Source of the DNA: Medakamo hakoo
Taxonomy: Eukaryota; Chlorophyta; Trebouxiophyceae; Coccomyxaceae
Direction: 5' to 3'
Assembly (NCBI GenBank): GCA_026636295.1
Contig: CP089462.1
Location: forward strand, 124,001 to 188,000
DNA length: 64,000 nt
Each line of letters opens with the position of its first letter. The first letter of the stretch is position 1. The notes below the pieces were generated by a model. That model was not told the origin of the DNA, did no database searches, and was given only the letters and a program-made list of their open reading frames with translations. The position numbers and the translations under genes were made by a program. Below are positions 1-64,000 of this stretch, one piece after another.

Positions 1-2420
1 CGGGTGGCGAAGGAGCGCGGGGCGCCACGCTGCGCGGCCGCGACGGCTGCGGCCGCGGCCGCGGCCGCAGCCGTCGCCTGGCGCGGCAGGCGGGTGAGGG
101 CGGCGCGCGTCCGCGCAGTCACCGGCTCCACCACCCGCCACTCCACGTCCCAGGAGACGGGCGACGGCCGGGTGGGGGTGGCGGCGGCAGGGCGACGCGC
201 CTCCTCTGCCGCCGGCGCGCCCAGCACGGCCGTCGCGAGCCCGGCCGCCCTGGTTGGTGCCGGGCAGCCGGCGCCGTGCCCGCCCACCAGGGCGTGCGTG
301 CTGGTGCTGTCGGCTCCAGCCGCGACGACGGCGTGGCCGTGCCAGGCCGCCCGCGTGTGAGCCGACAGGGCCTGGTGGTCGACCGCGGCAAAGGCGGCCA
401 GGCGGGTGGGGACGCGCGGCCGGCGCCCGCCGCCCTCCCCCACCGCCGCGCCCGCGTGGAAGGCGGCGTCCAAGGCCGCGGGATGGGTGGCCCCCCACGC
501 CGTGGTGGGGACGGGTGCCAGGGCAGCGACCGCGCCCGCCGGCGGCGCGAGGGTGTGAGCCGGGATGAGAGGGTGGCGGCGGCGTGCGTGGCGGACGGGC
601 GTCGGTGGTGGTGGTGGCGGGCCGCCACCGCCCCCGTCCGTCGCGCACCGCACGAGCCGGGCCGTGAAGGCCGGGCGACCGCCGCCCACAGCCAGGGCGA
701 CGGCACCGCTGGTCGTGTCCACGTCCAGGGTGATGGCCGGTGCACCGCCCAGCAGGACGGCCGACGTGAAGGCCGCGCCCGCCAGCGCCAGGCGTGGCTG
801 CGCGGAGGGCGGGTGAGGCGCTTCGAGCGAGGCCGCTCCCGCGCCCAGCCCCGCCGCCAATAGCGCCGCCGCGGGCAGCAAGGCCGACCCGCGGACGGCG
901 TGGTCGGACAGCCAGGCTAGAGCCGGGTGAGACAACGCCCGTCCAACGTCAAAGCGGGCCGTGGGCACCGCCGGAACGCTCACGGCCGCGAGCAGCGGGT
1001 GCGGCGCGCCGGCAAACCAGCAGCGCACCCGCTGGAAGGCGAGAGGAGGGGCAGGCGGCCCGCCGCCACTCCCGACGCCCACAGCCCGGAGGATGGCGTG
1101 CGCGTTGACGCCGGACATGCCAAAGGACGATGTGCAGGCCCGGGCGGTGAAGGGCGAAGCAGCGGCGGCAGCGTGAGGCAGGCCGCCCGCGCCGCGCGGC
1201 AGGTGGGCTGCCGCGCTCGCAGCGCCCGCGCCCTTTGCCGCCGCCGCCCGACTCCATTCGCCCAGGGCGGACCCGACGTGCGGGTTGAGGGTGCGCAGGT
1301 GGCGGGTGGGCGCGCCCGACCGCCCACGCACGCCCGCCGCCGCCAGCAGCAGGCCCGTCAGGCCGGCCGCGCCCTCGGTGTGGCCAAACCTGGCCTTGGT
1401 GGAAGAGAGCGGCAGGGTGGGTGGCGCAGCAGGGCCAGACCCCACCAGCGCGGCCGCCAGGGCCGCGACTTCGATGGGGTCGCCCAGCGGCGTGCCCGTG
1501 CCGTGGACGGAGGCGGCGGCCAAGAGAGGCGGCCAAGAGGAGGCCAGCGACGCGAGCGCGGCCCGGACGAGCGCGGTTTGGGCCGGGCCAGACGGCGCCG
1601 TCAGCGACGCGGACCGGCCGTCCTGGCCGACAGCGGACGCGTCTAAAAGGGCCAGGGATCCAGCCACACGATCCTCACCCGCCGGCACCAGCAGGCAGGC
1701 CGTGAACGCCTCGCCGCGGCCGTACCCGTCCGCGGCCGCGTCCCAAGTGCGGCACCGGCCGACGGGGCTCAGCGCGCCCAGCGCGCAAATCCCGGCGGTC
1801 GTCTCGGCGCGGAGCAGGGCGTTGACGCCGCCAATGACGGCGGCCGGGGTTTCGGATGCTGCCACCGCAGTCCGGCCCAGGTGCGCGGCGACCAGGGAAG
1901 AGGAACAGGCCGTGTCCGTGGACACGCACGGGCCGGACAGGCCAAACGTGAAGGAGACGCGGCCGACCAGGTAGGGTGGCCCGCTGCCGACAAAGGCGTG
2001 CGAGGGCAGAGACCCGCCGCCGCCGGCGCTGCCGCCCGCCGCCGCGTCCACGTACTCGTGGTACATGGCGCCCACGTACACGCCGGACGCGGGCGGCAGG
2101 GGCGCGCCCAGGCCGGCGACGAGCTCCAGCAGCACGCGCGCGGCCGGGTCGGTCGCGGCGCCCTCGGCCGGCGACACGCGGAAGGCGGCCGCATCCCAGC
2201 CGGCCAGCCCCGCCGTCCACGCCGCAAGGCGGGCGTAGGAAGTCAGCCTGCCCGGGACGGGCGCGGGCGAGTACACGCGCTCGTCGTCCCAGCGCGGCCA
2301 GGGCGTGGGAGATTGCAGGTCGGGGCCTGAGGCGGCGACCCACCCCGCGGCCGCGCACGCGAGCGGGCCGGGCGTGGCTGCCTCGCCCGGGTAGCGGCAG
2401 TTGGCAGACGCGATGAGGAC
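1..2420 (-). other. PKS module 9 (partial): KS - DH - start of KR region
   Basis: KS9 has STDTACSSSLVA (Cys 1907), HGTGTPLGDPIE near 1,490 and FGMSGVNAHAI near 1,110. DH9 has HAVRGSALLP near 890 and HPAALDAAFHAG near 460. From about 380 to base 1 the frame continues with Ala-rich sequence that fits the structural half of a KR. The module, and the rest of the synthase, continues past the left edge. Confidence 0.85.
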
Positions 2421-5400
2421 GGCGGCGGGTGGGAGGCGCACAGGGGCAGGCGGCAAGGAGGCGGCGGACAGTGGTGGAGGCGGGGAGCGGGGCGGGAGGG
2501 CGGTGGCGGGTGGGGGTGGAGGCGGTGGGGGTGCAGGCGCAGGCGCCGCCTCCTCCTCCACCACCACCTCTTCTCCTTCTCCTTCTTCCTTGCCCAGCCC
2601 GGCCACCAGGGCCGCCACCAGCGCCGCTCGGGTCGGGTGGTCAAATGTCAGCGTGGGCGGCAGCCCCGGCCGGCGCAGGCGGGCGGCGAGCACGTCGCGC
2701 AGCTCGACCGCGCCGAGCGAGTCCAGGCCCGCGGCCATGAGGGGGTCGTCGGGGGCGGGGAGGGGGGAGCGGCCGCCCAGGACGCGGGCGACGGCCTCGT
2801 CCACGGCGGCGGAGATGGAGGCGGTCGGGTCCTTGGCCCGGCGGGCGGGGGGCGGAGGCAGAGGCGGAGGCGGAGGCGGAGGCGGAGGCGGAGGCGGGTA
2901 GTTGGCGGCCGACCCGCGCCCGCCCTGCAGTTCGCGCAAGCCCCACGCGTCCAGCGGCAGGACAGCGGACGGGTGGGCGCCTGGGACGAGGGCCGCCACG
3001 ACGGGCGCGCCCACACCACCACCACCGCCCATCACCCGGCCCAGGGCCGCCAGTCCGGCCGCGGGCGCCAGCGGCGCCAGGCCCGCCGCCGCAAAGCGCG
3101 CGGCCACGGGCCCGCCGGCCAGGCCCGCCATCATGCCCGCCGCCCAGGGGCCCCACTGCGGCGCGGTGACGGCCAGTCCCGCAGCAGAGGCGGCCTGCGC
3201 CACCGCCACCAGCTCGGCGTTGGCGGCCGCGTACGCGGCCTGGCCGGGCGTGCCGGTCAGGCCAGAGAGGGACGCGCACAGGGAGGACGCCGACAGTGGG
3301 CCCGCGCCCGCCCCGGCGGCCGCCCACGCCCGCAGCGCGGTCGCTTTGGGCGCGGCCGCGGCGCGCAGGTGGGCGGGCGTCGTCGCCCGCACGGGCGCGT
3401 CGGCCAGCACACCGCCCGCGTGGATGAAGGTGCGCAGGCGGTGCGAGGCGGCGCGGGCGACGGCCGCTGTGCCTGCCGCGCCGGCCCGGGTCGCGGCGTC
3501 GGCGCGGAGCGAGGCGAAAGCGGTGGCCGGCGGCAGGGCGCGAGGCGGGTCGGTCGCCGACCGGGACGTGGCCAGGCAGGCCGGCGCGCCTCCAGCCTGC
3601 GCCAGGAAGGCCAGTGCCAAGGCGCCGATGCCGGACGTGCCGCCCGTGGCGAGGGCGCCGCCGTGGCAAGGTGGCGGTGGTGGACGCGCGGGGCTGGCCC
3701 GGCGGCGGAGGCGGGGCACCAGGGCCACGCCCGCGTCCGCCGCGCCCAGCTCGCTGGCTTGGCCACCTTCACGGGCGGCCACTCGCAGCAGGGCGGCCGT
3801 GGCGGCGGCGGCAAGCGCGGAAGCGGGTCGTCCCGGGCCGGAGAGGCCGCCGTCGCTGGCGGCAGCGACGCGGCGGCCGGTCGCGAGCGAGCGCAGGGCG
3901 GACGCCGGGCCGGCAGCGGACGAGCGAGAAGTGGAGGAATGCCCACCCGGCGCCGGCGCGTCCACGCACCAGTCAATGGCGAGGACGGATGCCGGGCGGC
4001 GGCGGTCGTCAGAGCCGGACGGCGGCGGCGGCGGCGGCGGGTGGGGCGGACCCGCCCGCCCGCCACCACGCCCGCCCGCCACCCGGAACTCGACGCCCGC
4101 CGCGACCGCTTTCCCGCCGCCCTCCCGCTCCAGGCTAAAGTCACCCAGCGCGCCGCCGGCCTCAGTGGACGCCAGGCGGCACGTGGCGGAAGTGCCGGTC
4201 GCGGCATGCGGGTGGTGGATGGGCGGAGGTGCGGTGAAAGCGGCGACCGCGGCCGGCACACGGACCGGGCCGGCGCTGCCGGCGTCGGCAGGCACCAAAG
4301 CCGCTGACGCTTGCATGGCGCCATCCATGGCGGCCGGGTGAGCTCGCCAGAGGGCGGCGGGCGCCCTGGAGGAGGAGGCGTCGACCGCCAAGGACGCGGT
4401 GCCGGAGGAGGAGGGTGGAGCGGGGGCGCGAGCCGCGCCCGCCCGCACCGCTCGCATGAACGGTGAGCGGGGAGTGGAGCCACCCGGCCCGGCCCGGCCC
4501 ATGCCACGGACAGGTGGCAGTGTAGTCACTGTCGCCAGGAGGTGGGTCGGGCCAGCCAGCGAAGACGTCGCGGCGACGGAGCCGTCGGCGGCGGCCACAC
4601 GCACCGAGAGGGTGGCGCCCTGGCCGAGGGCGAGCGGCGCGGGAATCGACGCCCGCACTAGAGCGGCGTCCTCTCCTTCTCCAACCGCACACACCGCCGC
4701 CGCCAGACCGGCTTCCAGCAGGCCGGTGGCGGGCAGGATGGCGGTCCCACGGACGAGGTGGTGGCGGAGGAAGGACAGGGCGGGCGTGTCCAGGCAGCCG
4801 GTGAAGGTCAGGACGGCCGGCGGCGCCACGCCCGCCGGCCCGCCCAGCAGCGGGCCCGGTCCATCCGGCGCAAACCAGGCGGGCGCCCGGCGCCAGGGTA
4901 ACGCGGGCGTGGCGTGCGCGTCGTGGGCGCCGCCGGCCGCCGCCAGCAGGGCGTGCGCGTTGGTGCCCTGGAACGCAAACGCCGACGCGCCGACGAGCGT
5001 GCCAGCTGGCACGGGCGCGGCGGCGGCGGGACCGTGCATGCGAGGCAGGTGCGTGCGCCGCCCGCCCGCACCACTGCCCAGCGTGATGGCCACGTGCGGG
5101 TTGACGGCCCGGAGGCAGGGGTGGGCGAGGCCGGCGCGCCCGCCGCGGCCGCCCAGCACGGCCGCCGCGGCGGCCAGGCCGACCGCACCCGCCGCCGGTT
5201 CTGCGTGACCGGCCCGGCTTTTCGCGGCGGTCAGGCGGAGGGGGGTGGGCGTGCCAGCCCCGCCGTGCACCGCCATGGCCGCGCCGACTTCAATGGGGTC
5301 GCCCAGTGCCGTGCCGGTGCCGTGCATTTCCAGGCCGGCGAGGGTGGGAGTGCGAGCAGACGTCGGCACAGCCGCCAGCGCTGCACGCAGCACGGCTTGT

Positions 5401-8400
5401 TGGGCGGGACCCGACGGCGCCGTCAGCGCGGCAGACCGGCCGTCCTGGTTGACGGCGGACGCGGCCAGGAGGAGGGCGGGCGGGCGGCCGCCGCCACCAC
5501 CGCCGCCCCCTGGAGCTCCAGCGGCGCAGAGGTGCAGCGCGACGCACGCCTCCGCCCGCACGTACCCGTCCGCGGCCGCGTCCAAGGCTTTGCACCGCCC
5601 GTCGGGGGACAGCATGCCCGCGGCGGCGGTGGCGGCAGACGTGGCGGCGGCCAGGGTCAGGTTGACGGCGGCGGCCAGGGCGTCGGCGCCGGGCGCCGAC
5701 CGGGCGTGCCCCGCGGCCAGGTGCGCGGCCACCAGCGCGGACGAGCAGGCCGTGTCCACCGCCGCGGCGGGCCCGCCCAGCCCAAACACAAAGGCCAGGC
5801 GGCCGGCCGCGACGGAGAAGGGGCTGCCCGTCGCGGAGTACGGGCCGACGACGCCGTTGAGGTGCGGGGCGGCCAGCGCGGAAAACTCCATCTGCTGGAT
5901 GCCGACAAACACGCCCGTCGTCGCGTGTTTGTCGGGTGGGGGCGGCGGCGGCGGCTCGGCAGCGTGGCCGGCGTGCAGCACTTCCGCCGCCGCTTCCAAC
6001 AGCAGGCGGTGTTGCGGGTCCATGAGCTCGGCTTCCGGCGCCGACAGGCCAAAGGCGGGCGCGTCAAAGGCGGACACGGCGGGCAGGAACGCGCCGAAGC
6101 GGGGCGGCAGGGGGGCGGACCGGGCCGCGATGCGGGGGGCGTCCACGTCCCAGCGCCAGGCGGGGACGGTGGTGGGCGCGTCGTCGACGGCGGCGGGGGT
6201 GGCAGGCAGGCGGGCGGCCATGGCCACGGCGAGCGGGGCGGCGGGCGGCGGCGGGCGGGGGGACGGGCCCAGGCTGCGAGGGATGGCAGAGGGAGCGGGA
6301 CCCACAGCCTCACCCTGCCCGCTCCGCCCGGCCAGCAAGCCGGCCACATGCGCGGCCAGCGCGGCCAGGGACGGGTGGTCGTACACGAGCGAGCCGGGCA
6401 GGGGGAGCCCGCCGAACGCGCGGCCGACGGCCGACGCGGCTTCGACCGCCGACAGCGAGTCGAACGCGCCGGGCGGGAAGGGCGCCGCCGGGTCGGCCGG
6501 CAGGGCGGCGCCGGCGCCGCCGGTCAGGCCGCCGTCCTTGACGATGGCGTCCAGAGCAGACCGGATGGTGGCGGTGATGGCGGCCAGGGAGGGGGCGGGC
6601 GCGGGCGGGGTGGACGCGGCGGCCGGCGCGCGCGGCGCGGGGGGCGGGCGCGCGCCCGGCCCCACCCCGCCGCCGCCCGCCAGCCCGTCCACCAGCGCCC
6701 ACCGCCCGCGCGCACTCGCCACGCTCACGAACCTGTCCGCGTCCATGGCCGCCACGACAAGGTCGGCCGCACACCCAGGCGCGGCCAAGGCGGCCGGCAG
6801 GGCGGAGGGCGGCATGGGCGCGAGGCCCAGGCGGTCGAGCGCGGCCGCGTGGCCGGCGGCCATGCCCACCCCGCCAAACGGCCCGAGCGCCGGCGCGGAG
6901 GCGTGCAGGCCGGCCTCCACCGCACGCGTCGCCATGCCCGCCATGACAGCATTGCCGGCCGCGTAGTGCCCCGCGCCCGCCTGTGACCAGGCGGCGGACG
7001 TGGAGGAGAGGAAGGTGCGGGTGGCGACGCCCGCCAGGGCCGGGTGGTGCGAGCACAGGAGCGCGCCCGCCGCCGCGACTTTGGGCCCGGCCACGCTCCA
7101 CAGGCCCGGCGCGTCCAGGTCGACCAGCGTGGTGAAGCCAGACAGCCCAGCCGCGTGGACGACGGCCGTGATGGGCGGCAGGTCTTCCCGGGCGGCGGAG
7201 AGGAAGGATGCGAGCGCGGCCGGGTCGGCCGCGTCGAGCGCGACGGGCAGCACGCGGGCGGGCGCGCCCGCCAGCGCCGCCGCCGCCGGGTCGGCCGCGT
7301 CCAGGACGCCCGACCGGGAGGCTAGGATGAGGTGGGTGTGCGTGCCGGCCCAGGCCCAGTCCAGGGCGAGGACCAGGCCCAGGCCGCGCGTGCCGCCCAG
7401 AATGAGGGCGGCCGTCGGGCCGCCGGGGTGTGGGCGGGGCGGCGGCGCGCGCGCGCGCGCGGCCGTCGGCGGGGCGGGCGTCAGCCGCAGCACGGAGGAC
7501 CGCCACGCCCCGCCTCCGCACCGGGCCAGGTCCACGCCCACTTCATCCGACGCCAGAGCCGCGGCCAAAGCCGGACCCAGACTCGGCGCGTCGGCGGAGG
7601 ACAGGTCGGCGGGCAGGGTCACGCCCGGGCCCGCGGCCGGCCGCGCCTCCCAGAACAGGGTGCGGCCCAGCGCGGTCGCGCCGCCTGCCTCGGTCCCCAG
7701 GCTGACGATGGACGCGCGCACGGGCTCACCCGACTCCGCAGACCGGGCCACAGCCCGCACCGCGTCCACGCAGCAGGCGTCGGCCAGGGACGAGGGCGAG
7801 GGCGGTGGCAGGACGAGGACGCGCGTCGGCGCCGCGCGGCGCGCCGCGACGGCCGCGACCTCGCCCGCCGGCAGCGCCGCGCACCCGCCGCTGACGCCGG
7901 CGGCGGCCGCTGCGGCTTGCAGGGCTTCAAAAATGGCGGCATTGCCCTCCACGTCGCCCGTCACGAACCAGGCCTCGCCGCTGCGGGCGGGCCGGGCGGC
8001 CGGCGGGCGGGACGCGAGCCAGCGCAGCGCGAGCGTGGCCGGCGTCGGCGGGTCGGTAGGGGAGGGCAGGCGCGTTGGGGCGGGGGCGGCGGCCACCAGG
8101 CGGGCTCCCACCAGCAGGCAGGGCGTCGGGGCGGCCAGACCGTCTGGCGTGGCGGTCAGCGCGGCAGGGGACGCGGTCACGCCGATGGCCCGGCCGCCGT
8201 GCCAGCCGGTGCGGCCGGGCGACGCGGCCGCGGACGCAAAGGCCGCGGCCGCGAGCAGTGGCCCCGCCCGGTGGCCGCCCGCCGCGGCGGACGCGGCAAT
8301 GAGCGAGGCCGCGGCCGTGATGGCCGTCGCCCGGGCCAGGCCACCACGGGCGAGGGTGGCAGGCGGCGCGGCCAGGGCGGTGGCGGCGGGCGGGCGGGAG

Positions 8401-11400
8401 GAGGGGGGCAAGCACCGGCTGACCAGGCGGTGGCGGGGTGGCGCGCGCGCGGCGCGTGGCGCAGCGACGCGACCCGCCACGCCCACGGCCGCAGACAGCA
8501 GCGCGACACTGCCACCACCCGCCACCACCACCCGCCCGTCGTCCGGGCTGAGCGTGACCGTCCAGGCCGGACCGCCGCCCCCGGACGACGGCGACACTGC
8601 GAACGCCGCGCCGGCCAGCAAGGCTGCCGCGCCGTCGGCGCCGCCACCGTCCAGCCCCGCCCGCACAGCGGCGGCCGCGACTTCCAGGGCGACAGCAGGC
8701 GCCGCACCAGCCCCGCCCGCACACAGCCACGCCGCGTCACCCGGGCGGAAGCGAGCCTCAAAGGCGAGGGAGGGCGGCGACGGGTGGGGCAGGGCGCGGG
8801 AGAGCAGGCCGCCGCAGTCGGGGGCGGGCCAAGCGCGCGAGCGCTGCCACAGGAGCGGGCGGCCCGGTGTCAAGGCACCGGGCAGCATGGGGCCCACAAT
8901 GGCGTGCGCGTTGACGCCAGACATGCCGAACGACGACGTGCCGCGCGCGGGAGACGCGCCGCCCGGCCCAGGCGGCCCAGCCGCACGGGGCGCGTGCGGC
9001 GCGCGCCGCCCCCTGGGCCACTCCCGCCCAAACGCGGCGGCCGCGTGTGGGTTCAGGGAGCGGAGGTGTGAGATGGGTGTGCGGGCCGCGGCCGCGGCGG
9101 CTTCTGCAGCCGCCAGCAACAGGCCCACCAGGCCGGCCGCGCCCTCCGTGTGGCCGACGGCCGCCTTGGACGAGGCGAGCGCGAGCGCGGCCGGGGTGGC
9201 GGCCGCCGTGTCAGGTCCGCCGTACGCCCCGCCCAGCGCCGCCACTTCGATGGGGTCGCCCAGCGGCGTGCCCGTGCCGTGCAGCGCGACGCCACCGACG
9301 GACAGTGGGCCGGCGGCCAGGGCGGGCGCGGAGCAGGCCAGGGCCGCACGGACCACGGCCGCCTGGGCGGGGCCGCTCGGCGCGGTCAGGCCGGACGACC
9401 GGCCGTCCTGGCCGACGGCGGAGCCGGCGAGGAGGGCGAGCGGGGACGGCGCGTGACGCGCGCTGGTGGACAGCGGCGCCAAGACCGCCGCGACCGCGCC
9501 CTCGCCGCGGCCATACCCGTCGCCGCCCGCGTCCAGCGTGCGGCACCGGCCCGCCGGCGACAGCGCTTGCAGCACGCAAATGGCGGCCGCCGTGGTGGGC
9601 GAGGTCAGCGCGTTGACGCCGCACACGAGCGCGGCGCCGGCTTCCCCGGCCGCCAGGGCCGCCCGGCCCAGGTGGGCGGCGACCAGTGAGGCGGAGCACG
9701 CCGTGTCGACCGCCGCGCACGGCCCGCCCAGGCCAAAGGCGTACGCCAGGCGCCCGGCCATGAACGCGCCGCCAGAGCCGGTGGCGGCTGCGGGCGACAG
9801 GCCGGCGCCCGTGCGGGCGAGCGTGTCACCGTAGTCGTGGTGCATGCAGCCGACAAAGACGCCGGGTGGAGGAGTGGCCGCGCCGCCCGCCAGGCCGGCG
9901 GGCACGACCACGCTCCCAGCTTCTTCCAGCAGCAGGCGGGCCTGTGGGTCGAGCGCCGCCGCTTCGGCGGCGCCCAGGCCGAAGACCCCCCGATCAAAGG
10001 CCGCTAAGCCGGGGAGGTGGGCCGCGAACCGGGCGTAGATGGTGCCCGGCGCTGGCGGGGCGGCGGCGGACGTGGGCGGCGGGGCGTACATCGCGTCGCC
10101 GTCCCAGCGGGCCGCGGGCGTCGGGGTGGCGGCGTCGGCCATGGCGGCCGCGACGCACGCCAGGCTGGCTGGGGGGGCGGGCGGGGTGGGGAGCGCGGCG
10201 CCGACAGGCAAGCGCCAGGAGGCGGCCAGAACGAGGGCGGAGGCTTGGCGGGGCGTGGCAGCCGGCGGCAGGGCGGCGGCGAGGAGGGGCGGAGGCTGGA
10301 GGGCGGGAGGCTGGAGGGCGGGCGGCTGGGGCGGGCTGCGCGTCGGTTGGCTGTGCACGGCCAGAGACGGCGCGACCGCCACCACCTCGTCACCGCCTCC
10401 CTCCTCCTCCTCCTCCGCCTCCTCCACCACGACCGCCGCCCGTTCCACGTCCGGCCCAGCCTTCTCTGCCAGGGCCTTGCCCAGCACAGCCGCCAGCGCG
10501 GCCGGCGTGCCCGCGTCCAGCGCCGCCGTCGCGGGCAGGTCGACGCCAAAGCGGCCCGCCAGCGCGTCGCGCAGCTCGACCGCGCCCAGGGAGTCCAGGC
10601 CCGACGCCATGAAGGGCGCGTCGGGGGTGAGGGGCGTGGTGCTGTGCAGGGCGGCGGACGTGGCGTCTAGGACGGCGGCCAGCAGGGCGGCCGGCGCGGG
10701 AGCGGCGGCCGCGGCGGGAGCAGCCGCCGCGGCTGGGCGGCTTGGGCGGCGCCGGGGTGGAGGCGGCGGCCGCCTGGTGGGGCGCGGCAGGGACGGCGGC
10801 GGTGGCGGCGCACGCCCGTCGCCCGCCTCCACCAAGCCAGTCAGCGCGGGCGGCAGCCCGGCCGCCCCCGCCGCGGCAGCCAGGCGGCCGCCGTGGAAGG
10901 GGCTGGCGACCGGGTCGGGTGGCACGCGCCCGCCGTCGACCAGGCCGCCCGCCGCGACGGCTTCCAGCACGGCCAGGCCGTGGGCGGGGCGCAGGACGCC
11001 CAGCCCTGACGCCTCAGCACGGGTCAGGACGGCAGGGCTCGACGCCGCCATGCCGGCGGCCCCTCCCCACGCGCCCCACTGGACGGCGGAGGCGGGCGCG
11101 CCCGCGCCTGCGGCCGCGCGCACGGCGCCGCCGGCCGCCGCGTTGGCGGCCGCGTACGCGGCCTGGCCGGGCGAACCGATCAGGGCGGCGACCGAGGCGA
11201 AGACGTGCACGCCACGGGCAGCGCCCGCCAGTCCCACGGCCGGCAGCAGGCGCGCCGTGGCCGCCGCTTTGGGCGCGGCCACGCGGCGCAGGGAGCCCAG
11301 CGTCGCGCGCGGCAGCAGGCCATCCTCCAGCGCCCCGCCCGCGTGCAGGGCGTCGCCCAGGCGGGCAGCCCGCACGGCGGGGACGTCACGGACTAGCCAG

Positions 11401-14400
11401 GTGACGTCGGCTGCCGTGGCTGCGTCCACGGCCGCGGCCGTCGTGCTGGTGGGCGTGGCGGTGAGGGTGGGCGGCAGGCCGGCCCGCGCGCCGCTGCGGC
11501 CGGCGAGTACGAGGCGCGCGGGCGGCGCGGCACTGGCCGACCAGGCGGCTGCCAGGCCGCCCAGCCCACCCGTGCCGCCGACGATGAGGCGGGTTGACAC
11601 AGAGGAAGCACAGCCGCTGGATGCACCGTCCCGGCGCGCCCGGCGCAGGCGCGGGTGGAGGACGGCGCCGGAGGCGGACGCGGCGCCAAACGCGTCGGGC
11701 GCGGGCGGCGCGCGCGCGCCGCCCGCGCCGAATCCGTCGCCGTCGGCCAGGCGCACGCGCCGACCAGGGCCGCCCTCTCCCGCAGCCACACGGCCCACGC
11801 CCCAGACCGCCGCCTCAGCCGCGGCGGGTGGGGTGGGCGGGCGGGCGGGCCCGGCGTCGAGGGCTGGGCCGGCGCTGCCCGCCGTCGCGAGGGTGGACGC
11901 ACCGAGGCGCAGCGCGCTCACCGCGGCCGCGGCCGCCGTGTCGGCAGGCACGCGGGCCGGCCGGCGGTGCTGGCGGGCACGAAGGCGTCGTTGACGTGCC
12001 GCCTCCGGCCCTTCCACCTGCCACTCCAGCTCGAACAGGACGCGCGGGCGGGAAGGCGGCAGCGGCGGGGCGGGCGGCCGGGCCGCGGCCGCAGCCTGGA
12101 GGCCGACGACGGACAGCGGCGCGCGCCCGCCGCGCAAGCCGTGGTCGCTGCGCGCGCCCGGGGCAGCCAGCGTCCCAGCCGTCGCCCACGCCCCGCTCAG
12201 CGCTTCGTCCGCGGCTGGCACGGTGTAGTACGCGTCCAAGCCGAGCGGAACGGGTGGGGAAGTGGACGGCCCGTCGGCCAGGGCCAGGCCCGCGTGCAGC
12301 GCCGCGTCCGCGGCCGCTGGGTCGCACCCACCCCACCCGCGCCCGGCTTGGGCGGGGCGGGCGGGCGTCCACGCCAGCGCGCTACGGTGGGCCGGCACGG
12401 CCGCGGAGTCCAGCCCGGCCAGGCGAACGAGCAGGCCGGCGACGCCGGCGCGGGGTGGCGCGGCGCGCGCGCGGCGGGGTGTGGCCGGCCCAGGCGCGAG
12501 CGCTGTCGCCGCGCCAGTCAGCACCGGTGGGCCGCCGCCGCTCAAGCTGACGCGCCCGCTGACCAGCGACACGTCCACGCGCACGTCCGGCAGTGTGCGC
12601 GTGCGCGGGCCCAGCAGCAGCGGCGCCGGCAGGGCGACGGCTGACAGGGCCAGCGCGTCCGCGGGGCCGCCGTCGGTCGACGGGCCCACCAGGAACGCGC
12701 GCGCGGCCGCGGCCGCCACGTCCAGCCCGGCCGCCGCGGGTAGAAGGGGCGTCCCACGCACGGCGTGGTCGCCCAGCCAGGCCAGGGCCGGGCTGCCCAG
12801 GCGCAAGGTGAAGACGGCGGCCGCGGCCGCCGCGGCCAGGGCAACGGAGCCCAGCACGGCCGGCGCGGGGTGGAAGGCGGGCGCGAGGCGCGCGCGGCGC
12901 CAGGGCAGAGGGAGCACGCGCCCGGGCGCCGGGGCCACGCCGCCGCCGCCCACCTCCACCAGGGCGTGCGCGTTGGTGCCGGACATGCCGAACGAGGACG
13001 CGCCCGCGGCGGGCGCGGTCACGACGGGCGCGGCGGTGCGGGCGATGGCAGCCGGGGCGGCCGCCGACCCGCCACCGCCCCACTCGCGCAGGGCCGCGCC
13101 GACCACCGGGTTGGGGGCGCGCAGCGTGGGGACGGGCGGCCGGGCACGGGTGGCCAGGGCGGTGGCAGCCGCCAACAAGCACGTCACGCCCGCCGCGCCC
13201 TCCGTGTGCCCAAACACGGCCTTGGACGCGGTCAGGCAGACGGTGGCGTCCGGCTCGCCGCCGACCGCCGCGGCGAGCGCGCCGACCTCGATCGGGTCGC
13301 CCAGCGCCGTGCCGGTGCCGTGCAGGGAGGCGACGCCTTCTGCGCCTGGGTGGCGCCCAGCCAAGGCCGCCACGCCCCGGATGAGCGAGGTTTGGGCCGG
13401 GCCAGACGGAGCCGTGAGCGCGCTGGACCGGCCGTCCTGGCCGACCGCCGACGCGAGGATAGCCGCGGCCGGGGCGCTGTCCCGCCCGCCCGCGTCGTCA
13501 CCAGCCAAGTAGAAGGCGACGACGCCTTCCCCCCGCCCGTACCCGTCCGCGCCCGCGTCAAAGGTCTTGCACCGCCCGTCGGGCGACAGGGCTTGCAAGC
13601 CGCAAATGGTGGCGGTCGTGATGGGCAGCAGCATGGTGTTGACGCCGGCCGCCAGGGCGCCGTCCGCGGCGGTGCGGCCTCCCACGTCCCCGCCCCCGCC
13701 ACCGCCCGTCACGGCGACCGCGGCCAAGTGGGCGGCGACCAGGGACGAGGAACACGCCGTGTCCGTGGCCAGGCAGGGGCCTTGCAACCCAAAGGTGTAC
13801 GACACGCGCCCGGCCAGGTAGGAAATGCCGTTGCCCGTCGCGACGGCGGGCCCGATGCGCAGGCCCAGGTTGTAGTGGGCTTGCGTGTGTTCCTGGTACA
13901 TGCAGCCGACGTAGACGCCCGTCCGGGATGGGGCCGGCGGCGCGGCGGAGTCGGTTTGTAGCACGGCCGCGGCCGCTTCCAGCAGCAGCCGGCCCTGCGG
14001 GTCGGTCGCCCCGCCTTCCGCCGGCGTCATGCCAAAGGCGGCCGCGTCAAAGGCGTCGACAGCCGGTAGGAAGGAGGCGGTGCGGGCGTACATGGTGATG
14101 CCCGGTCGCGACACACCCGCGGGCGCGTAGTAGGCGTCGACGTCCCAGCGGGCGGGCGGGACGGGGGTGGCGAGGTCGGCGCCCGACGCGAGGGCGTGCG
14201 CGGCCGGGCCGGTGGCGGGGTGTGGGCCCAGGCTTGCAGGGCCGGGCAAGCGGGTGGCGATGGCCAGCACGACGGCCGCGCCCGGCGGGGTGCGAGGCAG
14301 GGCAGGCGTGGCCAGCAACGCGGGCGCGGGCGGCGGCGGCGGCGCGCCGCCCTCCCGACCGACCGCGCCGCCTTCCTCGGCCGCGGGCGGAGGGGGAGGC

Positions 14401-17400
14401 GGCGGTGGCGCCGCACCCGCCGGCGCTCCGCTCCCACCGCCGCCCACCAGCCCGCCCACATACTCCGCCAAGGCACGGACGGTCGGGTAGTCAAAGGCCA
14501 GCGTGGTGGGCAACGCCTTGGCGCCGGGCGGGAGGAGGGCCTGGAGCGACCGGCGCAGTTCGACCGCGCCCATCGAGTCCAGCCCCGCCGCCATGAGGGG
14601 GGCGTCGTCGGATTCCGGTGGGGCGGAACCCAGGACGGTCGCGACGGCGGCCCGGACGGCGGGGAGGATGGTGGGATTTGATGGAGGTGGAGGCGGGGCA
14701 GGGCGCGCGGCGGGCGGCGTGGGCGCAGCCTTGACGCGGGCGGGCGGGCGGGTGGCCTCGGCAGGCGGCGGCGGGGGCGGCGGAGGGTGGTGGTGTGGTT
14801 GCGAGCCCGCAAATTCGGCAAAGATGGGCGCCACTGTGTGCGCCCGCGCCATCATCAGGCTCCAGTCAAAGGGCGAGGCCAACAGGAGGGCGGGCGGCAC
14901 CGGCGCGCCCAGCACGGCGGCGAGGGCGGCCAGCCCGCCGGCCGCGGGGAGGACGCCGAGGCCGGACGCGCGCACGCGCGGCAGCAGGCCGTGCACGGCC
15001 GCCATGCCGGCGCCGTCCCAGGCGCCCCACTGGACGGCGGTGGTGGGGGCGCCGGACTCGGACAGGCCCGCGCAGATGGCGTTGAGGGCCGCGTTGGCGG
15101 CGGCATAGTTGGCCTGGCCGGTCGGCGCGACGAGCGCCGAAACGGACGAAAACGCGGCGGCGGCGGGGAGCGGCAGGCAGGCCGCGCCCAACAGGCCCGC
15201 GCGGGCCAGCGCCAGGGCTCCCGCCACCTTGCCCGCCGCCGTCGTGCGGAAGGTGGACGGCGACTGGTTGGGCAGCACCGCGTCCGCCAAGTCGCCCGCG
15301 GCGTGGAGGACGGAGGCGGGGCGGGTGGTCGCGGCGCGCGCGGCCGCGGCGCACGCGCGCGCGCCGGCGCGCGAGCCGACGTCGCACAGCGCGGCCGTCA
15401 GCATGGCCGCCTGGCGGGGCAGGGCGGCCGGCAGCGTGCGCGCCGCCACCCGGTCGGCCGCCCACACGGCCTGGCCCGCGAGGCCGGCCCAGGAAGACGC
15501 CAGGCGGCCCAACCCGCCGGCGCCGCCCGTGATGTAGACGGGGCCGCGGGCGGGGGGCGGGCGGGCGGCTTGCCGCGCGCGGTGCGCGTGCGGGCCGCAG
15601 CTCAGCACGCGCGGCTGGACGGATGTGCGGCCGGTCGTGGCAGCACCGTACGCGTCCGCTGCAGTCGGAGGAGCCGCGAGGGAGGCGGCGGCATCGCCCG
15701 CGGCCGCGGTCCACGCCAGGCGGGGCGCTTCCTGCGCGCCGCACCGCGCGACGCCCCAGGCCGCGGCGGCCGCGACCGTGCAGCGCAGCCGCCGTGACCG
15801 GCGGGACAGAGGGGCAGGAGCGGCGGCAGCGGGCGGCAAGGCGCCGTGTCCAGACGTGGACAGGTGGACCTCCGTGCCGGGCGGCCCATTGCGCGCGGCA
15901 GCCGGCAGGACGGCGCCGGCGAGGGCCAGGGCGGCCGCGGGCGCGGAGCGCGGGAGGCGGGTGCGGCGCGCGGGGCCGCCACCCACCCGCAGGGTGAGGG
16001 CGGAGGGCGGCGACGCACGTTGACCCCGCGCCACCACCGCCGGCTCCGCCACCTGCATGGCGTACGCGTAGAGGAGAGTGGAGGCCGGCGCGGGCGCGGG
16101 CGCTGGCACTGGCGCGGGCGCGGGCGCGGGCGTGGGGGCAGCAGCAACCACCTCGCCGCTGCCGACCGCACGCGCGAGGAAGCCCGCGACGGCCGCCGCG
16201 CCCACCACAAAGGCGGCTTCCACGTCCGTCTCACCAGGCGCGAGGCGCACGCCACCCGTCGCCCAGGCAGGCTGGACGGCGTCACCACCGGCGTGAAAGG
16301 CGCCGACCGCGACAGGGATGCGAGGCGGGGCCGCGCCCGCGCCCGGCGCCGCGAGCGCAGCGGCCGTGTGCGTGCCGGCGTCCAAGGTGGCCGGGTGCAG
16401 GGTGAACCCTCCCGGCTGGGCGCATGCAGAGGGCGGTGGCGGCACCAGGGCGGCGACAGCAGTGGGGACCGGCCGAGCGTCGGGCGCCCGGGCAAACAGG
16501 GCACGCGGCGGCACGCGGGCCTGGTGACCGCCGCCGTCCGCCACCGCGGCCAGGACGGCCGTCAGGTGCGGGCGGCGGCCGGCAGGCCCGACAGTGACCT
16601 CACCAGTCCGGCCGTCAACGGTGAGTGCCAGGCGGACGGGTGAGCCGGGCGTCAGCACGCACGGCGACGGCACAGCGATGCGGGCCAGGGCCGGGGTCGG
16701 GCCGCCGCCGCCCTCTCCACCATACAACAGCGTCCGGCCGGCCGCCAACCCCGCCTCCATCATGGCGGCAGCCGGTAAGAGCGCCAGACCACGGATGACG
16801 TGGTCGGCCAGCCAGGCCAGGGCGGGTGTGGTGGAGAGCGGAGGCGTGAGCAGAGTGACGGACGCCGAGGCCAGCGGGACGACCGCGTCTGCCAGCAGCG
16901 CGTGCGGCCGCGGCCCAAACCAGGCGCGCGCCCGGCGCCAGGGCAGGGGCGCCGACGGTGAGGCAGGCGGGCCACCGGCCGGCCCAGCCAGCACCGCGTG
17001 CGCGTTCGTGCCCTGGAACGCAAACGCAGACACGCCCCAGGCCGCGGGCGTGGCCGGGGTGGGAGCGCGCCCCGCGCCCCGGCCGACAGCCAGGCGGCCG
17101 ACGCCACTGCCGCCGCCGCCACTGCCACCGCCGCCTCCACCACGTCCGGCCTCCAGCGCGCCGGTGACGTGCGGGTTGAGGCTGCGCAGGCCGGGCAGGC
17201 TAGCAGCGCACCGGGTGAGGAGGGAGGCGAGGGCGGAGGCCAGGCCGACGGCGCCGGCAGCGGGTTCGGTGTGGCCGACCGTCGCTTTCGCCGCGGCACA
17301 CCGCAGCGGGGCGGCTGAGCCGCCGGCCGGCGCCAGGACCGCGCCCGCCGCCCCTAGCTCGATGGGGTCGCCCAGCGCAGTGCCAGTGCCGTGCAAGTCC

Positions 17401-20400
17401 AAGCCCGCGACGCGGGCCACGCCCGCGTCGCCCAGGGCGGACCGGAGGACGGCTTGCTGGGCCGGGCCCGACGGCGTCGTCAACCCGGCCGACCGGCCGT
17501 CCTGGTTGACGGCCGTGCCGGCCAGGAGGGCCGTGCCGGCTGGTCCAGTGCCGGCCACAACACACAACCGCGCCACTAAGCACGATTCAGCCCGGCCGTA
17601 CCCGTCGGCGGACGAGTCCATGGCCTTGCACCGGCCGTCGGCGCACAGCATGCCCGCCGCCGCCGCCGTGGCCGCGGTCGTTTCGGCGAGCATGAGGTTC
17701 ACCGCCGCGGCCAGCGCGGCGCCGGCGCCGCGTTCCCGCAAGTGCCGGCCGCCCAAGTGGGCGGCTACCAAAGCGGACGAGCACGCGGTGTCGACCGCGG
17801 CGGCCGGACCGGACAGGCCAAAGACGAACGCCACCCGCCCGGCCGCGACGGAGAAGGGCGTGCCGGTCGCGACGTACGACGCGCCGGCAGCGTCGACGGC
17901 GCCGGCGCCACGCGCGCGGCGGGCGAGGGCGCCGTACTCCATTTGTTGGATGCCCACGAAGACGGCGGTGGCCGGGTCGTGGGTTGCGCCGTCGGCGGAC
18001 GCGAGCGCTTCGCCGCAGGCCTCCAACACCAGGCGCTGCTGCGGGTCGAGCGCGGCGGCCTCGTGCGCCGAGACGCCGAGCGCGCGGCCGTCAAAGCCCG
18101 CGACGGACGGCATCCATCCCGCAAAGCGCACGGTGTCGGGCGAGGTGGTGGGTGCGTCGGCGTCCCAGCGGTCGAGCGGCACGGTGGAGATGGCGTCGGC
18201 GGTGGGCGACGGCGTCGGCGGCAGGCGGGCGACCATGGACAGGGCGATGGCCGGGCGGGGTGGGAGCGCGGCGGGGAGGAGGACGCGGTCGACGGCGACC
18301 GCCGGCTCCGCCTGCTCCCTCAGCGCCGCGCTCCCGCCTCCGCCCAGCAGGCCGTGCACGTACGCCGCCGCCGCGCCCACGTCCGGGTAGTCGAACGCGA
18401 GCGTGGGCGGCAGGGTGAGGCCGCCGCCGACGGACCGGGCGATCGCGGCCGCCAGTTCGACCGCGCCCAGCGAGTCCAGGCCCGCGTCGGCGAAGCGGCC
18501 AGAGGGTGGGAGGGACGTGCCCAGGACGTCGGACGCGGTGGACTGGATGAGGGACGTCAAGGCGGGCAGGTCCAGGTGCGGCGGAGGAGCGGTGGAGGGC
18601 GCGGGCGTGGTGGATGGCGCAAGCAGGGCGGGCGTCGCTCTCAGTCCGTCCACGACTTCACCCTCCTCCTCGCCGCCGCCCGCGTCCGCCGCCGCACTCA
18701 GGTCGTCCACGTACGCCCACTTGCCACGGGCTGTGTTGATGGCCGCAAACCGGGCAGGCGACAGGGCGGCCGTGATGCAGCCGGGCGGCCCGCCCAGGGA
18801 GGCGAGCAAGGCGGGCCCCGCCGCGGCCAGCGGCAGCGGGTGGACGCCGACCGACCGGAGGTCGCCCGCCGCCCCGGCCGCCATGCCGCCGCCGCCAAAC
18901 GGGCCCAGGAGCGGAGCGCCTGCCACGCGGCCGGACGCGTGCGCGCTGGCTGCGGCAGCAGCCAGCACAGCGTTGGCGGCGGCGTACGCGCCCGCCCCCG
19001 CCTGCGACCAGGCGGCAGAGGTGGAGGCGGTCGCCGCGTGCGCCGCGCACGGCAGCAGCGCCGCGGCCGCGTCGGGCCGGCCCAGCACAGCCGCCGCCGC
19101 GGTTTTGGGGCCGGCCAGCGCAGCAGCCGCGTCCTCCGTCAAGCCCTCCAGCCCCCCAAACTCCATGACGCCGGCCGCGTGAATGACGAGCGTCACGGCC
19201 GGCAGCTCTTCCCGTGCCCAGGCGAGCAGTGCCATGATGGCGGCCGGGTCGGCCGCGTCGACCGAACGGGTGAGCACGGCCGGGGGTTTGGGGGCCGCGG
19301 CCCGGACGGCTGCCACAGCGTCGGCGTCAGCGGGCGTGCGAGATGCCAGGACGATGGTCGGCGCGCCGCGCCTGGCCGCGTCGATGGCGGCGGCCAAGCC
19401 CAGGCCGCGGGAGCCGCCCACCACGACGACCGTGCCGGCCCAGGCGGCCGAGGCAGCGCCGGGCGGCCGCGGGCGGCGGGTGGGGGCTGGGACAAGGCGC
19501 TCCCGGGTCAGGCGGCCGTTGGGTGCGGTGGCCAGGCCGGCTTCGCCGCCGGCCGCAGCGCGGGCGATGAGGCGGGCCCAGTCCAGGGCGGGCGGGTCGA
19601 CGGGGCTGAAGACGACGGGCCCGGCCGCGGCCCGGCGCTCCAGGAAGAGCGTGCGGGCCAGCGCGGCCGAGGCGGCGGCGGCGGCGGTGCTGGCGTCGCC
19701 GCACACCAGCGTGGCCATGGGCGGGCCGGGCGCGGGCCGGGCGGCCGCAGCCCGGTAGGCAGGCAGGAGCGCCCAGGCGTCAGCGGTCGGCGGGGCGACG
19801 GCGACGCACGCCGCGGCAGCGGGCCCGGCGTCGTCGAGCGAGGCCGCGGGCCGCGCGCCTGGCAGGCTGCCCCCACCCACGCACACCAGCTCTCCGGCGG
19901 GCGCGCTGGACGCGGAGTCCTGCACTGCCAGCCAGGCCGTGTGGTAAGCCGTCGCGTCGGCGGGCCGGGCGCGGCGGGCGGCCGGGCGCCAGGCCAGGCC
20001 GATGGAGGTTGTCGCACGGGTGGCAGAGGCGGAGGTGAACGAGGAGGAGGCGTCGCCCGCCACGGCGTCCACGCTCGCCAAGCGCGGAGTGGGGGTGGGC
20101 AGGGATGCGGCAGGCGCAGTGCAGGCGGCGGCCAAGGCCAAGCTCGCTTCCGTGGCCAGGGCACGGTCGACCGCGGGCGTGAGCGCGGCGGTCGCGTGGG
20201 CGGTCGCGGGCGGGCGGGGGAGGAGGGCTGGCCGCCAAGCCACCAGGCGGCGGGCCGTGGACGGCAGGGCGGCGCCTGCGCCCTCCTCCACGGATGCCAC
20301 AGTGCCGGCCAGCACCACCGCCGCGCCGGCTGTCACGCGCACGGCGCCGGTCGCCGTGTCGACGGCCACGTGGACGGGCGCGGAGTTCAGGCCCAACACC

Positions 20401-23400
20401 CGGCCCGCACCGCGCAGGCTCACGCCCGCCAGCGCAGCGGCCGCACCCGTCGCCGGTGCCAGGGCGTCCACCATGCAGCGACCCAGCTCCAGCAACACGC
20501 CCGCGTGCAAGCGGCGGGCCGGGAAGAGCGCCGCCGTGCGTAGCGTGCCCGCGACGGCGGCTTCGGCGGTGACAACAGCCGGGTCCCTCGAAAACACCAG
20601 GCCCGCCAGCAAGGCGGGCGCGCGCGGCGCGTACCAGTGCCGGGCGCGCGCCCAGGGAATGGGGGCAGGGCGACGCAGTGCACCAGCACCTGACGGCGCG
20701 GCGACCAGGGCGTGCGCGTTGGTGCCTTGGAACGCAAAGGCCGACGCGCCGACGAGCGGGCGGGGTGGCGAGGCCGGCGACGGGCCGGCCGCGCGCGAGA
20801 TGCAGCTCCGCCCCAGCGCCGCCGCGACGTGCGGGTTGAGGGAGGTCAGGTGTGGGGTCGGGGAGCGCAGGCGGCGTCCAGCCCGCCCCGCTGCGGCCAG
20901 TAAACCAACCAGCCCAGCCGCGGCTTCCGCGTGGGCGGTGCGGGCTTTCGGCGCGCCGAGGTCGGTCGGCGCGGCGGAAGGGCCGACCGGCGACAGCCCG
21001 GCAGCGACGGCCGCCACCTCGATCGGGTCGCCCAAAGCCGTGCCCGTGCCGTGCAGTTCCACAGCGGAGACTGAGGATGCAGCACAGTTGGACGCATGCA
21101 GCGCGGCCCTGATCGCGGCCGTCTGGGCGGGGCCGTGCGGCGCGGTCAGGCCAGCAGACCGGCCGTCCTGGTTGACGGCCGTCGCGGCGAGCAGGGCCAC
21201 CGGCGCGCTGGAGCCGCCCGCCTGGAGCACGACGACGACGGCGGCTTCCGCGCGGCCGTACCCGTCCGCTCCGGCATCCAAAGCCTTGCACCGCCCGTCG
21301 GGCGCCAGCATGCCGGTCGCGCCGAAGGCTGCGGCCGTGCCGGCGGCGAGGGCCAGGCTGACGCCAGCGGCGAGGGAGAACGGAGGCTGGGGGCCGCCCT
21401 CCGGCCCGCCCCGCAGCGTCCCGGCCGCCAGGTGCGTGGCCACGAGGGCAGAGGAACACGCCGTGTCCACCGCGGCAGCCGGCCCGCGCAGGCCAAAGAC
21501 GTACGCCAGGCGGCCCGCCGCAACGGAGCCGGCGGCGCCCGTGGCGGTGAAGGTCGAAGGCTGCGGGTGCGCGGCCGCAGACAGGGCCGCGTAATCGACG
21601 GCGCCGATGCCGACGAAGACGGCCGCCTCACCGCCACCGTCCAGCCCAGCCTCACCCAGTGCGGTGCGGCCCAGCTCCAACAGCAGGCGCTGCTGCGGAT
21701 CCATGGCCTCCGCTTCCGCCCGGGTCAGGCCGAACGCGGCCGCGTCAAAGGCCGACGCGCGGCCTGGGTGGAGGACGGCGCCGAAGCGAGGGGCCCGGCT
21801 GCCCCGCGCGGCGGCCGTGTCCACGTCCCAGCGGCGCCAGGGGATGGGTGTGACGGCGTCCAGGGACATGGCCGTGCCGGGTGGGTGGGCGCCGGGGTAC
21901 AGGGCGGCGGCGGACGCGATGGAGATGGGAGCGAGTGGGAGGGCGTGGTGGGTTGTTGGTGTTGTTGAAGGGGGCGGGACGGCCGGCGGCACGACCGCCC
22001 CCTCTCCCACCACTTCCCTCAAATGCGCCACCAGTGCGGCCACGGTTGGGTGGTTGTACGCGACCGTGGACGCCAGGCCTGGAGCGCCGAAGCGGGCGGC
22101 CAGGGCGTTGCGCAGCTCGACCGCGCCGAGCGAGTCCAGGCCGGCCTCGGTCAAAGGCGTGTCGGCTGACAGGGCTGCGCTCCCACTGCCGCCGAGCACA
22201 GAGCGGACGGCGTCGGCGACGGCGGCTTCCGTGATGAGGGAGGGCGAGGAGCGGGTGCGAGCGGTGGCGGGCGTGCCGGGTGGCGGCGCCTCGGCCGCGC
22301 CGACAGCAGCAGGCGCGACCGCCTGGAAGAAGGGCGGCGGCCGCGCACCCGCCAGCAGCACACCCCAATCAACGAGGGCCGCCATGGTGGTCGGCGGCCC
22401 TGCAGCTGACATGAGCGAGCCCAACGCCGCCAACCCCAGCGGCGGTGGGATGGGAGACAGGCCGGACTTTTTCATGCGCGCGACGACGGCCGCACCCGCG
22501 GCCATGCCGCCGCTGCCCTCAGACGGCGCGGCCCAGCCGCCCCACTGGATGGACAGGGCGGCCGTGCCAGCGTCGGCCTGACGGGCCATCCAGGCGTCCA
22601 GGGCCGCGTTGGCAGCCGCGTATGACGCCTGCCCGGGCGAGCCCAGGACGGAGGCGGAGGACGTGAACGCGACGAGGGCCGGACCGGCCGTCGTCGCACC
22701 CAGCGGGTCGGCCGCCAGCGCCCGGCGCAGCGCGCGCGCCGTGCCCAGCTTGGACGCGTACGTGGCGCGCAAGTGCGACGGACGCTGGCCTGCCAGGCCG
22801 GCGTCGGCCAGCACACCACCAGACAGGACGATGCCCGCGATGCCGGGCGAGTGGGCGCACCGGGTGAGGAGGTGGGTGAGCGCGGACGCGTCGGCCGTGG
22901 CGCTCGCGTCGGCCGCGAGCGCGGTCACGGCGGCAGAGCAGCCGTCCGTCGCCGCGAGCGTGAGCAGGCTGGACGTGTCAGACCGACCCGACCGGCCTGT
23001 CAGCACAATGCGAGCAGCAGGTCCACCCGCGCCGGCCAGCCAGGACGCGGTCGACCCGCCCAGCGCGCCCAAGCCGCCCGTCACAACCCAGGCCGGGTGA
23101 CGGCGCGGTGGTGGCGGCGAGGTGGTGGTGGACGGCACCGCCGCCGCCGACACGCCGCCCCGCTTGGCTTCCAGCACCACTTTACCAACGGCGGGCGAGT
23201 GCGCCATGGCCCGCATGGCGTCCCGGGCCCGGCCCAACGGGTACGTGGTGGCGGGCAGCGGGCGGGCGGCGCCCGCGCACGCCAGCGCCGCGACGCGCGC
23301 CAGCAGCCCACCCAGGACGCGGCCGGGCAGCAGGTCGATGGCGACGACCGCAAACGCCAAGTCCGGCCGTTCCTGGGCGGCGCGGGCGGGGGACCAGACG

Positions 23401-26400
23401 CCGCGCTTGGCGATTTCTGTGAAGGACCCGCCGGCGGTGAGGCAGGCCAGGGAGGCGGCCACCATGCCGGGCGAGGTCAGGGAGTTGATGACGGACGAGG
23501 CGGGGCCGCGCGCGTCGCGCGCGTCGGCGCCGGTGGGCGGCGGCACGCCGAAAAGGTCGGTAAACGCCGTGTCGCGGGAGCCGGCCGCAGCGGCAGCGCC
23601 CGCGGCCCGCACGGCCGCACGCCGGTCAGGCGAGCTGGCCGTGGCGAGGGGCGTGGCGCCGGCGGCACGCGTGACGACGTCCAGGGCGGCCAAGCCGACG
23701 CCGCCCGCGCCGGCCTGGATCAAGACGCGCGCCGACGGGGGCGGCAGGCTGCCGGCGCCGAACGCGGCGTCGAAGCAGGCCAGGACGGTGGCGTAGGCCG
23801 TGGGCAGCGTTGCGGCTTCCACGGCCGTCAGGCCAGGCGGGGCGGGCATGACCAGGTCGGCGGGCGCGTCGACGGTCGAGGCCATGCAGCCGGGCGCCAA
23901 ACCAAACACGGCGTCGCCGACGCGCAGGCGGCCGGCCGTCCCGGCGCCGACCGCCGTCACCACGCCGCACACATCCCCACCGGGCGGACCCGGGTCGGCA
24001 CCAGGGTACATGCCCAGGACATTCAGCACGTCCCGGAAGTTGAGGCCGACGGCGCGGACGGCCAGGCGAACCTTGCCGGGCGACGGCGGGCGGGCGAGGT
24101 GCGGGGCGGGCACGAGCGCGAGGTTGGTCAGCGACCCGCGCGGCCGGGCTTCCAAGCGAGTGGCAGGCGGAGGGATGGCCGCGTGCGGGCGAGGGAGCAG
24201 CGTGTGCGTGGACGTGATGCCACCGTCCAGAGAGACGCCGTACGCGTCTGTGCGCGAGGCCAGGGCCCGGGCGGACGCGAGGTCGGCGGGCGTGGCGGCG
24301 GGCGAGGCCGACACGCACGCCGCGCCGCCGCCCGCTTCGGCGGCCGCGACGCGGATGAGAGCCGCGGCGGCTGGGCCGCCCATCCCACTGGTCAAGGCAA
24401 TGGCCGGCTTGCGTCCGGCTTGCAATGCCGCCAGGACGGCGGCGGCGCCCGCGACGGACGGGCGGGCGCGGACGGCGCGGATGGTGCGGCCGGGTCCAGC
24501 GCTCGCCCGGCCGCGGCCGGTGGGTTCGGCCGCCAGGGCGACCGTGTCGTACACCATGGGCACGGGCGCCACGGCCCGTGCGTCGGGCGCACTTGACACA
24601 GGCGCAGCGCGCAAGCCGCGGACGGCCAGCGCCCCGCCCGCCGTCACGTCCAGCAGGACGGCGGCGTTCTCGGCCGGGCTGGCGACCGCGCTGGCCCAGC
24701 CGGTGGCGCCGCCCCCTCCCGCCACCGCGGCATCCAGCCCGGCGGGAATGCGCAACGGACCGCCCTCTGCCGCACCAGCCGAGGCCAGGTGCAAGGCAGC
24801 GTCGGCGACGGCTGGGTGGGCCAGGAAGCCGTCGGCGGTGGGAGGGGGCAGGAGGGACGCGATGGGGCCGGGCGGTGGGGTGGTGGTGGCAGCGGTGCGG
24901 CCGGCCACCCAGCGCGCACAGCCGCGAGGCTGATGGGCAGCAGGCGCCGTCGGTGCCGGGACCACGGGCGCCAGGCGGCCGCGGGCGGCAGGGCGGGCGC
25001 CAGCCCCAGCCACCACTTCGACCTCCCCACTCTCCACGTCCACGCGGACGAGGGCGTGGGCGGGCGGATACACGAGGGCCAGCGGCGACGCAAACGACAC
25101 GGCCGCGACAGCCACCCCGCGGCTGCTCCACTCCCACCCGGCTCCACCGGCCAGCAGACACGCCGCGCCCGCCGCCGCGGCTTCCAGCATGGCGGTCGCG
25201 GGCAGGATGGCTTTGTCGGTAACCACGTGGTCGCGCAGGAAGGCCAGGGCCGGGTGGGCGAGGCCGACCTCGAAGGCGGCTGCGTGCGGCGTTGGGCCAG
25301 CAGCGAGCGACCGGCGGGCGAGGTAGAGGCAGCGGGGCACGGGCCAGTGACTGGCGGGCGCCCAGGGGGAGGGTGGTGGGTGCGGGGCGGCCACTCCGCC
25401 ATCTCCAGGCATGACAAGCGCATGCGCATTCACGCCAGACATGCCAAACGCAGACACGCCGGCGAGCAAAGCCGGGCGGGCGGGCCCGGGCGCGCGCGGC
25501 GCGGCCGCGCCGCGCCAGTCGTCCAGCGCGGCCGCGGCGTGCGGGTTGAGGGAGCGCAGGTGGCCGATGGGGGCGGACCGGCCGGCCCGGCCGGCCACGA
25601 CCGCGCTCAACACTCCCGTCAGGCCAGCCGCCCCTTCCGTGTGGCCCACGCACGCCTTGGGCGCGGCCAGGACGAGGGGCTGAGCAGGCGCCGCGCGCCG
25701 GCCGAGCGCGGCCGCGAGCGCCGACACCTCGATGGGGTCGCCCAGGGGCGTGCCCGTGCCGTGCAGCGCGACCGAGCGCAAGTCCGACTGGTCCGCGTCA
25801 CAGCGCTCCCAGGCCGCGCGGACGACCGCCGTCTGGGCGGGCCCGGACGGTGCGGTCAGGCCGGACGCGGTGCCGGCCTGGCCGACGGCCGAGCCGGCCA
25901 GGCGGGCGAGCGGCGGCGCGGTGGGCGGCAACCCGTCCCCCCCGCCCGCCGCCCGCAGCAGCAGGACGGCCACGGCTTCACCCCGCCCGTACCCGTCCGC
26001 GGCCGCGTCCAGGGCAGCACACCGCCCGGCCGGCGACAGGGCGCCCAGCGCGCAGATGCCGGCCATGGTGCCGGGCAGCAGCATGGCGTGGACGCCGCCG
26101 ACGGCCGCGGCCGCGCACTCCCGCCCGGCCGTCAGGGCCTGGCGGGCCAGGTGCGCCGCGACCAGGGAGGACGAACAGGCGGTGTGCACGGTGGCGGCGG
26201 GGCCGGCCCAGCCCAGGGCGTGGGCCACGCGGCCGGCCAAGAAGTCCATGCCATTGCCGGTCGCGAGCGCGGGCGTGACGGGCGCGCCCCACCGCCCCGC
26301 GGCCGCGGCCACGAACTCGACGTGCATGACGCCCACGTACAGGCCCGTGGAGGTGGGGTCGATGCCCGGCGCGGCGGCCGCTGCGTCCGCCGCGTGCGTC

Positions 26401-29400
26401 AGCAGGAGGCGGCCCTGCGGGTCCATGGCCGCCGCTTCCGCCGGGCTGAGGCGGAAGGCCGGCGCGTCGAGCGAGGCCAGCAGCTCAGACGGCAGCCAGG
26501 CGGCGTGGCGGACGTACGAGCAGCCGGGCGGGGAGGGGGCGGACGTGAACAGGGGCTCGGCATCCCACCGGTCCAGCGGCGTGGCGGACACGGGGTCGGA
26601 CGGCGTGGCGGCCAGGCGGGCCAGGCCGGCCAGGCCGGCGTCGGCCGCGCCGGGGAAGGCGGCCGACGCGGCGATGACCTCGACGGACGACGGCGGCGAC
26701 GCGGAGGTGGCGGGTGCGGGGAGAGGCGCCGGCACCGGCGGCTGGGATGATGCCGGCCCGCCGCCGTCCTGGCGCCTCTCCACGTTCCGCCGCCCCGCCA
26801 CCAGCCCCGCCACGTGGTCGGCGACGCCGGCCGCGGTCGCAAAATCGTACGCCAGGGAGGCCGGCAGGGCGGGGAGGGCGAGCGCGGCCGCGAGGCCGTT
26901 GCGCAGGTCGACGGCGGCCAGGGAGTCCAGGCCGACGGACGAGAGGGGGGCGGACGGGTCGGCGGCCGCGGCGGGGAGGACGGTTGCGATGGCAGCCATG
27001 GCCGTGGCGCGGGCGGACGCAAAGGAAGAAGAGGGCGGTGCAGGCGCGGAGGACGGGGCCGGCCCAGCCACTGCACCCGCGCTCTCCTCCTCCTCTTCCG
27101 CCCGCGCAAACTCGCCGTACAGCCCGCCCGCAGCCGGCCGCACCGCATCCCACAGGAAGACGTTGCCGACTGTGAGAGGGAGGTCTCCATGCGCCCCGCT
27201 CATCACGTCCTCGCACGCCGCGATGCCGGTGGCGGGGGGCAGGGCGCCCAAGCCCGCCCGCGCGGCGCGCGCGGCAAAGCCCGCCACGCGGGTCGCCATG
27301 CCGCCGCCACCGCCCCACGCGCCCCACTGGGTGGCCGACGTCGGCGTGCCCGCGGCAGACGCAGCCACCGCCCACGCGTCCAGGGCCGCGTTGGCGGCAG
27401 CGTACGCGCCCTGGCCGCCGGACCCGGCAAAGGCGGCAAGCGAGCTCATGGAATGCCAGGCCGCGAGGGGGTGGGCGGCGGACGCGGCCGCCAGGCGCGC
27501 GCCGCCACCCGCTTTGGCGCCGCCCTCGGCCCGGATGCCGGCCAGGGTGGCGTTGGCCAAGACGGACGGGGACAGGACGGCGCTGGCGTGGATGATGGAC
27601 CGCAGGCGGGCGTGGGGGCTGCCAGCGGTACCCAGCCCCGCCGCCGCTTCGGCCCTCGACCCCGCGTCGCACCGGACGAGCGTCACGAGGGCGTGGGACG
27701 GGCGCGGCCCGCCCAGGACACGAAGGACAGCGCAGTCGTCAGGTGAGGCCCTGCCCGTCCGGCCCAGCAGGGTCAGGCGGGCGGGGGTGCGCGAGGCGTG
27801 AAGGATCCACAGGCCGAGGAGCGAGCCGACCGCGCCCGTGCCGCCGGAGATGGCGGCGCACGCCGCGACCGTGGCCGGGTCGGCTGCCGCGGGTTGACGG
27901 CCCCGCGGCGGCGCACGCAGCAGGCGGGACTCGTACGCCGCGCCCGCGCACACGGCGCCCGGCTCGGCCGCCCGCCCGGCGTCGGCGGGGGAAGCTCGGG
28001 CGGCCGCGCCCGGGGCCGTGTCCAGCGCCGTCCAGGCGCTGCCCGGTTGTTCGGCCGCCGCGACACGCAGCACGGCGGCCACGGCAGCCGCGGCCGTCAG
28101 GCGGCGCAGGCGCGGCTCACGCGCAGGCGAGACAGCCGCGCAGGTCGACGCCAGGCCGCCGGACGTGTGCAGTGCGGCCGACGCGGACGGCAGGCCAGCT
28201 GCGACGGCGGCCGCGACCGCGCGCGCCGCCGCGGCCGTGGCGGGGCCGCCGGCGGGGAGGGGAATTGACGCGGCCGGCGTGACGAGGGCATGGCGCCGCG
28301 GTCGGCGACGTTGCCCGCGCCCAGCCGGTGCCCGCACCCGCCAGTCGACGGCGTACAGGCAGTCGGACGCGAGGGGAGGGGCGGGTGGCCGGGCGAGCGC
28401 ACCCCCAACCCCCACCTCAGCTGCCGCCCGCACTTCCTTGGCCACCAGGCCCGCGACGACCGTGCCTGACGGCCCACCCAGGGTGTGCCACGTCTCCCAG
28501 TCGGGCCCGGGCACGCGCTCGCAGGACGCCCAGCCCTGGGTGAGAGCGGTCGAGGGCGGCAGGAACGCGCGCGCGCCTGCGACGACCCGGGTGGGAGGAG
28601 GCGAAGCCTCTCCGCCTCCGCCCGCCGCGGCGGGGCCCAGCTGCATGGCGGCGTCCGTGGCGGCGGGCGGGCAGGCAAAGCCGTCCCGGCCCAGGCCGGC
28701 CGGGCAGATGGAGCCGACCCAGGCGTGGGAGGGTGGGCGTGGGGCGGGGCGGGCGAGGGGGTGGCGAGCGGCGGCAGCGCTGCCGCCATCCACCCCCACC
28801 CCCACCGCCACCGCCACCGCTTTCAAGCAGGGCCTCGGGCCAGACCCCAGGCTGACTTCACCAGTCGCCAGCGACACGGTTGCTTCTAAGGTGGGTGGCG
28901 TCGGCGCGAGCAGGACGGGCGACGGCAGGGCGACGCCGGCCAAGCCCGGGCGGCTGCCCGGCGCGTCGCCGTCCGGGCCAGTGGAGAGCGCAGCGACTGC
29001 CGCGGCCGCCGCCTCCATCATGGCCGCGCCCGGAAGCAGGCCACGCCCTGCCACGACGTGGTCGGACAGGTGAGCGAGCGCAGGGACCGCCAGGACCGCC
29101 GTGAAGCGGGCGGCGGTGGGCGAGGGCGCGAGCGCAGCCGACCACAGCAGCGCTGACGGAGGCGGGGCGGGCCACGCGCGCGCGCGCGACCACGGCAGTG
29201 GAGGCGCGGCGGCGGGCCCACCCCTGCCACCGCTCACAAACAGGGCGTGCGCATTCACGCCCGACATGCCAAACGAGGACGTGCCGGTCAGAGGGGCGTC
29301 GTGTGACGGCGCCAGCCCCGCCCCACACCGCGGCACCGCCGGAGTGGACGAGCCCGCGCCCTTCCAGTCCCGCCCCAGCGCCGCGCTCACGTACGGGTTG

Positions 29401-32400
29401 AGGGCTTTGCAGTGGAGGAGGGGGGGTGCGGTGCGGGCGCGCGAGGCTGCCAGGGCTGCCAGCGCGCCGTGCACGCCGGCCGCGCCTTCCGTGTGGCCGT
29501 ACACGGCTTTGGCGGAGGTCAGTGCCACCCGCCCCCCGGGCGCGCCGCCGGCGAGCGCGTCGCCCAGGCCGCCGACTTCGATGGGGTCGCCCAGCGGCGT
29601 GCCCGTGCCGTGCAGCGCAACGGCGGTCAGGGAAGATGGAGCGGCGTGTCCGTCAGCCAGGGCTGCGCGCACGACCGCGGCCTGTGCGGGCCCGGACGGC
29701 GCCGTCAGGCCGGACGAGGTGCCGGCCTGGTTGACGGCCGACCCGGCAAGCAGGGCGAGCGGGGGCGGCGACGCGGACGCGGACGCGGCGGCGGACGCGC
29801 GCCCGCCCAAGACCATGAGGGCGACGCCCTCGCCGCGGCCGTAGCCGTCGGCGGCCGCGTCCAGGGACGCGCACCGGCCGGTCGGGGACAGGGCGCCCAG
29901 CACGGCCATGCGCGCGCCCGTGTCGGGGAGGAGGAGCAGGTTGACGCCGCCCGCCAGGGCGGCGGCCGCGTCGGCCGCGCCCAGCGCGCGGCGGGCCAGG
30001 TGGGCCGCGACCAGGGAGGAGGAGCAGGCCGTGTCCAGGCCCACGCACGGCCCGGCCAGGCCCAGCGCAAAGGACACCCGGCCGGCCATGAAGTGCAGGC
30101 CGGACCCGGTGAGGACGGCCGCCGTTTCCGGGACGCCCAGGAGGGCTTGCAGGGCAGGAAACTCCTGCCACACGCAGCCGATGAAGACGCCGACGGGGGC
30201 GTTGCCCTCCGGCCCGCCGCCGCCCACCCCAGCCGCGCTGGCCAGGGCTTCCACCGCAGTCTCTAGCAGCAGGCGCTGCTGCGGGTCCAGCGACGCCGCT
30301 TCCGCGCCGCTTTTGCCCATGCGGAAGGCCGCGGCGTCAAAGGCGGCCGGGTCGGACGGCAACAGCGCCGCAAAGCGCGGGTGGCGGGCGCGCGTGTCGG
30401 ACGGCGGGGTGGCCCGCCTCCCGCTCGCGTCCCCGACGCCCGCGTCCGCGTCCCACCGGGTGAGGGGGAGCGCGCGGACGGGGTCGGCCCCGGAGAAGAG
30501 GGCCGGCAGGGCGAGTGGGTGGGCGGTCGTCGCGCTCCACCGCCCCGGCAGGGAGGCCGCGAGGCCAGTGATGGGCGTGGGCGTGGACGCGGCCGCACCG
30601 GACGCCGCCCGCTCCAGGCGAGCTGCTAAGCCTGCACCTGCGAGTGGGAGGGGAGTGTGAGTTGGGAGGGCGGGCCTGCCCCCACCGCCAGCCGCCGCGA
30701 CGACGCCCGCGGCTAGGGCTGCAAGCGTAGGGTGGTCGAACGCGGCCGTGGCCGGCAAGTCCACACCCCACCGGCCTTCCACCCTGTTGCGCAGTTCCAC
30801 GGCGGCGATGGAGTCCAGGCCGACCGTGGAAAGCGGGGCGTCGGGCGAGGGAGGGGCGGGCAGGCCGAGGAGCGAGGCGAGGATGGCGGACAGTTCTGCT
30901 TGGACAGTCGCGGGGTTGAGGGCGGGGGAGGCTGGTGGCGGGTGAGGGGGGGCAGGCACGGCGGCGGCGGCGGTGGGCGCAGTGGCGGCAGTGGGAGCAG
31001 TGGCGGCGGCGGGCGCAGTGGCGGCGGGGACGGCCCCTCCGCCCGCGCCCGCTGCTGCCCTGGCCGCAATGAAGCGGGCGAGCGTGCGTGGGGTGGGGTG
31101 GTCAAAGACCGCGGTCGCGGGCAGGTCGACGCCAAAGTCGGCGGCCAGGCCGTCGCGGAGCTCGACGGCGGCGATGGAGTCTAAGCCCGCGGCAGTGAGC
31201 GGGGCGGCCGGGTCGATGGCGGAGGGGGATGCCGCGCCCAGCAGGCCGGCGACGAGGGCGAGGACGCGGGCCAGGACGGCTGCCTCGGTCGGGCCGGCGG
31301 TGGAGGTGGGGGGGCCTGGCTCGGCGCGCGGCGCCGGGCCGGCGCGCGCCACCGCTCCCACCTCCGCCTCCGCCTTGCCTCCCGCCCGGCGCAGTGTGAT
31401 GACGCCGTCGCTCAAGCCCGCGATCACAGCCTGGCGGGCGAGCAGGCGCGGGCGGGCGGGGACGCCGGCAGCGCCTAGCACGGTCACCCGCCGGAACCCG
31501 GCCGCCCGGAATTCGGCCGCCCACCGGCCCGCGTCCAGGATGGGGGAGCCGGGCAGCCGGCGGTGGGCGTCGACGGGCGCCCACCACCCCGCCGTTTGCC
31601 CAAAGGTCAGGGTCAGGAACAGCGTCTTCGCCGCCAGCTCGTTGGCCAGGAGCAGGCCGCCGGAGCGCAGGCACGCTTTGCACGCTGCGAGCGTGGCGCC
31701 GATGTCCGTGGTCGCGTGCAGGACGTTGGTGGCGAGCACGACGTCAAAGGAGCCGGGGACGATGCCTTGGCCCTCCAAGTCGCCTTCCACGTCCAGCGTG
31801 CGGAAGGCCGCGAACGGGTGGGACGGGCCGTAGGTGCGGCGGCCGTACGCGACGAGCGCGGGCGACAGGTCGGTGTAAGTGAAGGAGACGGGCCGGCCCT
31901 CGCTCGACGCCGCCAGGGGCGCGAGGGCGGACAGGACGGGCTCCGACGTGCCGCCGGACCCAGACCCGATTTCCAGGACGCGGAACGGTGGGAGCGGGGC
32001 GGGCGGGCCGCTGCCGCCGCCGCGCTCCCCGCCGCCGCCACAGCCCGTCGCGCGCGCAAACGCGACGACGGCCGCGGCCAGCTGCGCGTTGAACGGCGCG
32101 GAGACGAGCGGGTCTTTGTAGACGGGCTCCACCAGGTGGGGGGACCCGCCCGGGAACATGGCGTCGGCAAAGCCTGCGCGGCCGGTGATGACGGCGGGCA
32201 GGGCGGCGGCGCACGGGCCCAGGAGGCGCGCGGCCGCGGCTGTGGCCGGGTGGGCGGCCAGCGCTGCGCCCTCGGCGGAGAGAGCAGCCGCGTCGGCCGA
32301 CGGTAGGACGGCTGGAGACGACAGCCCGCCGCCAATGTCACGCACAAACAAGCCCCCGCGCATGCCCGCCTCCACCATTTCGGCCAGCAGGGCCTGGTAG

Positions 32401-35400
32401 GCCGGCGTGACGGCCGCACGCAGGGCGGCCAGGTCGACGGGAGTGGATGGCCCGGCCGCGTACGCGCCCAGTTCCGTAAACGCCCGGCCCAGCAGTGCCG
32501 TCGCCCAGGCTTCAAAGCGGACGTCCGCGTCGGCCGCGTCGGCGGGGAGGGCGTCGGCCAGAGGCAGGGTGGCCAGGGTGTCGTCAAAGGACGGGGGCGG
32601 GTCGGGGACACGCCCGGCGGGGAGGGTGGTGGTCGCAGGTGTCGCGCTCGTCGCGGGCGCGGCCGCCGCCGCCGGCGCGGCTGCGAGCGGCGCGGCCACG
32701 ACGCCCGACACGGTGCAGGCGGGCGTGCCGGGAGTGACAGCCCACGGAGAGTGCGAGCGCCCACCCCCGCCCACCATGCAGCTGGTGGAGACGGTGGAGC
32801 CGGGCGCAGCGCCGGGAGCGGCAGTTGCGGCCGCCCAGCCGGGCGACGCGCCGCCGCCGCCGCCACCACCACGCGGCGCGTACGACGCCAGGCCCGTCGA
32901 CACTAAAACCTCAGCCGCATCGGGCGCACGCAGCGCCGCAGCCGCGTGGATGCACGCATCCCCCACGGCCGGGTGCGTCCAAAAGCCAGGGGCCGGTGTG
33001 AGTGGGGCGGCGACGGACGCGGTGGTCGCGCGCGGCGGCCGCGGCGGCGCGTGTGTGAGGGCGTGGCGGCGGCGGTCGCGCAGTGGGGGCGCGGCGGCCG
33101 TCCCTCCGCTCACCGCCGCCACCACGTCTAGCCGTCCAGCAGCGTGAACAGCGTGTCCACTGGTCACGCGCACGCCACCCGTCGCCAGGTCGACCGTCAC
33201 GACGGCTGCCGCAAGAGCCTGGACGCGCAGCGGGGCGGAGAGAGACACGCCACACACCGCGAGCGGGCAGGTCGGGTCGCCCCCACCCGCCGCGCCGACC
33301 AAGGCCACGCCGGCAGCGAGCGCGGCCTCGCACAGGGCCGCAGCAGGCACAATGGCGCCAAACCGGCCGACGCCATGGTCGCCCAGCCAGGCCAGGGACG
33401 GCGTGGCCGCCAGACGCGGCAGGGTGAAAGTCGCAGTGGACGGCCCTGCGGCGCTGGCGGCCAGCAGCAGCGGGTGGGCGGACACCTGCCACCAGAACCG
33501 GCGGTGCAGCCAGGGCTGCGGGCGTGGCGGCGGCCGCGGCGGGCCAGACCCGGCCGGCAGCAGGAGCGCGTGGCCGTTGGTGCCCTGGTACGCGAACGCC
33601 GACACGCCGACGGCGGAGCCGGGCCGGGCGGCTCCGGCCGCGGCGGGCGACCGGCGGGCGGCAAAACCGCCGCCGCTGCCTACCGCGGCCGCCACGTGCG
33701 GGTTGACGGTCGTCAGGCCGGGAAACGTGTGCACGCCCACACCAGACAGGCGCGCCACGGCAGCCGCCAAGCCCACTGCCCCCGCCGCCGGCTCCGTGTG
33801 CAGCAGGCGGGCCTTGGCCGCGGTGGCGGTGAGGGGGGTGGGTGTCGTGCGCAGCACCGCGCGCGCCGCACCCACCTCGATCGGGTCGCCCAGCGGCGTG
33901 CCCGTCCCGTGCATTTCCAGGCCAATGACGGCGGCGGCAGGCAGCGACGCAGAGCCCAGGGCCGCACGCAGCACGGCTTGTTGGGCGGGGCCGGACGGCG
34001 CCGTCAGCGCACCGGACCGGCCGTCCTGGTTGACGGCCGACCCGGCGAGCAGGGCGAGCGTGGGTCCGCCGCCGTCAGTCCCGGCGGTGGTCGCCGCCAC
34101 CCACCCGGCCCGCAACAGCAGGACCACGCACGCTTCACCGCGGGCGTACCCATCCGCGACCGCGTCCAGGGTCTTGCACCGCCCGTCCTCGGCCAGCATG
34201 CCGGCCTTGGCCAGGACGGCCGGCGTCTCGGAGCGGAGGGTCAGGTTGACGCCCGCGGCCAGGGCGAGCGAGCAGGGCGTGGCCGACGAGGGGGAGGTGA
34301 AGGCACTGGCGCACAGGTGGGCGGCGACCAGGGAGGCGGAGCAGGCGGTGTCGATGGCGACGCACGGGCCCTGTGGTGGGAGATGGGGGTGGGGACGGGG
34401 TGTGAGGGCGCGTGCCGCATCCAGACCCTCCCCCGCCCCACCCACCGCCCCACCCACCCTCCCTGCCCGCCTCTCCCAGCCACACGACGCACCTTCAGCC
34501 CCAGGCAAAAGGACACCCGCCCACACGCGGCCGACAGCGTGCCGGACGTCGCGGAAAAGGCGGTCAGCCCGCCGCTCCCCGCCACGTTCAGGTAATATTC
34601 GGTGTAGGAAATGCCGACGGCGACGGCCACGTCGGGCGGTGGCTGCGCGGCGCCGAAGCCGAAGCCGCCGTCCGCGAGCGCGGACGCGCACCCTTCCAGC
34701 AACAGGCGCTGTTGGGGGTCGAGGGCGGCCGCTTCAGGCGGGGCGATGGAAAAGGCGGCGGCATCGAAAGCGGCGGCGCCGGGCAGGAAGGCGCCGAACC
34801 GTTTGGGGCGGGTGGCACGGTCGAACCAGCCGGCGTCCGCAGCCCACCTGTGGAGTGGAGTGGAGTGGGGTGAGGCAGTTAAGCAAGTGAGAGGGTGCCG
34901 CTTTGCCCGTGCGCTTCGCCGGTGCGGAGCTCTCCTCCGGCCCCCCGCCACCCCCCGCATCACGTCGCACGCACCGGCTGGGTGGGACCAGGCGCGCCGC
35001 ATCGCCCACATCCGGGCCGCCGGCCGTGGGGGAGGCGGCTTTAAAAGAGATGGCCGCGACTGCGGTGGGTTGTGTCAGTGACGCCGGCGTGTCAGTGGCC
35101 AGGGCGCGCGGGACGGCCACGGGCGGAGGTGCGGCCACGGCCCGGCTGGAGCTGGGTGTGTGCGCCCGGGCGGGCACGGGCTTGCGCGGAGCAGCAGGGG
35201 GCGCGGTGACGGCGGTGGCGCGGCGCGGCGGCGGGGGTGGGGCGTCCGACCCGGACGAGGCGGTGCCGGTGTCCTCGGTCTCACTGCCGGTCCAGGACCC
35301 GGCGTCCGAGCCGGTGTAGGATTCAGACCCGGATTCCGAGTAGGAGGAGGCGCTGGAAGAAGCAGGCGTGGAAGGGTGCGGCGAGGCGGGTGGTGCCTGT

Positions 35401-35528
35401 TGCGGCCGCGGCGGCGGCAGCGGCGGCGCTGGAGCGGCTGGTTGTGCCTCCCGCCGGCGCCGGCGGCTGCCGCTGCTGCGACGCCCGCTTGCCTCGCTGG
35501 TCGAGGCCAGCAGAGCGCGGGCGTCCAT
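1..35528 (-). CDS. Giant modular type I polyketide synthase, acyltransferase-less; C-terminal part beyond left edge
   Basis: Multimodular PKS that would extend a thioester-bound chain on ACP domains. Exons on the minus strand: 35528-34975, 34847-34493 and 34370 to at least base 1. The splices restore frame (CG|G gives Arg of VPPSRWAADAG; AAG|GGC leads to GPCVAIDTACSAS). Exon 3 is one frame through nine KS active-site cysteines (codons starting at 34343, 30026, 26177, 21458, 17783, 13754, 9698, 5747, 1907; all congruent modulo 3). Of some thirty TTA/CTA/TCA triplets I checked on the plus strand, none falls in frame. Start ATG 35528 sits in an ACCACCATGG context. No loading CoA-ligase or AT domain is seen, and no GHSxG serine-hydrolase motif was noticed, so malonyl units must come from a separate enzyme. 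About 11,759 codons are in the window. Multimodular PKSs are known from green algae and haptophytes. The end of the chain, including any release domain, lies off the window. Confidence 0.93.
2580..6240 (-). other. PKS module 8: KS - DH - KR - ACP
   Basis: KS8 has AVDTACSSALVAAH (Cys 5747) and ends FAFQGTNAHALL near 4,965. DH8 has HLVRGTAILP near 4,760 and MDGAMQ near 4,310. KR8 has ATGGTSGIGAL near 3,645 and SLSGLTGTPGQAAYAAAN near 3,215. A polyproline linker encoded by a (CCGCCT)n repeat (about 2,862-2,897) precedes ACP8, which has MAAGLDSLGAVELRDVLAAR near 2,720. Expected product step: a double bond. Confidence 0.87.
2862..2897 (+). repeat. Hexanucleotide repeat encoding a polyproline linker in the PKS
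   Basis: Six or so copies of GGAGGC on the plus strand. In the PKS frame (minus) this is polyproline and links KR8 to ACP8. The other two minus frames would read Arg-Leu or Ser-Ala, so the repeat also agrees with the chosen frame. Confidence 0.8.
6340..10270 (-). other. PKS module 7: KS - inactive DH fold - KR (variant type) - ACP
   Basis: KS7 has AVDTACSASLVAAH (Cys 9698) and ends FGMSGVNAHAI near 8,920. The DH position reads WLCAGGAGAAP, with Leu where the catalytic His should be. KR7 has LILGGTRGLGLV near 7,400 and TSAAWSQAGAGHYAAGN near 6,985, the same subtype as KR4. ACP7 is atypical at the attachment site: GAFDSLSAVEAAS (about 6,450) instead of GLDSLGAVELR, but the Ser is kept. Expected product step: a beta-hydroxyl. 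Confidence 0.86.
10289..10335 (+). repeat. Short tandem repeat in the PKS linker before KS7
   Basis: About three copies of a 16-base unit (GGAGGCTGGAGGGCGG with variation). On the minus strand it encodes Pro-Pro-Ala-Leu-Gln-like repeats in the linker between ACP6 and KS7. Confidence 0.6.
10420..14300 (-). other. PKS module 6: KS - DH - KR - ACP
   Basis: KS6 has TDTACSSSLV (Cys 13754) and ends FGMSGTNAHAL near 12,985. DH6 has HAVRGTPLLP near 12,770 and DAALHAGLAL near 12,290. KR6 has VGGTGGLGGL near 11,580 and ASVAALIGSPGQAAYAAAN near 11,160. ACP6 has SGLDSLGAVELRDALAGRFG near 10,600. Between ACP6 and KS7 lies a Glu-rich then Pro-Leu-Gln-rich linker that includes a short tandem repeat (10,289-10,335). 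Expected product step: a double bond. Confidence 0.87.
14440..18250 (-). other. PKS module 5: KS - DH - KR - ACP
   Basis: KS5 has AVDTACSSALVAAH (Cys 17783), a HTEPAAGAVGLA block and FAFQGTNAHAV near 17,010. DH5 has the full motif HVIRGLALLP near 16,790 and LDAGTH near 16,380. A Pro-Ala repeat linker (16,081-16,135) separates it from the KR structural half. KR5 has ITGGAGGLGRL near 15,520 and SSVSALVAPTGQANYAAAN near 15,130. ACP5 has GLDSMGAVELRRSLQ near 14,580. Expected product step: a double bond. Confidence 0.87.
18340..21950 (-). other. PKS module 4: KS - inactive DH fold - KR (variant type) - ACP
   Basis: KS4 has AVDTACSSALVATH (Cys 21458), KARTAHAEAAAG for the second His and ends FAFQGTNAHAL near 20,725. 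The following DH-like segment has GTLRTAALFP where HxxxGxxxxP belongs, so the catalytic His is absent. KR4 differs from most others: its loop is VVVVGGSRGLG (19,435) and its catalytic block is TSAAWSQAGAGAYAAAN (19,005). ACP4 has AGLDSLGAVELAAAIAR (18,470). Expected product step: a retained beta-hydroxyl. Module 7 has the same layout and the same KR subtype. Confidence 0.86.
22000..26680 (-). other. PKS module 3: KS - DH (altered) - ER - KR - ACP
   Basis: This is the only module in the window with an enoylreductase. KS3 has the active site HTACSSS (His instead of the usual Asp, Cys at 26177) and ends in FGMSGVNAHAL. DH3 reads HVVTDKAILP, with Asp in place of the motif Gly, and DAALH as second motif. 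ER shows GLNFRDVLNVLGMYPG near 24,040 and the nucleotide loop QAGAGGVGLAALDV near 23,710. KR3 has VTGGLGALGG near 23,080 and SSASVLGSPGQASYAAAN near 22,640. ACP3 has GLDSLGAVELRNALAARFG near 22,130. If DH3 works the step gives a saturated carbon pair; if not, the ER has no substrate. Confidence 0.87.
26790..30470 (-). other. PKS module 2: KS - DH - KR - ACP
   Basis: KS2 has Cys in DTACSSS (30026), HGTGTPLGDPIE near 29,600 and the ending FGMSGVNAHAL near 29,260. DH2 has the full motif HVVAGRGLLP near 29,060 and TDAAMQ near 28,640. KR2 has the NADPH loop GGTGAVG near 27,850 and the catalytic block SMSSLAAFAGSGGQGAYAAAN near 27,420. ACP2 carries VGLDSLAAVDLR near 26,930. Expected product step: beta-reduction and dehydration to a double bond. 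The linkers are Ala/Val- and Pro-rich. Confidence 0.88.
30690..35030 (-). other. PKS module 1: KS - DH-like - C-methyltransferase - ACP - ACP (no KR)
   Basis: KS1 spans the two introns. Its active Cys is in DTACSAS (34343) and its first His in MHGTGTPLGDPIEV; it ends with FAYQGTNGHAL. A DH-like fold follows with a shifted motif (DHGVGRFGAIVP, one residue too long and Arg where Gly is expected) but keeps HPAVGDACIH. The methyltransferase shows the SAM loop VLEIGSGSGGTSEPV near 31,970 and the C-methyltransferase-type tail LTLTFGQTAGWW near 31,600. Two carrier domains follow, both with GLDSIAAVELR (about 31,190 and 30,820), joined by an Ala-Thr-Pro repeat linker. There is no ketoreductase. If it acts as the first module it would give an alpha-methyl, beta-keto starter intermediate. 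Confidence 0.85.
34975..35528 (-). other. PKS exon 1: Ser/Pro-rich low-complexity N-terminus and degenerate start of KS1
   Basis: This 184-codon exon begins MDARALLASTSEASGRR. It continues with Pro/Ala-rich sequence and a stretch rich in Ser, Gly, Asp and Glu around residues 65-95 (YSESGSESYTGSDAGSWTG), then more low complexity. Its last 30 residues (AVAAISFKAASPTAGG to LVPPSR) take the place of the usual KS opening (IAIVGMSCRLPGG to VPPSRW), but the glycine-methionine-cysteine signature is missing. No signal or transit peptide is obvious. The donor is GTGCGTGCG. The acidic Ser-rich segment could be a phosphorylation or protein-interaction tail; that is inference only. Confidence 0.75.
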
Positions 35529-35690
35529 GGTGGTTGCGTGTGTGTGGGAGAGAGTGTGGTGGGCGCGTTGGCGCGGGGCAGGCGCGGGGCAGGCGCCCGT
35601 CTTAACTGAAGGAGTGCGGGTTGGTGCACGCCTCCCCGTTTGAGCGGCAGACGCACGAAAAAAAAAACACGCCGCTCGCGCGCCCTTTGA
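35529..35690. promoter_or_regulatory. Bidirectional promoter region between the PKS and ZSWIM7
   Basis: These 162 bases separate the PKS start codon (minus) from the ZSWIM7 start codon (plus). They hold a run of ten A at 35,658-35,667, 23 bases before the ZSWIM7 ATG, and GT/CA-rich sequence next to the PKS start. No TATA box is obvious. The 5' UTRs of both genes must be short or overlap here. Confidence 0.5.
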
Positions 35691-36552
35691 ATGCACGCGC
35701 CGCACCACCAGCCGACGCCCCGCCAAAGCAGCCTACCGTCGGTGACCAGGTGAGCGGATGCATGCGCTGCTCATCCCACGGTGTCTCAGCGTCGGTGAGG
35801 CCGGCCACGTGCCCGCCCCGCCCGCCGTTCTCCGACCGCCTGTCGACGCAATTCGTTTTCGTTTTTTTTTGGTTTCAGGCCACACGCCGGCAGGCCGCAC
35901 GCCGTCCGCCTCCTCACGCCCCTCCTCCAACCCTCCTCTCCAGCATCGCGGACGCCCTCTTCGCCCGCCTCGCCCTCGCGGACAGTCCGGCGGAAGGTGA
36001 GTTGGGCGGGCGGCGGCGTTTAATTTCCGCTGCCCACACTCCCGACTGCGCCCTCCACCCGCCCCCCCCTCCCGCCTCCCGTCTCCCACCCACGCTCCAG
36101 TCTCCCCGCCCGACCTGGCCGCCCTGCACACGCTCTTCGACCGCAACTTCGCCCGCGCCCTGGCGCTGGCTGAGGGCGGCGGCGTCACCGTCTTCACCGG
36201 CTCGGCCTCGGGCCGGGTCGTGTACCAAGTCCGCGCGGGCGGCGGCGGCGGCGGCGGCGCGAGCGGCCCGGGCGGACCAGCCCGCTCCGACGCGTCCGGC
36301 CACCACCGCGGCGCGCACACCACGTTCCCGGCCCACTACTGCGACTGCGACGCCTTCTACTTTGACGTCGTCCACCGCGGCGACGCGGCGGCGTGCAAGC
36401 ACCAGCTGGCCGGGAGGCTGGCGGCCTGCTTTCCGGGGAGGAGTGGTAGTGGGGGTGAGGGCGGACGCGGGCGCGGCAGCCACAGCGCCGGCCTCGCCGG
36501 CCACGTCACGCTCCCGGACGAAGTCCTCGCCCGCTTGCTGATTGCGGGCTGA
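35691..36552 (+). CDS. ZSWIM7: SWIM zinc-finger protein, ZSWIM7/SWS1-like recombination factor
   Basis: ZSWIM7 (SWS1) works with SWSAP1 or Shu-type RAD51 paralogues to support homologous recombination in the nucleus. Exons: 35691-35749, 35944-35996 and 36101-36552, giving 187 residues. Splices keep phase (AG|C gives Ser; G|TC gives Val). The last exon has FTGSASGRVVYQV followed by the SWIM pattern CxC...CxH in HYCDCDAFYFDV and ACKHQLAGRL, close to the human order (RRVYQV ... CSC ... CKHLLA). Two Gly-rich insertions lie around the finger. The first two exons are tiny (59 and 53 nt) and carry a likely helix (SIADALFARLALAD). The acceptor at 35,943 was preferred over the one at 35,879 because only it joins exon 1 in frame to a Met. 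Homology is secure; the first exon is inferred. Confidence 0.82.
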
Positions 36553-36583
36553 GACCTGCAGGCAGCTGACAAGAAGCACAAGC

Positions 36584-37348
36584 ATGCGGTCCCTGTTCCA
36601 AGCCTTTGTGGACGACGCGGCGCCGCTGGCGCCCGACGCGCGCGGGAGCGGTGGTGACGCACCCGCGGCGGGTGCGGCCGCCGCCCTCGCGGCCGCTGTG
36701 GAAGCGGGCGCGGCCGCCGCGTCGACGGCGGCTCCCCTGCCGTCCGCCACGCACGCGGGCCTGTCCCTGCACTCGCCGCTCGTCGCGGTCGTCATCGCCG
36801 TCCACCTGGCCGCCCTGGCCTTCTTCGCGGGCCGGCTGGCCGCCTCGGCCCGGCGCGCGGCCGCGGGCGGCGGCGCGCCGGCAAACAGCGCCCGGGCGCC
36901 CGCCCCGCCCCGCAAGGTGGGCGCGGTCTACGATTTCGGCGCCGTTGCGGCGCCGCCCCTGCGCGTCCTGCGGCACAAGGCGGCCCAGGCGGCGCGCGCG
37001 GCGGCGGCCATCCGGGCGGGGCGGTCGCTGCTGGGTGGCGGTGGCAAGAGGGAACTGATGGAGGGCGGGGGCGGGGGCGGGCCCGGCGCCGTGGAACTGC
37101 TCATCCGGGCTGGGCCGGGGCCGGAGGCGGCGGCGGCCCCGCTGGCGTCCCCGCCGCGGGCGCCGACCATGCCGGCCCTTCAGGTGAAGGGGGGCGGCAG
37201 CCCTGGCGGCGCCGCTGCTTCCGCCACGGGCAGCCTGGCGGCGGACGCGCTGTTGGCCGGCGTGGGCGCGGCGGCGGCCGCGGCGTCCAATTTTGCGGCC
37301 AAGTGGGGGTGGGGGGCCGGGGGCCAGGCCCGGGAGGCGGCGTGTTGA
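36584..37348 (+). CDS. Unknown Ala/Gly-rich protein with one membrane segment
   Basis: An uninterrupted 254-residue frame starts with MRSLFQAFVDDAAPL, only 31 bases after the ZSWIM7 stop. The first 65 residues are Ala-rich. One clear hydrophobic helix follows (about residues 68-88, SPLVAVVIAVHLAALAFFAG), then a basic stretch and a Gly/Ala-rich remainder with KVGAVYDFGAVAAPPLRVL and a helix rich in Ala and Arg. No family is recognised. The composition is typical of this genome, so the hydrophobic helix and conserved-looking central part are the main support. It could also be a non-coding stretch between ZSWIM7 and RimI. Confidence 0.45.
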   Translation: MRSLFQAFVDDAAPLAPDARGSGGDAPAAGAAAALAAAVEAGAAAASTAAPLPSATHAGLSLHSPLVAVVIAVHLAALAFFAGRLAASARRAAAGGGAPANSARAPAPPRKVGAVYDFGAVAAPPLRVLRHKAAQAARAAAAIRAGRSLLGGGGKRELMEGGGGGGPGAVELLIRAGPGPEAAAAPLASPPRAPTMPALQVKGGGSPGGAAASATGSLAADALLAGVGAAAAAASNFAAKWGWGAGGQAREAAC

Positions 37349-37476
37349 CACAGGGCCTCAACCTGTTGGGCGTCGCGGCAGTCTCTCGCGGACACAGGGA
37401 GGGGGGAGGGTCGTGAAAGGGGAGGTCGAACGCACGCGCGACAGCTCCGCACTTTTTTTTGTTTTCTCGCGCGCGA

Positions 37477-38394
37477 ATGGCCTCCCGCCGCGCCCTCATC
37501 CTGTCCGCGGCCTCGCCGTCCAGCGTCAACATCCCGCGCGCGTGGGCGCCGGCCGGGCGCGCCACCCGCATCTGGGCGCCGCCTGCAGAAGCGCCCGCGC
37601 CGCGGCGGCGAGTGCCGTCGGTGCGGCGCTCGTCGGAGCCGGCCGCGCTGGGAAACGACGGGCCCGCGCCCGCCTCCGTCACCCACACCGTCCGCCTCGC
37701 TGCTGCTGAAGATCTGCCTGCCTTGGCAGCCATTGAGCGGGCGTGTGGCAACCCGGCGTGGGGTCGCGACGAGCTGGAGGTGAGGGGGAGGCGAGGGGGG
37801 CCATGTGGGGCCGTGCGCGCTCGACCGGAGCACCTCCCCCCTCTCCCCCGTCCATCCCTGTCCCCCTTCCCATCCCCGTCTCTCTCACCCGCCCGCTCCC
37901 ACGCCCCACCGCCACAGCACGAGCTCGCCTCGCCCACCGCCACGGTCATTGTTGCTGAAGCCTGGACGCGGTGCGCTGGCTCCGACCCTGACGCCGCGCG
38001 AGGCGAAGGCGCGCCCCCTCAACCGTCCACGTCATCTGGCCCGTCCCCGTCCCCCCTCACCCCGGCCGTCGTCGGCCTGGCCATCTGGTGGACGGTGGCG
38101 GACGAGGTCCAGGTGCTGGAGGTGGCGGTGCACCCGCACCACCGGCGGCGTGGCGCGGGCGCTGCTTTGGCCGCCGCAGCCGTGGCGGCCGCGCCGCCGG
38201 GCGGGTGCGCGCTGCTGGAAGTGTCGGCGGGCAACGCGGCCGCCATCGCCGCCTACAGGAAAGCGGGCTTTAAGAAGACCGGAGTGCGGCGGGCGTACTA
38301 TAAGGACGGCAGCGATGCGGTGTTGATGCGGGTGGATGTGGGCGGTGGCGGAGGAGGGCCAGGTAAAGGGCGGGGCGAGCTGCCGGTCGCGTGA
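37477..38394 (+). CDS. rimI: GNAT N-acetyltransferase, RimI type, probably organellar
   Basis: RimI acetylates the N-terminal Ala of ribosomal protein S18; homologues acetylate other N-termini. Exons 37477-37779 and 37918-38394 give 259 residues; the 138-nt intron is phase 0. The N-terminus (MASRRALILSAASPSSV...) is basic and Ser/Ala-rich like an organelle targeting peptide. The acetyl-CoA loop is HPHHRRRGAGAALAAAA. It is followed by LLEVSAGNAAAIAAYRKAGF and TGVRRAYYKDGSDAVLM, which match the RimI pattern of LEVR.SN.AA..LY...GF....R..YY....DA..M. A 40-residue Ser/Pro loop is inserted between the early strands. The ATG follows a T run (37,453-37,460) by 16 bases. Substrate is inferred from family only. 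Confidence 0.83.
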   Translation: MASRRALILSAASPSSVNIPRAWAPAGRATRIWAPPAEAPAPRRRVPSVRRSSEPAALGNDGPAPASVTHTVRLAAAEDLPALAAIERACGNPAWGRDELEVRGRRGGPCGAVRARPEHLPPLPRPSLSPFPSPSLSPARSHAPPPQHELASPTATVIVAEAWTRCAGSDPDAARGEGAPPQPSTSSGPSPSPLTPAVVGLAIWWTVADEVQVLEVAVHPHHRRRGAGAALAAAAVAAAPPGGCALLEVSAGNAAAIAAYRKAGFKKTGVRRAYYKDGSDAVLMRVDVGGGGGGPGKGRGELPVA

Positions 38395-38579
38395 GGTAGA
38401 GAAAAATTCAAGTCAGTGCCCTCTCACTCCTTCTTTTCGGGAACAAAAGCCCACGCCCGCTAGCTCACGATGGTGCGTTTTGGGGCCCGACGATTCGCCT
38501 GGGGCCCGCTTCTATGCACCCAGCTCCTATCGGCCAGGGCGCGCATCCATCCAGGCTGTGAGGCTGCGCGCCGCCAGGG

Positions 38580-41500
38580 ATGCCGTCCCACGGCGCGCCT
38601 CTCGCATCAACAAAACGCGTGCGCGCCCCCGACGCATCCGTTTTGCTTCCGCCCGCCCACCCCCTCCTCACCGCCCCCTCCCGCCCATCCCAAACATCCT
38701 AGGCGGACGCCCCCCACCCCGACGAATTTGCGGTGCCGCCGCCGGACGACCGGTCCGACGTCGACTCCCGCAACCTGTCCGGCTCCGACTCGGAGAACGA
38801 CGACGACGCCGTGCCCGGCTTGGCCGTCGGCCGCGTCCGCGGCGACCGTGAGGGCGGCGCCGGTCGCCGCGGCCGCCGTGGAGCCCGCCGCGGGTCCGAT
38901 GAGGACTCGGAGGGCGAGGACCTGATGGAAAACATGGAAGAGTGAGTTGGCGGCGGCGTGTCGGAGGAGAGGACGGACGGAAAAATTCGGCGGGAGAGCG
39001 TTCGAGTGCGTTTTGCGTTGTCGTCTGCCTCACGCCCGCCCTTCCCATCTCACCCACTAACCCACACAGTGACTACCGCCCCATGCCCGCCCTGGACGCG
39101 TACGAGGACGCGGACCTGGACGAGGACGTGGACGACCCGGACCTGGCGCCGGACGCGCGCGCGGCAGCCGAGCGCGCGATGGCCCGCCGCGACGCGCGTG
39201 AAGGGCGTGGCCGCGGCCGCCGCGGGCCGGCCTTGCCTGGCGCGCTGCAAGGTGCGTGCGGTGGGGTGTGCTGCTGGGTGTCCATCGCGCAGGGTTTGGG
39301 ACGCGATTGAGGCGGTGCAGGCGCCCCCGGCGTGGACGCACGCGGTGGCGCGACGCATCTTGATGGAGAGGCCCCTCACCCTGCACGCACCCTCCCACCC
39401 ACCCATCCCTCCACTCGCCCATACAGCCGACGTCACGGAAGACGGCGACGACGCCGACGGCGACCGCCCCGCCCGCCGCCGCCGCATCGAGCGCGCCCAA
39501 GCCGACGGCGGCGCCGGCGGCGCCCGCGGCGACGACACGACCGCCCTGGACACGGACGGCCTGCCGCTGCCCGACCTGGGCGTCGACTTGGAGAACGCGC
39601 GCGGCCCGCCGCGCGAGTACCTGGCGCAGGAGCCCGTCCGCCGGGCCGTCGCCGCCCAGTTCCGGGCCTTCCTGCGCGACTTCACCGACGCGGCGGGCGA
39701 CCGGGTCTACCGCGGCCGCCTGCGCGACATGTGCGCGTCCAACGGCCAGTCGCTGGAGGTGTCGTACACCCACCTGTGCACGATGATGCCGACCGTCGCC
39801 GTCTGGGTGGCGGACGCGCCGTCCGCGCTGCTGGACATCCTGCACGGCGCCGCGTACGAGGCGGCGCTGGCCGAGTTCCCGGAGTACGGGTCCATCCACC
39901 ACCAGGTCTTCGTCCGCATCGCGGACCTGCCCATCCACGACGCGATCCGCGACCTGCGCCAGTACCACCTGGGCAAGCTGGTGCGCATCGCGGGCGTCGC
40001 CACCCGGCGCACGTGCGTGTACCCCATGCTCCAGCTGGTCAAGTACGACTGCCTCAAGTGCCGGTACTTGCTGGGCCCGTTCGTCCAGACCGACGACGGC
40101 GGCGAGATCAAGCTGGGCTCCTGCCCGCAGTGCCAGTCCAAGGGGCCGTTCGCCGTCAACTCGGCCGAGACCGTCTACCAAAACTTCCAAAAGATCACGG
40201 TCCAGGAAGCGCCCGGGTCCGTGCCGGCCGGGCGGCTGCCCCGCCAGAAGGACGTCGTCCTGCGCCACGACCTGATCGACGCCGCGCGGCCGGGCGAGCT
40301 GGTCGACGTCACGGGCGTGTACGTCCACGCGTACGACGTCTCGCTCAACGCCCGCCACGGCTTCCCCGTCTTCACGACGCTGTTGGAGGCCAACCACGTC
40401 GTCCGCCGGGAGGATGAAGCGGGCGCCGGCGGCGTCCGCCTGACGGACGACGACCGGGCGGAGTGCGAGCGCCTGGCGCGCGACCCGCGGATTGGCGCGC
40501 GCGTCGCGGCCGCGATCGCCCCCTCCATCTACGGCCACGCCGACATCAAGGCGGGCCTGGCGCTGGCCCTGTTTGGCGGCCAGGAAAAGACGCGGGGCAC
40601 GGCGCACCGGCTGCGTGGCGACATCAACGTCCTGCTGCTGGGCGACCCGGGGACGGCGAAGTCGCAGTTTTTGAAGTACGTCGAAACAGTCGCGCCGCGC
40701 GCGGTGTTTGCGACGGGCAAGGGCGCGTCCGCCGTCGGTTTGACCGCCGCCGTCCAGAAAGACCCCGTCACCCGGGAGTGGACTTTGGAGGGTGGTGCCC
40801 TGGTCCTGGCGGACCGGGGCGTCTGCCTGATCGACGAGTTTGACAAGATGAACGAGCAGGTGAGAGTGAAAGAGGGAGTGTGTGGGGGTGGGCGGCCGGT
40901 CGTGCGCAGCGCGAGGGGGGCACCTCTTTTTCCTCGCACACTCACACACACGCCCTCCCACCCCCTTTTTGTGCCTCCGCACGCCAACAGGACCGCGTCT
41001 CCATCCACGAAGCCATGGAACAGCAGTCCATCTCCATCTCCAAGGCCGGCATTGTCACGCAGTTGCAGGCCCGGTGCGCTGTCATCGCGGCCGCCAACCC
41101 CGTCGACGGCCGCTACAATTCCGCGCGCACGTTTGCGGAAAACGTGGAGCTGACGGAGCCCATCCTGTCCCGTTTCGACATTCTCTTCGTCGTCAAAGAC
41201 ACGGCCGACCCCGTGTCGGACGGCCGGCTGGCCGAATTCGTGACGGCGTCGCACATGCGCGCCCACCCGGACGCCCCCGGCCTGGCGGGCAACGACGGCT
41301 TGCCCTCGTCCACGCCCGCCGCCGACGCCCAGCCAGCGCCCGAGCTGCCGCGGCCCACCGCTGACGGCGTCGTCCCCCTGACCCAGGACCAGCTGAAGAA
41401 GTACATCGCGTACGCCAAGTCGACGTGCAAGCCGAAACTGGCTGCCGCGGACGCGGACAAGATCGCCCAGGTGTACGCCCACCTGCGTGCCGAGTCGGCC

Positions 41501-41947
41501 GTCGCGTCCGGCATGCCCGTCGCCGTCCGCCACCTGGAATCCATCATCCGCATGTCCGAAGCGCACGCGTGCATGCACCTGCGCGACTACGTCGCGGACG
41601 CGGACGTGGACGCGGCGCTGCGCATGATGCTCGGCTCGTTCGTCGCCACCCAGAAGCTGCAGGTCCAGAAAGCCATGCGCGCCAAGTTTGCGAAGTACCT
41701 GACGACGGCCGCGGGCGACCGGGAGCTGTTGCTGGCGGCGCTGCAAGGCCTGGCCCGCGAGCAGGCCCGCTTTGCGGCCGTGGTGGGCGGCGCCGAGTCG
41801 GACGGCCGGGTCCGCGTCCCGCTGCGCGCGCTGGAGGAGAAGGCGCGCGAGTACGGCATCGCGGACTTGGGGCCGCTCCTGCGCTCGCCGGCGCTGGCTG
41901 AGGCGGGCTTCAGCCTCGAGGGCACGCACCTGGTCCAGGAAGCGTGA
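38580..41947 (+). CDS. MCM2: MCM2, subunit of the replicative helicase
   Basis: MCM2 is one of six AAA+ subunits of the MCM2-7 DNA helicase loaded at replication origins. Proposed exons: 38580-38618, 38703-38941, 39070-39251, 39427-40859 and 40991-41947, total 949 residues; all joins keep phase. MCM2 rather than another MCM is shown by the acidic N-terminus with DDYRPMPALDAYE, the phrase VNSAETVYQNFQKITVQEAPG and AGRLPRQKDVVL. The zinc finger is CLKC...CPQC (CX2C twice). Walker A is GDPGTAKSQ, Walker B CLIDEFDKM and the arginine finger SRFD. The first exon (MPSHGAPLASTKR) is the least certain part: its donor is GTGCGC and the intron is only 84 nt. All other exons are firm. Confidence 0.95.
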
Positions 41948-42150
41948 GGGGAGAGAGGGAGAAGGGGAGAAAGAGAGCGAGAGAGTGGGCGTGGGCGTGT
42001 GGGGGAGAGTGAGCTTTTGGCGTGCGTGGGAGCGGGTGGGATGGAGAGAAAAAAACGTCACCGGGGGAGTGGGGGAGGTGTGCTCACATGAAAGACACGA
42101 TCAATACAACGACCTTGCGCTACACCCATTCTACACACACAGACACACAC

Positions 42151-43677
42151 TCACGACGCGGGCGTGCGCGGGACCAGGTCTTCCACGTCCCCGGCCGCAC
42201 CCGCCCCACGCGCACAGCCGCGCCCACCCCCACCACCCCCAACCTGCACGCCTGCCGCCTGGACGACCAGTTGCCCGCACGCGCCCGCGATGTCCTGCCC
42301 CTTCTCCGCCCGCACAGTCACAGGCACGCCCGCCGCCCGGATGGTGGCGGCAAAGCCGGACACGGAGCGGGGCTCGGGCGCGGAGAAGGCCATGGGCGCC
42401 GACGGGCCGCCGCCGGCGGCGTCCGCCGCCGCGTGGACGGGGTTCCACGGGATGAGGTTCAGGCTGACGGCCCGCCCCGTCAGCAGGGCCGCCAGCGCGT
42501 CCGCGTCTTGCGGCCTGTCATTCACGCCGGCCAGCAGCACGTACTCGACAAAGACGCGCTGGCCACTGGCCGCGCAGTACGCGTCGATCGCAGCCATGAG
42601 TTTGGGGAGGGGGTAGGCTTTCGCCGACGGCACAATGACCGCCCGGCCTTCTTGCGTGGGCGCGTGCAGTGAGAGCGCCAGCGAAATGCCCGGCAGGTCC
42701 CTCGCCAGGTCCGCGATGCGCGGGATGACGCCGACGGTGGAGACAGTCACTCCAGAACGGCGCAGGCCCCACCGGGCGGGGCTGGTCATTTGGGCGGCGG
42801 CCGCGCGGACGGCCGGGTAATTGTTCAGCGGTTCGCCCATGCCCTGCACGTAGTGGGGATGCATGGCAGAGGGTGGGGGCAGTGAGAGGAGGAAAGGGCA
42901 GGGCAGGCGCCCCGCGGGCGTGCCGCGCGCGCACATGAAAAAAGAAAAAAAACAAAGGAAAAATGGCCCAACCCACCATGAACACGACGTTGCGGGGCGG
43001 CGGCTCGCCCGTCCGCCCCAGCACTTCGGCCGCCCAGTCCAGTTGCTCGCAAATTTCGCCGGCCGTCAGGTCTCCCAGCAGGCCCATCGTGCCGGTCGCG
43101 CAGAAAGTGCAGCCCATGGCGCAGCCCGCCTCGGACGAGACGCAGAGCGTCGCCCGCCGCCCGCCGGTGGGCCGTTTCCGCGCGACGCCCTCCGGTGAAC
43201 AGCCTGTGAGCGCGGCCGCGACCTCGTCCGCGGCGTCCGGTGGGGCCAGGGACGTGTCGTACCGCATGACGACGGCTTCCACGTCCAGCCCGTCGGCCAG
43301 GCGCAACAGGAGTTTGGTCGTCGACCCGTCGGCCGAGGTGAGGGAGCTTTTCAGTGTGGCTGTCCGCCGGGCAAAGTCGGAGGCGAGCATGGAGCGGACG
43401 GTGTTTGGAATGTCGGGCGCGTCTTGTGGGAGGTTGGACGGGTGTTTGAGCAGGTGCCTGTGGGTGGTTGAGGCGGGCGAGGCGGGCGTGTGTGAGCGTG
43501 TCCTGCGGCGGCTGGGATGAGGGGAGAGACTAGAGCACACGACGGCCGCGCATTTGGCTCGCCGCACCTGTAGATGGCGTGCACATGTAGCGCCTTGCCG
43601 CCTGCCGCCGACACGGCTGCAGATAAGGCCTCCTCATCCCACACCGAGTTGGGGTGGAGGACGCGTTTCTTGGGCAT
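42151..43677 (-). CDS. rlmN: Radical-SAM RNA methyltransferase, RlmN/Cfr family
   Basis: RlmN methylates C2 of adenosine in 23S-type rRNA and some tRNAs; a eukaryotic copy most likely serves the plastid or mitochondrion. Exons on the minus strand: 43677-43568, 43457-42977 and 42843-42151, total 427 residues. The radical-SAM cluster motif is SEAGCAMGCTFCATGTMGL (CX3CX2C). Further family blocks are LTAGEICEQL, NVVFM joined across the intron to GMGEPLNNYPAV, SLALSLHAPTQ, FVEYVLLAGVND and LIPWNPV. The second catalytic Cys lies in IAGACGQLV near the C-terminus. ATG 43677 gives MPKKRVLHP; an in-frame ATG at 43788 would add 37 residues but overlaps the divergent GNAT start, so the shorter form is chosen. 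No clear transit peptide is seen on the short form. Confidence 0.9.
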
Positions 43678-43786
43678 GGTGGGCGCGTTTTCCTTGCGCC
43701 TCCAAAAAATGCTAGAGTGGCCGACCGCGGGGCAGCTTGGCGCCGCGCTCACTGCCTGTTTTTTTTTTGGGCCGCGCTCCACAGCC
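43678..43786. promoter_or_regulatory. Very short bidirectional promoter between rlmN-like and GNAT genes
   Basis: Only 109 bases separate the two start codons. The stretch contains a run of ten T (43,759-43,768), 18 bases before the GNAT ATG, and a run of six A (43,703-43,708) close to the RlmN start. If the longer RlmN form (ATG 43788) is used, the two coding regions overlap by two bases. Confidence 0.45.
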
Positions 43787-44656
43787 ATGCAGTCCCACGC
43801 CCGGCCGGGCCGGCAGGCTAGCCAGGCCGGGACTTGCCGGCCGGGCCATCTTCACCCACTCCGGCCATGGGCCATTCCAGTTGCCAGGAGCCTGGCGCAG
43901 GACGCGGCCGCTCCGGCCGAGCGCGACGCGCCCACCCCGCGGCCTCACCTCACCATCCGCCCGGCCACGGAAGACGACTGGTGGGCCATTTCAGCGCTGC
44001 ACGTCGACGCCTTCTTCCCCGGGTCCGGCGCCTTCAACCCGCTGCTGCGCCTGGACCGGGTGATGGGGCTGCAGGTCGGGTACGAGAACGCGGCCCCCAC
44101 CCGGCCGGGCGCGCTCGCCCGCGGCGAGTTTCTTTGCCTGGTCGCCGAAGCGGGCGGCGCGCCGCCCAGCCCGCCACCCCCGGCCAGGCCCGGCTGGCCT
44201 GCCGCATGGCTCCCGGCCTCGATGTGGGGCGCCTTCACCGCCGACCCGGCAGCCGCCGGCATCCTGGGCGCGGTCGTGGTCGACGCCCAGGCCGGCCACG
44301 TCCCGCCGCGGACGCGGCGGCAGCGCGGGACGGTGCGCCTGGAGCCGCGGGCCGGGCTGGCGTACATTTCAAATTTGGCGGTCGCGCCTGCGGCCCGGCG
44401 GTCGGGTGTGGGCTCAGCGCTGGTGGCCGCGGCCGAAGCCCAGGCCTGGGAGTGGGGGTGCCACGGCCTGGCCCTCCACGTGAATTTGCGAGACAACGCC
44501 GCGGCGGGCGACTTGTACGCACGCGCGGGCTTTCGGACCGTGGGCCCGGGCAGCGAAGGCGGCGGTGGCAGCCTGGGCGGGCTGTTGGGCCCGAGCGGCC
44601 AGCCGCTGACGCTGATGCTCAAGGTGCGGCCGCGGCGGCAGGGTGTGGGTTTTTGA
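43787..44656 (+). CDS. GNAT-family N-acetyltransferase with organelle-type leader
   Basis: Single-exon gene of 289 residues. The first 50 residues (MQSHARPGRQASQAGTCRPG...) are rich in Arg, Ala and Ser and poor in acid, as in plastid or mitochondrial transit peptides. The acetyltransferase part starts at about residue 60 (LTIRPATEDDWWAISALHVDAF). The acetyl-CoA motif is APAARRSGVGSALVAAAEAQA, preceded by YISNLAVAP and followed by LALHVNLRDNAAAGDLYARAGF. This order (F/YI.NLAV...RR.G.G..L...A...A...G....L.V...N..A..LY...GF) resembles the plant plastid GNAT enzymes that acetylate protein N-termini and lysines. The substrate is not known. It is distinct from the RimI-like gene at 37.5 kb. Confidence 0.82.
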   Translation: MQSHARPGRQASQAGTCRPGHLHPLRPWAIPVARSLAQDAAAPAERDAPTPRPHLTIRPATEDDWWAISALHVDAFFPGSGAFNPLLRLDRVMGLQVGYENAAPTRPGALARGEFLCLVAEAGGAPPSPPPPARPGWPAAWLPASMWGAFTADPAAAGILGAVVVDAQAGHVPPRTRRQRGTVRLEPRAGLAYISNLAVAPAARRSGVGSALVAAAEAQAWEWGCHGLALHVNLRDNAAAGDLYARAGFRTVGPGSEGGGGSLGGLLGPSGQPLTLMLKVRPRRQGVGF

Positions 44657-44802
44657 GGCCGCGCATTTTTTTGTGGCCGGCGTGTAGAACAGAAACAAAG
44701 AATTTTTTGAGGGGTGGTGTTGACACAGAATTGTGACCGAGAGCGGGCCAGACGGGAAGAAGGGAAAAAAAGGAAAGGAAAGCGCCCCACCCCTCCCACG
44801 CG

Positions 44803-45616
44803 TCACGCAAACGCGCCGACCATACCGTCCCGCAGGTCGCCGCCGCCATCCTCCGCCGCCGCCCGCCCGGGCTTTTTCCCTCCACCCCCGAACACGGCGC
44901 CGTGAGGTGCGGACGCCGTGGACGCCTGGTACCGCGTGACGACGACCTCCCGCCGCAGGGCGGGGCTGATGGGCCCGCCATACCCGGCCTTGCGCATGAG
45001 CGAGTCGAGCGTCGTGGCGTGGTCCCACCCCTGCTCCACGGCGACGGCCGGGAGGTAGGTCGCCCCCCGCGGCCGCCCGGTGGCCGGGTCCTCAAAGTCG
45101 ATGGTCAGGCCGTGCGTGCCGACCGCCCAGTCGTCCCAGGCCTCCGCCCGCTCAAAGGCCCGGAGGAGGGAGACCGTGCAGTGCAGGGACGGCAGCTCGG
45201 ACCGGCCGATGGGACTGAACCGCCGGTCGCGCAGCGCGCTGGTCAGGGCGTAGTCCCGCAGGCCGGCCCGGAGGGGGCGGGGCTCCAGCGTGCCGATGCA
45301 GCCGCGCAGGCGGTGTGGGCCGCCGGCGGGGCAGGCGGTGTCCCAGGTGACAAAGAGCGGGCTGACGGGGGAGGGGGTTGGATGGAATGGGGAGGTGGGT
45401 GGGCCAGTGGTGAGAGGCGCGCGCGTGGCTGGGTTTGTGTGTGTGTGTGCCTTTGCGCGACGAAACGCACTCCCTCCGCCACCACTCCCCCACTCACCAG
45501 TGCGCTTCATCAAAGGTCGCTTCCGGCCCGTCAGTGCCGTCGAAGTGGCTGGCCAAGGTGTGGAAACAAAAGGCGACGTGGTGGTGGGACGCGATGGTCG
45601 CCGCCTCGTCGCCCAT
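44803..45616 (-). CDS. AMMECR1: AMMECR1-domain protein
   Basis: AMMECR1 is a small, widely conserved protein of unresolved biochemical role. Two exons, 45616-45498 and 45361-44803, give 225 residues; TG|C joins as Cys. Exon 1 (MGDEAATIASHHHVAFCFHTLASHF) contains the conserved CF..L and ends FDEAHW/C. Exon 2 continues PLFVTWDTA and the diagnostic LRGCIGTLEPRPL, followed by YALTSALRD.RFSPI, LPSLHCTVSLL, WAVGTHGLTIDF, ATYLPAVAVEQGWD and SLMRKAGYGGPI. These match the family block by block. The last 30 residues are Gly/Asp-rich. A run of nine T on the plus strand (45,621-45,629) lies five bases before the ATG. The convergent GNAT gene ends 146 bases away. Confidence 0.93.
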
Positions 45617-45830
45617 GCCCTTTTTTTTTCGAGACGCCAGGCAGCGGGTGGGGAGCGGGCCGGACTGGAGCTGAGAAGTCTGAGAGACGCACGCCGCCCA
45701 CCACTCTCACGCCTGAGGGAGCGGGAGGGGGGATGGAGGCGCGCGCGCACACGTGAGGCGGAAAAGCCACGAGCAGCAAAAAAAGGAGGGTCTGACTGAC
45801 TACAAAAAAAAACTCTCCGCCCTTTCTCTG

Positions 45831-46337
45831 TCACCGCTGCATCCCCAACATCTCTTCCAGGCGTTTGAGCTGTTGCCGCCCGTCTGCCAGGGCGTGCCGT
45901 GCTGCGACGGAATCTCCGGACGCAGTGGCGGGTGACGCCTGGGCCGCTTGGAAACCGGCCCGGACGGCCGCGGCCAGGTCGGCTGGAAGGGGTGGGTGGG
46001 TGTGAGGAGGCGGGTGGGGGGAGGGTTGTGAGCCTTTTTTTGCCGGGTTGTAGGCGCGTGTGCTGTAGGAGGCGTTCCTCTAGGGGCGGAGAAGAAAAGC
46101 CTGAGACGGCAGACCCCTGGCGCCGGCGGCTGGTCGCACCAGCCACTCGGAACACTGCCGCACAGGGGCGCAGGTCGGGATGGTCGCGCCCAGGTAGCAG
46201 CAAAAAATGGCCGCCGCTCGGCCCGCCCGGCACACACCTCGAGCGTGCTCAGGTGCGGTGCGCATCAGGCGCAAGAACGCGCGATAGAGGCGCAGAGACT
46301 CCGTGCGCACGACGAAAAACTTGAGGTCGGGCGGCAT
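45831..46337 (-). CDS. LYRM2: LYR-motif mitochondrial protein, LYRM2-like
   Basis: LYR proteins bind acyl-ACP and act in Fe-S cluster transfer or assembly of respiratory complexes; LYRM2 supports complex I. Two exons, 46337-46238 and 45982-45831, give only 83 residues; the G|CC splice gives Ala. Exon 1 reads MPPDLKFFVVRTESLRLYRAF..., with the LYR tripeptide and a following RLMRTAPEHAR. Exon 2 gives ADLAAAVRAGFQAAQ and ends GRQQLKRLEEMLGMQR, matching the LYRM2 tail pattern G..QLK.LE..L. The size (human LYRM2 is 88) and the L.L..F..R...L.LYR spacing agree. The gene sits head-to-head with the J-protein gene. It is easily missed because neither exon forms a long frame. LYRM family is firm; the LYRM2 assignment is likely. 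Confidence 0.82.
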
Positions 46338-46476
46338 TGGGAGGAGTGGGAACGGGGGCGGCGCAGCCCCGCTCGCGTCCGCACAGGAAAAAAAAACGCG
46401 AGGCGGGCGCAAACGCGCATGGCGTGGGCGCCACCCCCAACCACACACGCCCGCCCTTTGACCAACCCTCTCCGTG
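46338..46476. promoter_or_regulatory. Bidirectional promoter between LYRM2-like and J-protein genes
   Basis: The 139 bases between the two start codons carry a run of nine A (46,388-46,396). Both flanking products look mitochondrial, so shared control is plausible. No other element is recognised. Confidence 0.4.
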
Positions 46477-47904
46477 ATGTGGTCCCGCCGGGCATGGGCC
46501 CTCGCCGCGCGGCGGCTCAGCCCCGGCGGACCCGCCCTCGCGCCTGGCGACTCTGCCATCACCTTGCCGACGTCGGCCAGCGCGGCGCGCCAATTCTCCG
46601 CGTTTTCAGCGGGCCGGACCGCAGGACTGCCGCCTGCTGGTGCTGGCGCAGCTGCCTGCTCCGCAAGCGGGCGCACCGCCGGGCAGGGGTGGGCTGCGAC
46701 CGCGGCGATGGGCGGCGGCGGCGGCGGCGCGACCGCCGCACGCGGCGTCTCAACCTCCAGCGCCGCGTCGGCTGCTGCCTCTTCCTCCTCCTCCTCCTCC
46801 TCCTCCGGCCCGCCGCGCGACTACTACGACGTCCTGGGCGTCTCCAAGTCCGCGTCCGACTCGGAGATCAAGCGGGCGTACTACAAGCTGGCCAAGGCCT
46901 ACCACCCGGACACCAACAAGGACGACCCGGGCGGCGCGGCGTCCAAGTTCCAGGAGGCGGCCAAGGCGTACGACGCCCTGCGCGACCCGGACAAGCGGCG
47001 GGCGTACGACGCGGCGGGGTCGGCCGCCGCCTATGAAGCCGGCGGGGCCGGGCCGTTTGGCGGCGGGGCTGGCGGCGGGCCGTTTGGCGGCGGCGGTGGC
47101 GGCCCGGGCCCGGACGTCGAAGACATTTTCGCCGCGTTCTTCGGCGGCCTGGGCGGCGGCGCCGGCGGCGGCGGCCGGGCCCGCCGCGGCGGCTTTGCCT
47201 GGGCCGGCATGGGCGGCGGCGGCGGCGGCGGCGGACGCAACCCCTTCGCCGGCATGCGGGCGGCCATGCCAGACGCGCACGTCGCGGTGCGCATCCCTTT
47301 CATGGACGCGGTCCGTGGCGGGAGCCGCACGCTCCACCTGGCGGGCGGCGGCGGGCGCGGCGGGCTGTTTGGCGGGGGCGGCGGCGACCAGGCCCCCCGC
47401 ACCGTGGAGGTGTCCATCCCGGCGGGCGTCGACTCCGGCTCCGTCCTGCGCCTGGCGGGCCAGGGGCCCAGGCCCCCGCCGGGCGCGCCGCCGGACACGC
47501 TGCCGGGTGACTTGCTGGTGGAGCTGGAGGTCGAGCCCCACCCCGTCTTCCAGCGCGTGGGGCCGGACATCGTCATGACGGCGCCCGTCCCCGTCTGGGA
47601 CGCCGTCGCCGGCGGCAGCGTCACCGTCCCCACCCTGGACGGCGACCGGGAGCTGGCCATCAAAGCGGGCACGCAGCCGGGCGACCGGTTGCGGATGCGC
47701 GGGTATGGCGCGCCCCGGGTGCGGGGCGGCGGGCGGGGCGACCAGTACGTGCGCGTGTCCATCCAGGTGCCCAAAGCGACGACGGCCGCGCAGAGGGCGG
47801 CCGTGGACGCGGCGCGGGCGGCGTTCGGGGGCGGTAGCAGGTCCGCCAACTCCAGTGCTAGCGGGTGGCCGGGCGACGAGGACACGAAGAAGAAGGCGGC
47901 GTGA
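46477..47904 (+). CDS. Mitochondrial-type J protein (HSP40) without zinc finger
   Basis: Co-chaperone that would stimulate an organellar HSP70. One exon, 475 residues. The N-terminus ([18 protein letters not shown]) is an Arg-rich amphipathic presequence, followed by Ala/Gly-rich sequence and a run of Ser near residue 105. The J domain is [26 protein letters not shown] with the HPD motif in [12 protein letters not shown] long Gly/Phe-rich region follows (FGGG repeats, [10 protein letters not shown]). The substrate-binding C-terminal domains are recognisable: [58 protein letters not shown] and [17 protein letters not shown]. The four CXXCXGXG repeats of Mdj1/DnaJ are entirely absent, so the layout is of the zinc-less class. 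A presequence cleavage site cannot be placed. Confidence 0.9.
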
Positions 47905-48159
47905 GGGGGCGGGCGGGGGGGTGGGGGGGGGAGGCCGGTTGCCAGTGAAACGCCTCGTCCAGCCCCCCGGAAGGGTTGCACACCAAGCGCACACCGCACG
48001 ACGCACGCGCGAGTGGGAGGTAGAGCGTGGCGAGAGGGGACGGCGCGCCCACCCACACCCGCCCCGCCCGCCGCGGCCCTGGTTCCGACCCGCTAAACGA
48101 ACGACAAAAACAATGACACGCGGCCGCACCCCACACACCCCACACCCACACACCATCCG

Positions 48160-49057
48160 TCACACCCTCTCCCCTTTGGCCAGCGCCGCCGCCACAATGG
48201 GGTTGGCCGGGTCCTTGCGCCACGCGCTCCAGATCATTTCCTTGTACTGCTGCAGCTTCAGCCCCGGCTTGTCCGCGCGCAGCCGGGCCAGCTCGCGCTC
48301 CGTGTACGCGGCGAAGGCCGCCTTGGCCCTCCGCTCCGGGTGGCGGTCGTCGCCGGCGCCCGCGCCGCCGGCGGGCGAGTCCAGGCCCAGGGCCGCGACG
48401 GCGGCGGTCAGGGACCGGGCGTCCACGTCGTCGTCGCCCGCCGCCCTGTGCGCGGCCGGGTCGTGCGCCTCCAGCGCGGACGCGTAGTCTTCGTGCCCGA
48501 CCTCCCGCCGGGCGGCACGTTTCATAGATGCGGCGGCGGCGGCGGCGGCTTCTGCTTCGGCCGCGGCGGCTTTGGCCAGGGCGTGCGCCGTGACTTTGGG
48601 CGGGCCCGCGCTGGACGCCCGCCCGCCACTGCCAGCGCTCCCGCCGCCGCCGCCGCCGCCGCCGCCTCCCTTGCGCTTCATTCTCGCGAGTTCGGCCGCT
48701 TCCGCGGCTTCGGCTTCGCGTTTCGCGTCGGCTTTGGCCTTGGCGGCTTCTGCCTTGGCGCGGGCCTGGGGAGAGGGGATGCAAGGGTGGGGGAGGGGAG
48801 CGAGGGGTGGGAGAGGGGACTGGAGGGACGGGCTTGCCACGACCCCCTCCGGACGGACGCTGAAGCAGGCCCACCCGGTCCACACGCACCTGCTCCTCCT
48901 TCTTAGCCGCCGCTTTGCTCTTGGCAGCGCCGTCGCCCGCCTCTTTCCAGTACGCGTCCTCGTCCGCTTTCTGTTTTTTCGCCGCGTCCGCCGCCTTCGC
49001 CGCGGCTTTCGCTTCTTTGGCCGCGGCAGCCTTGGAGTTCCCACCCTTGGGAGGCAT
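48160..49057 (-). CDS. CCDC124: CCDC124 / Lso2-family ribosome-associated protein
   Basis: CCDC124 and yeast Lso2 bind idle 80S ribosomes and help recovery from dormancy. Exons on the minus strand are 49057-48890 and 48765-48160, total 257 residues, phase 0. The N-terminus MPPKGGNSKAAAAKEAKAAAKA and KKQKADEDAYWKE match the family start (MPKK....AA...A.AK.......DA.WK). A long Ala/Lys/Glu helix follows in exon 2, interrupted by a Gly run and Ser/Gly linker. The conserved C-terminal domain is present: DARSLTAAVAALGL, DRHPERRAKAAFAAY and LKLQQYKEMIWSAWRKDPANP. The start codon lies 203 bases from the UBA2 ATG, head-to-head. Confidence 0.92.
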
Positions 49058-49260
49058 GGCTGCAACCCTCAGAGCCGCGGCGAGAGACGCTGCCTCTTCT
49101 CTCCGCGGCGGGAGCGATGCAGGCGGGCGGTCGTGGATCGACCGGGGAAAACACTGGAACAAAGCAATGGGCGGTGAGCACCGTGTGTTTTTCTTCGCTA
49201 CTCCTCTATTGCTGCGCCGCGCGCAGGACGGACAAAAAGCAACACGGCTTCTCTCCCACA
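49058..49260. promoter_or_regulatory. Bidirectional promoter between CCDC124 and UBA2
   Basis: These 203 bases lie between the two start codons. They contain short T and A runs (TTTTT near 49,190, AAAAA at 49,213-49,217) but no long homopolymer tract and no clear TATA box. Confidence 0.35.
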
Positions 49261-51463
49261 ATGACCGCGCCGTCCGCGCCCGTCCCAGGCGCCCCTCTGA
49301 CCGGCGACGCCCTGGCGCGCAAGGTACGAGGGCGGAGAGAGAGTGAGAGCTTGGAGGGCGTGGGCCAGCTGTTCTTCTCTCCCCGTGCCGATGCTTTTCT
49401 CTCGCTCGACCTCCCCACCTCCACCCACCCACCCACCCACATCCATCCAAAAGCTCGCCTGCACGCCCGTCCTGTGCGTCGGCGCGGGCGGCATCGGGTG
49501 CGAGCTCCTCAAAACGCTCGTCCTAGCCGGCTACCGCCTGATCGACGTCATCGACCTGGACACGATCGACGTGAGCAACCTCAACCGCCAGTTCCTGTTC
49601 CGCCGGTCGCACGTCGGGTCGCCCAAAGCCGTCGTCGCGGCCGCGGCGGCCGCCCGCCTGGCGCCGGCCGGCGCCACGTTTGCCGACGGCGCCACCCCGC
49701 TGCCGCCGCCGACCATCACCGCACACCACGGCGACGTCCGGTCGGCCTCGTTCGGCCTGGACTTTTTCAAGCGCTTTGCCGTCGTGTTGAATGGCCTGGA
49801 CAACCTCGACGCGCGGCGCCACGTCAACCGCCTGTGCCTGGCGGCCCGGGTGCCGCTCGTGGAGTCGGGGACGGCCGGGCACTTGGGCCAAGTCACCGTC
49901 CACCTGCGTTCCGCGGGCGGCGGGGGAGGCGCGGGCGGCGTCGCCGACCCGGCCCGCCCGGCGGCCGACCCGGGCCGCGATTCCGAGTGCTACGAGTGCG
50001 CGCCCAAGCCCGCGCCAAAGACGTTCCCCGTGTGCACGATCCGCAACACGCCGGACAAGCCCGTCCACTGCATTGTGTGGGCCAAAGAACTGTTGTTCAC
50101 CCGCCTGTTTGGCAGGGCGGACGCGGTGACGGACCTGGATGAAGAGGAGGGAGGGGGGGCGGGCGGGAGCGGGTCTGCCGCCGCCGCCGCCGACGCTGGT
50201 GCGGCTGCCCCGACCTCGACGTCGGCCTTCCTCCGTGGCCCAGGTGAAGACGCCGCGGCGTACGCCTGCCGCGTCTTTGACCGGGTCTTCACCGCCGACG
50301 TCGCGCGCGCGGCCGCCATGGAAGACCTGTGGTCCGGCGTGCAGGGCGGGGAGGGCGGCGGCAAGGGCGGGCGGCCGCCGCCCGTGCCCCTGGACCGGCC
50401 GGCCCTCGTGCCGGCCGCGACTGCTGCCGCCGACGCGGCGGCGGTGCTGGCCGACCCGGCCACGGCCAGCCGGGGCGTGGCCCGCACCCTGGGCCTGACC
50501 GACCCGCACGCGACCTGGTCGACGGCCGACTCCGCGCGCGTCTTCCTCGGCGCCGTCCTGGCCTTCCACGCCCACCGGGCCGCCGACGTCGGCGCGCCCG
50601 GCACGACCTGGGACAAGGACGACGCCCTGGCCGTCGACTTTGTCACGGCCGCCTCCAACCTGCGGTCGGCGGCCTACGCCATCCCCCCGCTGTCCGCCTT
50701 CGACGCCAAGGGCGTCGCGGGCAACGTCATCCACGCCGTCGCGACGACCAACGCGATCGTGGCCGGCCTCGTCACGGCTGAAGCGACCAAGCTGCTGGCC
50801 GGCGACGCGGCGTCCTGCCGCGTCACCTGGCTCGTCCAGCAGGCCGCGGCGGGCCGGCTGCTGGTGCCGACGGCCCTGCCGCCGCCGGCGCCGGGCTGTG
50901 CGGTGTGCGGGGCCGCCACGCTCGAGTGTGCCATAGACACGGCGGCCACGCCCCTGGCCACGCTCGTCGACAGCGTGCTGAAGGCCGGCCTGGGCCTTGT
51001 GTCGCCCTCCATCTCCACGGCGGGCGGCTTCATGTACGAGGAGGGCGAGGGCCTGGACGAGGACGAGGTCGAAGCGTACGGCCGGCTGCGGGCCGTGGCC
51101 CTGGACGCGCTGCCCGGCGGCGGGCTGGGCCACGGCGTCACCGCCTCCGTGTCCGACCAGGCCACGGACCTGGCGCTCACCCTGGTCCTGTCCCACCGGG
51201 CTGACTGGGATGAACCCGACGTCGCGGCCGCGCACCCGGGCCGGTACGCGCTGTCGGGCAAGGCGCCGACGGAAGGGGCGAAGAAGCGGGCGCGGGCGAG
51301 CGCGGCCACGAGCGACGACGACGACGACAGCGCTGGCGTGGTGGCCGTCGTCGAGCAGGCGCCGCAGAAAGAAGAAGAGAAGGAGGCGGAGCCTCCTGTG
51401 CGGCGGTCGACGCGGGCCAAGCGGGCGCGGAGCGCGCAGGAAGAGGAGGGCGGGGGTGCGTAG
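49261..51463 (+). CDS. UBA2: SUMO-activating enzyme subunit 2
   Basis: UBA2 (SAE2) with SAE1 adenylates SUMO and forms a thioester with it. Exons 49261-49323 and 49454-51463 give 690 residues; the intron is phase 0. The nucleotide loop is VLCVGAGGIGCELLKTL, followed by DLDTIDVSNLNRQFLFR. The zinc-binding pairs are CYEC and CAVC, 300 residues apart as expected. The catalytic cysteine is in FPVCTIRNTPDKPVHCIVWA, close to the human sequence. PPPVPLDRP marks the end of the Cys domain insertion. SNLRSAAYAIP and GNVIHAVATTNAIVAGLV belong to the second half of the adenylation fold. A ubiquitin-like fold follows, then a basic and acidic tail with VRRSTRAKRARSAQ, probably a nuclear signal. Length is close to the human 640. 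Confidence 0.95.
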
Positions 51464-51786
51464 AACCACGGGCCGTGGGGCTGTGGCGGGGGCACACGGG
51501 TAGGCGTGTGGAGGTTAGCTTTTTTTTCAGGGTGGCCCACTCCACTGCTTTTTTTTGTGCGGCGGGCGGTGCGCCCCCTTTTCCTTTGTGCAGGCGGGGA
51601 CGTGCGCGTGGAATTCCGCGCTCCATCGTAGGCCGTTATGGAGGTGCGACCCACTGAAAGACATGGAAGGGGAGGAGCCGGAAGGCGGGACGGCGCGGCG
51701 GCGGCGGTCCAAAAGGCATAGGCATGCCCGCCGCGCTCTCACGCTCGGCTTCCCACAAAAAAAAAAAAAAACAGACGTCCGGCCGC
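51464..51786 (+). other. Intergenic region between UBA2 and the CDKL kinase
   Basis: No gene is seen. Two runs of eight T (near 51,520 and 51,550) follow the UBA2 stop and may belong to its 3' end. A run of fifteen A (51,757-51,771) lies 15 bases before the kinase ATG. Confidence 0.4.
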
Positions 51787-53842
51787 ATGTCCGACTTTGA
51801 GGAGCTGGGCAAAATCGGCGAGGGCACGTACGGCGTCGTGCTGCGCTGCCGCCATCGCATGAGTGGCGAGACCGTCGCCCTGAAGGTCTTCAAGGAAGGG
51901 TCCGACTCCAACACGGTGAGTTGGGAGCGACGGGGGTGGTTGGGCGAAGGGGCGCCCCACTTGGCGCCGTCCCAGGGAAGCCGGCACGCATCCATTCTCC
52001 ACCATTCGCCCTCAGAGCGATGCGTTGACGGATACATGCGTCCCTGGTTGCGGCGCGGGTGGGCGGGGAGCTGCCAGGCCGCCTGACGCAGCCGCCCAAG
52101 AGGCGGTCAAAACTCGGCCTGGCCGCGCGGACCCGCCGCGCTCGCCCGTCTCACGCTCCCTGTCTCTCCGTCTCTCCTCCACCACAACACACAGACCGTC
52201 CGCAAGACCGCCATGCGCGAGGCGCGGACGCTGGCTGCATTGAGCCACGATCATGTGGTCGCGTTGCGGGACCAGGTGAGTTGGAGTGGGGCGGCGCAAT
52301 GTGCGGCGCCCCCCCCGCCACGCTCTTGCTCGGTCCAAGGCCGGGCGCCGCGCCGCCGAGAATAGCAATGCGCCTCCCGCCCCACCGGGGGAGGGGACGG
52401 CGCCGCTTCACCCGCCAGCCCTCGCGCCGCGCGACCAAGCGCAAGACCCAAGGCCTGGGACCTTGGCAAAGGCGGTCCGACCCGTCGAAGAGGGCGGCAC
52501 CCTGTGCTGCGCCGGGGCCGGGGGAAAAGCGCGCGCCACCGCCGCCGCCACACTCCGCGCACCCTGGCTCTTCCCCTGGGCTCCCACCCTATCAACACAC
52601 ACAGCAACGCTCACACACCTCACCCCGCCCCCCCACCAACCTTCCCAGTTCACGTCCGGCGGCCGCCTGCACCTGGTCCTGGAACACGTCGACCACTGCC
52701 TGCTCGACGACCTGGAAGCCTGCCCCTCCGGCCTCGGGCACGCCGCCACGCGCCGCCTGCTGTGGCAGCTCGCGCACGCGGTCGCGTACCTGCACGGCCG
52801 GGGCATCGTCCACCGGGACGTGAAGCCGGAGAACGTCCTGGTGTCCAAGGCGGGCGTCATGAAGCTGTGCGACTTTGGCTTTGCCCGGCCGTTCAGCGCG
52901 GACAGCGCGGGCGGCGCGGCGGCGCTGCTGGGGCGGGCCGGCTCCGACTCGAGCGAGTGCGGCGGGCCGACCTCGACCTCGTCCGGCGGCCTGACCGCCT
53001 CCCAGGCCTCCAGCGTCTCCTCCGCCGCCGGCGGCGGCGGCGACATGTCCGACTACGTGGCCACCCGCTGGTACAGGGCGCCCGAGCTGCTGGTGGGCGA
53101 CCGCGGGTACGGGCCGGGCGTGGACGTGTGGGCGGTCGGGTGCATGGCCGTCGAAATGGCGACGGGCGCGCCGCTCTTCCCCGGCGAGTCCGACGCGGAC
53201 CAGCTGTGGCGCATCGTCCGGTGCGTGGGCGCCCTGACGCCGGGGCACACGGCCGCCGCGGCCGTCAACCCGCACCTGACGTCCAAGACGGCGGCGGGCC
53301 GCGTGCCCGGCGTGCCGCCGCCGCCGGCCGACGCCCGGCCGCTGGCCTCCCGCTTCCCGGGCTTCCCCCGCGACTTCCTCGCCCTGCTCGCCGCATGCCT
53401 GCACCCGGACCCGGCCCGCCGCGCGAGCGCCGCTGACCTGCTGGCCCTGCCCTACTTTGCGGGCGTGGAAGACAGCTTCCCGCCCGAGTTTTGGGCGGAG
53501 AAGGCGGCGTCGACCTCGCGCCGCGCGGCGGCGGTCGCGACCGCGGGCCTCAAGCCGTCCAAGGCTGCCGCCTCCGGCCCGGCCCGCATCTCCCTGGTCG
53601 CCATGGCCGGGCCCGCCGCCATTGCGGCCGGCCGGCCGCCCAGCCCGACGGGCGCGGCGCGCGTGGGCGTCACGGCCGCAGGCGGAGGGGACGGGGCCGA
53701 ACCCATGGAGTGGAGCGGGCGCCAGGCCGCGCTCGCGGCCGACCTGGGGCTGGACGCCAAGGCCGGCGCCGCCGCAGCAGCAGTTGCCGCCGCGCCCGCC
53801 GGCGGAGCAGGCGCGGCCGCCCTGCCGTACGGCGCGGTGTGA
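51787..53842 (+). CDS. CDK-like protein kinase (CDKL family)
   Basis: Ser/Thr kinase of the CDKL group, several of which act in cilia and flagella. Exons 51787-51915, 52195-52275 and 52649-53842 give 467 residues, both introns phase 0. The Gly loop is [11 protein letters not shown], the ATP lysine lies in VALKVFKE, the catalytic loop is [15 protein letters not shown] and the metal-binding motif is [12 protein letters not shown] identity comes from [36 protein letters not shown] and [21 protein letters not shown]. The activation segment carries a Ser/Gly insertion of about 45 residues between DFGFARPF and SDYVATRW, and the usual TDY/TEY signature reads SDY. A Pro/Ala-rich tail of about 120 residues follows the kinase domain. 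Confidence 0.92.
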
Positions 53843-54294
53843 GCGGCGGTAGGTCGGGCCTCAAGTTTTTTCCCCCCGCCCTGCTTGCGGTCCGACCACC
53901 CCTTTCTTCTTTCCTTCCCTTTGTACTTTTTTTTTCAGGGAGAACGGGGCGAGCGCGAGCGCGCTTCCGCGTCTGTTTCCCTCTTGGCTTTTTTTTAAAA
54001 AACGGGCGGGTCGAGAGAGAGTGCAAGAACTGCGGGGTGTGGGCGGGTTTCGCTGCGCCAAAAACACTTGCGGGAGAGACAAGAGTGAGAGAGCGTGTGA
54101 TCGAGAGAACAAGACGGCGATGGAATGAACAAAGAGACAAAAGAGGGATCACAGACCAACCCGCACACGCACACACAAGCAATGCGGAGGAAAGAGAAGA
54201 CACAGGCTGCGCACACGCTCTCTCCCTGTCCCTTTCTCACCGCACCACACCCAACCGAAAAGAAAAGAAACCAAAAAAACACGGCCAACCCACC
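53843..54294. other. Convergent 3' intergenic region (CDKL / ubiquitin hydrolase)
   Basis: These 452 bases lie between two converging stop codons. They include T-rich tracts (53,928-53,937 and 53,990-54,000), A-rich tracts near 54,250-54,280 and GA-rich sequence around 54,010-54,180, the least GC-rich part of the neighbourhood. No open frame with family motifs and no structural RNA was recognised. It probably holds both 3' UTRs. Confidence 0.4.
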
Positions 54295-57200
54295 TCAGGC
54301 CTTGAGCTCCTCGTAAAACAGCAGGCACGGCTGAGCCCGGTCGGCGCGCATGGCCGCGACCGCGTCGCCCCACCCGCCCACGGGCGCAACCGTCTCGTCG
54401 TCGGCCAGCAGCCAGCAGCCCGCGTCGGGCGAGGACCCGGGCGGCGCGCCCGCACGGACGTACGCGTGGTAGTGGTGGCCCAAGTAGCAGACGGCCGCGC
54501 GGAGGGCGTAGCGCGGCCCGGGGGGTGCGCCCCCGCCAAACACGCCGCCCGCGTCCAGCGTCGTCCCAATGGCCGCCGTCACGGCCGCGATGGCTTTGTC
54601 CGGCGCGCGGGCCGACTCCCAGACCAGGGCGACGGTCAGGATCGCGGGCCGGGCCAGCAGCGTGGCGGCGGAGATGATGGGCGGGGGTGGGGCGCCAGGG
54701 CTCGCCGCGGTCGGGGCGGGCGAGGGCGACGGCGACGGCGACGGCTCGGGCGCGGCGCCCTCGCCGCTGCTGCCGCTGCCGCCGCTGTCGGTGATGCTGC
54801 GGCCGTTTCCGCTGCAACCGCCATTCACCACCGCTTCCGCTTCCGCCAGCACGGCTTCAAAGGCCGGGAAGGCGGGCGCCGGGCCGCCGGCTAAAGCGGC
54901 GGCACACGCGGCATTCACCAGCTTCTCACCCGCCGACCGCACGGCCGCCGCCGGCGCCAGGTGGAAGAACTTGACGAATTGCAAGACGGACTGGTGGCGG
55001 GGTTTGGTGGCGGGGGAGGAGGGTGGAGGGGGGGTAGGCGCGCCGCCCTCGCTGTCTCCACGGTGGGCGGGTGGCCCTTCTCCCCCGCCCTCCGCCGCCA
55101 CCGTCCCGGGCTGAACGGCGGGCGGGGACGCCGAAGCCGACCCGTTCGAGACCGCCGACCCGCGCCGGGCTTTGGACCCGCCGGCGGGCTGGAAGGCGTC
55201 GGGCTCGCCGCCGGTGGAGCGCTTGCCCGCCGCGGGGCCCGCGCCGTCCACGGGCGCGGCGGGGAGCGCGATCTCCATGCCAAACAGGCGGACGGCAGCG
55301 GTGCGCGGCGCGGCGGGTGGGGGAGTCGCGCCGGCAGGCACGGTGCGGCGCGTGGGCAGGAGCGGGTCGGCGGTCGCGGCGGTGGCCGCCGCAGCCGTGC
55401 CGCGCTCGCCAGCCGCGCTGCTGCCCAACACCACGGCCGGCGCTTCCGCGCGGTGCACGCTGGCGAGCAGTTCGCCGAGGACCTCGGCCGCGTCCGCCAT
55501 GTCGGACGCTTCACAGCCCGTGGCGGCGCCGCCCAGGGCGCCCAACGCATCCCGCAGCGGGGCGGGGTTGACGGCCGACGCCGCCTCGCGCGGGGTGGGC
55601 GCCCGCCGCACAGACGGCGGGGCGGGCTGCGCCTCTGTGCCTGGGCGGCCGGCCGCGACGGCCGCGGCGACGCGCGCTCCCTCCGCCGCGTCCGTCGGCA
55701 GGTGCACCAGGTCGGAGGACGACGCGACGCCGCCGTCAGCGGCCGGCGCGGCGTCGGCGGCGGCCGTGGTGGGCGGCGGCGGCGGGCGGGCGGCCAGCGA
55801 GGCCAGGACGGTGCGCAGCGCGCCCAGGACGCGGACGTCGGCCGCGGGCCCGCCCGCCGCACGGAGCGCGTCGTCGGCCTCGATGCGCGCCAGAGCGGCC
55901 GGGACGGCCGGGCAGGCGGCCAGGCCTTGGATGACCGCGTTGAGGAAGCAATTGTTGCGGCCGGTCGCGTTCACCAGGCCGCGCGGGAGGGGGAGGCGGG
56001 CCGGGCGCGGCGGCGGCGGCGGCGGCGGTGGCGGCGGCCGGCCGCCGGGCGTGGTGGGCACAAACGGCGCGGCCGTCGCGCGCAGCGTCGTGGACGCCAG
56101 CAGGGACGCCGGCGCGGTGCCCGGCCCGTCCGCCGCCGCGCCGGGCGTGCGCGGGCCTCCCACCGACGTGGAGGCGGCCGCGGCGCCGCCGGCCGCGGCG
56201 GCCGCGCCGGAGCCAAACGCGGCGGCCGCGCCGGCGTCTGTGATCAGGTCGGCCAGGCGCGGCGGCTGGGCGGGCTTGGGCTTGGGCGGGCCGGCGGCGC
56301 GGCCACCGCCCGACCCGGCGCCCGTGGGCGTGCCGGGCGCCAGGGATGCCGCACCGGCCGCCGCCGCGCCCTCGTCCACCAGGAACGACGCGGCGTCGCC
56401 CCGCCGGACGGCGGCTTCGGCAGCGGCCGCGGCCGCGCGCGCGCGCCAGTGCGCGCTCTCCGCGTCGGTGCCGCTCATGAGCTCTTCCCGCCGGGCCGCC
56501 AGCATGGCTTCTTCCGCGGCCTTGGCGGCCGCGGCCGCCGCTTTCCGTTCCGCAGCTTTGGCGGCGGCGGCGGCGGCGAGCCGCGCCTCTTCCTCCGCGC
56601 GTGTCCGCTCGGCCTCGGCCTCGGCTTCGGCCGCGGCCGCGGCCGCGCGCGCGCGCGCGCCGCGCTCCCGCTCCTTGGCCTTGGCCTTGGCCCGCGCCCG
56701 CCGCTCGCGCTCCGCTTCCTCCGCCGCCGCGTCCGCGGCCACCATCTTCAGGACGGCGGCCTCGTGTTCGGCGGCCAGCCGGGCGGCGCGCGCGTTCGCG
56801 GCGGCGATGAGGCGGGACTGGATGGCGGGCAGCGCCAGGGCCGCCCCGATGCGCGCGCCCGGGTCGTCGCACGCGAGGTGGGACAGCGCCGCCTCGACGT
56901 GCGCCAGGGCCGCCGCGCCGTCGGCTTTGGCGGCAGTCGCGGTGGCCAACTCTTGGCGCACGCCGTTGAATAATTGGACGTCGTCCACCGTCGTGTACAG
57001 CTGCTTGCGGACGTCGTTCAGAAAGTGTTCGCGCAGGCGGGCGGCGGACGGGTGCGCCCACACGTGCTGGCCCGGCACGCCGGGCGACGTGCCGGCGGGC
57101 GGCGGGGCGGCCACGGACGGCGCCAGCTTGGCGGCCTGCATGGCCGGGACGGCGTCGCCAGGGCACCCGCCACCGACGACCGCCTCAAACTGGGCGACCA

Positions 57201-59637
57201 GGCAGCGCACCGAGTTGTGCCACGACCCCAGCTGCTTGAGCTCCTGCTCCGTGCGGGTCAGCGCGGCGGCGGCCGCGTGGAAGTCGCGCTGCGTGGCCAC
57301 GGCCCGGGACTGGGCGGCGGCAAGCGCGGACTGGGCTTCCACCTGGTCGGCCAGCGCGGCTTCCGCGACGGCGGCCTTGTGCCGCTCCATTTCGGCGGCC
57401 GTGCGAAAGGCGAGGCCGCCGCCCGCGGCCGGGCGGCCGTGCGGCACGCCGCCGCCGCGCTCGACCCGGTCGCCGTGGTGGCCGTGCAGGCCGGCCGACG
57501 CGCCCGGCGGGCGGGGCGAGGCCTTGACCTCTTCCAACGCCCGGCGGGCGCGCTCAAACTCGGGCTCGGCCGTGCGGTGGGCAGCGCGCGCCGCGCGCAC
57601 CGCGCGCTCCTGCCGCCGGCGCGTGCCCGCCAGCACCGCCAGCTTGGCGCGCGTCAGGACCTCCTCCCGCCGCGCCATGGCCAGGCACACCTCGTCGGGC
57701 AGGTCGTCCGGGACGGGCGGCTGGGGCTCGCCCACCTTCAGCGGCGTCCCGTCCAGCCGCACCTTCTCGGACAGGCGCAGGTCGTAGCCTGCGTCGGTGA
57801 GCTGCGCCGCGGCCTTGCGCGCGGCCAGCATCTCGGCCAGCAGCGCCCGCCCGCCCGCGATGCGCTCGTCCTGGGCCGCCTGCTCGCGCAGGCCGTGGAG
57901 CAGGCGGTCGAACGCGGCTTCGGGCGTGGGCACCCACCCGCCCAGGCCGCGTTTGGCCGCGTCCCGCGCCTTCTCCGCCGTCGACACGATCGACCCAAAC
58001 ACCCACTCGAGCGTCAGGCCGCACTGGGCCGGGTCTTCGCCCGGCTTGGCCAGGCGGGGCTGGGCGTCCTCGCCCAGGACGCGCGCGGACAGGTGGCGCA
58101 GCCAGGCGGGCGTGACGGTCAGAGCGGTCCCCGGACCGTCGAGCGTGAACAGGTCGACGTCGCCGATGGCGTCGTCGTCGTCGTCGTCGTCGTCTTCGTC
58201 CACAGCTTCGCCCGCGGCGCGCTTTGCGCGTTTCGCGGCCGCCCGCTCCTCCATTTCCTTGATTTCGTCCGCGTCGTTGCGGACTTTGCCGGCCAGCGTG
58301 TCCACGCGCTCGACGACCCAGTCCAGGACGCGCACCACGTCGTCCGGGTCCATGCGCTCCAGGTCTTCTGGCGCCAGGTCGGACGGCGTGGTCAAGCGCC
58401 GGTTGGGCGGCAGGGAGGCACAAATCCACGCGGCGACGGGCCCGGCGATCGGCGCGTACACAAACTCGTGCTCGCCCGCCAGGATGTTGAGGACGTCGGC
58501 GGCCAGGGCGGCGTTGACGTCCCGGCCGCCGGGGACGGCCGCGTTGATGGGCGGCGGCGGGTCGGGCAGGGACGGCCCCTTTGCCTTGCCGGCCTTGCCG
58601 CTGTCCTTCAGGGCCGCAAACGCGCGCCTGGCCGCTTCCACCGCTTCCTCGTGCTTGGGCACGTCGGACGGCAGCGGGCCCGTCCCGGCCTGGGCGGCGT
58701 GGATGCGGCTCAGGAGCGTGGTCATGCGGGACCGGAGCGCGGCTTCGGCCGGCGATTCGGGCGTGCGCGGCGGCGGCGGCGGCGCGTCGCCCCCGCCCGG
58801 CGCCGGCGGCGGCTCGTCCACGGGCGGCAGGTATTGCCGCAGGTCGGGCGGGATGAGCGTGTCAACGACGAAGCGGCGGAAAGAGGCCGCGTCCGGGAAA
58901 GTCGCACCGGACGGCGGCCACTTCCACTGCTTGTACGACGGCAGGGGCGGCGGCGGGGTGGACGGGCCGTGCCCGTTGTCCGGGCGGCTGCCGCACGCGC
59001 GCGCGGCCCGCAGCCGGGCGACGCCCTCCCTGAGCGCGCGCGCCGCGCCCGCCGCGTCGCCATCGTACGTGTCGATGGCGCCGGGCGGCATGAGGGTGGC
59101 CGCCTCCGCGCCGTCGGGCGTGGGCGGGGCCAGCGACGCGGCGGCACCGGCGCCCGCGCCCGCCTCGCCCGAAATGGAAGACGGGGCGGAGGACGACCGC
59201 GACGACGACGCCGCGTGTCCGCCTGCGTCGACGGGGTACGTCGCCGCCGCCTCGTCCGACGTCGCCTCCGCCGCGTCGGCTTCGGCTTCAGCGGCCGCGG
59301 CGGCCGACGCGCGGGCCTCCAGGTCGGCCAGGGGCAGGGACAGGAGGTCCGACCGCGCGGCGGGGCCCATCTCCTCCCACACCGGCTTGACGGCCGCGAT
59401 GGTGTCGGCGATGGCCGCCGCGTCCGCCGGGTGCGGGGTGCCGCCGCCGCCACCGCTGCCGCCGCCGCCCTTGGCGTCCAGGGGTGGCGGTGGGAGCAGG
59501 GTCGGCGTGGGCGTCGACCGCCCGCCGCCGCCGGGCGCCGGGCCGGGGGCCGGGTTGGTGCCGCCGCCGCCGCCGCCGGTTTTGGGCTTGCCGCCGGAGC
59601 CTTTGCCCTTGGCCCCGCCTCCCTTTTTCACGCCCAT
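54295..59637 (-). CDS. Large ubiquitin carboxyl-terminal hydrolase-like protein
   Basis: A single exon of 1,780 residues. The C-terminal third carries a USP-type catalytic core: the Cys box is TGRNNCFLNAVIQGL (near 55,950) and the His box is GHHYHAYVRAG, followed by CWLLADDETVAPVGGW and a closing PCLLFYEELKA. The N-terminal part has AVKPVWEEMGPAARSDLL, WKWPPSGATFPDAASFRRF and YAPIAGPVAAWICASLPP. This layout resembles the plant USP-related proteins with an N-terminal regulatory region and a C-terminal USP domain. A poly-Asp run (encoded near 58,165-58,195) and a long Ala/Glu/Arg coiled coil (near 56,440-56,760) lie between. The catalytic domain is interrupted by Ala/Pro-rich insertions, so activity is likely but not certain. 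Start MGVKKGGGAKGKG. Confidence 0.78.
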   Translation of the reverse strand: MGVKKGGGAKGKGSGGKPKTGGGGGGTNPAPGPAPGGGGRSTPTPTLLPPPPLDAKGGGGSGGGGGTPHPADAAAIADTIAAVKPVWEEMGPAARSDLLSLPLADLEARASAAAAAEAEADAAEATSDEAAATYPVDAGGHAASSSRSSSAPSSISGEAGAGAGAAASLAPPTPDGAEAATLMPPGAIDTYDGDAAGAARALREGVARLRAARACGSRPDNGHGPSTPPPPLPSYKQWKWPPSGATFPDAASFRRFVVDTLIPPDLRQYLPPVDEPPPAPGGGDAPPPPPRTPESPAEAALRSRMTTLLSRIHAAQAGTGPLPSDVPKHEEAVEAARRAFAALKDSGKAGKAKGPSLPDPPPPINAAVPGGRDVNAALAADVLNILAGEHEFVYAPIAGPVAAWICASLPPNRRLTTPSDLAPEDLERMDPDDVVRVLDWVVERVDTLAGKVRNDADEIKEMEERAAAKRAKRAAGEAVDEDDDDDDDDAIGDVDLFTLDGPGTALTVTPAWLRHLSARVLGEDAQPRLAKPGEDPAQCGLTLEWVFGSIVSTAEKARDAAKRGLGGWVPTPEAAFDRLLHGLREQAAQDERIAGGRALLAEMLAARKAAAQLTDAGYDLRLSEKVRLDGTPLKVGEPQPPVPDDLPDEVCLAMARREEVLTRAKLAVLAGTRRRQERAVRAARAAHRTAEPEFERARRALEEVKASPRPPGASAGLHGHHGDRVERGGGVPHGRPAAGGGLAFRTAAEMERHKAAVAEAALADQVEAQSALAAAQSRAVATQRDFHAAAAALTRTEQELKQLGSWHNSVRCLVAQFEAVVGGGCPGDAVPAMQAAKLAPSVAAPPPAGTSPGVPGQHVWAHPSAARLREHFLNDVRKQLYTTVDDVQLFNGVRQELATATAAKADGAAALAHVEAALSHLACDDPGARIGAALALPAIQSRLIAAANARAARLAAEHEAAVLKMVAADAAAEEAERERRARAKAKAKERERGARARAAAAAAEAEAEAERTRAEEEARLAAAAAAKAAERKAAAAAAKAAEEAMLAARREELMSGTDAESAHWRARAAAAAAEAAVRRGDAASFLVDEGAAAAGAASLAPGTPTGAGSGGGRAAGPPKPKPAQPPRLADLITDAGAAAAFGSGAAAAAGGAAAASTSVGGPRTPGAAADGPGTAPASLLASTTLRATAAPFVPTTPGGRPPPPPPPPPPRPARLPLPRGLVNATGRNNCFLNAVIQGLAACPAVPAALARIEADDALRAAGGPAADVRVLGALRTVLASLAARPPPPPTTAAADAAPAADGGVASSSDLVHLPTDAAEGARVAAAVAAGRPGTEAQPAPPSVRRAPTPREAASAVNPAPLRDALGALGGAATGCEASDMADAAEVLGELLASVHRAEAPAVVLGSSAAGERGTAAAATAATADPLLPTRRTVPAGATPPPAAPRTAAVRLFGMEIALPAAPVDGAGPAAGKRSTGGEPDAFQPAGGSKARRGSAVSNGSASASPPAVQPGTVAAEGGGEGPPAHRGDSEGGAPTPPPPSSPATKPRHQSVLQFVKFFHLAPAAAVRSAGEKLVNAACAAALAGGPAPAFPAFEAVLAEAEAVVNGGCSGNGRSITDSGGSGSSGEGAAPEPSPSPSPSPAPTAASPGAPPPPIISAATLLARPAILTVALVWESARAPDKAIAAVTAAIGTTLDAGGVFGGGAPPGPRYALRAAVCYLGHHYHAYVRAGAPPGSSPDAGCWLLADDETVAPVGGWGDAVAAMRADRAQPCLLFYEELKA

Positions 59638-60292
59638 GGTGTGGCAAGTGGGCAGGAGCAGAGGGCGTGGGCAGGTGCTCTCAGGCGGGTTACGTGGCGC
59701 GTTTGCGGTGCGGGCTTAGGCGTGAGGCATGGGACGAGAGCAGGCAGAGGTGTCGCCCGCAGACGGGAGCAGGCAAAAAAAAACACGGTTCTCAGGCCGG
59801 TGCCTGCCTGGGCGGTCGGACGAACGTGGATCGACGTCCCACTCGTCCCAGGTGCGTGATGCCGTGTGCTATCCCTGCCTGCGGGGTGTGCGGAGGAGGG
59901 GTGGGCGGGGCGGTGAGGTGCGGGCGGCGGGGGTGGGGTCGTGTCGGTGGGACGGCGGCCCGCAGGCAATGCCATGAAAACGCCGTCCACGGCGGTCACA
60001 CGCCCGCGCCTGCCGGCTGCGCCCGGCCGCAGGGCGATGCTGCGGCTGGCTGGCCGGGCGCGGGTGCGGGCCACGGGCCGGGTCGCCGGGCGGCACGCAG
60101 CTGTGGGAAGGGAGGTGGGGCCGCAACAACACACCTCGCAAAGACGCGGCTGTGTGCCCTCCCTGGCGGCCCCGACCCCCACCCACCCACCCCATCCCAC
60201 CCCATCCCGCCCACACCCACCCCCTCCCCCCTCAACGCATCCAAGAGAGAGAGACAGAGAGAGCGCCTTTCCTTTTCGTGGCCACACGCGCC
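59638..60292. other. Intergenic region between two minus-strand genes
   Basis: It holds the promoter of the ubiquitin-hydrolase gene, with a run of nine A at 59,775-59,783, and presumably the 3' UTR of the methyltransferase. C-rich and GA-rich simple sequence occurs near 60,170-60,265. I see no gene and no RNA element. Confidence 0.4.
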
Positions 60293-61889
60293 TCACGCCG
60301 CCACGCCCACCTCGCTCGGCGGCGGCGCCACCACCCCGTCGCCGCCACCACCGCCGCCGCCCACCCCGCCGCCCGCCTTCACGGCCCGCGCCATGCCGTA
60401 CACCATCAGCCCCCGCTTGAACGCGCGGTGCATGCGCTCCAGCGTCACGATCTCGCGCAGGACGGAGTACCACACCCGGGGGCCCGCCCGCACGACGGGC
60501 CAGGGGTCGAAGACGCCCACCCAGTTGGAGTGGCGCCAGGACGGCAGCGTCGGCGCCGTCCAGTCGCCGATGTCGACCGCCCGGAACGCGCGCGTCCCGG
60601 CCAGTAGGCGGCCGTACTCTTGGACGGAGATGAAGAACGGGTGCGCCCACTCGTCATACAGGAATTGCAGGGCGGCCTTCTCGTCAGCGCTCAGCGGGGC
60701 GTGCGGGCCCGCCTCCCGCTGGCACCAGGTCGCCAGGACGAGCGTGCCGCCGGGCGCGAGCACGCGCGTCATCTCGCGCACGTACCTGCCCTTGTCCGGC
60801 ATGTGCTCGCCCGACTCGCACGCCCAGACCAGGTCGAAGGACCCGTCCTCAAAGTCCATGGCCAGCGCGTCCATGACGGTGAAGGTGACGTTGGTCAGGC
60901 CCGCGTCCCGGGCCAGGGCGGTCGCGCGGGACACCTGGGCCGGCGACAGGGTGATGCCTGTGACGGCCGCGCCCGGGAACCGGGCGGCCAGCCGCCGGGA
61001 CGCGCCGCCGATGCCGCACCCCACGTCCAGGATGCGTTTGGGGGACGGCGCGCTCACCCGGTCGCCGGCGGCCAGCCCCCAGGCCAGCATCTCGTCCACG
61101 AACACGCCCTTGGCCGCCTTGAAGTCGGTCTTGAGGTAGCCGGCGTCCCGCTGCTCGGGCGTGTAGTACCCCAGGTGGATGTGCTCGCCCCAGTAGTATT
61201 CCAGGATGCCGTCCTTGGTCCAGGCGTCGTACTCCGCGCCGACGTTGGGGTTGGACGGGTCGTACGGCCGGGACGGGGTGTCGAAGATGCGCTTGACGAG
61301 GAGGGCGGCCGCCGCCAGGGCGAGCGCGGCGGCGAGGCCGGGGATGAGGGCGGGCGGCAGGGAGGCCGGACTCACGCCGAGCGCGGCCAGGAGCGGGGAC
61401 GTGAAGCGGATGGACGCTTCAGCCGCGGCGGCCAGCGGGGCCGGGAGGGCGGCCGGCGGAGGAGGCGGTGGAGTGCGGCGGCGGCGGGCCTGGAGGGAGG
61501 GAGGGAGGGAGGGAGGGAGGGAGGGAGGGACGGGGGAGCAGAGGTGGAGGGGGAGCGTGAGGTGTGGTCGCGCTCGCGCATCGACCCGCGCTCACTAGTA
61601 ACGCGGTGGCCGGCAGCTGGTCTTGCGGATGGGGACGCCGCTTTGTGTGCGGGCGCTCTGATGTATTGTCTACATCAGGGGGGTGTCTGGACGGGCTGGA
61701 AATGCGCTGAGACGCCGGCAGCGGGCCCCTGCAGCGCGAGCAGTCGACTAGCAGAGGGCGAGAGCGACCATGAAAACGCACCACAGGTGGGCAGCCCGCG
61801 GGCAGCCCGACGTGCCGCGCGGGCAGAGCAGGCGAGGGTGCGCGGATCCCGCCACCGCCGCAGCGGGAGGGCAGGGACGGAGCCTGCAT
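60293..61889 (-). CDS. Plastid MPBQ/MSBQ- or tocopherol-type methyltransferase
   Basis: SAM-dependent enzyme of the family that methylates tocopherol and plastoquinone head groups in plastids. Exon 2 (61489-60293) is firm. Its core starts YDAWTKDGILEYYWGEHIHLGYY, the SAM loop is ILDVGCGIGGASRRLA, then GITLSPAQVSRA, WACESGEHMPDKGRYV and DIGDWTAPTLPSWR. The end of the core (WAHPFFIS, DWTAPTLP) resembles the cyanobacterial MPBQ/MSBQ enzyme, while SGEHMPDK and TWCQRE resemble gamma-tocopherol methyltransferase. A hydrophobic helix (ALIPGLAAALALAAAALLV) precedes the core. Proposed exon 1 is 61889-61596 (MQAPSLPSRCGGGG..., 98 residues, Ser/Pro/Arg-rich, transit-like). It joins in phase 0 by a GTGAGC donor, and its ATG follows a run of nine A by 27 bases. 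Exon 2 alone has no ATG in frame before the core, so an upstream exon is needed. Confidence 0.83.
61493..61528 (+). repeat. (GGGA)n microsatellite in methyltransferase intron
   Basis: About nine tandem copies of GGGA on the plus strand. On the gene's strand it reads (CCCT)n and forms the pyrimidine tract directly before the acceptor at 61,490. Confidence 0.85.
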
Positions 61890-62196
61890 TCTGCGGGTGG
61901 ACGCGCAAGTCGACCGAAAAAAAAAGCTGTGCGTCGTGGCTCCGCTGCTCACTAGTCTGTTCGTTCGGCGGGCGAGCCTCCTGGGCCTCGTGGGGGAGCC
62001 GCGGCTGGAGGGGGCCCGGCGCCATCCAAACCCCTAGTGCCGGCCTTTGTCACCGATCCGTGCCAGCGATCCATACCGGACGGTCATTTGACGGCCGGAA
62101 AGGCCCCGGGCGAGGCATTGTGTGCGAGCCAATTTGCCAGAGTCAACTAACTCTGGTCTCCACTGCTGGCTGACCATCCCAAGCCCGCCCAACCAC
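61890..62196. promoter_or_regulatory. Divergent promoter of the methyltransferase and GUCD1 genes
   Basis: These 307 bases between the inferred start codons are less GC-rich than their surroundings. They include a run of nine A (61,917-61,925) and a perfect inverted repeat with 7-bp arms and a 6-base loop (62,137-62,156, arms CCAGAGT / ACTCTGG), about 40 bases before the GUCD1 ATG. No tRNA-like box was found. Confidence 0.45.
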
Positions 62197-63903
62197 ATGG
62201 CGCCCACCATGCTGGACCGCACCGAATCCGAGGCTAGGTTAGTGGAGTTGGGAGGGATTGCAGACCGTGCGGGAGCGCCGCGGCGTCTCGACGACGACTC
62301 CCCCCCTGCACGACGCAGCGCGCCGGGGGCCAGCATCTCTCCGCGCCTCGCACCGCCAGAAAAAACGCCGGCGCCGCCACCCCATCCACTCACTTACACC
62401 CCCTCCGCCCCACCACACAACAGCCGGGCCGACGTGGTGTCAAAGCCAGGGCGAGAGCATTGGCCGGGCGGCGCACCTCCGATCGACAGCCGGCCGTCGT
62501 CAACCAGAGGCGCCGGCCTCCCAACCCCGACAGCTTGCCCGCCGCCCGGGTCACTGACCCCGCCGTCGCGCCCGCTGCCCACCCTGTCCGTCCCGCACGT
62601 TCGCCAAATGTACAATTGGTGCGTTGTGGGCGTCAAATAGGCCTCAATGCGTGGGGTGGGAGGGCGTGGCCCCGTCGACCCGTGGCGTGCCGCCGAACAC
62701 GAATGGGGGCCGAGTTGCACAGCTGGACCGGCGGCGGCGCCGACGACCGCCACCACTGCCTGCCCGCCACCACCACCCCTTCGTCGCCCTCCTCACCTTC
62801 CCTTCTCTCCGCCCCGCCCGACCACCACCACGCCCACACCCAGGGACTGCGGCCTGGCCTGCGTCCTCATGGTCCTCCGCGCAGCAGGCGCCCGCGGCCT
62901 CGACCTGCGCACGCTGCGGTCCGCCGTGGGGACGCGGTCTGTGTGGACGGTCGACCTCGCGCACCTGCTCGCCCGGTTTGGTGGGGGTGGGGGCGGCGAC
63001 GCCGCCGCCGGGGCGCCCGCCCCGCTCGTGGCGTCCATCACGCTCACCACAACCTGGGCGGGCGCCAACCCGGCGTACGCGGGCGAAGCCTTTTACGCGG
63101 CGACGCTGGAGGACGACCGGGTCCGGGTGGGCGCGCTCTTTGCCCGCGCGCCCGGCGCGGGCGTCGAGGTCGAAACCCGGCGCGTCCTCGCGTGTGAGCT
63201 GGGCGCGCGCCTGGTGAGCGGCCGCACGGCGGTCATCGCGCTCGTGGACAAGGGGGCGCTGGCCGCCGGCGTCAGCGAGGACGAGAAAGCGCCGCCGTCC
63301 CCGCCACCTGCCAGCCCGCCCCGCCACCCGCTCTTCCGCCTGGGCGCGGCGTGGGGCGCCCCCCCACCACCGCGGCCGCCCGCCACCCCCGACCGCCGGC
63401 CCCGGGCGTCTGAGGCCGCCGCGTCGTCCCCACCCTCGCCGCCTCCTCCGCCTCCTCCAGCTGAACGCGTCAGCCCGCGCCTGGGCGTGCGGCGGCGCCT
63501 GACGAGCAGCGCCAGCAGCTCAGCCGGCCTGCCCGCGCCCCTGGCCTCCGCCTCGCCCGAACCGTCGTCTTGCGGCACGGGATCCGTGGCGTCCGGCGAC
63601 GCCATGGCGGGAGGCGTCCTGACGGCCGCGCCTCCCCTGCCCGCCGGCTGCGGCACCGTCGGACGGCCGCCGCACGCGGCGCACGGTGGTGGGAGGGGTG
63701 GCGGCGGCGGGTCCTCGTCGCCCTACCTGGGCCACTACATCGTCCTCACGGGCTACGACCCGCTCACCCACACTTTCACCCTGCGCGACCCTGCGGGCGG
63801 ACCAGGGCTCGCCAGCGTGCACGGTGCGGCCCTGGACGCGGCTCGGTGGGCGTGGGGCACGGACGAAGACCTGCTGCTGGTCGAGCTGGGCGGACAGCCG
63901 TGA
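62197..63903 (+). CDS. GUCD1: GUCD1-family protein (guanylyl-cyclase-domain-containing 1, C39-peptidase-like fold)
   Basis: Eukaryotic family of unclear biochemistry; the plant member was described as a soluble guanylyl cyclase. Exons 62197-62237, 62424-62618 and 62844-63903 give 431 residues. The key join is firm: VPHVRQMYN plus TG|G plus DCGLACVLMVLRAAG gives the family block VPHV.Q...WDCGLAC. Further blocks are SVWTVDLAHLL, ANPAYAGEAFY, ALFARAPGAGVEVE, GRTAVIALVD, LGHYIVLTGYDPLTHTFTLRDPA and WGTDEDLLLVEL. The fold's Cys (DCGLAC) and His (GHYIV) are kept. A Ser/Pro-rich insertion of about 150 residues separates the two halves of the domain. The first exon (MAPTMLDRTESEA, GTTAGT donor) is tentative because the donor differs from the genome's usual form. 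Confidence 0.86.
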
Positions 63904-64000
63904 GAGACATGGAGTTCAGAGCTTTTTTTCCACCGCCCGCCGCCGCTGCTTTTGCTTTGTACGAATATCCCATGCCATGCCATCCAGTTGTTCATTGTGT

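Follow-up and report, generated by a model that had tools for sequence, protein, structure and literature searches.

Giant modular PKSs without acyltransferase (AT) domains predominate in chlorophytes (Shelest et al. 2015, PMC4661987). According to the available portions of that survey, 15 of the 32 algal species have type I PKSs, most sequenced chlorophytes are predicted to have PKS proteins in the MDa range, and almost all of the multimodular algal PKSs, about 30 in number, depend on a trans-acting AT; the chlorophyte KS clade is its clade 9, and chlorophyte representatives include Chlamydomonas CrePKS1 and Chlorella CvaPKS1, as well as PKSs of Ostreococcus and Micromonas. When the PKS gene of Chlamydomonas was disrupted, zygotes did not develop correctly, and the PKS product has been suggested as a constituent of the wall (PMC7073580, available sections).

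The PKS gene described here, at one end of the 64,000-nt stretch of DNA analyzed (the window), can be likened to these by their published descriptions. It shares with them its MDa size, many KSs in one protein (nine visible here, up to 14 in theirs; PMC4661987), the lack of AT domains, KSs falling outside the bacterial clades, and signs of module duplication. It was singled out in the first-pass annotation as the window's best candidate for an undescribed system, a claim overtaken by the systems already reported (PMC4661987, in part): because the AT-less giant layout is known from green algae, the PKS is not new in kind. There are differences in detail, as far as the accessible text of the two sources goes: the conserved chlorophyte/Chlamydomonas megasynthase begins with an adenylation domain (PMC7073580), whereas here KS1 comes first; and methyltransferase domains are reportedly absent from most algal trans-AT PKSs, with one in CsuPKS1 (PMC4661987), while module 1 of this PKS has one. 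Haptophyte PKSs are likewise giant modular algal type I enzymes with one malonyl source for all modules, but have a single N-terminal “semi-trans” AT (PMC7073580, in part), and the N-terminus here has none. Bacterial trans-AT PKSs resemble this one in their AT-less modules, C-methyltransferases and tandem ACPs, and apparently in a KS type matched to the module before it. The points of interest distinctive of this PKS are its N-terminal KS, the methyltransferase of module 1, the failure to detect a flanking subdomain after the KSs, and the pairing of KS type with upstream module.

The gene runs from an ATG at 35528, in an ACCATGG context, to the left window edge, which cuts it, so that only its 5′ part is seen; this start coincides with the upper limit first assigned to the feature. 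The open minus-strand ORF at 3..34733 (11,577 codons) continues past the edge. Removal of two short GT-AG introns gives a continuous KS1 frame and an uninterrupted reading of at least 11,759 residues, from exons 35528-34975, 34847-34493 and 34370-3, the last of which is 11,456 codons long and still open.

3..35528, minus strand: AT-less giant modular type I PKS gene, 5′ part (ATG, 3 exons, 11,759 residues)
34848..34974, minus strand: intron 1 (GT-AG); KS1 frame restored on splicing
34371..34492, minus strand: intron 2 (GT-AG), immediately 5′ of the exon bearing the KS1 active-site Cys

The domains had been described as lying in a single frame. This is correct for KS2 to KS9 and the end of KS1, but not for the rest of KS1, since introns 34974-34848 and 34492-34371 split that domain over three exons. 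The protein begins with ~150 low-complexity residues, followed by KS1 as the first domain. Upstream of the gene, the coding score is mostly on the opposite strand (35.8-37.3 kb), and the seven minus-strand ORFs that lie within 34734-38018 have no Pfam match; thus neither an adenylation nor an AT domain can be seen in that region.

Nine KS domains, DH, KR, ER and C-methyltransferase domains, and nine ACPs had been listed from the sequence, and both motif searches and Pfam, run on nine module pieces, bear this out. The KS active-site motifs are at ORF residues 128, 1567, 2850, 4423, 5648, 6991, 8343, 9660 and 10940, from which the KS-to-KS spacings first given (4317, 3849, 4719, 3675, 4029, 4056, 3951 and 3840 bases) are reproduced exactly. 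Module 1 has two ACP motifs and modules 2-8 one each. Pfam finds KS in all nine pieces, KR in seven and the PKS-DH family in seven (that of module 1 scoring slightly below the curated cut-off), with one zinc-type ER (module 3) and one methyltransferase (module 1). The DH assignments stand for seven modules; in modules 4 and 7 only a relic of the domain remains, lacking the catalytic His. Module order is KS-DH-cMT-ACP-ACP, KS-DH-KR-ACP and KS-DH-ER-KR-ACP for modules 1-3; KS-(DH relic)-KR-ACP, KS-DH-KR-ACP and KS-DH-KR-ACP for modules 4-6; and KS-(DH relic)-KR-ACP, KS-DH-KR-ACP and KS-DH-, open at the window edge, for modules 7-9.

33567..35057, minus: KS1, first domain, over three exons
32664..33542, minus: DH1, HxxxGxxxxP motif with one residue altered
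31464..32213, minus: C-methyltransferase, module 1 (PF08242 1.6e-13; 6cca 5e-43)
31059..31271, minus: ACP1a (Pfam, motif)
30708..30896, minus: ACP1b (Pfam, motif)
29232..30587, minus: KS2 (Pfam)
28344..29201, minus: DH2 (Pfam)
27312..27851, minus: KR2 (Pfam, catalytic residues)
26811..26996, minus: ACP2 (Pfam, motif)
25386..26693, minus: KS3 (Pfam)
24534..25370, minus: DH3 (Pfam)
23172..24080, minus: ER, module 3 (PF08240, PF13602; GAGGVG)
22530..23090, minus: KR3 (Pfam, catalytic residues)
22020..22223, minus: ACP3 (Pfam, motif)
20694..21941, minus: KS4 (Pfam)
19854..20678, minus: DH relic, module 4, without catalytic His (profile comparison)
18924..19436, minus: KR4 (Pfam, catalytic residues)
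18357..18548, minus: ACP4 (Pfam, motif)
16989..18263, minus: KS5 (Pfam)
16089..16982, minus: DH5 (Pfam)
15015..15539, minus: KR5 (Pfam, catalytic residues)
14457..14660, minus: ACP5 (Pfam, motif)
12945..14294, minus: KS6 (Pfam)
12054..12926, minus: DH6 (Pfam)
11064..11594, minus: KR6 (Pfam, catalytic residues)
10485..10667, minus: ACP6 (Pfam, motif)
8889..10250, minus: KS7 (Pfam)
8034..8876, minus: DH relic, module 7, without catalytic His (profile comparison)
6876..7409, minus: KR7 (Pfam, catalytic residues)
6345..6551, minus: ACP7 (Pfam, motif)
4932..6245, minus: KS8 (Pfam)
4044..4916, minus: DH8 (Pfam)
3141..3656, minus: KR8 (Pfam, catalytic residues)
2607..2804, minus: ACP8 (Pfam, motif)
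1080..2435, minus: KS9 (Pfam)
144..1070, minus: DH9 (Pfam); remainder of module 9 beyond the window

The methyltransferase of module 1 has as its nearest PDB entries 6cca, “DisA protein” of disorazole synthase (5e-43), psoF (1.9e-26) and CurJ (1.7e-24).

The absence of AT domains from the nine visible modules, also asserted at the outset, is upheld by each search made. No AT family was found by Pfam at E ≤ 0.01 in the nine pieces, module 9 being cut by the window, and the string G[HFQ]SxG is absent from the PKS ORF. A profile was built from 35 of 72 distinct bacterial AT stretches (half of the loci) and evaluated on the non-redundant 23 of the remaining 37, those <60% identical to the training set; all 23 were recovered, the worst at E 3e-79, and with filters off the PKS gave no match at E ≤ 10. 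An earlier, less strict profile run had the same outcome. Among window ORFs of at least 60 aa there was a single chance match (E 6.3), and no free-standing AT was found. Modules 4 and 7 have long stretches that might conceal an AT, but this idea was rejected, as these have neither G[HFQ]SxG nor a match to the AT profile. What they do contain is a weak DH relic (hhalign, 96.7% over 127 columns). A DH profile from this PKS scores the two relics at E 2.6e-9 and 1.1e-6, in a search of nine sequences and under strong composition bias, compared with 1.1e-23 to 2.2e-48 for the seven DHs, each left out in turn. The module 7 stretch has no PDB relative (best E 0.41, FliP), and AlphaFold models of it (mean pLDDT 37.0) and of KS2 with eight rows (35.5) are too poor for use.

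The PKS gene is eukaryotic, as it has introns, eukaryotic neighbors and a codon usage similar to theirs. Close by are an MCM2-like gene, with its MCM P-loop domain split across two frames, and genes for a USP-type hydrolase, an E1 of the ubiquitin/SUMO kind, AMMECR1, CCDC124, DnaJ, a kinase and Guanylate_cyc_2. A GC content of 73-82% in 2-kb windows across the gene, a single 34-kb exon without introns, and a best PDB match of KS2 to 7zma (its E-value summing two stretches of one chain), which is presumably a bacterial PKS, might be expected of a contaminating bacterial trans-AT PKS contig or a chimera, a possibility that the first-pass annotation had itself raised. Such an origin is scarcely credible, given the introns within KS1 and the flanking genes: mean codon-usage distance from the PKS is 0.044-0.094 to six of these and 0.090-0.130 to ten high-GC bacterial loci, although the two ranges touch. 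The KSs also form a clade separate from 41 bacterial ones, and KS2 is only 35-45% identical to the best bacterial matches listed (80 loci kept). Searches for KS relatives gave none among 50 pattern matches in IMG/VR, and in plasmids 536 records, every one at <60% identity. The initial description as a eukaryotic giant modular PKS is thus supported by introns, neighbors, nine KSs and a length of at least 11,759 residues.

Because the 3′ part of the gene is beyond the window and haptophyte megasynthases have one AT each (PMC7073580, in part), a single AT farther along the same protein might load all modules in semi-trans fashion; the haptophyte AT is N-terminal, however, and with an AT-free N-terminus inside the window this arrangement is improbable. 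Two DH relics, and a module 1 that retains a DH yet has no KR, could be read as the start of decay. KR-only modules are ordinary in PKSs, though, and with 11,759 codons free of stops, the catalytic Cys and both His kept in all nine KSs, Lys, Ser, Tyr and Asn invariant in all seven KRs, and intact ACP catalytic residues, there is very little chance that the gene is a pseudogene. Most probably, the gene is nuclear and its product a non-iterative type I PKS that belongs with the AT-less (trans-AT) enzymes of algae. The host is probably an alga, as the kind of PKS suggests and, weakly, an RlmN-like gene at 42151-43633.

In bacterial trans-AT PKSs, an LPTYPFx5W motif and a flanking subdomain have been described after the KS (PMC11260071, in part). 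The motif has a counterpart here, with the exact P[WF]x5W in six of nine modules and variants in three (a final Ala in module 6, LW in module 7 and AF in module 9). The flanking subdomain was not detected. A profile of it, made from the stretch between KS and AT in bacterial modules taken as that subdomain, recovered 22 of 23 bacterial test stretches at E ≤ 1e-3 (the worst at 0.0089) and had no match in the nine modules. Sixteen bacterial control KSs without G[HQF]SxG include six that carry an AT by profile; of the ten AT-less ones, nine keep the subdomain at E ≤ 1e-3. From the KS-terminal NAH to an exact P[WFY]x5[WY] there are 16-17 residues in the six modules of this PKS having the motif, and with a relaxed pattern 16-19 in all nine; only the exact pattern allows a fair comparison, because the relaxed one matches bacterial sequences by chance (lowest distances 67 and 7). 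Ten exact-pattern distances were obtained from the 16 bacterial KSs: 100, 100, 100, 105, 152, 160, 363, 364, 369 and 468, of which those from 363 upward probably belong to AT carriers. In bacterial cis-AT modules the distance is 406-551 (median 449; 56 of 66). From the end of the KS to the DH His there are 61-65 residues in the seven modules with a DH. A full-text search of the open literature found no description of algal PKSs without the flanking subdomain. A KS-DH junction this short would show the minimal scaffold of an AT-less module, which is relevant to PKS engineering.

KS phylogeny helps to predict the products of bacterial trans-AT PKSs, in which the KSs of one assembly line usually scatter unless they share a substrate type (PMC7930024, available portion). 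KS1-9, by contrast, form a single clade (100/99) apart from 41 bacterial KSs hand-picked from 80 loci, the best among the matches listed; bootstrap values for this tree are unsettled, and all nine PKS rows were flagged for unusual composition. Within the clade are group A (KS1, 4, 5, and 8; 100/97) and group B (KS2, 3, 6, 7, and 9; 100/94). KS4 comes after the ER module, and KS5 and KS8 each after one of the two KR-only modules, for which a tetrahedral beta-carbon is predicted; KS3, 6, 7, and 9 follow DH-KR modules and KS2 the KR-less module 1, for which a planar one is predicted. Group and predicted upstream beta-carbon agree for all eight internal KSs, in one protein and by a rule stated post hoc. 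For a 3:5 split, such agreement has a chance of one in 56, with the groups seen before the rule was stated, and the eight cases are not independent, because of shared duplication.

KR4 and KR7 are 46.7% identical, compared with at most 32.8% to any other KR, and the KSs downstream of them, KS5 and KS8, are sisters (99/91), while KS4 and KS7 are in separate groups. Such a pattern agrees with KR, ACP and the following KS being passed on as one unit whose boundary lies behind the KS, a scheme already described in bacterial trans-AT PKSs (PMC11260071, in part). A test on distances gives weaker support: for each KR and the next KS r is 0.41 (279 of 5040 permutations), probably through the KR4/KR7 pair; for KR and KS of the same module r is -0.11 (3137 of 5040), and ACP versus next KS shows no correlation (r 0.08, a value reached in 12436 of 40320 permutations).

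Thirteen alignment columns separate the KS groups, three of them consecutive: A-[FY]-Q in group A and G-M-S in group B. Aligned by eye, these correspond to FabF residues 399-401, in the GFGG gating loop. That loop has been described, and an altered gating residue was suggested to modulate specificity (PMC7138838, in part). The state of the loop may thus be tied to substrate type in this PKS; if it does report the incoming beta-carbon, sequence alone would aid product prediction for such PKSs. As a tentative and on balance doubtful reading, a eukaryotic AT-less line may have lost both the AT and the whole KS-to-AT subdomain, leaving a linker of 16-19 residues, and independently evolved the matching of KS to upstream module known from bacterial trans-AT PKSs, by a two-state gating loop in which A[FY]QG goes with a starter or a tetrahedral beta-carbon and GMSG with a planar one. 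Loss of the whole subdomain would mean that the trans-acting AT must work without that contact surface.

By established PKS logic, nine AT-less modules call for a separate malonyl transferase. After phosphopantetheinylation, a free-standing malonyl-CoA transacylase would load malonyl on every ACP, and the starter would reach KS1 in trans, since no loading domain lies ahead of it. Each KS would add two carbons to the chain, and its module would set the beta-carbon: keto with an alpha-methyl group in module 1, alkene in modules 2, 5, 6, and 8, saturated in module 3, and hydroxyl in modules 4 and 7. The predicted product is a long, methyl-branched, hydroxylated and partly unsaturated chain, R-CO-CH(CH3)-CH=CH-CH2-CH2-CH(OH)-CH2-CH=CH-CH=CH-CH(OH)-CH2-CH=CH-..., continued by module 9 and beyond.

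Two GNAT acetyltransferase genes are near the PKS on the plus strand (37417-38394 and 43574-44656; nearest NCBIfam RimI, 1.8e-17 and 5e-7). In some bacterial PKSs the starter is loaded by a GNAT domain; nothing in the window links these two genes to the PKS. Two overlapping minus-strand frames at 42151-43633, apparently intron-split, have matches to the RlmN/Cfr family of radical-SAM rRNA methyltransferases (E-values 1.5e-45 and 9.8e-24, neither reaching the curated cut-off), a bacterial-type enzyme that is perhaps organellar. A small-molecule methyltransferase gene (Methyltransf_25/11; 60293-61591, minus strand; nearest PDB 3bus, 8.1e-32) could possibly encode a tailoring enzyme or be unrelated.

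Among the bacterial loci, L001 and L003, from a MAG labelled Acidobacteria (bin-9101; 74-76% GC), are among the best KS matches listed, and the AT-less KSs of L003 retain the flanking subdomain (9.3e-21 and 7.5e-24). L036 and L050, from MAGs labelled Klebsiella pneumoniae, contain large PKS genes of 67-73% GC that carry an AT motif; the Klebsiella label of these contigs looks wrong.
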